Below, piece after piece: positions 1 to 64,000 of a stretch of 64,000 nucleotides of DNA (within the stretch, counting starts at the first letter, position 1; every line of letters begins with the position of its first letter). The stretch lies in assembly GCA_029204225.1 (NCBI GenBank), contig CM055106.1, forward strand, positions 21,829,285 through 21,893,284, given 5' to 3'. The translations under genes were made by a program, and so were the position numbers. This stretch comes from Diphasiastrum complanatum (taxonomy: Eukaryota > Streptophyta > Lycopodiopsida > Lycopodiales > Lycopodiaceae). The notes under the pieces are model-generated. The model saw nothing but the letters and a program-made list of their open reading frames with translations, was not told the DNA's origin and made no database searches.

Positions 1-1068
1 TGGACTGACAAAGTCAATCCCCCACTTCTCGAATGGTGCCAGCGGAAGGATTGCTGTCAACGGCCAATTCATTGATTTTGTAGGCTTACCAGATCTTTGG
101 CATGGATCACATGAACGAATAAAGTTTGATACATCCTTGAACATTGTTGGCCACCAATACTTGGCAGTCAATATCTTATTAACTGTGTTTTTCAAAGCAA
201 AATGTCCACCAGCATCTTCTGAGTGTAAGGCTGTAACGACCTTTTTAATGTCTTCGGATTCGAGACATCTTTGAAGCTGATGATCTGCACCAAACTTGTA
301 CAGAACATTGTTAATAATTGTATAAGGTGCTACCTTATATTGAAAAATTGTCTTTTGATCCAAATCATAACCATCCGGATATATTTGATCCTTGAGATAA
401 GTATTGATATCAGAATATAACGAATTTTTAGATGAAATCTCGAATAAATGTTCATCTGGAAAATCATCATTGATAGGATTTTCAATTTTTCCAATGCCGA
501 GTCGCGATAGATAATCAGCATTTGTATGATACTTTCTTTGACGAAGCTCTACTTGATGAGTGAATTCTTGCAGAAGTAGAACCCATCGAGCAATTCGTCC
601 TAATAGATCTGGTTTATTTACATTATGCTTAAGAGCATAATGATCCACATGAAAAATAAATGCATATCCCAGCAACTAATGTCGAAATTTTTTAATAGTG
701 AAAATCATGCCAAGTGCTTCCCTTTCTATAGCCGAATAATTTTTCTCTGATGCACTGAGCTGTCGACTCGCATAGTAGATGGGATGATCCTTCTTCTGGT
801 TGTCCTTCTGGCTTAGCCATATGCCAATAGCAAATGCAGAAACATCCACATAACTGTGAAATAAAATAGCCCAGTTGGGTGGTCTCAGAATAGGAGCATT
901 GGTCAACCTTTGCTTAAGATCTTCAAATGTTTTCTGCTGTTCATTCGTCCACAAGTATTCCACTTGTTTCTTCAGTGGATGTGTAAGAGAGGCAGCAATA
1001 GAAGCATGATTTTGAGTAAATTTCTTGTAATAGCCAACATGTCCTAAGAAAGCTCTTAGTTCACGCAA
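1..1068 (-). pseudogene. Gypsy RNase H and integrase zinc-binding domain
   Basis: This is the 3' part of pol. From 1068 leftward the reading gives the RT thumb/connection (LRAFLGHVGYYKKF), then RNase H with YVDVSAFAIG and HPIYYASRQLSASEKNYSAIEREAL, and HVDHYALK. Further on comes the integrase H-H-C-C module, with HSEDAGGH around 205-225 and CDPCQRSG around 85-110, ending in WPL...FEKWGIDFVSP at the edge. The frame is open from 1068 to position 1 except for one TAG at about 673-675. The RNase H frame differs from the RT frame at 1214-1855, so there is a frameshift between about 1070 and 1210. Confidence 0.9.
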
Positions 1069-1213
1069 ATTGGTTGGTATCAGGAGGTTCTTTATAAGCT
1101 CGACTTTATCTTGTCGACTTCTATTCCTCTGTTAAATATTCTGTGTCCGAGCAATATTCCTTCTTTCATACCAAAAAAAAACATTTCTCTGGATGAAGAG
1201 ATAAACAAGTATC

Positions 1214-1855
1214 TCAACACCGTTGCAATGTTAATTTCAGCTTCTGCAGGTGTGTCTTTATATCACTGTACACACAGAAATTATCAATAAATATTTCGAG
1301 AAAAGTTCTCAAGAAAGAAACAAAAATTAACATCATGATTTGTTGAAAAGTTGCTGGAGCATTACAAAGACCAAAGGGCATTTTGTTGTAGGCATAAGTG
1401 CCCCAATTCGTTGTGAATGTGGTCTTTGAGTGATCCTCCTTTCGCACTCCAACCTGATTATATCCAGAAAAGCCATCACAGAAATTGTAACGCTCTTGAC
1501 CAACAACCTGATCTAGGATGGAATCAGTAAAAGGCAAAGGATGATGGTCCTTCCTGGTGGCAGCATTGAGTTTTCGGAAATCCTGACATATTCGTATTTT
1601 GCCAATCTTCTTCTTCGGGACGACAACAATGGGTGAAACCCATTAACTACTTAAGACAGGATAGATTATACTTGTCTTAAGGTGTTTGTTAAGTTCGTCC
1701 TTGACCATTAGAGAGTATTTAGGATTGAGATGATATTGTCTTTGTCGAACAGGTACAACATCTTCCTTCAGATCAATTCGGTGCTCTCCGAATTCTACAG
1801 GGCGATTCTCCAAGTGACTTTGAAACATACACAAATCTGCCAAGTGCAAGTCCAA
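1214..1855 (-). pseudogene. Gypsy reverse transcriptase, catalytic motif altered
   Basis: Palm and finger motifs of Ty3/gypsy RT are readable: EHRIDLKEDVVPVRQRQY, VVPKKKIGKIRICQDFRKLN, FCDGFSGYNQV, TTFTTNWGTYAYNKMPFGLCNAPATFQ and LEIFIDNFCVYSD. One stop (near 1643) interrupts the frame before the PKK stretch. The motif that is normally (Y/F)xDD reads F-I-D-N, so the second catalytic aspartate is replaced by asparagine. This predicts a non-functional polymerase even without the stop. Confidence 0.9.
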
Positions 1856-3185
1856 TCAGTTCAGTTGAATCTGGTAAAATGATACCTTCTATCATACTGG
1901 CCTTGGTATGGCCATGGATTTCACGCATGGTTGACTCCATAGATGTTTTCTTGTCATCAACTTGGTTCTTGTTACCAAATTCGTGTTCAGATTCGTTACT
2001 CAAATTGTTAGACTCTTTCGAGTTTGTGTCTGCAACGTAAATTTCTTCATACAAAACATCCGCTCCAGCGTTGCAGGCATCGAAGAATTCTTCGTCATCA
2101 GCATTCTCATAACATTCAAAGTACTGCACTTCAATATCAGATTTATAGAAAAAAATATTCAAGGCATACAAAGATTCTTCTGATGTAAAACTGGTGTCAG
2201 ACAAAGGAGTTTCACCTTTATATTTGTCATGACTCTAGATTATGATTTGTTTTGTTGGCTTACCTTGGTTATTGGTCTCACTAGTCTAAAATCTTAGCTC
2301 TCTAGATTTCCAATGTACACTAGCATTTGATTGATAAAGCCAAGGTCGTCCAATCAGCACAGAATAGGATGACAAACTGAGTGGTTTGATAACAATGAAA
2401 TTCATGGTGAATGGCTTGGCTTGAATGTAGACAATGACATCCTTCAGCTCACCAACAGGTTTTCGTCGTGTCGAATCAGCTAACTTGATGTTTCGCTGTA
2501 TTGGTTGAATGTCAGTCATCCCCAGAGCATGAGCTGTGTCTTTTGTTATTATATTCACACTGGAACCAGAGTCAATTGGCACTTTTTTGATCAGACATCC
2601 TGAAATAGTAACATCAATTTCAGGTGCACCGAGATCACCTAAATCAATGGACAAAACAGCAGCATCTAGTAGAGAAATTTTCTTCTTCTTTTTAGGCACA
2701 GAAATGCCTTTCAGCTGTTTTTTGTAATAAGTGTTATCTGCCAATAGCTGTTCAAAAGTAATGTTTGGTCGAAGAGATCCGATATCAGTTACAATGTCAT
2801 ATTTTTTTGTCTTTGATTTTGAGGTTGGTTTATCAATAACAGCACTAGACAATTTCGTCTTCGCGATTACTTCGTCTTCTTCCTCGAAAGTGACCACCTT
2901 ATCTGCAGGAGCAGTCTTTAGTTTAGCATTGATGATTTCCTTTGCTTCTGCCAAGATATCTTTTGCAAATAGCTTCGCAGCATCACAGTCATTGTCAGGG
3001 TCATCCTTGAGATCTTCTTTAGTCGTGGATTTGTTTGTCATCTTGCTAGAAGATTGCGTCTTCGAGGATTTTCTGCGCTTTGTCAAAGATTTCTGATCAG
3101 GTTTTGAGGAGCTTTTGCTTCTCGTGGTGACTTTAAAAATCTTTTCCACATCACTTGGCCAGGATTGATCTTCAGTCTTTGCCAA
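1773..3185 (-). pseudogene. Gypsy aspartic protease and linker
   Basis: The retropepsin-like domain lies near 2290-2600. It has the active-site triad as PIDSGSSVNIITKDTA and the C-terminal signature SVLIGRPWLYQ, in which ILGRPWL is usual. It is preceded by a Lys/Ser-rich linker (KSSSKPDQKSLTKRRKS). After stops near 2286, the same frame continues as an acidic stretch (2204-1773) leading to RT. D-S-G instead of the common D-T/S-G is compatible with activity. The retained shared frame with gag supports one gag-pro polyprotein with point stops. Confidence 0.85.
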
Positions 3186-3209
3186 TTTTTCTTCAATAAT
3201 GTCAATTCT

Positions 3210-4676
3210 CTATACAACAACATCTGTCGTAGCTTTTGCTTTCGTGTCTGCAGCAGCTGGTATTGCTACATACTGATATTTGGGTCGTGGCTTCTGCAGC
3301 TGAGGGCAGTCAGGATACTTGTGACCAGGTTCTCTACAATTTGAGCATAATGGTACGTAACCAATTGGCTTTCGTGGTTGAGGACAGTCAGGAGAAAAAT
3401 GTCCCGGCTCTCCACAATTGTAGCAATTGCCCGAAACTGGTTTATTCGAGGTTTGAGACTTCGCTGGTCCAACAAATTTAGGAGGATTATGTTTTCTTGG
3501 TGCAAATTTGGGTCTGTCCTGCTGGGCTGATGCTGCAGTACCCTGTACATAGTTAGTACTCGCATCATTCTGAAAAATAAAAAGTACCTTCTGGGTAGGA
3601 TCTTCAATGTATTTGACATTAACAGTGGTGCAGTCTTTCTTGGTGTGTCCAGATGTTCCACATTTTATACACCACATTCCTGAGTTAGAAGAAGACGTCT
3701 TTGGTCTTTTATCTGCACCTTCTGAGATCTGCACTTTCAGGTCATTAAGTTTTTTATTAAGGTCAGCCGTATTACTTTTCCAAAGCTTTTCCACTTTGGA
3801 AGTTGACGACTTATCCTCGACAACTTTCGTGTCATCCTTTCGTTTAGTTCGTGGTTTATCCTTTTTCTCTCCTTTGTCAGCATCTGATTTCGATGAATCG
3901 CTACTTTCAAATTCCGAGCTTGAAGAACTACTACTAGAATCAAAATTTGAATCATCATCGCTGTCACTGAAATCAGTCTTAGACTTTCGAGATTTCTTCG
4001 TTGATTGCCGCTTTCGCGCTAATTTCGAAGTCTCAAAATTTTCTGCACTAGCTATAACAGCTGCTAAGGAGTTCATGTCTCCTTGTCTGCAGTATCGATC
4101 AATCTTTGGTGGTAGACCAGCCAAAAACTATTCGATTTGCATATCCACGGGATATACACCGGTTAGTTTTCCTATGAGGTTTTTAACCTTACGTGTATAT
4201 TTGCGAAGAGATTTTTTACTCTTCTTCTGAACATTGTTCAGTCATCCAAGAATTCTAGATTTGTAACCTATCCCTCTGAACTGGTTCAGAAACGCATCTT
4301 TCAACAGGTACCAGGTTCCTACATGGCCTGGTTCTACCTGGCTGTACCAAATATGCGCCTGCTTTCTTAGCAAACCAGGGAAAATTTGTAGTTTGTCTAC
4401 GTTAGTTCCCTCGTTATTCGCATTGGCTATTGACTCAAATTGTGAGACATAGCTATCTGTATCATCGGAGCTGGTCCCTTTAAAATAATCATATTTAATT
4501 TTAGAGATAGAAGTGAAGCGTGCATCAGGACCCTCCATAATGAAGCTAATTAGGAGTTCAAGTAATTGAGCAGTGATTTTGTCTAGATTTCTACAACTAG
4601 TACTTTCACTATGTCTTCGTAAAGACTCCTCTCTAAGCTTCCAATATCTTTCTAATCTCGATTCTCTATCTGACAT
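3210..4676 (-). pseudogene. Gypsy gag with three CCHC zinc knuckles
   Basis: The N-terminal part (4676-4242) has the retrotransposon-gag pattern, with YFKGTSSDDTDSYVSQFESIA and a WY...VGTWYLLKDAFLNQF stretch. The C-terminal part (4124-3210) has a Ser/Asp/Lys-rich region, then three knuckles of the form CX2CX4HX4C: CIKCGTSGHTKKDC, CYNCGEPGHFSPDC and CSNCREPGHKYPDC. Both parts and the downstream protease share one frame, with stops at about 4242, 4127 and 3210. Start chosen: MSDRESRLERYW at 4676, which lies about 55 nt after the PBS. Confidence 0.9.
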
Positions 4677-4730
4677 ATATTAGAGATGGCAATGGATATG
4701 TCAAATTTCTTATAACTTTCCTAAACTATC

Positions 4731-4747
4731 CTTGGCAATGGCGCCAA
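4731..4747 (-). promoter_or_regulatory. Gypsy primer-binding site
   Basis: On the minus strand the sequence reads TTGGCGCCATTGCC. It resembles the TGGCGCCGTTGCC primer-binding site used by several plant gypsy families, and lies between the putative LTR end and gag. One base differs from that commonly seen form. Confidence 0.65.
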
Positions 4748-4751
4748 AACT

Positions 4752-5445
4752 TGGTATATGTCGTGCTATACCAACATGGTTAATATAGATTTTGTAGTGA
4801 AAAGTATCGTTCCCACAAAGGACAATGTTAAAAAGTTATGTTTTTGGTGTAATTATGACAAGTGGTTTCGAATGTTATTCTGGTTGTCGATAAACATTAA
4901 AAAGAAACCAGTATTACTTATATTTGGAATGGGTAATGTTAATTCATGAAATGCGTTAGAGATTGTCAGTAGACTCAAGATCACTCACACTCAGCAGTGC
5001 GGAGAACAGAGATAAGGGAGAATAACTCACAGACTCTATTCACTTCTTCAATCTCTTACATAAGCATAAACTCTTCTCTCTCGATGATCGAGACTGAAGT
5101 GTGAGATCAATATATGTTGTACGGGACGAACAAACACACCTCTTAGACAATAGGTGTGTCGCTCCCGCGAAAGGGTCTAGTTAAGAGTTAAACTGAAAAT
5201 ATCTATACCATAAGAGGTATACTTAACTATGAGTTAAAGTTACTCTAGTTTAACATGTCTTTTCATAACTAATTGTTTCGTATGGACGACCTAGTTAAGT
5301 CTTATCCAAGGCAATGTCTTTTCTTATTAAAGGTCTAGTCCTTAATTCAGAAGGCAAGTACTTAGGAGATATATTCTTGAAAAATGACTTAGGCCTCTTC
5401 ATGATTCATACTTAACCAGCTCATATCTTCATTTTCAATTATATC
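4752..5445 (-). mobile_element. Probable 5' LTR of the gypsy element, outer end undefined
   Basis: The LTR should start right of the PBS. The boundary is likely at 4752, where plus-strand TGGTATA (minus TATACCA) abuts the PBS. A short inverted pair TGGTATA...TATACCA marks this edge. No coding sequence is seen until the copia fragment at 5446. The far end of the LTR cannot be fixed without a second copy, so part of this stretch may belong to the neighbouring copia element. Confidence 0.45.
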
Positions 5446-6868
5446 ATGCCATATTTATGTTGGTATTCAATTTTTGACATTTGCGTGGCATCACAAGGAT
5501 TCACTCAGATCCTGAATGTCGACTACAGCAGGACTTTCAGTCCACTAATCAAACATTCATCGATCCAAATGCTCCTGTCTTATGGTGCAGCTGCCGCCTT
5601 TGAAGTACATCAACTTGATGTACAAACAGCTTATCTGAATGGAGTTATACAAGAAGACATCTACATGATCCAGCCTGAAGGATACATTCTGGAAGGTATG
5701 AAGAATCATGTCTGTAAACTCCACAAAGTACTATATGGCTTTAAACAGTCTGCCAGAGCTTGGTTTCAGAGAATCAACTCATTCCTTATCAAACAAGGAT
5801 TTAAACCAAGCACTACTGATTGCAACGTCTATTTCAAGTTAGTGCAGCAGTCCTTCATTATCATCACTTTATATGTCGATGATACGTTGCTCTTTGGCAA
5901 CAATATTGATATGGTCAAGGATTCGAAGTAGATGCTATTTTCAGAATTCGACATGATTGATCTGGACGAAGCTCACTTTTGTTTAGACATTCAAATCCAT
6001 AGAGACAAAGCGAAATGACTGATTTACATCACTCAACAAATGTATTTTCACAATGTTCTTAACAAATACAACCTAATGAATTGTAAATTAGCTCACTCAC
6101 CAATGGATCCAGGCCTATATCTATCAAAGGACCAATGTCCCCAGACCAAGCAGGAAGAGGAGCAAATGAGAGAGTATTTGTATCAATCGATACTTGGATC
6201 TCTCATGTTCGCAATGGTCTGTACAAGACCAAATATCACTTTTCCAGTAATCTCACTCAGCCAATATATGGCTAATCCTGGCATTACCCATTGGAAGGCT
6301 CTCATAAGAGTCATGAGATATATTCCAGCTACCATGGAACAGTGCATCTGCTATGGAGATGTCAGCAACGACAATCTTCATTAGCTCAATAGTTATTCTG
6401 ATGAAATATAGGGAGGAGATGTAGACAATCATAAGTCCACATAAGATTTACATTCTTCTTCACCGATGTTCCTATCTCATGGAACAGTCATAAGCAAACC
6501 TCTATCGCACTTTCTTCTACAGGAGCAAAATACATTGCTGTTTTTCAATCTATTAAGAAATCATTTTGGTTGAGAAATTTATTGTCAGACGTAATCTGTA
6601 TCACTACAGCCCTACAATTTTATTTTGTGATAATCAGAGTGCTACTGCCTTATCGGCCAACCCTAGATTTCACTCTAGGAGTAAGCACATTGAAATCAGA
6701 TATCACTATATCAGGGAAAAGGTTCTCAACAAAGAGGTGAGCTTAATGTACTACAGAACGCAGGACATGGTTGCCAATATTTTCACAAAAGCATTAAGTG
6801 TTAATGCACATAATAAATTTTGTGCATTGTTTAGTCTGAAGATCAATGCATTCACAGATCTAGATTAA
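5446..6868 (+). pseudogene. Ty1/copia reverse transcriptase and RNase H, 5'-truncated
   Basis: RT (5446-5931) contains VDYSRTFSPLIKHSSI, HQLDVQTAYLNGVIQEDIYM, VCKLHKVLYGFKQSARAWF and the catalytic LYVDDTLLFG. It begins mid-domain, so gag, protease, integrase and the RT N-terminus are missing. RNase H follows at 6040-6868, with YQSILGSLMFAMVCTRPNITF, FCDNQSATALSANPRFHSRSKHIEIRYHYIR (split here over several codons) and FTKALS. Stops at 5931, around 6016 and at 6384 and a frame change break the frame. The stop at 6866-6868 sits directly on the polypurine tract. Confidence 0.92.
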
Positions 6869-6875
6869 GGGGGGT
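6867..6875 (+). other. Polypurine tract of the copia element
   Basis: AAGGGGGG directly after the RNase H stop and directly before the LTR start TGTTGGATT. This is the expected site of plus-strand priming. Confidence 0.8.
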
Positions 6876-7560
6876 TGTTGGATTTATTTCTTCTACTCTC
6901 CTAAATCTCATTTTGGTCTGCCTCCATTCATGCTGCATATTTACTCGCGTTGTCGCGCAGTTTGCATATTTACATGTAAATTCTCACAGATGAAGAAAAG
7001 GCAAAAGAATCGCGACACTGTGTTTTTACACGTGTTTTGGTGACAAGCAAAAAAGGCAACACTGTCTTACAAAATGTCGAAGGTGTCCCAAAAAGCAAAG
7101 GCACCATGTAAATCACATCCCATGGCATTTCGTCAGAGTGACGCATTTTTCACATCTTCACCAACGATCATTTCAATGAAGGCTGACGTTGCACCCTTTT
7201 CACGCTCACCCATGCAACTGCTCTAACAGACTTGACAACGACTGTAGCCACCAACGGTCTCCTACAAACAACACATCCACTTTGCACTTTCTTCATCTGC
7301 ACACCTGTAATATTGTGTATATATATTGAATACCATTTGCATATCCGGGTTGACGATTGAGAGATTGTTGATCAAGAGATTGAAAATAAAGTGTGTGTAA
7401 ATTTAGGATCAAAAGTTTTATCAAAGATAAACGAAGTAGATGTCTTGTGCATTGATTCTTTATTGTCAGTAATAGGTTTCATTCCTTTACAGATTGAATT
7501 AGCTTTGTAGAGCACACGGTTTCGTCCGCTATTGTCTTGTGCTCTACCACATCATTGACA
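6876..7560 (+). mobile_element. 3' LTR of the copia element
   Basis: It begins TGTTGGATTT right after the PPT. A TATA-like stretch GTATATATATTGAATACC lies near 7316-7333 and is followed by a T-rich, AAAATAAAG-containing segment typical of R/U5. The right end is uncertain; TTGACA at about 7560 is a plausible ...CA terminus. No second LTR copy is present for comparison. Confidence 0.7.
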
Positions 7561-7993
7561 TATATATTTGATGTACTTAATTTGATAACAACCATTTGTT
7601 TTGCATTCAGATATGTGTCAATATTGCTATGCTTATTCTTCATTCTGTCTGACTTCCTAGTTGCTCAATTTGGTAATCTAGTTTTAGATGACTAATATTT
7701 AGTCTTGTCTTTTGTGAATCATTTGCGACTGATTATCAGTCAAGCTTAGTCTCTCTCTTTGCGAATCATTCGTGACAAATAATTTGTCTAGTTGATTGCG
7801 ACAAATTATTCTTCTGATGTCCTATTAACGTTTGGCTACGTAATCAGAACGACCATGATTTCTATCACTAACGCCATGTTCGTTTTGATAGACATAGTCA
7901 TGCTTAGGGAAAGAGTCTTATAGCTCATTCCGCTGTGCATGAACATTTTTTGTTCGAGTTTCGCTTCTCGTTCGTGTTCGTTCTCTTTTCGAG
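7561..7993. other. No gene recognised
   Basis: A moderately AT-rich stretch with no convincing ORF, TIR or repeat. Short direct similarities (GCGAATCATT, GCGACTGATT, GCGACAAATT) are scattered at 7727-7800 but form no clear array. Confidence 0.4.
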
Positions 7994-8230
7994 CTATTCT
8001 CGTTTCTTACAGACGACTGACCCTCTTAATCCCCTCTTTCTACCAGCATTTGGTCTCTTATTATACCTCGTTTGATCATGTTGTATTGCTGGTCTCTCCT
8101 CCAAACCTATAACAATATCCAAAACATCATTCATCTGAAGAAGTGATTCCATCCTCACTTTCCACAATGAATAGTTACTTGAGGTAAGCCTATCATTGGC
8201 TTCCAACGTCACTCCACTTGATGTTGCCAT
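7994..8230 (-). pseudogene. Copia gag N-terminus, truncated
   Basis: The start MATSSGVTLEANDRL at 8230 is followed by SSNYSLWKVRMESLLQMNDV, the typical N-terminus of copia gag (x-L-x-x-x-N-Y-x-x-W). After about 60 codons the frame loses similarity and the element breaks off. The same family is seen at 60.6-60.9 kb on the minus strand, where the equivalent start is MASNGGIMLETNDRL. Confidence 0.8.
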
Positions 8231-9058
8231 GTAGCAATGACCTAATATTCTCTTTCAACCTATTTCAATGCACAAAGCACTCCTTTGAACAACAACAAAT
8301 ATTTTTAAAGAGAAATCACAAATATTTGAAACTACTCAATTCTCTTCTAGCACTTATAGCAGGCAAATCAACACATAGAATCATAAAATCTTGATTGACC
8401 TATGATTTATTCTCAATCTAATGACTCTTGCCACTTCCTAAGATTGAAACACACTCAAATAAAATCCAGAAATTTCACTATCTAAATATCCAATCAAAAT
8501 TAGGGTTTTGACAAAATCACAAAAAGTTGAACATTTCAAGATCTACATGCAAATGCTGAAAATTTGATATGCAATCTATTAGCCAAATCGGCCAAATCTA
8601 TAATGTGAATTCAAAAATCAAAATTGATCAAGTTTATAAACCTATATAGGATTTTGATCTACAAATGATCCAACCTACAAATGCAAAAAACTCGATTTTG
8701 GTGTAGAATCCAATCTAGCATGCTCTAGCCTTGATATCTTCACCAAATCTTACAAAACAAACTACTCCACCAATCTTGCCAATGTAGGAAAATCAGCATC
8801 TACACACAAAACATAAAGTATTATTGATCTCCGTACAAAAATAGCAAGCTACTATATTTCACACGTGTGAACCTAAAAATAACAAATATAGATCATTATA
8901 CACATAGAATTGCAAGTTATCATAGTGCACCAATGGATAGTAGAACCCAAGAGAATCATGTATAAGCATGAAATGAGATAGAGAAGACAGAATATCTGCT
9001 TCTCCATGAGTTACATCCTTTTATAACAGGTCCAAACCTCCAACAACTTGCTTACCTT
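8231..9058 (-). mobile_element. Copia leader and LTR-derived sequence
   Basis: On the minus strand a TATA box (TTATAAAAGG, 9017-9026) is followed by sequence shared with the LTR at 20.3-20.9 kb: ATTTCATGCTTATAC, CCATTGGTGCACTATG, and a 14-bp palindrome TTCACACGTGTGAA at 8858-8871. The gag start at 8230 follows after about 600 nt of leader. No tRNA-Met PBS was found, so the LTR/leader boundary is unclear. The integrase fragment to the right joins this LTR directly, which implies loss of an RT/RNase H segment. Confidence 0.6.
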
Positions 9059-9830
9059 TCTCATCATATGTGGGCCTTGAAGGCATTTGCCTTTCCCTTT
9101 ATGTTCTCCTTGGCTTTTGACTTGATGATGGTCCATCATCATCATCACCAACAAATATATCTTTCCTTGAAGATGGATCCTCCTTTGTCCTATCATCAAG
9201 ACTTATATTGACATAGCAAGTACATTTAAAAGTTTTAAGAAAGTTGACACTCAGCCTCCTCTTGAATAGCATCTCAAAAGGTGTCCTTCCATCCAATATA
9301 GCACTTGGCCACCTATTGCATAGAAAGTTAGCACACAACAAAGCTTTATGCCAAAATGGTTTTGGAAGATTAGCACCTAACCTCATGGCTTTGGCACTTT
9401 CACATAAAGTCCTATTCTTCCTCTTGGCCACTTCATTTTTTTGTGGTGTTCTTGGAGTTGTGTACTCTCTCTTGATTGGCCTCTCATCACAAAAATCCTT
9501 GAACTTGGTAGATATGTACTCTCCACCATGTCACTCCTTAAGCACTTGATCCTTGTGAAAAATTGGTTCTCTTTTGGATTCTTGAGCTTAACAAAGAAAT
9601 CATACACTTCATATTTGTTCGTTAGTAGATAGATCCAATAAAATCTACTAAATTCATCAATGAAAGTTACATACATCTTAGCTCCACTATTGCTAATTAT
9701 AGTAATTCCATGAATATCCGAATGTACAACTTGAAAAGGCTTTGTAGATCTAGATGTAGATCTAGCATAAGGTAGTCTATTTGACTTTGATAATTTGCTA
9801 TTGACTCCACCTAGCCATGATAAATTTATT
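9059..9830 (-). pseudogene. Copia integrase fragment with internal deletion
   Basis: From 9830 leftward: STSRSTKPFQVVHSDIHG, then MYVTFIDEFSRFYWIYLL (DDE core), KCLRSD, KNRTLCESAKAMRLGANLPKPFW, FEMLFKRRLSVNFLKTF and DDRTKEDPSSRKDIFVG, followed immediately by DDDDGPSSSQKPRRT. The frame shifts once around 9400-9430. The copy at 63.2-64.0 kb shows about 60 additional codons between IFVG and GDDDGPSSSQ, so this copy carries an in-frame deletion. Confidence 0.88.
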
Positions 9831-10998
9831 TTTCCTCAATAATGTGAGCAAGTACGTAAGTGTGTTCAATAGCAACACAAGTAGTCATGATCAATGTGCC
9901 CTTTTGTGTCAATTATGAATTGATATAATTTGATGAAGTTAAGCAATTTTAATATAGATAATAATACTAAATAGTTTCTATGCTTATTATTGTAGATGAT
10001 CTTTCATGCCAAACAATCCAATATCATATGGTGGTATGTGATTCAAGTTTCTCCTTGTCATAAAAGATTTTTTGAGGATGGATATGTTGTGGAGGACATG
10101 CAACCAACTTATGTACTACCAGATGAAGACGTAGATGGAGATATACGTCAATGGATCTACCAAAGACTGACTTACATGGGACTCATTCTTTTTATGATCA
10201 TGATACCGATAAAAGAGATGTCAACAATGTTATTGATCATGATGCATCATCATCGAATGATTCGACATCACACGAAACATGACGTCTTGCTTGATCATTT
10301 ATTACATTGTCACAAAGGCCAATTGGGTATTTGTCCCATGGCACCAATGTAACTCAAAGTTAAGTTAGTCTATGTGGCCTACTTGTCTCAGTGTCTTTTT
10401 GTAAGTGACCCCCACTCCAAGTATATATAGGAGTTGAAGAGTCCATTTTGAGAAGAGTCTCATTTACAATACATGCTTATCTTTTCTCTTTGAGTATTCT
10501 CCCTTATGTATTTTCATGTACTGTGTTACTTCACATTGTATTGTACACTATTTGACCTTGCAACAAGTTAAGTTAATTTAGGCACTCCATTCTCTAGTAG
10601 TTTAAGCCTTAGAGGAGGAGATTTAGTTTAGGGTTTTATCATTGTGGGTTTAAGTTAATCTAGGCCCTTCATTCTCTAGTAGGTTAAGCCTTAGAGAAGG
10701 AGGCTTGGTTTAGGGTTTTTATCATTGTTGTAGTTAGAAAACAAGAGAAAAAGAGAAAGGGAGTGGATCTTACCCTCAATAATACTCACCCTATGCTTGC
10801 ATTGCCTTCTTAGCATCCATATTCATGCTAGTAGGAAGAAGCCTTAGTATTGACTAGATGGGAGACAACCATAGTCCTGCTAAAAGGAGCCTTAGCTAGT
10901 TGGATGGTAAAGATACAACACATATCTTATATCACTTGGACTCAATCTAAGTGCATATGATCCATCTTTGTATATAAAGTTTGTAAATAGCATGTCTT
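9831..10998. other. Unassigned stretch, LTR-like in its right half
   Basis: A 118-codon ORF at 9996-10352 has no recognisable domain; one frame reads DHDASSSNDS, resembling the acidic linker after copia integrase, but this is weak. The part 10390-10800 has a TATA-like TATATATAGGAG (about 10421-10432) and a T-rich downstream segment like a copia LTR, and it contains the tandem duplication listed separately. No boundaries could be set. Confidence 0.35.
10567..10735 (+). repeat. Tandem duplication, unit about 83 bp
   Basis: Two adjacent copies contain TTAAGTTAATYTAGGC, CATTCTCTAGTAG, TTTAAGCCTTAGAG (GTTAAGCCTTAGAG in copy 2) and TTAGGGTTTT. The copies differ at several positions, so the duplication is not recent. 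It lies in the LTR-like segment. Confidence 0.8.
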
Positions 10999-11325
10999 GT
11001 GATTCTCATCGGTTATGTAGATGATATCATCTTGAGTGGAAGTTGCATGAAACTTGTTGATGAGACAAAAAGTGCATTAGGTAGTGAATTTAAAATGCAA
11101 GATCTAGGTGAGCTTCACTACATCTTAGGCCTAGAAGTAGATCTTTGTCAAGATCAAGCATTTATTAGTCAATCTAGATATGCATAAAAATCTTTCTATG
11201 CTTAAAAATTTTCATATGAAAATTTGCAAAAGCATTAATACTCTTAAGGAGCATGTTGTAAAAGATCCTATAAAAGGGATGAAAGATCCTTTGAGGACAT
11301 CACCCTTTATATGAGTCTTACTGGC
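10999..11325 (+). pseudogene. Copia RT fragment interrupted by an LTR
   Basis: The ORF starting at 10999 carries the catalytic GYVDDIILSG, then KSALGSEFKMQDLGELHYILGLEV and FISQSRYA. After a frame break the reading continues to DERSFEDITLYMSLTG, where the LTR at 11326 begins. The homologous element at 54.9-56.3 kb has the same motif followed by SLIWLTITRPDLSY. The continuation of this host copy is not seen downstream within the window. Confidence 0.85.
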
Positions 11326-11996
11326 TGTGAAAAATTGCCTACGTTGGCAAATCTAGCCATGTAGAATATTGTACATTTTGTTACTATTGGTTGTTGGTTA
11401 CTTGAATGGTCAAAGTGCCACTTGTACATACACACCTAAAGTAGATTACCACGAGTCAAGAGGAGTGGTTGTGTCCATTTGGTAGTGATTCCTACTTTGT
11501 AGGATCTAGACCATGATTTATGATGAGATTTGTACCTACCATGCACCTACCAAGCATGACTCTTGGATCTAGGCTAGGGTTTTCATATTAGGACAAGAAA
11601 GTGGAGTCTACTTCCTTATTAAAGGCTGTATTTTCACCTAACTTTGCAAAGGAAGTGTGTTTTACTATGTATTCCCATTCTCCATAGTGAGAAGATAGAA
11701 ACTTTTTGGAGCCTCAAGGAGAAACTCGAGTTTCCTCTCATTGTATGGTGATACCCAGCTTTGGCACTTTGTAAACACTGTCTACAGGCCATACTACAGC
11801 CTTATTTCCACACGTGTGGAGTTGGATTATACTAATTGATCAATGCTTTGATTGTCTCTACTTGTTTCCTATCAAGCTGCTAAACTAGATCTTGTTTTCT
11901 GATGACTAGTTTTTGATAGATTGTTTAACAAGCATACAATCACCTTGTGGATCATTCAAAGCTCCATTTATGGTCCTTAGTACTGTACTTTTCACA
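11326..11996 (+). mobile_element. 5' LTR of copia element (671 bp)
   Basis: Both ends are defined. It starts TGTGAAAAATTGCC and ends ...ACTTTTCACA, giving an 8-bp terminal inverted repeat TGTGAAAA/TTTTCACA, and the PBS follows with no spacer. A TATA-like TATTAAAG lies near 11620, followed by a 14-bp perfect palindrome TCCACACGTGTGGA at 11807-11820. The LTR sits inside another copia RT gene. Confidence 0.88.
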
Positions 11997-12009
11997 TGGT
12001 ATCAGAGCC
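11997..12009 (+). promoter_or_regulatory. Primer-binding site (initiator tRNA-Met)
   Basis: TGGTATCAGAGCC directly adjoins the LTR end. This is the classical plant PBS complementary to the 3' end of initiator tRNA-Met. Confidence 0.95.
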
Positions 12010-12605
12010 AAGTACAAGGCCATTGATCTGTGTCTGAATCTAATCCAGTTTTAGCAGGTTTTGGTGCAAAAAGCTGGTATTGGAAGGGCGAGCTGGTATC
12101 CAGGTTTTGGTGAGGGGATTTGATCCCAAACTTTTTCAGGATCAAAATCCATATTGTTCACAAGTGTGGGCATCTCTGGACCATCATTTAATAACCCATA
12201 CTCATTAGATCATAGAAAATTCATCTGGTGTCAGTCTGATGTAATTTTTGGTGCAAATCCTAGGATAAGCTACCAAGATCACTTGCCATTGATTAGTTTT
12301 GAGTTTTTTTCATGAAAAATAATTAATCTAGGCTTATTTCAAACCTTCTTAAAGTACAAAGTGAATGAGAGAGATAGAGTCAGTTTTTGTCCAAGAATAG
12401 CCAAGATTGGCAAGATTTGCTTGAGAGTAGTTTTCATCTCATCTTATCTTCATTCTAGCTTTGTGAGGGAGTGATAGAACTGTGATTACAAATCCATTTG
12501 TTGGATTAGAATTCAACATTTGAGTGAAACATTGCAAGTTAGAAACCTTTGTGAGTTTCAGGTCCAAACAAATCTATATCTTGTGTGTAGAATCTTGCTA
12601 GTAAG

Positions 12606-13598
12606 ATGGGATCAGTGGGAGCCTACCTTCTAGAAGCTAGTGAGAGGTTAAATTCTACCAATTATGCTATTTGGAAAGTGAGGATGGAGTCATTAATGGT
12701 GCTCCAGGATCTTTATGAGTTTCTAATAGATGATGAAGATGAACCTCTAGGTGCACAAGAATTAGTGATATACAAGAAGAGGTCTAGGCTTGCACTTCAC
12801 TATATTGAGATGAATGTAAACAATGATCTTTTAAGGGAAGTATCATCATGTAAGAGTGCTAAAGAGGCTTGGGAATCTTTAAAATCTATCTATGAGTCTA
12901 GTAACACTTTGAGGGTTCTCATGCTTAGGAATCAGATTCTACAAAGCATGAAGAGGAGTGATGAGAGTGCACAAGATTATGTGCTGAAAATCAAGTCTCT
13001 CAATAGGGAGTTAGCTTCCATTGGAGAGAAGATTCAAGATAGTGAGCTTGTTTAGATTGTCCTCAATGGTCTAGGGAGTGGCTCTACAAATTTGGTCCAA
13101 AGCTTTGCAATCCAAGATACTTTGCCTACTATAGAAAAGCTACACAGTGTATTAGTAGCTGAAGAGTGTAGGATGTTGCATACCAATGCAAGAATGAATG
13201 CCATTTCTCTACAGGATGGTGATGAGAAAGCTAATTTCTCATTCAAAAGCAAGAAGAAGACCAATGGCAAGAAGAAGCACTTCAAGGAGACCAAGGAGGA
13301 GAATGAGGCTTCAAGCTCAAAGGGCAAGATCAAAGACAAGTCCAAGTACAAATATTTTTTCTGTGGAAAGAAAGGACATTTTGCATCAGAATGTCTCAAG
13401 AAGAATAAGGCACAAGAGAGCAAACAAAGCAACATTGCACAACAGGAGGAGGAGGAGGATGAAGAGTCATCCTTGATGGTTTCCAACAAACCACCATCAT
13501 CCAAGAGCAACACCAATGATTCTTGGTGGATTGATAGTGGGGCTGGTTCCCACATGACATATAAAGGACATATTCTCCACTTTACTTTCTTACAATGA
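12606..13598 (+). pseudogene. Copia gag and protease
   Basis: Gag starts MGSVGAYLLEASERLNSTNY AIWKVRMESL and continues through SCKSAKEAWESLKSIYE and LRVLMLRNQIL. One in-frame TAG (13053-13055) interrupts it. The zinc knuckle reads YFFCGKKGHFASEC: its first cysteine is replaced by tyrosine. The protease active site is WWIDSGAGSHMT near 13530. The frame is lost about 13600, shortly after the protease motif. Leader length from the PBS to the start is about 600 nt, as in the sister copy at 8.2-9.0 kb. Confidence 0.92.
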
Positions 13599-13665
13599 TT
13601 TACATAGGTCACTCTATACTACAAGTAGTCAAGAATGTAAGATAAGTGGAATAGGAACAATTCCC

Positions 13666-14930
13666 TTGTATGTGGGATCATCCAAATGGATGAATCTTGA
13701 TAATGTTCTTTATGTTCCTAAGTTAACCAAAAATTTGCTTAGTGTTGGCCAGTTAATGGATAATGGCCTAGATGTACAATTTAAGCATGGAGTTTGTTCC
13801 ATCCTTAGAAATGATGAATGTATAGCCAAAGGCTTTAAGCAAGGTAGATTGTTTAAGCTTGATGCTAATGTTGCAGTGGAGAGTGTTAACTTGGCAAAGG
13901 TGGAGTTATCAAAGGTGGAACTGTGGCACAAAAGGTTGGGCCACCCCAACTACAAAGCCATGGAATCTATGGTTGCAAAGGAGCTTGCAGTTGGACTCCC
14001 CAAGCATTTTTCAAAGTGTGGGAAGAGATGTGAAGCATGCAGCCCCTCAAAGGCTCACAAACTACCCTTCTCAAGATCTACATCAAGATCAAACTCTCCT
14101 CTTGAACTCCTCCATTCGGATGTTCATAGTTTTTCACATGAGTCTAATGGTGGTGCCAAGTACTATGTAATCTTCATTGATGACTATTCTAGATTTTGTT
14201 GGATGTACCTCTTGTCTAGCAAATCAATGGTGTTTGATTCTTTTGTAAAGTTCAAGACTTTGGTAGAAAATCAACTTAGTACCAAGATTAAGGTATTAAG
14301 GAGTGATAATGGAGGTGAATATATCTCCAATAAGTCGATCGACTTTTGTAGTTCTAATGGCATAAGAAGGAGTTGTCATGTCCATACACCCCTCAACAAA
14401 ATGGAGTGAGTGAGAGAGGAAATAGATCTCTTTGTGAGTGTGCTAAGGCCTTAAGGCTAGATGCTTCTCTATTCAAACCATTTTGGGGTGAAGCAATAAC
14501 TTGTGCTAACTATTTGTGCAATAGATTGCCAAACCAAGCCATTGGAGGAATCACACCATTTGAAGCTCTATTTGGAGATAAGCCCAATCTCAAGGATCTC
14601 AAAGTTTCTGGATCCACTTGCTATGTACACCAATCCTTGGATAAGAGAAGGAAGGGTGATGCAACATCCATCAAAGGCATCTTTGTGGGATATGGTGAGA
14701 ATAGCAAAGGTTATAGAGTCTTCAATCCCATCACTAGCAAGGTGATAGTGAGTAGGGATGTTATTTTTTATGAAGGACATGCTTGTGATTTGGATGATAA
14801 TGCTACTAATCATCTTGATGCCAAGGATCATGCTAGGATGGAGGAGGAGCTTCCAAGTGAAGAAGAACTTGAGGATCCACCTCAAGATGCAAGAACTCCA
14901 AGAACTCCAAGAAGATCAACTCAAAGCTTC
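13666..14930 (+). pseudogene. Copia integrase
   Basis: GAG-pre-integrase: LWHKRLGHPNYKAMESM and CEACSPSKAHKLPFSRS. DDE core: ELLHSDVHSF, YVIFIDDYSRFCWMYLL, VLRSDNGGEYIS and PQQNGVSERGNR. C-terminal part: FGDKPNLKDLKVSGSTCYV, IFVGYGENSKGYRVF and VIVSRDVIFYEGH. A one-base loss near 14370 shifts the frame between the SDNGGE and PQQNG motifs. The element breaks off around 14930, after an acidic linker ending in RTPRTPRRSTQ. RT and RNase H are missing. Confidence 0.92.
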
Positions 14931-16008
14931 ATCACAAGCGCTGGAAGCCAACCTGGCGCCACGCCAGACTGGACAGCCATAAATAGGTAACTTCCACCCA
15001 AGCAAGCCATCCAACTCAGCCGACAGGTTAGAGCCTGTTCCCCAAGAGCTTAATCCATTCACATTTATGCAAGAAACACTCAGAACTACAAGCCGTAACA
15101 GATATAAAGACAACCAGTTCCTAGACTGAATGGTCCCGACAGCATACCATTGGCGTTCCGGACCGAATGGTCTCGACGGCATATTGCTAGTGTCCAGGAT
15201 ATGACCCTCAGTTATGTGCCAGATCAAAAAGTTTGAAACGGCCTTACAGCTAGCGCTTCTACCCGAACATTGAAACCTAAAAAGTAATCAAAGTCAATTT
15301 GAGAAAACTCTCACTTTATTAATAAATCTGAGAAGGTTACATTTCAAGTGCTTGACCGACCCTAGTCTCCAAGGCACTGGCATGCCAAGGTGGGCTCCTG
15401 AATAACATTCCAGCAAGGGAAGCTGGGACTTGGTTGGAGCTCGCCCTGAGTCGCAACCCGCATTCCCCTATAGTTTTGGTGGGATTCGCCACCTCCCCTC
15501 ATACCACGTGCTATGCCCAAGCTGGTAAAGCACATTTTCTCTCTCTAGAATTTACTGATCCCCAGGCTCTAGATCGTGTGAGGTGATTGCACATCGATCC
15601 GAGCTCTCTAGACTTCGCTAGAACCGATCAAAGTTTTTCAGCCATAGGAACTTGGTGTCAGTTGGATTATGGTCACAGTGGCGCCGGGAGCAGCAGTGGC
15701 TTTGCTTTTAGGACTGTAATTATCATGTGTGATACTCATTCCATGTGTTCAATTTTGTATATGAATTTGGCATCCAGCAACTTTTGCACTGCTTGATGAG
15801 CATCATTGCTTCTTCAAACAAAAGTACCTTTCGAACAAAAAGTGTACATAAAAACGGAAAAAGACCACAGATTTTGTATGGTGGAAGACCCTGACCGAGG
15901 GCCATCCTTGCAGGGAGGGCCCTTGCCCAAGGGCGGGAACCCAAGGGTAGGGCCCTAACTTCAAGGAAGGTCCACGGTCCACGAGCCTTCCGCAACGTAA
16001 TGCAAGGT
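14931..16008. other. No gene recognised; higher-GC foreign segment
   Basis: Directly after the broken copia linker the base composition changes to a higher GC level. Two related phrases occur near 15128 and 15168 (GAATGGTCCCGACAGCATA and GAATGGTCTCGACGGCATA), a 40-bp-spaced imperfect repeat. No ORF with a known domain is present. It may be part of an LTR or non-autonomous element whose ends I cannot find. Confidence 0.4.
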
Positions 16009-16100
16009 GAGATGGAGAGAGAACGCACATTTCACAGAGAGAGAATGCACATTCTGTATAGAGAGAATGCCCATTGTAGAGAGAGAATGACAAATTTCAA
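16009..16100 (+). repeat. GA-rich minisatellite
   Basis: Repeated GAGAGAATGCACATT / GAGAGAATGCCCATT / GAGAGAATGACAAATT units of 20-25 bp, with GAGAGAAC at the left edge. It lies about 650 bp upstream of the host gene at 16750. Confidence 0.7.
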
Positions 16101-16749
16101 TAGAGAGATAAAGGTCAATGCATATTTTTCTCAGAGAGGTGTTTTCAAAATACAAAGCAAACCTAATCACTTGGCATTACAAAGAATGAGACGCTTCCTT
16201 TCATTTACGTATGGATACTTTGTGCTTATTTCCCACACTTTTTGAACATATTAAAAAGCAAGATATGTATTTGTTTTTTTTTTTAAATTGGTGGGCTTTC
16301 CAGCCTGTGCGTCAAGATGTCAAGGGCAGGCTGCCTCGTGGCGGCGTCAGACTGGTCAAAAAAAATCAAACTGCTCATTACGTTCCAAAATGTACATGTA
16401 AAAAAAAGTCAAAGTATTCAATAATATACAATGAAAGACATGGGCACAAGCCATTCTGCCTGGTTCAACTTTTCAAAAAAGTTTAGTCTGGGCCTCAACT
16501 ATAAAATTTCTGAAAATCCTTACACCTAAAATGGCCTCGCTAGTACAAAAATGTTTAAAGTAATTTTGGAGAGGGGCTTAAAAAGAGTCGAGCTATGCGT
16601 GGTGGCAAGGGGCTGCAACTCCTCGCATCGCACCCACTCGCGCGCCACACCAAATAGCGCCATATCATAATCTGTCCTCTCCCGCGCGCGCGAAAACACA
16701 TAAACAGGCAGGCAGTCTCCGACGCTGCAGAAAAAAACACATAAAAAAG

Positions 16750-17937
16750 ATGCAGAGAATGGATCCCGCCGCTGACCAATGCTCAACCAACGTCCCCGTC
16801 GCAGAGGAGGGGCAGGATTCCACTGACTCCTCAGATAGCTCTGACGAGGCGCACTGGTCGCCGCCACAGCCTGCGCCACCACCGCTGCCCCAGTGGGCTG
16901 GGCACCATGAGCAACCCTCAGCTCTCCATCTCAGGGGAAATCTCGCGGATGATGAAGGACCCAGATTCCGCGTCCATCTCTCCGTGGGACTCATAGATGA
17001 TTACTTAGACGCTCATGATCTACTGGGCACTAATGTAGCTGCGGTAGATGCCTGGGATTTCCCTGAGGTGCAGGATTCATCCGAGGGCTATGTCTGCTTC
17101 ACTAATTTCAATGCATTCAATGGCATTCTGCGAGTGTGTGTGTATAATCCCGGCACGAGAAGAGGCAGTATTTTGCCCCAGTTGGACTGCCAGCTTCAAT
17201 CTGAGGCAGCTGGGTTTCAGCCTCCTTTGGTCTATCTCCATATGAATCGAGATTGTGTGTTGTCACACCGTGTTGTAGTAGTAGCTGGGATCCGCAGACA
17301 GAGAAATGATGATCCGTTACAGCACGACTGGGAATACAGGGCATGGGTCTGGGAATCTCGTTTCAATAATTGGTCTATTGTTCAGAGAAGGTTCCAAGGA
17401 AGAGGATTGCCCACAGACCGTAAAGTCCTGTTTGAGGATAGAGTTTATTTTGTTGCTATTTTTGATCAGCCAGAGGCCGGTACTGGACAAATAGCTGAGC
17501 TTATCTCCTTCAATTTCCAGTATAGTTTGTGGGCAGCAATTCCTTTAGTTTTCGCCGTATCCAGAGATGTGTTCCCCGTTACTGTGCTTAACAGCTTGTT
17601 TGTGCTGCACGTAATCACGAATGCGGATGTATTTTCAGAAGAACCCCCAACTAGCTGTATATTATATAGATACGTCGGGCCTCCAAACTATTTTATCATG
17701 CAGCAACATTTCCGCGCACACCTTCCGTTGCGATATTTCCCTGCAAATGCATATGGATCAATAGATCAAAATATATACCTGGATACTATACTACCACCGG
17801 CCATGCCTAGGCTGCCTACAATGTGCGAGGTAGTACAAATGAGAGTAGCAGATTCCCCAGCAATCCGGATTTTGGATCGACAAAATCATCCCTTCAGGCG
17901 AACCTTGCTTCACCAATCGAATAGAGAGCTGGTGTGA
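16750..17937 (+). CDS. F-box-associated/kelch-like protein, single exon
   Basis: A 395-codon intact ORF, by far the best preserved host-like gene here. The N-terminus (residues 1-60) is acidic and Ser/Pro-rich (STDSSDSSDE, PPPLPQ). The middle resembles F-box-associated beta-propeller domains: YVCFTNFNAFNGILRVCVYN PGTRRGSILPQL, then WEYRAWVWESRFNNWSIVQR and RKVLFEDRVYFVA. I see no F-box itself, so substrate-adaptor function is inferred from the propeller-like pattern only. The ORF and its upstream flank (16600-16750, CGCGCGCG) keep many CpG dinucleotides, unlike the surrounding transposons, which fits an unmethylated, expressed gene. The start codon is the first ATG of the ORF; a second Met lies three codons in. 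Confidence 0.72.
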   Translation: MQRMDPAADQCSTNVPVAEEGQDSTDSSDSSDEAHWSPPQPAPPPLPQWAGHHEQPSALHLRGNLADDEGPRFRVHLSVGLIDDYLDAHDLLGTNVAAVDAWDFPEVQDSSEGYVCFTNFNAFNGILRVCVYNPGTRRGSILPQLDCQLQSEAAGFQPPLVYLHMNRDCVLSHRVVVVAGIRRQRNDDPLQHDWEYRAWVWESRFNNWSIVQRRFQGRGLPTDRKVLFEDRVYFVAIFDQPEAGTGQIAELISFNFQYSLWAAIPLVFAVSRDVFPVTVLNSLFVLHVITNADVFSEEPPTSCILYRYVGPPNYFIMQQHFRAHLPLRYFPANAYGSIDQNIYLDTILPPAMPRLPTMCEVVQMRVADSPAIRILDRQNHPFRRTLLHQSNRELV

Positions 17938-18984
17938 GTAGGACAGACCAAAGAACGATCATCCGCAAAAGCGTCATGACCTCTCTGGAATTAGTCGTGA
18001 TCAGCTTTTTCTAGATCTTGGATTCTGCAGTTTCACTTTGCAGATGAATATGTTATGCGTCGAAAAGAGTAAATCTTCGAGGACCTTTATTAGGAGTCTT
18101 GACGGTGCAACGAGAGAGATATAGAGAGAGGTAGACTTACATAGAATCTAGAGACTGGGCAGGATGGAATGCATATGATACTCAACTGCCTAGCTACCTT
18201 TGCTGTCCTGTGATTTCTGCAGTAGATGCAGCTCATGCTGATAACGGAGGGAAGATCATAAAACGGATTAAATACTTGCAGTAGAAGAATGATCATGCAG
18301 ATAACAGAGGGAGGAATATAGAATCAATCAACGGGAGATAATTGGACTTGCCGATTGGCGTAGATAGGCCTAGGTGGAGCAAACACACGCTTCTTTGCAC
18401 CTTCTCTAATCTGTGCGGAATATTTCATACACCCATCCTGTTTCCGTCCTGTTCCAGCGTCTATTCCAGCGTCTATCCCCGTCATGTAGATAACCTCCCC
18501 CTACTCCTGCTCAGCCGTTTGTCATTATTCCATATTCTAATGCTTGGGTGTTGAGTGATCCTACTTCACATTTTTAATTTTCTAGTGTTGAAGCAAACTT
18601 TGCCAGAGGAGCTTGTTTCTGCTGCATGTAAAAGAGCGGAAGATTTAACATTCTTGGAATCTTTTTTTTTGGAGAACAAAGCAATGTTGTCAAAACTTGA
18701 ACCATTAACTTCCTTTAAGTCTCATCTTCGACAAGAATGGAGGTTACCTATGCAAGGTTAGGTTTGGTTGTGTGGTAACTAACATTACTATATGTTTATA
18801 GAAATATAGTAGACTAGATAATAAAATAGACATAAAGCATCAATAGTTTCTATCATATGTTCACAATTGACGCTTTACTATAGTTCATGACAATATTTGA
18901 ATCAAAGATTAAAGAGCCCCGCTAGTTGATTTAACATGGATCTAAAATAGTCTACATGATAATTAATAGTGCTAAATTATGATA
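17938..18984. other. Downstream flank, no clear gene
   Basis: A 68-codon ORF (18555-18761) reads ELVSAACKRAEDLTFLESFF and is preceded by TTTTCTAG, which could be a splice acceptor. It might be a 3' exon of an unrecognised gene, but no domain is apparent. Imperfect repeats AGATAACGGAGGGA/AGATAACAGAGGGA occur near 18239 and 18299. Confidence 0.3.
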
Positions 18985-19165
18985 TTTATAAACAAGGAAC
19001 ATCTTTCTTAGATAGATCCTTGTATTAACATCTTGAGTTTCATAGATACCAGTGAAGGTGTCCCATGCCTCCTTGGATGTATCCTATAATTGATGTGAGA
19101 GATTGTGAATCCTTTCCACATGTGAAAATCTTCTCCAATGAATTTTTCAATGAGTCTTCATTTGA
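18985..19165 (-). pseudogene. Copia gag fragment
   Basis: On the minus strand: EKFIGEDFHMWK, resembling the gag N-terminal x-NNFxxWK motif, then without the usual intervening 60 codons SKEAWDTFTGIYETQDVNTR IYLRKMF, the conserved gag core. A short decayed relic with an internal deletion. Confidence 0.7.
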
Positions 19166-20309
19166 AAATTATATTATGCTAGTAACTTGGAAATATATAA
19201 ATGATAAGTAGATTTGATATGACTCTCATAATATGTCCGATCACAACTTAGCCTCTAATAATGATGTTGAAAATTGTAATTAAAGAAGAATTCAAAGTAT
19301 TCAGCATTCACATTTTATAATCAATTTATGAATCATTAATCTGCAAAACAGACATAACATAAATGTGCAGTGACATGAAATATTTTTTTTCTATAATAGC
19401 TTTATTGATAATACAACATAGTGCACAAGGCATTCAATCTGTTGACGAATTTGTAGACCTGTATGCATTCCGGCATTTTTCTACCTTATTTATATCTTTA
19501 CAATTTAATTACAAGACATAATGAAAGTATTGTGTTGTAGAAGTAGAGATCAAACAGTCTGACAAATCGGTAAGAGAATTAGACAGAAACAAAAATAGCA
19601 AAGCATGCAGCACTGACACAAATCTGAATGCAAAAACAATAAACGATAATCAATTCAGATTGATGTATGAAACTACAACTTAGATGTATACTTGGAGCAC
19701 TAGACAATTGTGGTCGAAACCGCGTGCTCACGAAGCTAACTACATTCTGTAACAACTATGAGCTTATTTCTAACAATCAGTTTGATGGAAGGAATCAATG
19801 CGTCAAAGCATCTACAACGTGTCTATCTTTGAGTAATCACAATTATCATCCTTATACAATTTAAACTTATGCAGATATATGTACAAAAATGCCATAGAGT
19901 CGTTGCCCCATCTAATGTAGATCATGGCTACTGGCACTCTCAAAGTAATTGCACTATTTGAGGTAGATTGTGGTTGTTGTCATTGTCAAAGTAGTTGCGA
20001 AGTACTAGAAGTAGATAGGCAAGTGGTGTGAGTGTCATAAGACTTCGATTGTTCGGAATTACGCATGATGCTATCGACAGTTTATAGAGTCGATATAGTC
20101 ATTTCGATAGTTCAACGATAGTCGATAGAGTCAGCTTTTCTTGATAGTTCCCCCACTGCCACTCTAATGTCTGTCTTGAATAATAGTGTATTTCTACAAA
20201 TATTTCCTTTATTGAATTGGGATTTTTTTTAATCTTACATTAAGAGGTACATATGAAGATTCTATTAATTACTAAGATCCAAAATCATCAACACAATTGG
20301 CACCACTGG
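19166..20309. other. No gene recognised
   Basis: AT-rich sequence with no domain-bearing ORF. The segment 20060-20140 repeats ATCGACAGTTTATAGAGTCGATA-like phrases (GATAGTCGATAGAGTC) two to three times. I see nothing else. Confidence 0.4.
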
Positions 20310-20555
20310 CAATGTAAAAAACTAACATCTAGTTGATGAAAGAGATGCAAACTCAACAAGATCTTGATCAAACATCAAATATATGATATAATGAAGTTTT
20401 TTTTGTACACTAATATTAAGGTACTGTATTTCACACGTGTGGATCCAATACATAACATAAAATTGCATTCTACACACAACATTGCAAGATATCATCACTA
20501 TAGTGCACCAATGGATAGATGAACCCAAGATAACTCGTGTATAAGCATGAAATGA

Positions 20556-20602
<47 letters not shown>

Positions 20603-20908
20603 CATGTTCTCCCATGCATGTACACTATTTATAACAGGTCTATGTCCTATTTTGATTGTGGTTTTCTTCCATAGAAACTTCTAGATCCAAAACCCTATTC
20701 ACAACATGGACTAGATTCAATGTACCAATCATTCAAATTTGAATGGGTCCAAACTCACCTACTTACTTTCCCTCACTTTCCAAATGTGGTAATTCAAAAA
20801 CATTCAGACTAATATAACTTTGAAATATCTATCTCTGAGTCTAAAATGCATAGTGGCCTAAATTGCCAATTAGCCAAAATATGACTAAACTAGTTGATAT
20901 TTCTCACA
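20310..20908 (-). mobile_element. Copia 3' LTR
   Basis: The minus-strand LTR starts at 20908 with TGTGAGAAATATC, directly after a purine tract. It contains a TATA-like TTATAAATAG (about 20626-20635), a (GA)n tract, shared phrases with the 8.8-9.05 kb LTR (CCATTGGTGCACTATAG and GCATGAAATGAGAT on the plus strand) and a palindrome CACACGTGTG at 20432-20441. The first 50 nt resemble the LTR at 56412 (AATTGGCAATTT). The left end is approximate. Confidence 0.72.
20559..20600. repeat. (GA)n microsatellite
   Basis: About 21 uninterrupted GA units inside the copia LTR. Confidence 0.95.
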
Positions 20909-21045
20909 CTCCCTCTTAAACTAGTTTTGGGATAGTTTTAGCCATAGAACTTTGATCCAACTTTAGAATGATCTTCATCCTAAGTATAGATTTCATTTCT
21001 AAAGTTCTAAAGTAATCTCCATAATTGATATAGAGAATAGTGTCC
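20909..21045 (-). pseudogene. Copia 3' tail with polypurine tract
   Basis: The minus-strand purine tract AAGAGGGAG at 20909-20917 abuts the LTR. To its right the minus frame reads LRMKIILKLDQSSMAKTIPK, matching the end of copia RNase H in the element at 56.3 kb (MCSRSMLKLASN...EEGV). The rest of that element is absent; a gypsy RT piece begins at about 21050. Confidence 0.6.
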
Positions 21046-21049
21046 AAAA

Positions 21050-21420
21050 AAATTTCTTGAAATCTACTTGGATGATTTCGGAGTCCATAGTGCCGATACA
21101 GACCACTTGGATCATTTGGAAAAAGTATTTGAACTTTCCCGCAAATACCAAATCTCCTTAAATTCAGAAAAGTGTCAAATTTGGATTACTCATGGAGTTG
21201 TCCTAGGATATGTGATATCAAGACATGGCATTGCTATGGATTATTCCAAAATCAAAGTCATAGTGGAGTTACCGCCGCCAGGAACAATTCAAGGAGTCTA
21301 CGTTTTTATGGGTCATGCAAATTACTATCGGATATTTATTTTATTCTTTCGGATTTAGCAAGACCTATATTGTCAGAAATGGTGAACTCCTGCAACTTTG
21401 CCATGATGCAAAAGTCAACG
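21050..21420 (+). pseudogene. Gypsy RT/connection fragment
   Basis: It reads FLEIYLDDFGVHSADTDHLD HLEKVFELSRKYQISLNSEKCQI, then GVVLGYVISRHGIAMDYSKI, VIVELPPPGTIQGVYVFMGHANYYR and SDLARPIL. This is the catalytic LDDF region and the thumb of a Ty3/gypsy RT of a different family from the one at 0-4.7 kb. One frame change occurs near 21350. Confidence 0.88.
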
Positions 21421-21589
21421 TGCCTTGACTCAAAGGTTGAACGATTTGCAAAGATCAAACAATTCACGAAAGTCAACGTGCCTCCAGGAAAAACGAAGGA
21501 TGAACGATTCATGAGCCCGGTTTGCGAAAATCAAACATGCCGCCAAGATCGCAAAAATCGCAAAGCGACGCAAAATGAAAAGAAATGAA

Positions 21590-22099
21590 AAGAAACAAAA
21601 GGGAATCTTTTGCGCTGCCAGCTGGCAGCTCAATGGGCTTGGAGCCTTAAACTACACCCAGTTGAAACAGGTAGTAACAACGGAGAGTAACTGATTAGTT
21701 GCTTAGCGTTAACTACTCTTGTAATTCTTTGTTTAGCGACCTTGTAAATTCCACACAGTGGAGACATAAACTATTCTTCTGGATTAAAATAGATACAGTG
21801 AGACATAGAGAGTAGAGCAAAAAGAAAAAGACTAGAAACGAAATAGTTGTGCATGAAAGTCTGCCAACGAGCAGAACATAGTTAAAGAGCAAAACGTTAG
21901 GCCGCCAACAAGCGAGACACTGACGATCTCATTCTTAAAATTAAACTGATAATTTGATTGCTCTATTTCGTGCATCTCCTTGTCTTCTGCTATCATGATT
22001 GCTAGAATGAAATCTGTTCTGTGATGTGTAGTCGCGTGTCTAGGTTCCTGTGAGCTTCCGCACAAAAGAAAATCCAAAGAAACAAAATCATTCGCGACA
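21590..22099 (+). mobile_element. Probable 5' LTR of copia element
   Basis: Its right end is set by the PBS at 22100 (..TTCGCGACA, then TGTTATCAGAGCC). The left end is uncertain; the segment starts after the degraded gypsy fragment. It has a TTGTAAATTCCACACAG stretch typical of R/U5. No matching 3' LTR is present. Confidence 0.5.
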
Positions 22100-22112
22100 T
22101 GTTATCAGAGCC
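22100..22112 (+). promoter_or_regulatory. Primer-binding site, variant
   Basis: TGTTATCAGAGCC differs by one base from the tRNA-Met PBS TGGTATCAGAGCC and lies 52 nt upstream of the gag start. Confidence 0.8.
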
Positions 22113-22163
22113 TACAGGTTATCACTATTGATATCTAAGCAGTGATTTTCTAGACAACACAAT

Positions 22164-24050
22164 ATGGCTACAACAATCCAGACAAGAGTGGCAATCAGTC
22201 TCGATGACACAAATTACAGGATATGAAAATTCAAAATCAAAACACTTCTGAAGGGTGAAGGCATCTGGTTGGTGACCGAACTCTCAGAGGTGCAGCCTCT
22301 TGAGAGAGACACGAGGAGAGCTGAATGGATCAAAAAGGATGAGCGTGCAATGGCGATCATCGTTTCATCCATCAACAAAGACTTACTCATGTAGATTGAA
22401 GACTGCAAAAGAAGCCATGCACCATGGGAAAGATTAAAACATAGGTATGAAGTGAGGACTGCAGCTTCAGTGATGCACCTTCACAATCAACTACAATCCA
22501 TACGATGGGATGGCAACCAGTTAGATCAGCACGTTGAGAAGATCAGAATGATCTTCGCTCAACTCGCTGCATCACAATAGGAGCACCAGGTCCCAACACC
22601 ACAACAGCTGATGTACTTCATGAAGTCTCTACCGACATCATGTCAGCTATTGAGAATGCTCATACTGAGTCTACCAGATATGACATTCGACAAAGCAATC
22701 AGTCTTGTCATTGATGAGAGACTAATGAGGGACAAAGGAGAAGGAAGTAGTAATCAGGAGAAGGCCCTCTTCACGAAAGGAAAGAAGAAAAACAAGAACA
22801 AACCCAAATTCGAGAAGACAAAATTCTCAAGTCAACAATCTTCTTCTTGTGATCACTGTCACAAACCAAGCCATACAACCAACAAATGCTGGTTCAATCC
22901 AACAATACCTTGCATGCACTGCAAGAAGAAGGGACACTCTACATACGAGTGTAGATTCAACCCAAAAAGAAAGAACAAGACTGAGAAGGCAAATGTTGCA
23001 GAGTCATCCAAGGATGCAAAAAGAGGTGATGAAGCCTTCACAATACTTGATGAAGCTTCGGCAAGCTACACTGAAAAAGACTATGATGTAGTCATTGATT
23101 CAGGAGCAACATCACACATCACCTGAAAGAAAATCTTGATCAACTTCAGAGAACTCAAAAATAATAGAGCAGTGATTCTAGGTGATGGAAGCAGACATGA
23201 TGTCAAAGGCATCGGGACTCTATAGCTCAAACACTATCAGGTCAAGCAGAGCTACCAGAAGCACTCTACGTGTCTTCACTGAGAAAATATTTACTATCAG
23301 TCTCAAAGATGGTAGATCTTGGTATTCAAGCTTTGTTCGACGGCAATACATGTCGCATGATCGAGAAAAATACAAACAAATTGCTGACAGTTGGATGCAG
23401 AGAAGGAAATCTCTACCAAGCCAAGATAATCAGCAACTCTGATAGCATATTAAATGCATCAGAGAATGAAGATCAACTCCGGCACATAAGAATGTATCAT
23501 CTAAACATGAGGAGCTTGTATGACATGTGTAAGAAAGACATAGTCACAGGTCTAAAGATATCAAGACCTGATACTGAGTTTTGTGAAGCCTGTCAGAAAG
23601 GCAAACAACATCGAAATCCATTCACACATGAGGGAAGAAGAGCCAAGGAAGTTCTTGAGCTTGTCCACCCAGATGTCTCTGGACTGATGAAAATGGATTC
23701 GCTCTCAAGATCAAGGTACTTCTTGACGTTCATAGATGACTACAACCGAATGACTACGATCTACTACCTAAAGAAGAAATCTGAAGTGTTTGATTCCTTC
23801 AAGAAGTTCGTGGCATTTGCAGAGAGACACACCTCAAAGAAGATACAGATCATTTCACACCTGCATACACACCAGAATATAATGGTCCAGACTGTTACGC
23901 TGACAATCTTCAGTGGAGCGAAGACATGCAATTCGAGTACTGCAGCTTCACTGAAGAGCCAACAACATATCAAGAAGTTGTCCAGAGTCCAGAGGGAGAA
24001 TTTTGGAAGCAGACAATGTCAGAAGAGATTGAGTCGATGAGGCAAAACGA
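22164..24050 (+). pseudogene. Copia gag-protease-integrase, decayed
   Basis: Gag starts MATTIQTRVAISLDDTNYRI with a stop where Trp is expected, then LLKGEGIWLVTE and WERLKHRYEVRTAASVMHLH. Two knuckles are present: CDHCHKPSHTTNKC and CMHCKKKGHSTYEC. Protease is VVIDSGATSHIT (about 23115). Pre-integrase HIRMYHLNMRSLYDM with CEACQKGKQHRNPF and integrase YFLTFIDDYNRMTTIYYLKK follow in a second frame. Near 23900 integrase jumps directly to the start of RT (FTEEPTTYQEVVQSPEGEFW), so the integrase C-terminus is deleted. The RT ends within 120 nt at the palindrome repeat. Confidence 0.88.
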
Positions 24051-24079
24051 GGCATGCACAACTAGAAAACTCTGTGTTT

Positions 24080-24470
24080 ATCCACATAGAGTATCCACGC
24101 GAGACCCAACACTTAGTCGATTTTCCAAAATTTTGTTTGTGTGGAACATCCACGTGTGGATTATCCATGCCAAAAAAATTTGAACACACCTCCGGCCAGT
24201 CTACCGATGTTTTTTTGACACAGAGCCGAAAAATTTATGCACGTAGATTATCCACGCGTGGATAATCCACGCAAAATCGAATCTTGAAAATTCCGACAAC
24301 TATTTGGGAGGGAAGGTTGGCAACGTTGGAAAGCAGTTTTGGCATGGATAATCCACGCGTGGATTATCCACGCAAATTTTAGTTTGTTCACGGGACCAGA
24401 CCGGATGTTAAAGATATCCACGCGTGGATATCTTCTGCATGGATTATCCACGTATTTTTTGTTTTTTGTT
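24080..24470. repeat. Palindrome-rich dispersed repeat, copy 1
   Basis: Three perfect palindromes share the core CCACGCGTGG: 24246-24267 (22 bp), 24345-24370 (26 bp) and 24411-24434 (24 bp). Half-site variants (CGTGTGGATTATCC near 24152, GCATGGATTATCCACG near 24437, GTATCCACGCG near 24090) flank them. Centres are about 101 and 65 bp apart. A related copy lies inverted at 51120-51365, sharing TTTGTGTGGAACATCCACG. The repeat truncates the copia RT at about 24050 and ends in a T-rich tail. Confidence 0.85.
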
Positions 24471-24473
24471 TTT

Positions 24474-24655
24474 TGCATGTTGATAATGACATGAAATTAG
24501 TTAAATAAATATATTTCTAAAGTGAATTATATTATGATTAGGCTATATATTTTTTTCTAAAGTGAATTATATTATGATGAGGTTTTTTTTTTTGCATGTT
24601 CATAATGAAATGGAATTAGTTAAATAAATATTTTTCTAAAGTGAATTATATCATG
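24474..24655 (+). repeat. Tandem AT-rich repeat
   Basis: Three partial copies of GCATGTT(G/C)ATAATG...TTAGTTAAATAAATAT...TTTCTAAAGTGAATTATAT, the middle one lacking its first half. Unit length is about 65 bp. Confidence 0.75.
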
Positions 24656-24699
24656 GTGTTCCTAGATGATTGGGATTTTTTATGAGGGCGGCCACCTAC

Positions 24700-25182
24700 T
24701 TTTATAAGACAGTTGACTCGAGCTACCAAGAGGGTAATTATGCATGATCTAAGGCTTTGAGAGCCAGGGGTTTAGGGTCTACCCTAATGGCACTCTACCT
24801 AATCTCATATCCGAAATCATTTGATATGGATTGAGAGCTCATTTTGTACATACTTCGAGAGATTATCAAGAAATGGTGATTTTGGCAAGTTTGCTCTTAA
24901 TGAGAAATTGATGAATGATGAATGTGATATTTTTTGTGTCTAATGAATAGATCTGAATCTGAACAAAGTATTATACTTTCCGCGTGTGTGACAGGATGTG
25001 AAGATCAATTATTTCTAGTTTTATTGTGGTGTTTAAAAGCTCTTGCCAATTAGATGCAAAATAGGTTGAATTGTGTGCTAGTTTTCTATCCATTAGATAT
25101 AAGTGAAACCTTTGATGCTTTTTCAAGGTTTTAGTATCCAAATGAGGTTCATAACCTTTGATTTTAACATGGTATCAGAGCC
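24700..25182 (+). mobile_element. Copia 5' LTR and PBS of a deletion derivative
   Basis: The PBS TGGTATCAGAGCC at 25170-25182 follows an LTR end ..ATTTTAACA. The left end of the LTR is not defined and 24700 is a guess. RT sequence appears only about 110 nt downstream, so gag, protease and integrase have been deleted. Confidence 0.6.
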
Positions 25183-25289
25183 CAAATGCAATTATCAAGG
25201 CTCAAATACAAGGAAGAGAGAAGCAATTACAAGTTGATGATTGTTGAATTTTTATTGCCCTTATTACTACCTTAAGTTTGATGATGTTC

Positions 25290-26020
25290 CTTCAAGTGTG
25301 AATGAAACTGTAGCAACAAAAGAATGATTTGATGTAATGAAAAGTGAGGTGAGTACATGATGCATTGTTTGAGATACTTGTAAAATTATTGATCCTCCAT
25401 CAAAGATACAAAATGTTACTGTTTGCAAATGGGTCTTTAAGATCAAGCTTAATCAAGATAGTAGTGTGAACAATTATAAAACAAGACTACATTAGAGGAG
25501 TTCTAAATCCAAGAACGACCCTTTGTAAAGATTTTTTTTATATTTTTTCTCAATTTTTTCTTACACATGGACCAATCAAAACACTCAAATTTGAAACGTA
25601 ACGTAACTTTTTGAGTCCACATTTTGATTCCGCACTAAAAATGGCATAACTTTTTAGTGATAAGTTTGAATTTAGCGGAGTTTGGTGCATTGGAAAGCGC
25701 TCAACAAGGGCTTTCCAATGATATGTTAGATGACATACTTCTGAGCTATGATTAAGAAGTTATGGCAAGTCAAAAGTATTAGTGTTATAATATTTTAATA
25801 ATATAAACTAAATCTTGCACGAATTCTTAAAGGGTCTTTTTGGAGCTCAAAACTCCTCTAATGGTTGCCAAGGGATATGCTCAATTCAAGGGGATTGACT
25901 ATGATGAAACACTTGATTTTGTCATAGTTTGTGGTGGTGATTTCATTAACTCACATGCTTTTAGTGATTTACTGCTTTTGCAGCATTTGTTAAAAAATGA
26001 GAATTTTCTTGGAACATGAA
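25290..26020 (+). pseudogene. Copia RT fragment split by a MITE
   Basis: It reads VCKWVFKIKLNQDSSVNNYK TRL up to about 25489, then a 374-bp insertion, then MVAKGYAQFKGIDYDETLDF. Both sides together give the conserved RT N-terminal region seen in other copies (RLVAKGYAQ...GIDYDETF). Several stops are present on both sides. Confidence 0.85.
25490..25863. mobile_element. MITE with terminal inverted repeats (374 bp)
   Basis: The ends are CATTAGAGGAGTT and AACTCCTCTAATG; similarity between the two ends extends about 35 bp (TCCAA, GACCCTTT). It interrupts a copia RT gene between two adjacent conserved codons (CTA/GTT of RLVA). No clear target-site duplication remains. Internally it carries GGAAAGCGCTCAACAAGGG CTTTCC, related to the inverted-repeat locus at 62.5 kb. 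It has no coding capacity. Confidence 0.85.
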
Positions 26021-26399
26021 GCCGTACATCTATCTTCACTGACATTATCTCCAAAAAAATGGGATTGAAGTCAAACTATGTCTATTCTTTTCACTTACTT
26101 GACCATAAATGAAACTCTATTTTGGCTAAATAACAATCATTTAAAAGCATTGCAAGAATCAATTTCATTCAAAATTGCAATAATCAATTTTTATTCAAAA
26201 TTACAAGAATCAATTTCATCAGCGACAACATCTTGCAATTCATCTCCTCTTAGATGATTTTCATCATCACTCTCATTTTCAAAAATTATTTATTCTCAGC
26301 ATCTATGGAAGTGGGTGCTTCAAGTATGGTTTGACGATTTATTACATCTATAGGTAGCTCAATCTCATAGTTTAAATGAAGGTTTTCCATTTCATTCTC

Positions 26400-28076
26400 A
26401 ACATTTGCACCCTCAAATACTCATCGTAAATGTGGTTCAAATTGAGCTACAAACCACCATATCTTGTTTAGTCGATCTGGTTAAAAAAACACGTGCAAAA
26501 ATCACTATTTTAGAACTTATCAAAAACTCAAATACTGAAGTCACTTGCAATAAAATGAAAAACATTATAGCATAGCATGTGCACCTGCTCACAGTGACAA
26601 GGCAACACCAAAGTGTCAAAGGACTCCATGCTCAATGTTTTTGATGAATCATTCACAAAAAATTCACTTGGATCCGATTTTACGGTTGCATTTGGCCCTC
26701 AACAAACTACCTTGAACCATTTCACATCAAATAAAAAATAGTGTCCACTTTCACCAAATGACACATCATAAGTATTTTGTATAGTTCCTACGTATTCTAT
26801 ATCTCCTGAGATGGGATTCCGATCTCGTGCACTGCTTTGACTTTCTTGTTGGAAAGATGCTATTAAACCACAATCCTGTGTGCATCTCTTGTTATCAATC
26901 CTTTCAACATGAAAGTGAAAACCAAAAGCCCATATAGCATTATACATTTTGCACATGACAAACATGAATCTCATAAATAATCATTGTGAATGAACATAGT
27001 GTTTCAAAATGATTAAACAAATATTGTTATAAACAAGAATGTTCTAATAATAAAGTATCTAAAGAATAATACCTTTCATTCGCATCCTCTTGCAAAGTCT
27101 CATTCTACGTTTGATATTTTCTGTCTCTCTTTTGTTGCCTTTTGTAGTGTGTTATGCATCCACTCTATAGTGCATTGCTTGGGCAATGGCTCAAGATCAT
27201 GTGAACTTGAGGCCGTGTGTCTAGGCTCTATTCTGTCGTTGGCGCTTTCTAGACAAGGCCCTCACTCTTTTTTCTTCTTCATATAGGTCTAACCATTTAT
27301 CCATAACTCCACAATTATAAAGCATGAATGTAGAAATTTTTTCTCGTTGAAAGGGTGCCAACCTATGGACCTTTCCCATTACTTGAGGTTTTTCACTAGT
27401 TACCTCTTCCGCTTCCTCATCACGCCACAATAGTGGAGCAGATGGATGTAATTGTTGCAAAATTTTAGTAACATAAAAGGGAGATTCATGTACTAACCAT
27501 CCCTCTGACATGCTACCTTCAGGCCTTGCCTTTTGACACACAAAATCTTTTAAGACTTTCATGTACCTTTCCATAAAGAACATCCACCTAAAAAGTCAAA
27601 AATGGTTAAAAATAAGTGTTTTATTTAATGAGTTCATGTATCAATTAATCTAGTTTAAATACACATGCAAAAGATAATTTATGCACTGATACCTAGTGTG
27701 CACTGGACCAGCAATAGAAACTTCTTCAACCAAGTGCACCAATAAATGCACTTGTGAGTCCATGATGGAAGTCGAAAAATATCTCTCAAACATGCACACA
27801 ATCTTCACCATATCCTCATGTCTCTTGCGAAGATCCAGCTCACGGATTTCTTTTGAACACATCCATCTGCAACATATTCAATCCATTTTATGTCTATTTG
27901 AATTTCCAATCAATAAATACTAAATAAAAAAATGCACCAAGTACATGTAAATACCTGACAATGATTGATAGTTTGTATATGGTCTCACAAATATCTTTTG
28001 ACAAGCACCCACGAAATGACAATGGATAGATTAATTGCATCATTTTTAGCCAATCATGAGATTTGAGACCTTGCAA
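26400..28076 (-). pseudogene. CACTA transposase (TNP2-like), C-terminal half
   Basis: Read from 28070 leftward: LQGLKSHDWLKMMQ, SFRGCLSKDICETIYKLSII, an intron, LRKRHEDMVKIVCMFERYF and VHLLVHLVEEVSIAGPVHTR, a second intron (about 27594-27701, GTATCAG...TTTTTAG), WMFFMERYMKVLKDFV and KARPEGSMSEGWLV (DUF4218 type). Then at 26974-26699 comes a DUF4216-type block CGLIASF...RNPISGDIEYVGTIQNTYDV and FDVKWFKVV. Splice sites look intact, but the N-terminal half of the transposase is missing and is replaced by copia integrase at about 28076. Confidence 0.9.
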
Positions 28077-30120
28077 CATCATCATCAACATTGACAACAT
28101 TGGAAACATTCTCTTCATGAAAGATGACATCCCTACTTATGACAACTTTATTCATAGAAGGAATGTACACTTTGTAAGCCTTGCTTACTTCACTATAGCC
28201 AACAAACACACCCTTCTTTGATGAAGGATCTTCTTTAGTTCTATCATCAAGAGTGATGTTGACAAAACAAGTACAACCAAAGATCCTACAATGCTTGACA
28301 CTCGGCCTCCCACCATAGAGGACCTCAAAGGAAGTTTTACCATTCAAAGAAGCACTTTTCCTCCTGTTACAAAGATAGTTAGCACATGCTAAAGCTTCCC
28401 CCCAATAGGACTTAGCAAGATTAGCATGTAGTCTCATTGCCTTGGCACATTCACAAAGGATCCTATTCTTTCTTTCTGCCACTCCATTCTGTTGTGGAGT
28501 CTTAGGACTAGAGTACTCCCTCTTAATCCCGTGTGCTATGCAAAAATCTTTGAGCTTATTTGAAGTGTATTCCCCTCCATTATCTGATCTCAAGCATTTG
28601 ATCTTTGTATTGAATTGATTTTCCACTTCATTCTTAAACTTGACAAATGCAGCAAACACTTCATCCTTGGTTTTAAGAAGATAGACCCAAGTATACCTAC
28701 TAAAGTCATCAATAAAAGTTGCGTACATTTTTGCCCCACCATTGCTAGTTGTACTAAAAGAATGAAGATCCAAATGCACAAGTTGAAAAGCTTCTTTAGA
28801 TCTAGAAGTAGATCTAGTATAAGCAAGTCTATGAGATTTGGACAAGGCACAATGTTCACAAAATGTATTATTTGCAACAAGACTTTTAGGGAGACCAAGA
28901 ACATGCTCTTTCTTTGCCATTACCTCCAAAGATTTGAAGTTGGGATGGCCCAACCTCTTATGCCAAACTTCTTGGTTTGTCAATTGTTCCCTAGTCATAC
29001 ATCCTTCATTCTTAGAGATCACACATGCATCCAGTTTGAAAAGTTTACCATGCCTTCTTCTTTTAGCAATCAAGGATCCACACTTACTTATCAAACAAGC
29101 ATCACCAATGAGCTCAACATAAAGCCCCTTGTCAATCATTTGACTAACACTAAGCAAGTTCTTAGTGATTGAAGGAATGTACAATACATTTTCAAGACTA
29201 GCTTTCCTATTTGTTGAAAGAGAATTAGGAATTGTGCCTATGCCTTTGATGTCACATTGACCATCATTTGCAGTATAGATGATGTTGCTCTCTTCCTCAT
29301 AAGACAATAAGGATGAAAAGTATTCCTTATGTCTTGTCATGTGAGATGAGGCTCCACTATCAATCCACCAAGGATCATTCCCATCTATATGTGCAAGAAA
29401 ACTTGAAGTCATAACAAGAGATTCAGAAATGCTATCCTCTTCTTCATCTATTGCTAGATTTCCTTGCCTCTCACCTTGCTCTCTTTTCTTCTTATGACAT
29501 TCATTAGCAAAATGACTTTTTATCCCACAATAAAAGCACTTGAACTTTGACTTATCTTTCTTTCTAAAAGAAGTAGAAGAGGAGGAGGAAGAGTGATCAT
29601 CATGATCCAAGTTACCACCTTTGGACCATTTTCTTTTGCCTTTGCCTTTGCCTTTGACTTTGCCTTTTGTGAAGAAAGCTTCTTCACCTCCACCTTGCAA
29701 GGATGCACCATCAAGCTTTGATTGCAACCTATGTTCTTTAGCCAATAAGGAGTCAACCACACTTGGCAAGACTCTTTCAATGGCAAAACTTTGCACAAGG
29801 TTAGCATGTTCATCTAGCAAACCATTCAACATAACCTGGACTATTTTACCATCTTTTATGTTTTCATCAATACATGCTAGATCATCACTTACGGACTTAA
29901 CCCTCAAGACAAATGCATGAGCACTTTCACCCTCTCTTTGCCTACTAGAAAATATTTGCCTCCTTAGGGTCACTACCCTAGATGTGGACTTTGATTCAAA
30001 GAGCTTCTTCAAGGCATTACATGCCTCACTTACACTTTGACACTTTTCCTTTGCATCCACCATACCGAATTTATTAGCGACTATGCACGGCCAACTGCGA
30101 TTAGGATCAAAACGAACATT
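28077..30120 (-). pseudogene. Copia gag-protease-integrase fused to TNP2
   Basis: An open frame of about 690 codons on the minus strand. Gag core: SVSEACNALKKLFESK and VVTLRRQIFSSRQREGESA. Zinc knuckle: CFYCGIKSHFANEC. Protease: WWIDSGASSHMT. Pre-integrase: VWHKRLGHPNFKSLEVM. Integrase: HLDLHSF, YATFIDDFSRYTWVYLL, CLRSDNGGEYTSNKL, PQQNGVAERKNRILCE and VFVGYSEVSKAYKV, then VNVDDDV where the sequence switches to the CACTA transposase. The gag N-terminus and 5' LTR are missing on the right. Having so long an ORF without a stop suggests recent activity. RT and RNase H are absent here. Confidence 0.92.
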
Positions 30121-31017
30121 GGTTGATTGACGCAAAGTGGCAAGAGAAAATTTGTACAAAAAAAGAAAAAAGAATTTATGCCTTACATTGATCGGTGGTT
30201 CAACGTAACCAAATTTTAAATTGTGTGGAAAAACATTTGCAATAAAATCATTGATCTAATAAAATGTTGTTCGATCTACAGAAATGTCATGCATTATTCA
30301 GTGATCAAAGATGTGATATGAAAGCTAAGAATATGGGTCTAGCCATTCCACCATATGAATAGCCAACACATTTATGTGGGAGTATACATATGTAGATAAG
30401 AAACAAATGAGTTGGCATACCTTGTCAGAGATTAGTGGGAATGAGCGGAAGTTGATGACCGAGCTAGGTGTAGGATCCGAAACGCCACAGTTAGAAGCAG
30501 AACGTTCAAATTTGAATGATTCAGACAAATGCTCAATGAAACAATACAATAGTGAGACTGAGAATTGCACTCTAATTTATATCAAATAGTGAGTACAATG
30601 CTTGAAGTGATAACTTCAGCTTACAATCGTTGAGCGTGATAACACTGGCTACAAGGAAAAACTCGAATAATCAAAAGAAGTTTTCTGATGAAGATTCTAG
30701 GATCTAGTATCCTATAAAATATCGACAACTACCTTTTGTTGCAGCTATTACAACCGCCTCATTATAGTTAATGCATTTACAAAGCGGACTGTCAACACGA
30801 AGTCGTTGGGTCGGCAACAGTACCGAAAAATGTATAATGACTCAAAAAATACTGATTCAAAAAATATAGAAATTTTCAAGTCGATCAAATATTGAAAGTT
30901 TCTAGAAAATTCGAATCTAAATTTTTTGATCTTCTGCTCAGAAACTCGAGCCCTCTATTTTTGGTTTTTCAGTTGCTCATTATTGATAGATTTGAGGTTG
31001 AGCATCAAATTTTAACA
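30121..31017 (-). mobile_element. 3' LTR of copia element C
   Basis: The minus-strand LTR starts at 31017 with TGTTAAAATTTGATG, directly after a purine tract. Its left end is not defined; I place it at the start of the copia gag piece at about 30120. ORFs within it carry no recognisable domain. Confidence 0.6.
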
Positions 31018-31029
31018 CTCCCCCTTAAT
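31018..31029 (-). other. Polypurine tract of copia element C
   Basis: AAGGGGGAG on the minus strand, adjoining the LTR start TGTTAAAA. Confidence 0.8.
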
Positions 31030-31292
31030 GTCGATCCTGAAAACTTTTGATTTTCAGATTCAACATGTCGTTGAATCTGAGATGATGCTCCTTTGACAGA
31101 GACTTTGTGAAGTAATTTGCTGGCATTGATTCTGTCCTGCAATAGACTAAGGATACCTCCTTGCTTTGTACTTTCTCTCTCAAATAGTGATATTTGATTT
31201 TGATATGCTTGCTTCGAGAATGAAATCACCTATGGTGCTTTAGTTCTCACAAAATATGGTTGTTGGATGTGACTGTGCAAGGTCGATTTCCT
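31030..31292 (-). pseudogene. Copia element C, RNase H C-terminus
   Basis: Minus-strand reading gives DLAQSHPTTIFCEN, a stop, then SRSKHIKIKYHYLREKV and SMPANYFTKSLSKEH with frame changes. This is the conserved end of copia RNase H just before the PPT. Its upstream part is cut by the gypsy LTR at 31293. Confidence 0.82.
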
Positions 31293-31732
31293 GCTAGCAG
31301 ATAGTTATGGACTCGGCTCATTACATTCGCCGCGTCCATTTACATTTACTTTACTTTATGCATAAGCAGACCTTGGGCCCTTTTTTATTCATTAGTGACT
31401 CTTAGACTATATGGTTGTCCTTTGGCCTTATTATTCATTATTAGGCCATTTGGACATATTACTGGAGAGTGGGGGCCTTCTTGGAGGGCACACTATTTTC
31501 CCTCCCAGTTGGGCCCTAGCCATCGGACACTTCCTCTTGGCTATAAGTAGGGAAACTATGTCATTTGTTATTCAGCTGATGATATTGATCTCTCTCTTTA
31601 GCCTCCTCAATCTCTCTGTTTTCTACTTTCTAGGGTTAAGTCTTGCTTATGTGCTCCTTTCATAGCTTAAGCCTTGCTTATGTGATGCTTTCATAACCTA
31701 GCTCTAGATCAGCTATGGCTCTATTCGTAGCT
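31293..31732 (+). mobile_element. 5' LTR of nested gypsy element
   Basis: Bounded on the right by the PBS at 31733. The left end is proposed at TGCTAGCAGATAG, which pairs imperfectly with the right end ..CGTAGCT. The segment contains TATAAGTAGGGA-like sequence (near 31540) and CT-rich R/U5 sequence. It interrupts the RNase H region of the minus-strand copia element. Confidence 0.65.
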
Positions 31733-31744
31733 TGGTATCAGAGC
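31733..31744 (+). promoter_or_regulatory. Primer-binding site (tRNA-Met)
   Basis: TGGTATCAGAGC directly follows the LTR. Confidence 0.9.
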
Positions 31745-32427
31745 ACTTTCCTGATTGCTGAATTTTAGATCTGATTTTTTGATTGGGTGCCCATTTTTCT
31801 TGCTGATTTTTTTTCTCTTTGCTGAGAGCTTTTGTCTCTTTGCTTCAGCAACATTCAGCACAGTTTGGAGGAGGATCAGCTCCTATCAAAGCATTTTCCT
31901 TGGCGGAGCTTTAGCAGATAGTAAGCAAAAGTACTTCCACTAAATTTGGCGGTTGGAAAATTTTTTTTTTTTGGACAGATCATTTCCGGTGCCCAAGTTC
32001 CAACCCTCTATCACCCATTTCCAGCTTGTTTGCAGGCTCTCCAGCGCCCAATTCCCTCATCTCTTTCATCCGTTCCTCCTCCCATTTTCAGCCCTCTCAC
32101 TTTTGTTTGCAGGCTATCTAGCCGCTTCATACTTTTCACTTTCATCCGTTGTTGTCTCCGTTTGCAGCCATTTTTCACACCTTGTTTGCAGGCTGTCCAT
32201 TGCCCATCCTCAACCAAATTTCACAAAATTCCGACTCCGTTTGATACTCCAATTTGTCACTTGCCTCCTAGCTGTCCAGCGCATTTTTACAGCTTTCATT
32301 TTCACTTTTTTCATTTGATGATTGTTGTCCTTTCTTAGTTGTGATAATAGTGGTTTTAATAGACTAATTTGGGGTGACGACAAAAGTCTGCTCTCTCAAG
32401 TTTTCGTCTATTCCTTCCACTATTATT

Positions 32428-33976
32428 ATGGCACATTCACCTACCCCGAGTGAGACTACTCAAGAAACCTTATCCGATCAGTTTCGTCCCATGGATGAGA
32501 CCCTTTGTGGCCTCGTTCTTCGCTTCGATACCGTTACGACGGGTTTTGCTACTATGCAATCACAGATTGATTCTTTATAGCCTCATGGTCCTAGTAAAGC
32601 TCCTATTTTTCCTTTATTTGGGACTCCTCCTCCACTTGGATTTCCATCTTCCTCTGCTAGTCAGCTTGGTGGTGGACCGTTCATTCCACCTAACCCACCT
32701 CCTGGTTTCTTTTCACGTCCCCCACTTCTTGAGCCACACTTTGCTCGAGACTCTCGTGATAGGGTACAACTTGCTACCTATTCTGGTTTCTCGTACGAGA
32801 ACTTATTAGGGAATTGGTTTGCTAAGCTTGACACATATTCTCAAATCTACCCTAAGACTGATCCTCAGAAGATCCAGTTGGCTGCTTTACATTTAGATGG
32901 ACGCGTCGCCACATGGTGGCGAGTTTATAGAGCTGATCCTGATCGGGAAGGGCTCCATGTATGGCATACTTTTTGTTGTGACCTCCGTCATGCTATGATT
33001 GATCCTCAGTGGCTCGACCGCCAACGTGATACATTTCGTAGTCTCACTCAGACCAGTGATCTTTCTTCTTATATAGATAAGCTTATGGAGCTTTCTTATC
33101 TTTTCACAGATCTACAGCCCACTGAGCTTGTTTCTTGTTACATTGCCGAGCTTCGTGGTGCTTTATGTTATGATGTTTCTTTCTTCTGTCCTCCCACACT
33201 TGTTGAGGTGATGTCTCTTGCCAGTACTTTACAGCATAAGTACTCTGACACCCTTCCTTCTCACTTCTCCCGAATCTTTTCCCGCTACATCCACCCCTAC
33301 ACCTGCCCCTTATGTTCCAACTCTTTCCATTGTCCCTTCGTCTCCTCGTCCTCCGACTCCTCAACCTGCTTTTGTCCGACGTTACACGTATGCAGAGTTC
33401 GCTGACCTTCAGCAAAAGCGTCTTTGCTTTCGTTATAAGAGTCCTGACCATTTTGCTCGTGATTGCCGTCAACTTCTCCCTACTACTACTACTGCTGTTT
33501 TTTACCATGAGGGCACTACTCCAGATGATTCCAATATCTACATTCATATTTTTGATGAGCCTGACCTATCCTTTGAGCCTTCCACTGATTTACTTCTTGC
33601 TACTTGCCACGGTCAGCTTGCCTATGCTACTTGGACAGGGCGTCTTGGTCCTTGCTCCATTCGGTTACGTGTACGTATTACAGGTCGTGAGTATATTGCT
33701 TTAGTTGATACTGGCAACACTCATTCTTTTATTAGTAGTTATATCACTAGTCAGATCCATGCTTCACCTGTTCTTGCTTCACAGCCTCTCACAGTTGAGG
33801 TTGTCAGTTCCCATTCTTTTCCTAGTTCTCATATGTTTCAGCGTTTACCATACCGCATTGGAGATTTTTCTCGACAGGTAGATCTTTACATTATTCCTAT
33901 GGAGCGTTATGATCTTATCCTTGGTGCTGATTGGTTTGCATCTCTTGGAGCCGTTACACTGCACTTGACACAGTAG
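32428..33976 (+). pseudogene. Gypsy gag and protease
   Basis: Gag starts MAHSPTPSETTQETLSDQF and continues in the same frame past one TAG (32578-32580) to LATYSGFSYENLLGNWFAKL, LHLDGRVATWWRVYRAD and WLDRQRDTFRSLTQTSDLSS, the Retrotrans_gag pattern. Near 33245 the frame shifts by one base. The knuckle reads CFRYKSPDHFARDC, with the second cysteine replaced by tyrosine. The protease has ALVDTGNTHSFISSYI and ends with YDLILGADWFASLGAV. Shortly after (about 34060) the element stops; RT, RNase H, integrase and 3' LTR are lost. Confidence 0.9.
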
Positions 33977-34061
33977 ACATTGACATTTGTACGTGATGCA
34001 GTTACACACTCACTTGTTGGCATTGATTCTCAGGGAGACTTCGAGTTGATTACTGGGAAGC

Positions 34062-36420
34062 AGTTGAATAATAGTATATCATCCACATAGAGGGTGATGA
34101 TGATGAAGAAATTTGATACAGACTTGAAGTAGATGTTCGAGTCTACTAAGTTTGGAATAATGTATTTATTTTTTGGAACTAGGCTCTGGGTGACTATTTC
34201 AGCCCATAGAGTGTCCTGTAAATTTTGCACACAAGGTGTTGCTTACCCCTCAATTCGTATCCTTATGGTTGTGACATAAAGATTTTCTCTTCAATGTTCT
34301 CGTTGAGGAAAGCGGTCTGGGCATCCATTTGATGGACTTCGAGATCTCCTGAGGCTGCAAAGGAAAGTAATAGTCAGATCGAAGCATGTTTGACGATTCG
34401 ACTGAAGGTCTCGGCATAATCTAGATCTGGAATCTAGGAATAGCCTTTGGCGACTAGCCTAGCTTTGTATCGATTTAGCCTTCCTTCAACATCATACTTC
34501 ACCTTGAATATCCATTTGAATGGAATAAAATTTCTTTCCTTTGGAAGCTCAGTGACTGTCCACGTTTGATTCTCTATCTGAGAATCGAATTCCATGTCCA
34601 TCGTTGCTTTCCATTGATTAGCATAAGCTGTAGACATCGCCTTCGAAACTATATTTGGTTCCTGCATGAAGTAGCATACTGCATAGTCCATAAATCTGGA
34701 TGGAGGCTGTTTGGGTCAATTCGATCTTCTTGGTTGAATTTTGACCCTCTGCTGTTCAGACTCATTTTTTGAGTTTGTATCAATTTTCTAGATTTTTTAT
34801 CCTGGAGTCTTTTTCGATACATGGATCAAAAATTTCTTCGATATTTGGATTGGAAATTTCTCGAGCTTTTCTCTTGTGGTTGATAGATTGATCTTTCACA
34901 AAAATGAAATCTCTGCTCGTGAATGTTTCTTCTGTTTCCAAATTGTAGAGCATGTATGTATGGTGATATGGGGGGTAGCCTATGAAAATCGATTTTATGC
35001 TTTTTTCATCCAACTTCTTTCTTAGATATTTGGGGATTTGAGCATAAGCAATGCATCCAAACACTCTAATATTCTTGAGTAATGGTTTTGATCCTGTCCA
35101 TACCTCATAAGGTGTCTTGCCATTCAGGGCTTTGGTGATGGATCAATTTTATAGATAGGTGGCTGTAGTAACAACTTTTGCCTAAAATTTTTTCGGAAGA
35201 GAGGCATTGGCACTTTCGATGAGTGTCTAATTCTTCCGTTCAGCTACACCATTGGACTAAGGTGAGTAGCTAGTTGTGAATTGTTGATGTATTTTGGTGG
35301 ACTTGCATAATTCGGTGGAGATAAATTCTCCCCCTCCATTTGTGCATAGAAGTTTGATCTTCCTCTGGGTCTGATTTTCTGCAAACATCTTGAATTGCAT
35401 GAAGAACTTGAATGCCTTTGATTTCTTTTTTAGAAAATAGGTTACAGTTCTTCGAGAGATTTCATCGATGAAGGTTAGGAGGTATGGAGCTCCCCATTTG
35501 GAAGTAGTTTGCATCGGGCCACAGATGTTGCTATGTACAAGATCTAGCAAGCCTTTGGAAGTATGAATTGAGTCATAAATGAAAGAAGTTCTAGCATGTT
35601 GTTGATTATACAGCCTTCACATGGAGAAGTTGGCTTGATGACAGAAGCAGATCTTGTACTATTCTCTGAGTCGACATTTGTTGAATACTATTGAAGTTTA
35701 AATGGCCTAATCTGAAATGCCAAAGCATATTAGATAATTTAGAGGTAGAAGTGTGAAGTGCTTGACTATTGGAAGAATAACAGTGGCTGAGTTTGTAGAG
35801 GTTGCCACTTCTTCTCCTGAAAGCTAAAACTTTCAAGGATTTGTCAAGGATGGTGCAGCCGATTGTATCGAATTCAACCCTCCGACCTGAATCAGTGATT
35901 TTGCTAACTGAGAGTAAATTCTTGGTCAATTTTGGAACGTGGAGAACGTTGGCCTTTCTGAAATTCAATTTTGACTGTTCCTTCACCCTGGATCGAATAT
36001 GATGAGTTGTCTCCAAATTGCACAACTTAAGAGTGGATGAAAGATTTATGATCTTTGAACCAGTCTTGATGGTGAGTCATGTGTTTAGTTGCTCTAGAAT
36101 CGATATACTAGGAATCGATATCATGTTGTTCTCCGACCTTGGTCATAAAGGCTGCTTCATCTTTGCTGCTCAGTCAAAAAAATTGTTGAAGCACTATGTG
36201 CTTGTTGTTGAAACTGCTTCTTCTTCTCATTGTTAAATTTCAAACTCTTTCAGTCCTTGATTTCAGGTCCAATTCTCTTGCAATATCTATAGAATAGTTT
36301 CTGCTTTGGTAGGAAAGATGAAGAGTTCAAATTCAATCCTAAGCCAAAATTCAACCTTGAGCCAAAATTCGATCATGAGTCAAAATTCAACCCAGACTAC
36401 ATATTGCTCTTCTTTTTGGA
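34062..36420 (-). pseudogene. Copia element C: gag end, integrase and RT start
   Basis: From the right: a degraded knuckle YRYCKRIGPEIKD (about 36270), pre-integrase MLWHFRLGHLNFNSIQQM, integrase DLVHSNICGPM, YLLTFIDEISRRTVTYFLKK and LCTNGGGEFIST, then MFGCIAYAQIPKYLRKKL, SIFIGYPPYHHTYMLY, and RT start NQWKATMDMEFDSQIENQTW with FKWIFKVKYDVEGRLNRYKA RLVAKGYS and finally TLYVDDILLF at about 34065. Multiple stops and shifts are present. RT beyond the catalytic motif and most of RNase H are missing at the gypsy junction. It belongs to a different lineage from the copia pieces at 12.6 and 28 kb. Confidence 0.88.
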
Positions 36421-36602
36421 TCTGAACTTCTGATTTTTGGAATATAGAGCTTGAGGATCCGACCTTGTGCTTGAGGAAGTTGTAGATGCAGGAAACATTA
36501 TTTTGAGCAAACTGTGACAAGATATACTTGTAATTAGTTATAGTTTTCCAGAACAGATGAAGTACAAAACAAGATTTGAGTTTTACACCCCAAATGGCAA
36601 GC

Positions 36603-36824
36603 TCACCTAAACAACTCCGTGACACTCACATCCAACCACCTATACTTAGTTTGCAAGCTCCAAAGTAATAGGCAAGCTCGCAAATTTGACATTTGTGCAC
36701 CCTCGTACAAAGGAGTGGATGCCAAGGCACACATCATGTCTTCTTCCCTTGTCAATGTGGCTTCGGGTGGGTTTGTGAAGAATGCATCCATCATGTCATC
36801 CATGTCACCCTCGTGATCGTGCAT
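36603..36824 (-). pseudogene. CACTA transposase N-terminal exon
   Basis: Minus-strand ORF MHDHEGDMDDMMDAFF... continuing to TPLYEGAQMSNLRACLLLWS and YRWLDVSVTELFR, then GTGAGCTT, a good splice donor. The TNP2 copy at 53.28 kb starts its next exon with LLKNKILPEGN, so the exon boundary agrees. Sequence to the left (36420-36600) has no further TNP2 exon. Confidence 0.78.
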
Positions 36825-36924
36825 TGTGATATGTCCAACGATGTATGACTAAAAATCTCGATAATTGCATCAGGCCCCGAGATATCCCCAAAATATTGTC
36901 GTGTTGTTTAAAAAGTGTACTTTT

Positions 36925-37030
36925 CGAGGGATATATCGAGGGACGTCAGTATATCCCTCGGGTGTTAGACTCATCGAAGTGAGTGTGTTCCGAGGGATAT
37001 ATCGAGGGCGGTCGGTATATCTCTCAGCCT
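36925..37030 (+). repeat. Duplicated hairpin motif
   Basis: CGAGGGATATA (36925-36935) pairs with TATATCCCTCG (36950-36960) across a 14-nt loop. A second, less perfect copy starts at 36991 (CGAGGGATATATCGAGGG) and ends TATATCTCTCAG. Unit spacing is 66 bp. Confidence 0.8.
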
Positions 37031-37328
37031 ATAAACTGATTTGCCTAGAGTGTGTTCTGAGGTTTTTTTGAGGACCATAAAGATTAATTTTTTGACAATT
37101 ATTCCAAGGGACAGAAAATGCATAAAAAAAATTCAAGGTAGAATAGAGCCATAGTACTAGTTTCATTTTGCTCTAAATATGGACTCCATTCAGCCCTAGG
37201 AGTCTTTTTCGCCACTTCTGATGAAGTTGGTAAGCAAAATCATTTGTTCATAATTGTGAATAAATTTATTTTCAAATGTTTAAGATACATTTCATACACT
37301 TAAAGACTGATGAAGTACACTTATGATA

Positions 37329-37421
37329 AACAAAATATATATTCATACATAAATGTTCCAAGTACAAAGATATATTAAACAAAATACATATTCATACATA
37401 AATGTTCCAAGTACAAAGCGT
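37329..37421 (+). repeat. Tandem duplication, unit about 48 bp
   Basis: Two near-identical copies of AAACAAAATAYATATTCATA followed by CATAAATGTTCCAAGTACAAAG. Confidence 0.85.
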
Positions 37422-37476
37422 GTAGCCAATAGTATCATGAAATCATTGTTTTTATCAACGATCTCGCTCAACCATA

Positions 37477-38286
37477 ATGAATCCATCTACTAGTTCTTCT
37501 CTAATCAACAGACTCGATGGGAGTAACTACCATCTCTAGAAGTTCAAAATGAAGGTCACACTACTAGCCAAGGAACTGTGGAACATTATTGATGGCACAA
37601 AAACTAAACCTGAAGGTGATGCAGCCACTATCACCAAATGGAGATTGAAAGATGACAAGGACTTTGCCGTTATTACTCTCAATATCAAAGACAATCAAAT
37701 CAGTCACATACATGATGTTCAGACGACTAAGGATGCATGGGACATCCTAGTGACCCTCTACGATATCAGGGACGTCACCTCCAAACTCCATTTGAGGAAG
37801 AAATTTTTCACCCTGAGAATGTCTGAAGCAGTAAGTGTTTCGAGCCATATCAAGACTTTCCAAAATCATATGGTACAGATGACTGCAACTGGCTCAATCA
37901 TAGAAGATATCGATGCTGTTATAACTCTATTATTGAGTCTTCTTGAGGCCTATGAGACTCTGGGTCCTCGCAATTTCGATCCAGGAGAAGATCACCCTTT
38001 CAAAAATGATTTTATTACTTCAACAAGAGGAGGCAGACAAGAAGCCAAGAAAATGCTATCGGTAGTCGACATGGATTACAAGAGTATTCATGCATGTCAC
38101 AACGATTGTATTTTATATCGACACGAGTTTGAGGAGCCAAGCACGTGTCTACATTGTGGGAAAACCCATTACATGCAAGATTTATGGGGAGACACCATAC
38201 CCTCCAAAGTGGTATCACCACAACATTTTGGAAGATTTTTGACCCTATTACCGAGGTTAAGCAAAAAAACAAAAAAAATCAGATAG
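37477..38286 (+). pseudogene. Chimeric ORF: copia gag fused to CACTA transposase
   Basis: The first part is a copia gag of the LDGSNYHLWK type: MNPSTSSSLINRLDGSNYHL, a TAG in place of Trp, then KFKMKVTLLAKELWNIIDG and TTKDAWDILVTLYDIRDVTS up to about 37960. Without a stop it changes to TNP2: EAKKMLSVVDMDYKSIHACH NDCILYRHEF, CLHCGKTH and IPSKVVSPQHFGRFLTLLPR L, matching the copy at 53.3-53.6 kb (HACPKDCILYR, CPICDTP). The main open segment is 245 codons from 37549. Whether it is expressed is unknown. Confidence 0.85.
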
Positions 38287-38289
38287 TTT

Positions 38290-38890
38290 AGAGTCAAGGA
38301 TCTAATGAAGGAGGCTCAGGGATCTAGGGTAAGTGGATTAGGGTAAGGGTCTTAGATTTTAGGTTTAAGGGATTAGAGTCTAGGGCTTAGGGTTTATAAT
38401 CTATAATAAAAGAGTTAGGGCTTTGTATTTAGAGGTTAAAGTTCAGAACTTAGGGTCTAGTGTTTGGAATTAAGGGTAAGGGATCTAGGAAAAAGGGTTA
38501 AGATTAAAGTGTTAGGATTTTAGGGCTTAGGACTTAGGGTTTAGGATTTAGGATTTATGGTAAGGGCTCTAGGTAAGGGGATTTACGGATCTAGCACTTG
38601 GGATTTAGTACGGAGTTTAGTGCGAGTTTAGAGTATAGGGTTTAGGATTTAGAATTTAGAGTAAGTTGTCTAGGGAAATGGGAATAGGGTATAGGGTTCA
38701 GGGTTTAGGGTATAGGATTTAGAGTTTAACATTTAGGATATAGGGTTCAAAGTTCATAGTTTAGAGTTTAGGATTTAGGGATGAGGGTATAGGGTTCATG
38801 GTTCAAGGTTTAGGGTTTGGCATTTAGGATATAGGATTTAGGATCCAAGGTTCATGATTTAGAGTTGAGGGTTTAAAGTTTACAGGTCAG
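38290..38890 (+). repeat. Degenerate telomere-like array
   Basis: Dense variants of TTTAGGG / TTAGGGTTTA / TAGGGTTTAGGATTTA over 600 bp, none in long perfect runs. It starts right after the TNP2 part of the chimeric ORF. Confidence 0.85.
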
Positions 38891-41800
38891 AATTAATGGA
38901 CTTTTAGAGGTTTAGATCATATGTGGAAATTAAAGCTTTCTTATAGAAACGTGTATGTAGGATTCTTTACGATAGAAAGTGCTACTTATGGAACACAAAC
39001 TTATAAGAAATGGTATTTCTCTCCCAACGCAATTTGTTTGTAGTAAGGTTTATTGTTTGAATTGTATTGTACCTTCCATTAAACATTATAGTGAATGCCA
39101 ACTAGAGCTCTATGACATTTTAAAGATTAAACGATGTAGTCACAAGATGTAGAATTGCTAGGTAAACAAGATTTGGTCATAGTTAGTATGCTAGACTTGT
39201 GAATAGGTTTTGATCCTTGGAAGCTTGAATGGCATGGATTTGCCCAAGTCTCATAACATTCGAAATCTAATAAGGCTTCATAGAGTTTGACGGGTCAATA
39301 TGGCACGGATCTGCCATGACATCTAATGCTATACTTGGACCATACCTTCTTTTACGTATGTAAAAAATGATAGCTTTATACCTATGTTAAAAATTACTCT
39401 TTAGATTTTATATGTTGCTTTTGTCCTAAGACTAATCAGTATGGCTTCTGCCCTAATACGGTAGTTCAAAGTCATTATCTTTCGGATGAGGCAATACATC
39501 CTTCTGCATCTGTCTCTCATCTCAAGTTTTTATTAAAATACCCAGAGTCTACTGACTTGAAATTATGGCTAAATTTCCAAGAACATAACGTTTGAGGAGA
39601 GCAAGAAAGTTGTAGAAAAACCAACATTGATATTGCATGGAGCTTTAATTTGCTCCTTCTAGGATACCTCATAGATAGAAATCAGATCATAAAACAAACA
39701 AAATAAGAAATCAGATTCATAAAACAAACAAAATTAGGAAAACAACATTAATCTTAGATATTGATCAATGTAACAAATATCGTGTAGATCATACTATAGG
39801 CGATAGATCCATTGTTTAAGAGTCGATGAAACACATGGACATAACCTTAATAAAAAATTCAAAGATCACATGCCATGGTAACAACTTTTCTAGCAGAATG
39901 CAACAATGTTGGAAATTTTGATTTTTTGAATCTAGATTCTTATTACTTTTTTTGTACTAGAGGGCATTCATAGCTTACAAGTCTGAAAACAACTATCTCA
40001 AGAATATCCCCATGTTGTTTCCTTTTATAATGTTAGTGCCATTGCTTTTAACAAGATGATAGTGGAGGAAGCTAAACAACTTGCTTGAGACTTGTTTCAA
40101 ATTTAATTTATATTTTATTCATTACCAACTCAAGGTGTCTCAAATCCAAGAAGAAAGCTGCTGCCTCCACTAAGACTTTGAAATCCATGGGCCAACTAAC
40201 ATGGAGATTTCTGAGTAAAAAAACATGGAAGGGATTAAGGCTATTGAGCTAGTAATAAGTGGTCTCTCAAGAGTTTTGCTGATGGTAAGCTCTCCCTTGC
40301 TGAAATGGAAAAAGAATTTCAAAGGTAATACTCTAAGTTTTGTTTCAATTCATGTTCAACGAATGACGTTAGTATTTTCTTACAATATTTATAAGTGATG
40401 TTCATGAAGGTCCATGAGGCTCTTGTTACGAGATTAAATTGTCAAGGCTTTGAGTAGTAGACACAAATCCTTTGAGTAGTACAATTGAGGCCCTAGTTCC
40501 ATTCTTGATATTATTGGAGAAATGGTAGTCACTTTAACCATGCCCAACATAGGATTAAATTCTTTCTTTTTTTTTCCATGCTAAGCATAGCTCTTTCTTT
40601 TTTCAAATTGTCGAAGGAAAAAAGATAAGGCTATTTCAAAACAACTTAAAGAACACATCTTGAAGGCCAGGGCAGAAGAAAAGGATAGAAAAATGTTGAC
40701 ACTGGGTGAGGAGGACCTACCTTCCTAAATGTGTCAATGATCAATCATGTTTTATACCATAGGAGAAGATGATTGTAAAGACATTATCAAAATTTTGAAG
40801 AAAAGGACTTACACATTGTGCATTGTAGATATCTCAGATGATTGTTAAATGATGATTTGCCATTCAAATACACGGAAATTTGCAATGTGATGCAGGGCCT
40901 CATAGAGTTTTTCTCTATGGAAAATTGTCTTTCATTTAAGTTGGCAATTTGCTGGAGTTCAAAAAGCCCTTTTTGCATTCTCCAATAATGGAATAGACAA
41001 TGTTGTTTGGTGAGTTTTAAGATACTAACAATTTATTTTAAAATTTGATATATTCTATGCTTAACATAATTTTTATGTTTGCATTATCACAATTGTTTGT
41101 TATCATTTTTTTAGATACAAGTCAAATGTCAAAAGCTCAGGTGGGACACAACTAGGCAACACGATTGAATACATAATCATTGGTTATTATTTATTAGATG
41201 ACAAATGTTCAATGTTGCATTACAACACCTTCAGACTGACAAGTTTTAGCAACCTATTCTAATACCTAGCAGTTACTAGAAAGTTAAAAAATCTATGACG
41301 TATTACGTGTCTTGTCCCTATCAAAAGCCACAATAGTTAATAAATTATTTGATTGAGATTTGTTTTTGAACCTAGCTAATTAGGTGCTCAATTAATTTAG
41401 TGGTTGTGGTACTACTAGTGCATGTGTTGTTCAAAAAGGCAAACATGTTGCTGCTATAGAGTTCAGATGGTTTCACGCCACCGACAAGTCCCTTTGCTTG
41501 GCCCTTTCACTTGCCACCCATTTTTTGAAACTTGACAAGTGAGTTGACGGACCACCCCTATTTCACATTTGGTTGGTGAGTGTTAAATGAAAGGATACAA
41601 TATGATTGGCCCATTTGAATGTTGATTTAGATTTAACGTCTTATTTTTGAAAGGCAAGTATGAAACTTCTAATGTTAAAAGATTGAAGGAGCTATAAGGT
41701 TTTTTCTCAAACAATACCTTTCAACTGGAAAGGTCAAAATTGAAATATATTTCATTGAAAGGAATATCGACAATGAAGGACTGGGAACAGTTTAAAATGT

Positions 41801-42721
41801 AGGCCAACATGCTAGGGGCAACTCAATATGCCAGGGGACATTGCCTAGACCAAAAAATTGGCGACACAACTGTGGAGGAAGTAGTTGAGGTTGCTACTAT
41901 TTGAAACTTCTCCAAAAGAAGAAAAGTACTTTAACGATATCAATGGCTTTTGGTTTATCTAATGTACTTTCTTTCATTGCTATAAAAATTGTAATCTTTT
42001 TGTCTATATTTAATAGGAAATTGGAGTCATGAGATTTTTAAGAATAATTTAGATTTTATTTTTGAATAATTTCTTTTACAATGTTACTTTGTTCATGAAA
42101 GATTATGTTAAAATAAATGTTTTGTTTATTTTCAAGAATGTATTAAAATTTTTAAATTCATACTCTTCATGAAAATGGTGAATGCTATTATTGATTAGAT
42201 TTTTATTATTTTGATTTCTAAAAAAAGATTAACAAAATAACATTTATTTTTTGAGACAATACTAACAACTAATTTTCTTCAAAAGAATTTGTATTTTTTT
42301 TACCAATCATATAATCTTGTTTATTTTAAAATAATTTATTTTTGTTTTAGTAGATTGTTTTATAATATCCTTAAAGTTTTAAGGAACATAGATTCTAAAT
42401 ATCTCTATAGATATTTAAATAATATATTATTTAAAAAAATAAAAAATATTCATCAAAATTCATATTATAATTATTAAAAATAATTATTTTAACACAAACT
42501 CTTTCATTTCAAACAATTTAAAAAAACTAAAATGTTTGTAATAAAATAATGTTTCAAAGAAGTAAATATTAAAAATTTATTAATTTTATTGTTTTTATGC
42601 TTAACGATTTTTTTTGTTAAATTGATTTATTTTACATATGTACTAGTTTGAAAAATAATTTTATAAATTAAGTTGATTAGCATGATTACAATTAATATCA
42701 AAATGTTATAGTTTTTGAATG
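38891..42721. other. AT-rich, no gene recognised
   Basis: Nearly 4 kb with only short ORFs. A frame near 40030 reads VSAIAFNKMIVEEAKQLA, and near 41435 GKHVAAIEFRWFHATDKSLC LALSLATHF; both could be relics of genes or transposons I do not recognise. The segment 41950-42720 is extremely AT-rich with homopolymer runs. No TIR, LTR or PBS was found. Confidence 0.4.
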
Positions 42722-43703
42722 TTAACAATATAGTTTTGTTAAGCACTTCGAATATTTTGACATTTTTTTGAAAAAATTTAAAATAATATGGGTGTCCACA
42801 TCATTTCTCTTTTTTTTGGTCAAAAGGTAGCTCAAAATATTGCTTAAGAAATTTTTGTTGATAGGTTGAGTGTGATTGTTTTTTCTCCATGGCTTGGAAG
42901 TGATTTGGATGGGTTCTACGGTTTGTTGTTGCACAAAGCACTCCAATAGGAATGAGTGTATGATACAGTAAATTCTCTGAAGATATTATTCTTCAGAAAG
43001 AATTCATCGAATTCTTTGTTCTTGAATTTTCTCCCACTGTCACTTTTGAGCTTCTTGACCTTCTTATTGGTTTCACTCTCAGCTATGCTTTTGAATGTCT
43101 TAAAACTTTCAAGCGTCTGAGATTTCTGCTTCAACGTCCAAATCTGAGTCCTCCTCGTGTAGTTGTCTGTGTATGTAACGAAGTACCTAGATCCTCCAAT
43201 AGATGGCACCTCCATTGGTCCACAGGTGTCGGTGTGAATCAGCTCAAGTACTTTAGTGGATCTTGTTGGATGTATCTCTGAAAAACGTTCCCTATGCTGC
43301 TTCCCAAAAATACACACATCACATTTGTCAATCCCCTCCTTGACATCGTAATCGAACCTGTTCAACATCTCGTCATTTGCCAAGGTCTGGAGACTCTTGC
43401 ATCCTAGATGCCCCATCCGCCTACGCCAAAGATTGTTGGTTTTGTTGGAGTCAACCGTCAGACACAACATAGGTCTTTCGTCAGTTCCTCTTTGTAGCTG
43501 ATACAAGTCTCTTGTCTTGAATCCAATGTTGATTGGTCTGTCATCCATCTGAATGCTGCACCATTCTTTTTTTTTTTCCACATAATCAAGTATCGCGTCA
43601 TCAAAAGCTTATCTTGTACTATAAATCTTTGATCTACCATAACTTTCTTATCTGAACTCTGATAGAGATGAGGCCAAAAGCAAAATTGATCTACTCTTTG
43701 CAT
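42722..43703 (-). pseudogene. Copia pre-integrase and integrase fragment
   Basis: From the right: LYQLQRG, NNLWRRRMGHLGCKSLQTLA, CDVCIFGKQHRERFSE (zinc-binding HHCC module), VLELIHTDTCGPMEVPSIGG, YFVTYTDNYTRRTQIWTLKQ and KKLKSDSGRKFKNKEF. The core has SDSGRKF where SDNGGEF is usual, so the second catalytic region is altered. The C-terminal PQQNG motif is replaced by unrelated sequence at about 42950. Confidence 0.85.
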
Positions 43704-44479
43704 AAAATATGATGAAATGTTCGTATCTTGATTATGATTCTATAGAAATTAAGAGCTTGCATTTTCATTTCATAATTGACCTCTGCATTTTCAAATTTGG
43801 AAAAACATAAAGGAAAATTCAGACCCAACTTCAAGTTCTCTCTTATTTTAATAGTTTAAGGGAAGAGGATTTGAACCTCTACAAGGTTAAGCCCTGTCTT
43901 CCAAACCTTAATCATACACAAAGGAGTGGTTAATCTAATAACAGAGGGAACATCTTACTCAACCAAGAAGCTAGAAACATCAATACATTATCTACAACAA
44001 TATATTAAGTATTAATCTAAGGGAGAGCAGAATAACAATAAACCTGAACATTGCGAAAAGCAATCACAACACCTACAAGAACAAGACATATAGCATCAAT
44101 AAAAAGTTGCAAAGAAAGCCCACATTGCTAAAACTTCCTTACAAAGCTCCTCAAAGTCATTCTCAAGATGACTCAAAAGTATTCGACAAGCTGATATGCA
44201 AATTATTGTGACAACATGACTGGAGAAATCTAAAAGGCTAGAGGTTCTATTCATGTAAAAACTTCGACCTTTTACACATGAAATTTTGGAGGGAATTTTC
44301 TCCCGCTTGTGGCGTGTGCTTTGTTTATTGGCAGCGTGCTTTGTTTCATGTGCACTATTAATATACTTCAAAAAATGAGCCAAACACACAACTTAGACGG
44401 CGGGCAGCACCAGAAACTAAGAAAACGAGAAAAAATTCCGATCATTTTATTATTCTCTCTCTAACATTCTCTTACTAAG
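43704..44479. other. No gene recognised
   Basis: Only short ORFs without domains. AAACTCCTCTAA-ending MITE sequence begins right of this stretch. Confidence 0.4.
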
Positions 44480-44524
44480 GCACGATTTCTTATACGGCCC
44501 TTTTAGAATCGAAAACTCCTCTAA
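44480..44524. mobile_element. MITE terminus, same family as 25.5 kb
   Basis: ACGGCCCTTTTAGAATCGAA followed by AACTCCTCTAAT matches the right end of the 25490-25863 MITE (AAAGGGTC...AACTCCTCTAATG). The other end was not found, so this is a truncated copy. Confidence 0.65.
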
Positions 44525-44549
44525 TTATGTCTAACATTCGACAAATGTT

Positions 44550-44880
44550 GTGCAATGCTTTTTGCTAAGTTTAAAAAAAATGATTGTGATGCTACGATTT
44601 GGAAAGAACACTACAAAAATGATTCAATTTTCAAAATCCAATGAGCAAATCACATCATTTGAAACATACATAAAACTTCTTACCAACAATGACAATCAAT
44701 CACCAATACAATGTAACGGCTTTTGTTTGTTTTGGTTTTGCAAATGCATGAATTATAAGTTAGTAGTGTCAACAAGGGCATATTATTTCATCACTTTCAT
44801 AAATGATATGTCTCGTAAGGCTTGGATATACTTCTTAAAAAAGAAACTGATTCAACAACAACAATTCAAAAATTTGTGAC
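44550..44880 (+). pseudogene. Copia integrase relic
   Basis: The ORF includes YYFITFINDMSRKAWIYFLK KK, the integrase core motif (F-I-D-D-x-S-R-x-x-W), with N for the first Asp. The upstream FGKNTTKMIQF has no match to known motifs. The piece ends at about 44880. Confidence 0.65.
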
Positions 44881-44938
44881 ATGCATCCAATTTTCAATTG
44901 GAACAATGAAAATCATCATTATACAAACAAATGCTGGA

Positions 44939-45098
44939 AACAAAGTAAATGTGTATCCTTGGAAAGAACCAAGAACAATAGAACTCCCTATCTCATCAAA
45001 CAACAAAAAACGAAATGACAACAAAGTAGATGTATATCCTTGGAAAGAACCAATAACGATAGAACCGCCTATCTCATTAAACAACAAAAAATGAAAGT
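44939..45098 (+). repeat. Tandem 81-bp repeat within an ORF
   Basis: Two copies encode NKV(N/D)VYPWKEPxTIExPIS and preserve the frame (81 nt = 27 codons). Nucleotide differences between the copies are few. Confidence 0.8.
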
Positions 45099-45099
45099 G

Positions 45100-45872
45100 A
45101 TACAAATGGACAAAAACAATGAAACAAAATCTACACTCTCTAATAAATCAATTTCACCAAAAAAAAACTTTTACAAAACTTAGAATAAATTGATTTTTAA
45201 AATAAATGACAAATGTTATAGATTTCATCTAACATTCCAATGTATGTTAAACACTTATAACAAACTACTATCTCAATTTTGAAACTACAAAATAATTTAT
45301 CACAACAATATAAAAAAACACTTTAAACAAATCTAAAATTTTAGGATTCATGCTATTATGACATGGCAAGGCCTTTGTGGTACAATACCACATCGTTCTT
45401 GTTTTTAAAATTTTCATGTTTTTTTTGGGCAGCGGTCGCGCTGCCCCACGGGCATACTGACCTTGCACAAAAAAAAAAAAAAAACTTCCCATTTTTCAAA
45501 AATTTTAACCCTCCCCTTTGACCACCCATCCGTCCAAAACTCCTGCCATGCCCACCCAAAACTCCTGGCCGCACACTTGTGGGCTCACATCGCTAGTCTC
45601 TAAATAAAGAGAGAACTTTATTATTTAATCCTACTTTACTGGTGAAATACATTTCAGACACTAGGAGTGTTGCAGACCGTACATGATTCCATGTTGTCAT
45701 GTTGTTGCATCTGACTGAATCCATAAAAACACCAACCATCAAATGCAGAAAGCAAGCAATTCTGCTAAGATTTTTTAAATTGATGAGAGCACACTCTATT
45801 TGTTAGTGGAAAAGTTACAGGAGACCGCAACAGATTCCTGCTATTGAGGAATGGACGAGTATGCAGGATTGC
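45100..45872. other. 3' flank of the MDR gene, no other gene
   Basis: It contains an A-run at 45470-45484 and a GC-rich island near 45430. No domain-bearing ORF was found. Confidence 0.4.
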
Positions 45873-47538
45873 TTACTTAGTTTGAAGCAACACTTTTCCA
45901 GCTCTAGCAGACTTTCTAGTTTCATGCAAAGCTTGCTTGGAATCCAAGAGATTAAATTTCAGAGCTGGTGGAAGCCTCCATATTCCCTCCTCAAAAAGCT
46001 TCCAGCAAGCTTTGATAGCAGCTTCTTTCTTCTCTTTCTCTAAAAAGTAAGAGCTTGCATTCCATGAAGAGATCTCCACCTTCCTCCATAGATCCTCTTG
46101 TGAAATGACCACATCAAAACTGTCCAGCTCGCCTATCACCATCACCTGACCTCCATCTCTGACAGAAGCTGCCACGCTCTGGAACACAAAGCGAACATTG
46201 ACAATTACTTTTCAGCAACTATTGGAATTTGCATGGAACTGAATGCTTGAACAGCAAATGTGCAATTTTGTGAAAGGTGCAGGAAAGATGTAAGAATGCA
46301 ACACCTTTGTCAAAGTTCCTCCAACTAAATCAATACCGAGGTAGGCACCTCCACCGTTGGTGAACGTCTGTAACATCAGGACTTAGGTTCAGAATCTTGA
46401 AACTAGTCAGCCTGATAGAACGGGACTTGCCTGGACAACTCAGATTTACTTGCATCGTAATAACAGCCTGAAGTGATGAGCCTAGATAGCTAACTATGTT
46501 GTACATTTACTGGACATGAAACAGTTTAATGGTTTAGTCCTTGCCTTCAAGGGCGCTATTGATCACCGCTACAGCTCCTAATGAAATTAATTCCTCCTTC
46601 ACATCCTCGCGCCTGACAATGGCAATGATCTTGTAGCCTTCGTGGGCTGCTAATTGGATAAAGAGCCTGATACAACAACTTCAACCCATCAATCTATTGC
46701 TGATTTTCAAGCACACATCATAATTGGAAGAGCGCTAGCTCATTAGGCTGTACAAGCGTACTAAAATAAAAAATTGTGAAAATGAAGCACACCTGCCAAC
46801 TGTAGATGCAGCGGCAGTGATCAAAATGTACCCTCCCTTGGGAGAATCGATTCTTTGCAAAGCCCGTATACTGTCCAAGGATTAGAGCTGAATTGAGTTG
46901 CGATGTCATCTTCAATTTTATCTGGAACTGGGATCGGACTTTCTTCTTTGATTAAGATATAGTCTTGCCACGACCCCTGGAAATATGGTAGCAAGTACGA
47001 GAATGTGATATCAAGGTGAACCCGCTGTCCCGGAGAGCACAGAGTAACACCTTTTCCGATCTTGGACACAAAACGCATACATTATATTAGCTTGACGTTT
47101 GTATTACTGTTGTTCTCGAATGATCCATCTATGCCAGACATTGAACAAGAAAAGGCAAAAAGAAAGATAGCTTAAATTTTTAAATTTGATCTGGCTTACT
47201 AACACTGCTCATCTCATTCAAGAGTTACTGCATTCATCTCCGGACTAGCTGGTATGACACATTACTAAAGCAATGGTAGTGGCGAAGAATTGCACCTCTT
47301 CAACGATTCCCAGACCACCTTCATGTCCAGCAACAACACCCGTATTCTTCAGTGTTTCTGAATTCTTGCCAAGATCAAAGAATACCTCTGCAACACTGAG
47401 ATCGGAGCAGAGAACAAGGTCGAACGGATGCACAGGCCTTGACAGTATGCGCATAAGGACTGGCAAATGCAGCAGGTGAAGCACCTTCTCAACTTCTCCG
47501 ATCTCCTTGAACACGAGAGCTCTATTGCCATGCTCCAT
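45873..47538 (-). CDS. MDR-superfamily oxidoreductase, five exons, probably frameshifted
   Basis: Proposed exons: 47538-47296, 47060-46793, 46666-46540, 46367-46305 and 46178-45873, about 335 residues, the usual MDR length. Exon 1: RALVFKEIGEVEKVL, VRILSRPVHPFDL-like MRILSRPVHPFDLVLCS and VVAGHEGGLGIVEE. Exon 2: IGKGVTLCSPGQRV, GSWQDYILIKEESPIPVPD, NPWTVYG and GGYILITAAASTVGR. Exon 3: LFIQLAAHEGYKIIAIVRRE DV (Rossmann NADPH fold). Exon 4: GGGAYLGIDLVGG. Exon 5: SVAASVRDGGQVMVIG to GKVLLQ. No catalytic zinc cysteine cluster is seen, favouring a quinone-oxidoreductase or enoyl-reductase type. Within exon 2 one T seems missing near 46858, shifting the frame before GGYIL. The exon 3 donor reads AAG|GA, not GT. 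It may be a pseudogene or contain sequence errors. Confidence 0.78.
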
Positions 47539-47586
47539 CCTCCTCCTCCTCCTCCTCTCTGTCTCTGTCTCTGTCTCTCTCTCCCC

Positions 47587-47664
<78 letters not shown>
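47537..47664. repeat. Compound microsatellite (TCC)n (CT)n (TA)n
   Basis: TCC units from 47537, CT units to about 47612, then about 23 TA units to 47664. It lies immediately upstream of the MDR start codon, in the presumed 5' UTR/promoter. Confidence 0.95.
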
Positions 47665-48566
<902 letters not shown>

Positions 48567-48959
48567 TGAGTTGCAAAGATGTGACAACCATAAAAGTGAA
48601 AGAGAAGCAGTTTCATGATCAAATCAAAAGCATCACAAAGTTGAATTAGAGTGGCAGATTTTTTCTATGTTTTCGTCATTGTGTATGTGTTAGCCTTTTG
48701 CTTAGCAATAAGCATTGGTCCTCAACCCATGAATTCACCTTAGTGATAATTGTGTCAAGTTATTATTGTATATTATTAGCTAAGGCTTTTTCCCTAAGAC
48801 TTATCAGAAATGCAATATACGATTGAAGCTTTGTAGTAGTGTTAGAATTCTTATGCTCAACCTTCAAAATCGTTAAGTAATGAGCATCTTGAAAGCAGAA
48901 GGCCGACAACATGATTGCGGACCTTCACATTTTTCCCTTTTTAAGTTTTTTCCATTTAT

Positions 48960-50728
48960 GCCTTAAAACGATTTAATGCACCTTTGCTTCTTACCTTCCT
49001 CGCCCTTTTTAGTGCCTTCACGAAAAAAGCGACACAATGGCCAAAATGACTTGAAAACCATTTCTGGACCACCTTCGTCTTTTTTGTCTCTTTGCAAAAA
49101 ATGCGACACTAAACCCAGTTTGTTCAAATTTTTGGGCACTCAGACAAAATGAGGCAATATTGTTTTCTTCTGATCCATGCCATCAATAACAAGGCCCTGA
49201 TATTTTTGTGGACATTCCAGACATTTCTGTCGATGCTTGGCCAACTTTTGTCTTTCAACTATTTGTTGATCTCTGTGCAGTTGAAGAGCTTTTGCAACAT
49301 CCACTGAAAATACAATGATTCACTTATGTAATAGAATAAAGATCATACCATAATGGTATTAAAAAAGACTGCAACATAAAGTTTTTCAAAGCAAAAAGTA
49401 TTAAAATGAATGACAAATTTGATTAATATTTACCTTTCTTGTCATTGGTCTTTGCAAGTTGTTTTGCAGACTTTAACAACTCGCAAGTGGAGCATACTGT
49501 CATTCGTGATTGTTTGGGAATCTTTACCAGTCCAAAATCTCTGTTCCAAATTCTAAAAAAAAAAAAAAACTCAAATAGAGAACATTTTTTGTTTTGGCAA
49601 ACTCTTTGTACATCAAAAATATTTCTAATTTTGTAAAATTATCCAGCAAGTGAAAATATAAGTGATTAGGCAATTTCTCTCCATGCACATCTATGAAATG
49701 CTTTTTCCAAGCAGTTGCATTTAAAGCATATGGAGAAACAGTTCGACCCTGTAAGGATCCCCGTAATGTTGGGTCTTTCTGAAGTTGTGCATGCATTTGT
49801 TGAAGCCGTGAGTTTCCGATTGCGTGAACTGCTTTGTAAGCTTTGCGACAAACCTCCAAAGCATTTAAAAAATACAAAAATGAGTTTTTGTCCGGCCTCA
49901 CTGTTGCACACAAATAGTAATTTCTCTCATCCTTACTTCGTAAAAAGAAGTTTGATCTTAATTCTTCAATTTCTCTGATAGTCAGCTTTTGCAAACAACA
50001 GGATGAGCAGCAAATAATATTCCGTACCTTTTGAATCTCAGATTTTGTAATCAACTATTTTTGACGATTCGTTAAATCAGGTGAGGACCTCAAGTCTCTC
50101 TTGTATTTTTCTTTTTGTTTGGAGTCTGATCTATAAATTGAATCTGTGACACTAGTAGGTGCTTGAACTGGTTGAGAAGGTGTTGAATTTTATGACTCAA
50201 AATTCTGGCTCCAACTTCAGGATGTTATGGACCCTCAGAAGGCTCTAAATTTTCAACGAATATAGCCTTTGTAGATCTAACACGACGAACATCACTTTAA
50301 AAAGATCTCCTACGAACATGAGAAAAGCTTGAATGTCGTGGATCAACAAACTTACGCAGATCTGTTGATTTACTAGAATCAGTAATTGAGTGAATTGAAG
50401 CTTTTGACTCATCACTCAATGATTCAACTTGTTCAAAAGAACAATATTCTAATTGTGCAGAGCCTGTATCTGAAGAGGAGGACGAGGTAGAAAGATTTGA
50501 CACAAGCTGAGTTACAAGTGTTATTTCTTGAAAAGTACTTGCTTGAGGAATTTCAGAAGATGAACGGGTAAATGATGATGATGCCACATCATTTACGAGA
50601 ACGTGTTCAGATTCAGAAGTGGCCTCATAGAAAAAGCTTTCATTGAGAATATCAGATAAAGATGAAGCACTTGTTGTAACGTATTGAGTTACAACTACTA
50701 GAATAGAAGAGGTAGAACTACTTGACAT
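48960..50728 (-). pseudogene. Transposase-like gene with IDGMDQ motif, introns
   Basis: The N-terminus (50728-50297) is Ser-rich (MSSSSTSSILVVVTQYV). The central part (50054-49524) has CCSSCCLQKLTIREIEELRS NF, DERNYYLCATV, LNALEVCRKAYKAVHAIGNS RLQ and LPNHLYFHLLD. It continues after a probable intron with WNRDFGLVKIPKQSRMTVCS TCELLKSA. A GT-AG intron (about 49430-49308) leads to KALQLHRDQQIVERQKLAKH RQ and YQGLVIDGMDQKKTILPHF, followed by a stop. The CxxC and VCRKA(Y/F) signatures and IDGMDQ resemble a family of uncharacterised eukaryotic transposon proteins; I cannot assign the superfamily. Frameshifts near 50060-50290 and the downstream stop mark decay. Confidence 0.62.
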
Positions 50729-50977
50729 TGTAGAAGAAATTTTAACTATGTACTTATGCTAAGCATAGACCCGTTAAAATAGTTAACACAAAACTAAATG
50801 TGCTCACAAACTTAACTGCAACCTATGCTGGTCATAGAACAAATATAAAGCTATGCGAACTTCAATAGACGTATACAAGAAAAACAACTAAATGCAAATG
50901 AGCAACAAGCCTAGAAAGTAACTGGTTAATTAAAATTTCCAGCAGCTACCATGCCTTAAATATTGTTTGGCAGCATC

Positions 50978-51119
50978 CTTAGGGTTAGGGTTGACCCAAG
51001 TGTAGGTTTAGGGTTAGGTTTAGGTCTGGACGGTCCCGGCTCAGGTTGTGAGTCGGTCCTGACGCAAGTTGTGAGTCGCGGCAACTCGATCCCGACGCAA
51101 GCTGGAGGTCTAGCGTCAC
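50978..51119. repeat. Short telomere-like stretch plus repeat GTGAGTCG
   Basis: TTAGGGTTAGGG and GTTTAGGGTTAGGTTTAGG occur at 50979-51027. They are followed by two imperfect units sharing GTTGTGAGTCG and CTGACGCAAG/CCGACGCAAG. Confidence 0.7.
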
Positions 51120-51365
51120 AAGAACATATATAGCAAATATCCATGCACAATACAAAGGAGGATGCGCGGGCAAAAAAAAATTTGCGTGGATATAGCCGTG
51201 GATTGGCGTGGATATACACGTGGATACAAGCGCGTGGATGTTCCACACAAATGTCATTTCCGGCAGCAGATCTGCCGGATGTCGTGAAATTCAAAATGCG
51301 TGGATTATCCATGCCAAGTCCGACTACCGGCAGCCGGGCAAACCTCTGACACCCGGAGCCGGAAA
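51120..51365. repeat. Palindrome-family dispersed repeat, copy 2 (inverted)
   Basis: It contains GCGTGGATATA, CCGTGGATTGG, GCGTGGATATACACGTGGATA, GCGTGGATGTTCCACACAAA and GCGTGGATTATCCATGCC. The reverse complement shares TTTGTGTGGAACATCCACG and GGATTATCCATGCC with copy 1 at 24.1 kb. Here the sites are mostly single half-sites, not the full palindromes. A separate inverted pair GGCAGATCTGCC lies near 51263. Confidence 0.8.
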
Positions 51366-51499
51366 TAGGAATTCTAATTTCACGTATGTGATGCCAAAAT
51401 ATTATATTAATTGATCTAAAAACAAGTACATTGATGAGAGAATAAATTGGCATTATGGAGTAGGATATAATCATGTGGCTCGGGAGTTTCGATTAGTAG

Positions 51500-52507
51500 T
51501 TGGTTTCAAGAAAAAGAGTTGCAAGAGAGATCAAGAATATTATTGATAGGATAAATCACATGAATATTGATTTTGGATCATCATTGGCCCTAGATGATGC
51601 TCTTGTTGATGATGACCCCTTGCATGATATAATTAGTTCATCAATGCCTTGTGATTCAATCCATGTCTCCAAATCTCTAGAACATTCTTACCACCCAACC
51701 ACACCTATCCTAGATGTTGCACATGAGTCCTCCATGATACTCCACGTGCATTCCACAAACATGACCACTCCTTTAAAAAAGAGAACACGTCTTGGATGCA
51801 TTATGACTAATTTGAAAGATAATTGCAAATTACTACGCACTGTTGATGTGTCTAACATTCTAGGTTCTTTGTCTGACCTTCCTCTTCCACCTAGCTTGCA
51901 ACCATTAGTAAAAACTTTTATTAGAAGTAGATATTCGTGTTGGCCACTCCAATCACCATTACCATTAAATGGAACACCATTTACGTATTGGGGTTGAATG
52001 TACATGATCATGCCTAGTGAACACTTTCTTGAGGCTGGTTTGGGCCTTTTTGCATTGAGTAGTATTGAGGTCCCTTTAAATAATGGTGTGACATTGATGC
52101 CATATGCAGGACCTCAATACAATTGGGGCGATTGGCATGCTTTGTGTCGTCACCAATGGAGGATGCAAGTATATGGCTTGAATTCAAATGTTTGTTCTTT
52201 AGAGGAGCAACGCGTGCAAGGAGGCAACATCTCGAGGGCAAATCGTACATACATTGATGGACGTCCAGATGTGCATGGAAACATTGTTGCATATATAAAT
52301 AGTTCCATTGAACACCCTCTATTGACGAATTGTGATTTTGAAGAACGCACCAATGAAAAAGAAGAATATTTTACTAGGAATGTAAAGGGCACTTTTGTAA
52401 TGGTCTGTGCCACTAGATCTATCAGGTTTGGAGATCAATTGTTCATCAAGTATAGTTTCAACCGTCCTCTACCCAAATGTTTGAAAAAGACAATTAGTCA
52501 AATGTGA
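51500..52507 (+). pseudogene. SET-domain-like protein, one internal stop
   Basis: One frame runs from 51500 to 52507 (335 codons) with a single TGA at 51995-51997. The N-terminal 165 residues show no known domain. After the stop, the sequence has SET-like order: FLEAGLGLFALSSIEVP, VTLMPYAGPQY, DGRPDVHGNIVAYINSS (counterpart of the N-H/INHS block) and FVMVCATRSIRFGDQLFIKY SF (counterpart of the GEELTYDY block). The last motif has IKYSF, so the catalytic tyrosine is only partly recognisable. It lies about 300 nt upstream of the CACTA transposase on the same strand. The methyltransferase function is inferred from the fold pattern only. Confidence 0.65.
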
Positions 52508-52811
52508 AGATTTAAATTTTGTTGATATGTAGAGATGTATAATCCATGCATCTTGATTGTATTTGGTTTGTGTCATTAAATATATCAAATGTTAGGAGCA
52601 TTATTCGTCATTTGCCTAGATTAAATGTTAGGAGCATTATTCGTCTTTGAGTTCATTGATTGTTAACAAGTTGAAAAGACAAATTTGTCTAATAGATACA
52701 TTGGTATGTTTATACTTTTTAAACTAAGAAGTATTTATATTCATTTGCAACATTTAGATCTATCAAGTATTGGGAGGAAATGTTTATCGTAATGGTTGAC
52801 GTAGACGACGA
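52508..52811. other. Spacer between SET ORF and transposase
   Basis: AT-rich. It contains a direct repeat AAATGTTAGGAGCATTATTCGTC at about 52586 and 52624. Confidence 0.5.
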
Positions 52812-54683
52812 ATGCAATACAACAGTCCACATATAAAGCAATTACCTTGTCGTCTACGTCAAGGCTTAAAAGAGATGATGGAAATTGATGAGCACATTAA
52901 TCAAGAGACTAATGCATCTGAATATAGCTCATCTAGATCTACTTCTTCGCAAACAAGTTCCAACGATGAAAATGAGCTTCCAATGAATGATGAATTTGAA
53001 GTCATGGGAGACATGTTGGATGATATGAACAATATTGCAGCTAGACACAATGAATAAGATGAGGAGGCACTTTTGTCTAAAGAAGAAAGAAAATTACGAG
53101 AAGAATCAAAGACCACATTGTATCCTGGAGCAAAGACATCTTCAAGCCAAATATAGATGGAGTAACCAAAGCCTCACATCATTACTTGAGTAAATTTTTT
53201 TTCAACTACTTGCCATTTTTGCTTTGAAACAAAATTTACAATTTGGACATCGAGTGATATTTTTTTTACAATGATTCTATTGTCATGTACAGACTATTGA
53301 AAAACAAAATTCTCCCAGAAGGGAATGTCATGCCTGAGACAAGAGATGAGGCACGAAAGATGTTGTCTAACATCGGGATGGACTACAAGCAATATCATGC
53401 ATGTCCAAAAGATTGTATTTTATATCGAGGAAGGTACAAATCACTCAAGAAATGTCCCATTTGTGATACTCCTTGATAAAGAGATAATTTACAAGGGGCA
53501 AGCATTCCGTGCAAAGTTTTACAACATTTTCCAGTAATTCCACGATTGCAACGTTTATTTCGTTGTAAATCTCTTACACAACTTATGGACTGGCATGCAC
53601 ACCATACCTCTATGGATGGGATGATGAGGGTACCTTCAGATTCACCTGCATGGAAACACATCAACAAAGAGTATCCAAGCTTTGCCAATGAGTCAAGAAA
53701 TGTGAGATTTGGTCTTGCAACAGATGGTGTGAACCCCTTTGGTGTACAAACAACTATGTGGTCCATTTGGCCTGTTTGCTTGGTAAATTATAATATTCCT
53801 CCTTGGTTGAGTACAAAAAAGAGACACGTTATGTTGGCACTTCTGATTCTTGGCCAATGCAAGGTTAAGAACATGGATGTGTATCTTGAGCCGCTTATTG
53901 ACGAGTTGGAAGATTTGTGGAAGGGGATAAATGCATATGACATTTCTTGCCCCTTACATGAGAGGGAGTTTACACTACATGCCATTGTAATGTGGACAAT
54001 GCATGACTATCTAGGATTAGGTAAATGCTCAGGTAATCATTCAAACACTGTCTATCTTGTGTACATAGGAGTTTGTTTACAATTACATACAACTAGTAAC
54101 TCTTGACATTTACATGATATACTACAATGGCTATAATTATTCTTTGACATATACTTTTTTTAATAGTGATTGACAGTATCCATTTGTTGGGTAGACTTTC
54201 AAACGGCTGGAAAAAATGCTTGTTTTTTGTACGGGCCAAATCTTGTGGGAAGATACTCTTTTAGTCTCAAAAAAGTGGTTTATGAAAATCATCGTAAATA
54301 CTTGCATGAAGGCCATCCATTCAGAGACACTCATAGAAGAGGTTTTGGAGGAAGAGTTGAGAGAGAGATGCCTCCAAAGAGGATGTCCGTGAAAGATTGG
54401 CAAATACTATGGGAGGAATCTCAAGCAAAGCCAATCGATGGTATGAAAAGATTATCTATATTTCATTGTTTGGAATATTGGAATAACCTTTTAATTGATC
54501 ACCTACTTGATCCCATGCACATATTTAAAAATGTGGGTGAATCTATTTGGAAACACTTGATTGGTGAAAAAGATACCATTGCTGCAAGGCACGATCTAAG
54601 AGAATCAAACACCAAAAAAGAATATTGGATAAAGGATGGTGAAGATCATGCTCCAAAAGTACCTTGGACATTCACTGAGGAGC
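52812..54683 (+). pseudogene. CACTA transposase (TNP2-like), N-terminal half
   Basis: Acidic N-terminus (52812-53110: MGDMLDDMNNIAARHNE, TTLYPGAKTSSSQ), then after an acceptor (TGTACAG, 53296) LLKNKILPEGNVMPETRDEA RKML, the zinc-like HACPKDCILYR...CPICDTP, HHTSMDGMMRVPSDSPAW, FGLATDGVNPFG, WPVCLVNYNIPPWL and VMWTMHDYLGLG. After a further intron come LYGPNLVGRYSFSLKKVVYE NHRKYL and LLDPMHIFKNVGESIWKHLI. Stops and a frameshift occur near 53476-53546. The reading ends with VPWTFTEE and then, in the same frame, enters copia sequence at about 54684. The C-terminal half is missing here. Confidence 0.9.
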
Positions 54684-56345
54684 ATGATGTGCAAGATGCC
54701 TTGGATGAAGGTGGAGATGCCACTCCAAAGCAACCTTCAAGGAGGACTCAAAGGCAAAGGACTAAGCCATCAAGGCTAACCTATGATGAAAAAGGAAAGC
54801 AAGTGGTGGAGAACTCTAACTTTGCTTTTCTTACCTCTTTTGATGAACCAACTTGTGTAGGTGAAGCAATTCAAAAGGAGGAATAGATCCAAGCCATGGA
54901 TCATGAGCATCAAGCACTCATCAAGAACAACACTTGGAGGTTGGTGGAACTTCCAAAAGGCAAGAAGACAATTGGGTGTAAGTGGATCTTCAAGATCAAG
55001 ACAAAAGAAGATGGATCAATCAAAAGGTACAAGGCAAGATCGGTGGCAAAAGGGTATGCTCAAGAGTATGGCATTGACTATGATGAGACCTTTGCACCCA
55101 TGGCAAAGATGGTACCAATTCGAACGCTTATCTCTCTTGCAACTCTTTATGGTTGGGACATGTGGCAAATGGATGTTACTAATGCTTTTTTGAATGGTGA
55201 TCTTGAAGAGAAAATCTACATGGAGCAACCCAAGGGCTATGTTTCACATGATGAGCCTAATCATGTGTGTTTCCTACAAAAGAGCTTGTATGGGCTTAAG
55301 CAAGCACCAAGAAGTTGGTATGCTAAGCTCAATTCCTTCTTACTCTCTCAAAACTTCATCATGAGTGAGTATGATCATTCTCTCTACTTTAGATTGAATG
55401 ATAATGGTGACATCACTTTGCTTTTGATCTATGTTGATGACATAATCTTAAGTGGTGATAGCAATGAATATATAGATGACATCAAGATGGCACTTAAAAG
55501 TAAGTTTGAGATACAAGATCTTGGTAAGCTTCACTATATCTTAGGAATAGAGATTGTTAGGACTTCTAATTCTACTTTCATTTGTCAAGAGAAGTATTTT
55601 AACTATATTCTTAAAAGATTTCATATGGAAAATTGCAAAGTAGTTTCTACTCCTATGGAATCGAATGTAAAGCTATCTATAAGAGGTAATGAAAGATCCT
55701 TCAAGGACATTACTCTCTATAGAAAGCTCATAGGATCTCTTATTTGGTTAACCATCACAAGACCTGATCTAAGCTATGTGGTTGGTAAACTAAGTCAATT
55801 CATGCAAGATCCTAGTGAGGCTCATTGTAAGCTAGGAAAGAGAGTACTAAGATACCTCTCGGGATCTAGAGATTTTGGCATCTTGTATGAAGGATCTTCA
55901 CCTAACCTTTGTGGTTTCTCAAATTCAAATTTTGCAGGTGATCAAATGGATAGGAAGTCAACAAGTGCCTTTGCAATATATCTTGGAGAGGGAGCTATCT
56001 CATGGCTATCAAAGAAGCAACCTACTATCTCTCTATCTTCCACCGAGGCCGAGTACAAGGCATTGACAACATGCACCAAGGAGATGCTTTGGATAAAGAG
56101 GATGCTATTGGATCTTGACTTGCTGGATTCTAAGAAGACACCAATCATCTATTGTGACAACATTTCAGCCCAAAGCTTGGCAACCAATCCAGTTTTCCAT
56201 GCTAGAAGCAAGTACATTGTGATTGCTCATCACTTTGTGAGGGATCAAGTCATTGCCAAAGAGGTGGAGCTTCAACATATCTCTTAATTGGAGTGTGTGG
56301 CTGATATATTTACCAAACCATTGGGAAAGAACCTATATCATAAGC
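54684..56345 (+). pseudogene. Copia linker, reverse transcriptase and RNase H
   Basis: Starts HDVQDALDEGGDATPKQPSR in frame with the preceding transposase, giving a chimeric ORF up to a TAG at 54884-54886. From 54896 a 463-codon ORF holds nearly complete RT: IGCKWIFKIKTKEDGSIKRY KA, YDETFAPMAKMVPIRTLISL, WQMDVTNAFLNGDLEEKIYM, LKQAPRSWYAKL and catalytic LLIYVDDIILSGD. RNase H has FAGDQMDRKSTSAFAIYLG, SLSSTEAEYKAL, YCDNISAQSLATNPVFHARS K and, past a TAA, ADIFTKPLGKN. Catalytic residues of RT are present. It is the best preserved copia RT here. Confidence 0.94.
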
Positions 56346-56400
56346 ATATATCTAATCTTGGAATGTGTTCAAGATCTATGTTAAAACTAGCATCCAATGT

Positions 56401-56767
56401 TGAAGAGGGAGTGTGAAAAGTGTCAACATTTCCTAGCTAGTTTGAGGCCTAAATTGGCAATTTTTGTACATAGTTTTGGATCTAACCTTTCACACATGTA
56501 AAAGAGGCGATACTTTTATTTTAGTATATATTTTATATTAAAGAAGTCCCAAACTTCAGGACCTTCGAAATGACACCAAAATCATGTTATTTGGACATAT
56601 AGGCCAAAATTGGCTATTTTAGGCTACTGGGGTCCTAAAATTGGGTCCTAAGTTCTAGAGAGAGGAGAGAGAGTCATCTCTCTCACCTATATTAGGCTGA
56701 AATTTGTGGATAACAGGTTGGAGAAACTTATTGTATTGTTGAGAGAGATCAATAGATCATTGTCACA
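56401..56767 (+). mobile_element. Polypurine tract and 3' LTR (356 bp)
   Basis: PPT GAAGAGGGAG, then the LTR from 56412 (TGTGAAAAGTGTC) to 56767 (..CATTGTCACA), with 5-bp terminal inverted repeats TGTGA/TCACA. It contains TTTCACACATGTAAA near 56489, a degenerate form of the CACACGTGTG palindrome of the other copia LTRs. Confidence 0.85.
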
Positions 56768-57059
56768 GTTTTTTCCTAATAATAATTTCTTCCTCCATTG
56801 AGAGCATTGCTTTGTGAATTGTCTTCAAGATTTTGTGTATGATCTTAAGAGGTTTCCAAAAGTGGTAGGCTGATGTTGTAGGTTTGGTATGCTGTTGTTT
56901 TTGGCTGCCATCAGTACCTTTTATTAGTTTCTTTTGTCTCTTGAATGCTATGTCAAGTTCATGTGTATCAAAGGTAGCATTAGGATGCTTTGCCATTTCC
57001 AGTTTTTGTAGCTTGTTGTGCAAAGATCTTAGCCAAGTATTTTGGGAGTTTGGATCCAT
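56768..57059 (-). other. Unrecognised 98-codon ORF
   Basis: MDPNSQNTWLRSLHNKLQKL continuing to THELDIAFKRQKKLI. It is joined to the truncated copia RT on the right and to the LTR on the left. No domain was recognised; it could be a transposon relic. Confidence 0.3.
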
Positions 57060-58490
57060 TAAAGATCCACTTTTTCACAATGCCTATATGCTTTGAATAA
57101 ATATTATAGTCAACTGAATTGTTTGCAAATTCCAATTGAATGAGATAAGAGTTAATTCTATCGAACCATGCCCTTGCGGCCTGTTTTAGACCGTAGATTG
57201 CTTTGTGCAGCTTGCACACTTTGTGCTCTTGGCCTTTGACTTTGAATCCTTTCAGTTGGAAGGTATAAAACTCCTCTTTGATGTTGCTGTTGAGAAATGT
57301 TGTCTTGACATCCATTTGGTGCGTTTCGAGGTCTTTGGCAGTTGCTAGCCACCAGGCGTGCTTTCCATTTAGCAATGGAAGCATCAGAGTTGATCTTATT
57401 CTTGAAGACCTACTTGTTGTCGATAACTCTCTTGTGAGTGGGGAGGTCGACCAATGTCTAGGTATGGTTCGTCAAAAGTGAGTTGTACTCGCTTTCCGTA
57501 GCTTCTTGCCACTTCACAACATCCTTGGAGTTAATTGCTTCAGCTAGGCTCTTTGGTTCTTCAGATGAAGTCCTAAATGATTGAGGTGTATACCTCTCAG
57601 GAACTGTCCGAGTCCATGAGAATCTGCGGACATTCTGTTGACCAAGATGCATTGATTCTTCTTCTTGAACTTCTCTAGATCTGCTCGAGCTTGCTTGGTC
57701 TGGTCTGGTGACAGGTACTCTCTGCTGCCCGGGTTTTGTAGCTGTAGCTACAGGTTCTATAGAAGAATCATCAATGTTGGAAGGTTGAATGCTAAGCAGA
57801 ATAGGATGAAATAACATAGCATCATCTATCAGTGGCTGTTTGAAATCATAATATGCATGTTCTTGAAATATTACATCCCTAGAGACAAATACTATATTGG
57901 TGGATGGATCATAAACTTTATAAGCTTTATATTCATCAGGATATCCAATGAAAATACATTTATTTGTCCTATGATCTAGCTTCTTCCTAAGTTATTTAGA
58001 AATGTGAACAAAACATACACAATCAAAGATTTTGAAATGGCTGACACTGTACTTGTGCCCATGCCAAACTTCATAAGGAGTTTTGTTGTTGATGGCTTTG
58101 GTGCTGGATCTGTTCTGCACATAACAGGTTGTGGCACTAGCTTCTACCCATAACTTCGTAGGTAGGTGTGCTTGGTGTAGCATTGATCTGGCTGAGTTGA
58201 GAAGAGTTCGGGTCTTCCATTCTGCAATCCCGTTCTGTTGAAGTGAATAGGAAGTAGTGAACTATCTTTTGATGCCATGTTTAGCCAGGTATTCGCCGCC
58301 ACCACCAGTTCGGAGTTCCTTCACTTTCCTAGACGTTTGTGTCTCAGCAATGGCCTTGAATCTCATGAAGCATTCAAAGGCTTCAGATTTGTGCTTAGTG
58401 AACATGACTGTAGACCATCTGGAGTAATCATCTATGAAAGTGATAAAATAGACTGCATCTCCTATGGATTTTATGTCATATAATCATGGA
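57060..58490 (-). pseudogene. Copia integrase and RT, minus strand
   Basis: From the right: YFITFIDDYSRWSTVMFTKH, VKELRTGGGGEYLA, a frame break, QQNGIAEWKTRTLLNSARSM, LWVEASATTCYVQNRSS, TPYEVWHGHKYSVSHFKIFD C, CIFIGYPDEYKAYKVYD and VFVSRDVIFQEHA. Then an acidic linker with SFRTSSEEPKSLAEAINS, and RT: HQMDVKTTFLNSNIKEEFYT, VCKLHKAIYGLKQAARAWFD. RT stops at about 57060, before the catalytic YVDD. It belongs to the RE1-like lineage seen also at 5.4 and 34-36 kb. Confidence 0.88.
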
Positions 58491-60599
58491 GTCAAACTCG
58501 CATAACCTTTTATAAAGCTTCTAGTGTGATGAGTAAAACATATCAAGCTAACATACACACTCGAGCTTGACGATGCATTCCAAAATTTGTTGTCCAAGTC
58601 TTGTATTTTAGTCCTGCAACTTTTCTTTAGATCTCTCAGCCACATTCTCATTTTGAATCTTGTCTTCGGCTTTTTGACGTACACTTTACCAAATGTCACC
58701 CTTGGTTGTTTAGCCAACCTATGATGAATCCTTTGAATATTTCAACTAGCATTTTGTTTCATGAGTTGACTAATTAGCAAGGATGAAACTTTAAGACAGA
58801 AGCAACTTAAGTTATATTAAGCATCACTTTCTTTACTTAGGGTAAGATTTTACCAGTTTGCTTGGGTCCTAAACTCATACCTATGAAAGCTATATTTGCC
58901 TATTCCATGTTGCGATTCCTATGGCTAAGCACAGGCACAGTCAATGATGAGAACGACCACACCATCGTAGCAAATTTCAGGATATAAGCATTTCTTTGTT
59001 AGTCGGTTACTCCATTGCTCTTGGAAATTCTATGGAAGCCAAAGATGAATGAAAAGACCGAATGAAATATTCAACTAGGTCGACTCCTTCAAACATTGTC
59101 CAATGTACTTTAAGACAATCTAAATAATTTACCTTTAATAGTTCATGAAATATAATTGATAATTGAAATAGCAAATGAATGTGAAAATATTCAGTTGATT
59201 GTTAAAAATTGTTTTGATTTAGTGATATTGCTTTCCAAGAATTGTACAGAAGAGAGTCAACATAAAAAATCAAACATGTTATGCAAGTTGCTTTGTTAAA
59301 TTCATAAGTAGTTGTTTTATAATTGATAATTTTTTAATATACTAAGTTTTGTTAATATTCTTTGAAATACGAATTTCATAGTTGACAATTTTTGAAAGAG
59401 TTGGTAATTGCTCATCATTCTATTTTTCGTTTGCATAATGTTGCAAGGTGTATTCACAAGGTCATCCAAATTCGTGCAAGTGTCTATAATATTTGTCCTA
59501 TGAGTTGAAAATATTCATTGTTCCACACCTTCGCGTCCTTTAATTAGGCTAGCTCCAAATATTCTTTATATATATGAATTTTCGAAATTAGATAAAACAA
59601 AAAATTATTCTTTTAACTTTCCATAACTTAATAATACTTTGCATACGTGACTCTTATCAAAGCAAATTGTATGAAACCATTAAAATTTGTGTATTCAGTA
59701 TACATATTTGGAAATCTATTGCTTTCATTAGTTTTCACCAAAATAAGTATTTAGATTTCATCAATATGTCAGTTTGTAATCATGGAAATTTCGAATTTCA
59801 TTTTCTGCAAGAGCCAAGAAAACTTTGTATTGTATTTGATATTTTCCATGACAATTTATGCATTGGCAATTTTGGACTTCGTATCCCATCATACATTTGG
59901 GAGATAGGCGAATCTCCCAGTTTATAATTTTGAGAGAAAAATCGTCGCTTCTCGTTCTGCCATCAAGTATGATTGATCAAAAAGATGGCACACTAACAAC
60001 CAACTTAACGATACCGGAAAATGTCAAGTACTTTACAAAGTTTTCTTAGAGATGTTTGGCAAGTAAATTCCATAAATGTTGTTGTTTGACATAATTATTT
60101 TCTTTTCAAGCTATTCATCTTCTTCTTCCAAGGTACTTGTTGCATTATGAAGATGACATATTATGCAATTTGCTTTGTTAAAATGATGATAATACATGTA
60201 TTCTATAGTGTCGTTTTGTGATCAATATTTTTATTATTTATTAGGTTTCCTTAGAACTCTCTAAAATACCAATTTCATAGTTGGTAGTTATTAAAAGATT
60301 TGTTTTCTTTAAGCTATTTATAACAGCACAAATACAACATTCATTGCAACTTGTTTTATTTAATTGATGACAATACATGTGTTGTACGATTGTTGTTTTA
60401 TAATCGACAATCTTTTAAATGATTGGTTCATAAACAAGTATGTTTCCCTTGTAAATATGTTTGCTAGTTTTTTATACTTTTCTGGAGATTGACTAATGTA
60501 ACATGATAAATGCTTCATGTAATTGTCAATTGTGCGATGATTCAATTTAGTGTGAAGCAAAATTGAGCATATCATACTTTGGCAGAGAGCAAACAATAG
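58491..60599. other. AT-rich, no gene recognised
   Basis: ORFs of up to 86 codons (59667-59927, with GNFEFHFLQEPRKLCIVFDI) have no identifiable domain. No TIR, LTR or tandem repeat was seen. Confidence 0.4.
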
Positions 60600-60865
60600 C
60601 GATTGGCAAATTGAAATCGGCACAATCTCACCTTGAGAAGTTCATTGGTAACATTCATTTTAATGATATGAAGAGCCCTTTTGGCCTTCTTATCAAACCT
60701 TTGTTGCTATTGAGCTGTGGGTGGTCTCTCTTTAGTTCCTGCAACTATGTCCATGAGTTCATTCAACTCAAGTAAGAATTCCATCCTCACTTTCCAGGTA
60801 GGGTAGTTTGATGAACTCAACCTATCATTAGTTTCTAACATGATCCCACCATTGGAAGCCATGAA
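60600..60865 (-). pseudogene. Copia gag N-terminus fragment
   Basis: The start MASNGGIMLETNDRLSSSNY at about 60862 is followed by PTWKVRMEFLLELNELMDIV AG, then a TAG where Gln is expected, RFDKKAKRALHIIKMNVTNE LLK. It is of the same family as the fragment at 7994-8230. Confidence 0.8.
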
Positions 60866-61398
60866 TATAATGATTCTTCAACTTTTAGGCTCTGTCCTAA
60901 TACACCTAACACTCACTTTCCTCTCAACAAATGATGGATAAGGAGATCTCAGAAAATCTAGGACCCTAAAATACTTCTATCTTGAACCTAGCTAGTTTCC
61001 AAGCATAGAAAGAAAGATTGAAACACATGCAACACTTTGCACACACTAAGAATGAATTACAAACTCAAACCAACCTGAACACACTCTTGCTTAAGCTCCC
61101 AAACTTTCCAACAAGTGACCAAATCAAGTTATGATCTGAAGAGCTACTTGCATTCTTAGAAAATACACAAGACTAGGCTGCCAAGAATACCTAGAATTGA
61201 ACAAACTTGATCAAAGACTAGCTTCACTACCTTGTCAAATCTTGGTATTTAGATGTATATCTAAGATCACTTCACATGAGAATGTTCCTGAAAACACATT
61301 TGCATAATGGTTAAAACCTTCCAGCAAATGCTCCAATCAAATTACATAAGGAGAGTTACTTACATGCTCAACAAAGTACACCAAAATTTATGCAAAAT
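60866..61398. other. Probable copia leader, no gene
   Basis: It lies where the 5' leader of the gag fragment would be. No PBS or TATA was recognised. Confidence 0.35.
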
Positions 61399-61588
61399 AT
61401 TGTTGACAATCTGTTCACCCAAAAGGGGATCTTTCATCCAAGTGGGAGCTTTGCTCAGCCTTTTGGAGAAATACAAAATCATTCAAAGAGTATTTGTCAT
61501 CCACTTAAGGAGAAGGTTCATCCACTTAAGGAGAGTGTTCATCCACAAAGGAGAGTGTTCATCCACAGAAGTGGAGATTGTCAACAAT
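61399..61588. mobile_element. 186-bp element with TG...CA termini
   Basis: ATTGTTGACAATC (61399-61411) and GATTGTCAACAAT (61576-61588) are perfect 13-bp inverted repeats, including TG/CA ends. Internally there are four to five approximately 20-bp units of the form GTTCATCCACWWARGGAGA. It may be a very short solo LTR or a MITE. No target duplication longer than AT is apparent. Confidence 0.7.
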
Positions 61589-62089
61589 ACATTGAACTAA
61601 ACATTGTTAGTATTGAATATGCACAAGCCTCACAATCAACAAATGATTACGTGTTATGATCTGATCCAGAATAGCTTCTTCTCAGCCTCTGATCTTCAAT
61701 AGACCTGAAATATGCTTTTGATCCACAAGTTCAACTCACAAAACAAAGGTTAGTAAGATTTGATCAACAGTGCAATGCATAATCATGCTAGAACTTGATC
61801 AAACATCCAAATATCACCATAAATGGAAACCTTATAATGCTCTCCACTAGAGGTCACCATCAAAAGGAGGCTCACTCTACTTTCTTTAAGAGAGGTCTAC
61901 TTGCATTTATTACATTTGCCTAGAAATACTAATTCCTACATGGTCATTCCATCTTTCGAGATTCACCATGAGGTTTACACAGTTCTTGCTTGTCATTACT
62001 ACTAGTATTCCTCGGCTCTCAGTCTTTGTTAGTCTCGTCTTCTCAGAGACCTCCTCAGTCTAAGGTGAGAGGTGCTCTTGAGTTGCTCT
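61589..62089. other. No gene recognised
   Basis: Short ORFs without domains; nothing else was seen. Confidence 0.35.
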
Positions 62090-62400
62090 GTCCGAGTATC
62101 TTGGAGATTTGTAAGAATCAGCCAACATCCTCTTATCCTAAACCCCTTAATTCCCTAGATCCATTATCTTAAAATCTCTTATCTTAAATCCATTTACCTA
62201 TATCCCCTACTCGAAATCCTAAATCCTTAGCCCTAGACTCTTTGCCCCTCACCATGAACTCTTTTTTTTAGGCGCCTTACCTTAAATTCTAAATTTAAAT
62301 CACTAAGCCTCTTTCCCTAGATATCTTACTTTAAATTTTGTAAACTGGACCCCTAAGCCCTTTTCGTAAATGTCTTATTCCAAAGCCCATTTGGCAATGT
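62090..62400 (-). repeat. Degenerate telomere-like array, reverse orientation
   Basis: CCTAAACCCCTTAATTCCCTA, CCTAAATCCTTAGCCCTAGA and similar CCCTAAA variants. It is comparable to 38.29-38.89 kb but on the opposite strand. Confidence 0.75.
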
Positions 62401-62533
62401 AAAATACTAAAATAAAATCTTTTTCTGCGCACGTTCCCGCCCACATAGTCTTTGATGGTTAGCTATTATGTGCATAGTATAGTTTGTGGTTGAAAAAAAA
62501 AAATAACAACTTTTGAACGACAAATTGGATTAA

Positions 62534-62853
62534 GATGATTACAATGCCATTAGAAAGCCCTTGACAAGAGCTTTTCAACGACACCCAAGATGACCCAGTT
62601 TCGAACTACGGTGAAGAAGTTGTGGCTAGTCAGAGTTTTAGTCGGTCAACACTTGGTCAACCCGATATCTCTTTCAAGCGATGTTGACCAATTTTGACCC
62701 CAAATGCGCTTGAAAGAGATATCGGGTTGACTAAGTGTTGACTGACCAAAACTTTGACTGGCCACAACTTCTTCACCGTAGCTTGAAACTGGGTCATGTT
62801 GGGTGTCATTGAAAAGCTCTCGTCAAGGGCTTTCTAACGGCACCGTAATCGTC
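62534..62853. repeat. Large inverted repeat (two 147-bp arms)
   Basis: The left arm 62534-62680 and the right arm 62707-62853 pair without gaps at roughly 90 percent identity by eye, with a 26-nt loop. Shared phrases include CGCTTGAAAGAGATATCGGG and CACAACTTCTTCACCGTAG. Part of the right arm is repeated in the same orientation at about 62871-62970. The arms contain AGAAAGCCCTTGACAAGAGC, related to the MITE interior at 25.7 kb. Confidence 0.88.
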
Positions 62854-63198
62854 TCAAACTGGTCAACTACACTTGAAAGAGATATCGGGTTGACCAAGTG
62901 TTGATCGACCAAAACTTTGACTGGCCATAACTTCTTCACCGTAGCTCAAAACTGGGTCATGTTGGGTGTTGAATTGCATATTATACTACAGATAAATGGC
63001 TTATATACGTGCTGCCCCTGACGCAAAATTACAATTTTTTTAAAAAGAAAAAAAAATCAATTTGAAGGAGCTACGTTACGTAGATTTCAAATTTGAGTAA
63101 TTTGATTGGACCATGTGGAAGAAACTTTTGAGAAAAAAAATAAAAGGTATCCTTTTAAAAGGCCCCTTTTGTATTCAAATTTTTTCTAATGTGACATT
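62854..63198. mobile_element. Third repeat arm and MITE-like terminus
   Basis: 62871-62970 is a further copy of the foldback arm. The segment ends AAAAGGCCCCTTTTGTATTC and then TTTTTTCTAATG at 63187-63198, resembling the AACTCCTCTAATG end of the 25.5-kb MITE. Copia integrase coding begins right after it. Confidence 0.6.
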
Positions 63199-64000
63199 CA
63201 GATATTCATGGATTTACTACAATTAGCAATAGTGGAGCTAAGATGTATGTAATCTTCATTGATGATTTTTGTAGATTTTGTTGGATCTATCTATTAAAGA
63301 GCAAGGATGAAGTGTATGATGTCTTTATCAAGTTCAAGAATGCAAGGGAGAACCAATTTTTCACAAGGATCAAGTGCTTAAGGAGTGAGAATGGTGGTGA
63401 GTACATATCTACCAAGTTCAAGGCCTTTTGTGATGAGCATGGGATCAAGAAGGAGTATACAACATCAAGGACCCCACAAAAAAATGGAGTGGCTGAAAGG
63501 AAGAATAGGACTTTATGTGAAAGTGCTAAATCCATGAGGTTAAGTGCTAATCTTTATGAACCATTTTGGGATCAAGCTTTGCTGTGTGCCAATTTCTTGT
63601 GCAACAGGTGGTCAAGTGCTGTTTTGGATGGAAGGACACCTTTTGAGATGCTATTCAAGAGGAGGCCGAGTGTCAACTTTCTAAGAACCTCTGGATGCAC
63701 ATGCTATGTCAACATTATTCTTGATGATAGGACCAAGGAGGATCTATCTTCAAGAAGAGGTATTTTTGTTGGATATAGTGAGGTGAGTAAAGCCTACAAG
63801 GTTTACATTCTTTATACTAACAAAGTGATTGCTGGTAGAGATGTTATCTTTGATGAGGGAAACATTCCAAAAGTGTCTTCAAGCATGATTTATAAAGATA
63901 TGGATGGATCTAACATTCTTGATGTTGATGTAAAGGATCCTACTTTAGATGGTGATGATGATGGACCTTCATCAAGTCAAAAGCCAAGGAGAACATCAAG
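63199..64000 (+). pseudogene. Copia integrase, partial at right window edge
   Basis: It reads SDIHGFTTISNSGAKMYVIF IDDFCRFCWIYLL, KCLRSENGGEYIS, PQKNGVAERKNRTLCESAKS, FEMLFKRRPSVNFLRTSGCT CYV, IFVGYSEVSKAYKVYI and VIAGRDVIFDEGNIPKVSSS, then an acidic linker with DGDDDGPSSSQKPRRT at the edge. SENGGE replaces the catalytic SDNGGE. It is a close relative of the 9.06-9.83 kb fragment and shows the segment deleted there. Confidence 0.88.

Follow-up and report, generated by a model that had tools for sequence, protein, structure and literature searches.

A single 26.6-kb inversion, which we call I_c, very probably accounts for both of the reciprocal CACTA/copia chimeras found at one locus of Diphasiastrum complanatum. 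The window analysed here is a stretch of 64,000 nucleotides (C15:21829285-21893284). It was compared with its own assembly (1.74 Gb), the best 40 candidates being scored per query in DNA searches, and all junctions were read from the sequence of this one assembly. The whole locus is present twice: a second copy, P, lies at C15:22.78-22.86 Mb and is 1.5% diverged from the window (1162 of 76,878 sites, counting only alignment blocks with 850 columns or more and an identity of 94.5% or higher). Our confidence is a joint one, given to the explanation as a whole: I_c, the other inversions described below, end joining as the mechanism, and the two copies as haplotypes. The original prediction had placed the two chimeras in this window and proposed that one 26.6-kb inversion had produced them; Pfam and the relatives of both elements confirm the chimeras, and P, in which the order is uninverted and TNP2 and copia are both unbroken at the I_c break points, supports the inversion. 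The features concerned are:

28057-30255, minus strand: stretch of the left chimera, with copia gag, Pol_BBD, gag_pre-integrase, integrase and SH3 domains (Pfam); copia ends at 28074 and TNP2 follows
26600-28076, minus strand: C-terminal half of TNP2, cut on its 5' side and contiguous with the N-terminal half in 9/9 copies read, including P (26600 is the reach of the alignments read, not a mapped end)
28074-30045, minus strand: copia gag-protease-integrase piece, with the chimera junction at 28074 and a second break, that of inversion I_b, at 30045 (Pfam and relatives)
52787-54682, plus strand: N-terminal half of TNP2 (Pfam Transposase_21); the family alignment begins at 52787 in 6/9 copies
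54683-57079, plus strand: remainder of the same copia element, from the linker through RT-RNase H to the 3' end, with RVT_2 in the open reading frame 54887-56287 (Pfam)
60631-61834, minus strand: 5' piece of the same copia element, severed from the gag-integrase piece by I_b
28074-54682: the I_c segment, 26.6 kb, inverted in the window lineage as judged from the P order

Relatives fix the junctions at 28074 and 54683 for copia and at 28076-28077 and 54682 for TNP2. On the TNP2 side, Transposase_21 (tnp2) is found in 53480-54106 on the plus strand (E 2e-52), and its continuation in 54170-54886 scores 25.9 bits (E 6.5e-6), slightly below the curated cut-off of 28.6. The right chimera was predicted to be an in-frame fusion; the frame indeed runs across the short copia linker, but a stop follows at 54884-54886. 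In the left chimera the reading frame is not kept. The copia element is broken twice in the window, at 28074/54683 and at 30045, and in five other copia copies (L007, L010-L013) the 5' piece lies 8 bp from the 30045 end. No 5' LTR was seen beside this piece, whose match to L010-L013 ends at 61834. Comparing the left half's flank (28-35 kb) with the right half (51-64 kb) likewise revealed no LTR match.

The decisive evidence comes from how the halves map in other copies. P joins 52827-54682 (plus) to 28076-6426 (minus), and 60630-54683 (minus) to 28074-30052 (plus), so that the uninverted order, which the original prediction proposed to seek in other copies, is found there; beyond P, the break point is unbroken in six further copia copies and eight further TNP2 copies. 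At all seven distinct copia places read (P included), the window's copia halves align back to back, always with a gap of 17 bp, and they belong to one family, as had been supposed. Likewise, on 9/9 TNP2 copies read (P included) the two halves of TNP2 align back to back, with a gap of 83 bp in one copy and 92-94 bp in eight. Because of this back-to-back mapping, with its constant copia gap, a chance pairing of the halves is ruled out. No other copia place among the seven is as close to either half as P (99.0% and 98.5% identity, the latter for 54683-56775; the match to L010 extends to 57079). For TNP2, P is the closest of the copies read over a longer stretch, although over the 485 bp adjoining the break copies on C9 and C1678 score slightly above it. 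Among the 39 other matches listed for the left-chimera query, 37 end at the break and two extend about 20 bp beyond it.

Both reciprocal junctions of a two-break inversion are thus present, and the old order is known from relatives. I_c removed 17 bp from copia and about 93 bp from TNP2; a loss of TNP2 sequence had been foreseen, but its size (about 92-94 bp, plus the 17 bp of copia) differs from the predicted ~85 bp. The prediction also held that both junctions carry nearly the same 14 nt. These 14-mers exist, but the right-hand one lies wholly within copia, and the actual microhomology is 3 bp (TTG) at the left join and 0 at the right.

I_c is not the only rearrangement that separates the two copies. 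Inside 55 kb we resolved four overlapping inversions between window and P (26.6, ~23.5, 8.4 and 1.5 kb). A fifth of 33 kb, I_e, of which one end is seen, is probable. The single inversion of the original prediction therefore suffices for both chimeras but is incomplete as a history, being one of at least four, probably five. The remaining features are:

30044-36487: flanking segment, joined to 60630, not to copia, in P and in 37/37 other copies listed
36487-38034: the I_d segment, 1.55 kb, inverted in the window lineage; the P order is continuous in 39/39 other copies listed
57409-60630: segment within the 8.4-kb I_b of the window lineage, whose breaks are at 30045 and 60630/60631
6418-6426: breakpoint of I_a (~23.5 kb, P lineage); the order in the window is the old one, continuous in 39/39 other copies listed
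52328-52827: other breakpoint of I_a, with ~500 bp lost in P
64000: window end; the probable I_e begins 297 bp beyond, at 64297, and the right flank is reversed in P; the far end of I_e would lie past window +82.7 kb

At the right junction of I_d a copia gag open reading frame (37540-38286, plus strand) is fused to a TNP2-like N-terminus, the latter read by eye. The I_a junction in P contains a 94-bp filler that is identical at 94/94 positions to a place on C10 (C10:41977650-41977743). Taken together, the junctions display small losses, 0-3 bp of microhomology and this one filler, as is characteristic of end joining. P also carries three blocks absent from the window, of 10 kb (at window 43572), 1.2 kb (at 21048) and 2.4 kb (at 51448). 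No LTR pair was found in the 10-kb block, the one of the three that was compared with itself, and no clear target-site duplication was seen by eye at any of the three.

Third copies, among the matches listed, polarise I_b (37/37), I_d (39/39) and I_a (39/39). I_b, I_c and I_d are placed in the window lineage and I_a, probably with I_e, in that of P. The reversal distance between the two arrangements is 4 for 8 broken adjacencies, an exact minimum. There are 8 shortest orders, and each is built from one identical set of four inversions. I_c comes after I_b in each of these orders and in all 3 shortest paths from the inferred ancestor to the window; by parsimony, then, I_c followed I_b.

We considered several other origins for the chimeras. 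The original prediction had itself named a competitor, two independent insertions of truncated copia elements into two TNP2 copies. Both families are abundant (1754 first-look candidates for the left-chimera query and 1593 for the TNP2 query), so chance pairings occur. However, P has both elements unbroken there with the same flanks and is the closest copia place to both halves, the gap between the halves is exactly the same at every place read, and neither junction is at an LTR end; we reject independent insertions as refuted by P and leave them practically no chance. An inversion by inverted-repeat recombination or by aberrant CACTA transposition is suggested by the fact that I_b, I_c and I_d have transposon sequence at their breaks. 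Against the former, a comparison reaching 400 bp from the paired breaks of I_a-I_d found no homologous arms, the longest exact shared word being one of 15 bp at I_c, away from the breaks; against the latter, I_c broke inside the coding sequences of TNP2 and copia, not at element termini. Both are rejected as extremely improbable, and end joining fits where repeat recombination does not.

A misjoined window is also unlikely, very much so in our estimate, because the junctions are reciprocal, the losses are small and no repeats were found at the breaks. The assembly does seem to keep duplicated material, which speaks for an error; nevertheless, the inversions form an ordered series over both copies, and the N count is 0 in the window, in P and in nine further stretches (L041-L044 and L047 are outside this count). 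A single chromothripsis-like shattering with random reshuffling would explain why all seven inner segments are moved or flipped relative to P and why one joint carries filler. Yet four reversals suffice without reuse of a breakpoint, only 444 of 365,457 fully broken arrangements are equally close, and inversions are found in both lineages. A series is preferred to shattering because the minimum is four reversals and their set is unique, and one event with random order and orientation is rejected as highly improbable.

P itself probably represents the second haplotype, which the assembly kept. Several plant MutS genes are expected to be single-copy, and here five of eight or nine are doubled, the two members of each pair scoring equally or almost so (compared by score). 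Two of these pairs are 0.27-0.33 Mb apart on one contig, and one has its partner on a small contig. Doubled loci elsewhere in the assembly include those at C14 8 Mb and C17 37.5 Mb. Such doubling nearby or on a small contig is what retained haplotypes would give. A true segmental duplication 0.95 Mb away, with the inversions lying between paralogues, has a smaller but appreciable probability: window and P are on the same chromosome-scale contig, equal-scoring pairs also occur on different contigs (two of the five MutS pairs, both on chromosome-scale ones), and in one of the nearby pairs a single exon alone has a listed partner.

We therefore propose the following history, in which window and P would be two haplotypes of one transposon-rich locus. 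Sequence comparison shows that in the ancestor of the window a TNP2 gene and a stretch of copia from integrase to RT were both unbroken at the I_c points. By parsimony, the 8.4-kb I_b first cut copia near the start of gag; then the 26.6-kb segment, with one end in each element, flipped and left the two reciprocal chimeras, presumably by-products without function. The window copy also underwent the 1.5-kb inversion, and P those of ~23.5 kb and probably 33 kb. Each inversion would have required two double-strand breaks, repaired by non-homologous or polymerase-theta-type end joining. In P, the copia element has lost 104 bp, starting at the base (+/-1) where the copia of the window is broken for the second time; this coincidence is counted against our explanation.

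More tentatively, this transposon-packed stretch of ~100 kb may be an inversion hotspot, in which both copies were repeatedly broken and rejoined through breakage of particular elements and not through repeat recombination. This doubtful but conceivable reading rests on four inversions and a probable fifth in copies that differ by 1.5%, on the same copia being struck repeatedly (two inversion breaks in the window and the P deletion at the same base), and on a repair patch matching another chromosome.

The junctions resemble those of double-strand break end joining with filler in plants (PMC7156093), which show small deletions, little microhomology and filler matching a template elsewhere. Templates there are more often on the same molecule, whereas the filler here matches another chromosome-scale contig; also unlike that account, four overlapping inversions are resolved in 55 kb with a probable fifth. 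In a study of Arabidopsis accessions (PMC7033125), rearrangement hotspots likewise are regions that were rearranged more than once, independently, in different haplotypes. Rearrangements there are enriched in pericentromeres; unlike our locus, the hotspot regions are described in its abstract as broken up by tandem duplications. Inversions are far sparser in that study (33-46 per genome against the reference) than here (four, probably five, in the ~100 kb compared), a loose comparison, since our locus was chosen for looking broken and SyRI, the tool of that study, keeps only non-overlapping inversions (PMC6913012). In Brassica napus (PMC12599057), Copia and Gypsy are abundant at inversion breakpoints, and copia is at the breaks here too; unlike there, our breaks are resolved to the base, and the uninverted order is known along with both reciprocal products. 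Paper listings on nested or overlapping plant inversions contained no direct parallel.

Chimeric transposon fusions are easily mistaken for nested insertions or new elements. At this locus one can read to the base both reciprocal fusions, the order before inversion, the lineage in which each step fell and the sequence of the steps, and this shows that inversion can produce matched pairs of fusions. Should the density seen here be matched elsewhere, inversions that are small and overlapping would be undercounted in transposon-rich DNA.

Pfam domains placed both chimeras where the original prediction had put them, with copia running into TNP2 (a CACTA transposase) at 28074-28077 and TNP2 running into copia at 54682/54683:

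28057-30255, minus strand, copia gag, Pol_BBD, GAG-pre-integrase, integrase and SH3
53480-54106, plus strand, Transposase_21
54170-54886, plus strand, Transposase_21, weaker and slightly below the cut-off
54887-56287, plus strand, RVT_2

When the left chimera was used as query, 37 of the 39 matches listed besides itself began exactly at 28074 and the other two about 20 bp earlier; none of the 39 extended more than about 20 bp into the TNP2 side. We then aligned the halves with other family members. The 12 fetched copia loci represent seven distinct places (L002=L009, L003=L012, L005=L011, L006=L013 and L008=L010, with L004 and L007 single), and in all seven window positions 28074 and 54683 lie 17 bp apart on a single element. 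Among nine TNP2 copies (L017-L025), the N half, which ends at 54682, is separated from the C half, which starts at 28076-28077, by 92-94 bp in eight and by 83 bp in one. Both pairs were rejoined in every case, as had been proposed, which indicates that the two copia halves belong together, and likewise the two TNP2 halves.

Among the seven copia places, the nearest copy to both halves lies in a second copy of the locus, P (C15:22780060-22862000, 82 kb), on the same contig as the window and 0.95 Mb away. The nearest TNP2 copy over the full stretch compared is also in P (L019), copies on contigs C9 and C1678 scoring slightly above it in the 485 bp beside the break. P matches nearly the whole window plus flanks, with a divergence of 1.5% (1162/76,878 sites, counted in blocks with a minimum of 850 columns and 94.5% identity). 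Its order, in window coordinates, is:

blocks 1-3, +(-3703..6418), +(52827..54682), -(28076..6426)
blocks 4-6, -(52328..38036), +(36487..38034), -(36487..30044)
blocks 7-9, -(60630..54683), +(28074..30052), +(60727..64297)

The further 29 kb of left flank are collinear except for insertions and deletions; on the right, window 64307-68154 is reversed in P, its near end displaced 33 kb onward. Certain blocks occur in one copy only. One, of 10 kb, is unique to P (C15:22825904-22835993, corresponding to a point between window positions 43572 and 43576); neither an LTR pair nor a clear target-site duplication was found for it. A 2.4-kb block at window -30112..-27737 has its 97.6% alike counterpart at P index 36018-38364 (at window 51448), the two sites lying some 80 kb from each other in window coordinates; we read it as a mobile element or moved fragment. 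Both copies also have, at window 62530-62969, clustered repeats 106-151 bp long, some direct and some inverted.

An exhaustive search of all 645,120 signed orders of the seven inner blocks gave a reversal distance of 4 between window and P; all eight adjacencies are broken in 365,457 of these orders, of which only 444 are as close. The eight shortest paths use an identical set of four inversions, I_a to I_d (about 23.5, 8.4, 26.6 and 1.55 kb). I_c, 28074-54682, is exactly the single inversion originally predicted, which is supported as one of at least four. It follows I_b (breaks 30045 and 60630) in all eight paths, and also in all three shortest paths that lead to the window from its inferred ancestor, obtained by reverting I_a in P. 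A fifth inversion, I_e (about 33 kb), probably exists; it starts at 64297 and one end is seen, and an inverted transposition may stand in its place.

Which copy changed was judged from match lists, which are samples, each DNA search having scored the best 40 candidates. I_c is assigned to the window because third copies are unbroken. I_b is likewise assigned to the window: P's joint is bridged in all 37 other copies listed (73-86% identity), two further rows being the window's own two pieces, and on the copia side five other copies (L007, L010-L013) are continuous apart from an 8-bp gap. A 104-bp deletion in P's copia (L009:5157-5158) starts within one base of the window's I_b break at 30045, both falling in the gag region; this match, which may be a coincidence or mark a fragile site, counts against our reading. 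For I_d, P's joint is bridged in 39/39 other copies listed, indicating a change in the window, where a copia gag reading frame is fused to a TNP2-like N-terminus (likeness judged from translation). I_a is indicated to be a change in P: the window's joint is bridged in 39/39 other copies listed, and 40 bp of TNP2-family sequence missing from P are still present in the window. On one copy's evidence (L013), I_e would also be a change in P.

Junctions were inspected by eye in alignments. Some 14 nt of homology had been claimed for the I_c joints; this did not hold, the left joint (copia GATGATGATG-TTG, TNP2 TTG-CAAGG) having 3 bp in common and the right none. At I_b one joint shares about 2 bp and the other nothing; this inversion removed 8 bp from copia and about 22 bp from its second site. 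I_a has a 94-bp filler at one joint and 2 bp at the other, with about 500 bp lost. A SET-domain-like ORF (Pfam SET, E 9e-5; 51998-52507, plus strand) lies directly upstream of the TNP2 N half; its end is missing from P, lost at I_a. The filler matches C10:41977650-41977743 at 94/94, the next best full-length copies among the matches listed reaching 90% and shorter partial ones up to 94%; we infer C10 as its template. The filler resembles that described for end-joined double-strand breaks in plants (PMC7156093). The paired breaks of I_a-I_d have no shared arms within 400 bp, the longest exact word being 15 bp and away from the breaks. From their sequence, these junctions present the picture of double-strand breaks closed by end joining.

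Window and P could be retained haplotypes or a true duplication. MutS_V exons gave 31 matches in the same genome, corresponding to eight or nine genes, five of which form pairs whose members score the same or nearly so (paired by score):

C8 and the small contig C934
two C17 places 328 kb apart
two C14 places 270 kb apart, on opposite strands, one exon only having a listed partner
C12 and C14
C1 and C4

Three genes are unpaired, or four counting one weak match. On this pairing, we consider it likely that window and P are retained haplotypes. In several match lists, pairs with equal scores also lie on one contig in either orientation, some 0.1-1 Mb from each other, a pattern that looks as though the pseudochromosomes retain both haplotypes. 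Were the duplication true, the conclusions on the inversions would stand, but the inversions would not be allelic. In Arabidopsis, 33-46 inversions per genome are given relative to the reference (PMC7033125), a comparison of density that is biased in that the present locus was picked for its oddity. Judged from assembled sequence, the event is of an ordinary kind, and the series unusually dense and well resolved.
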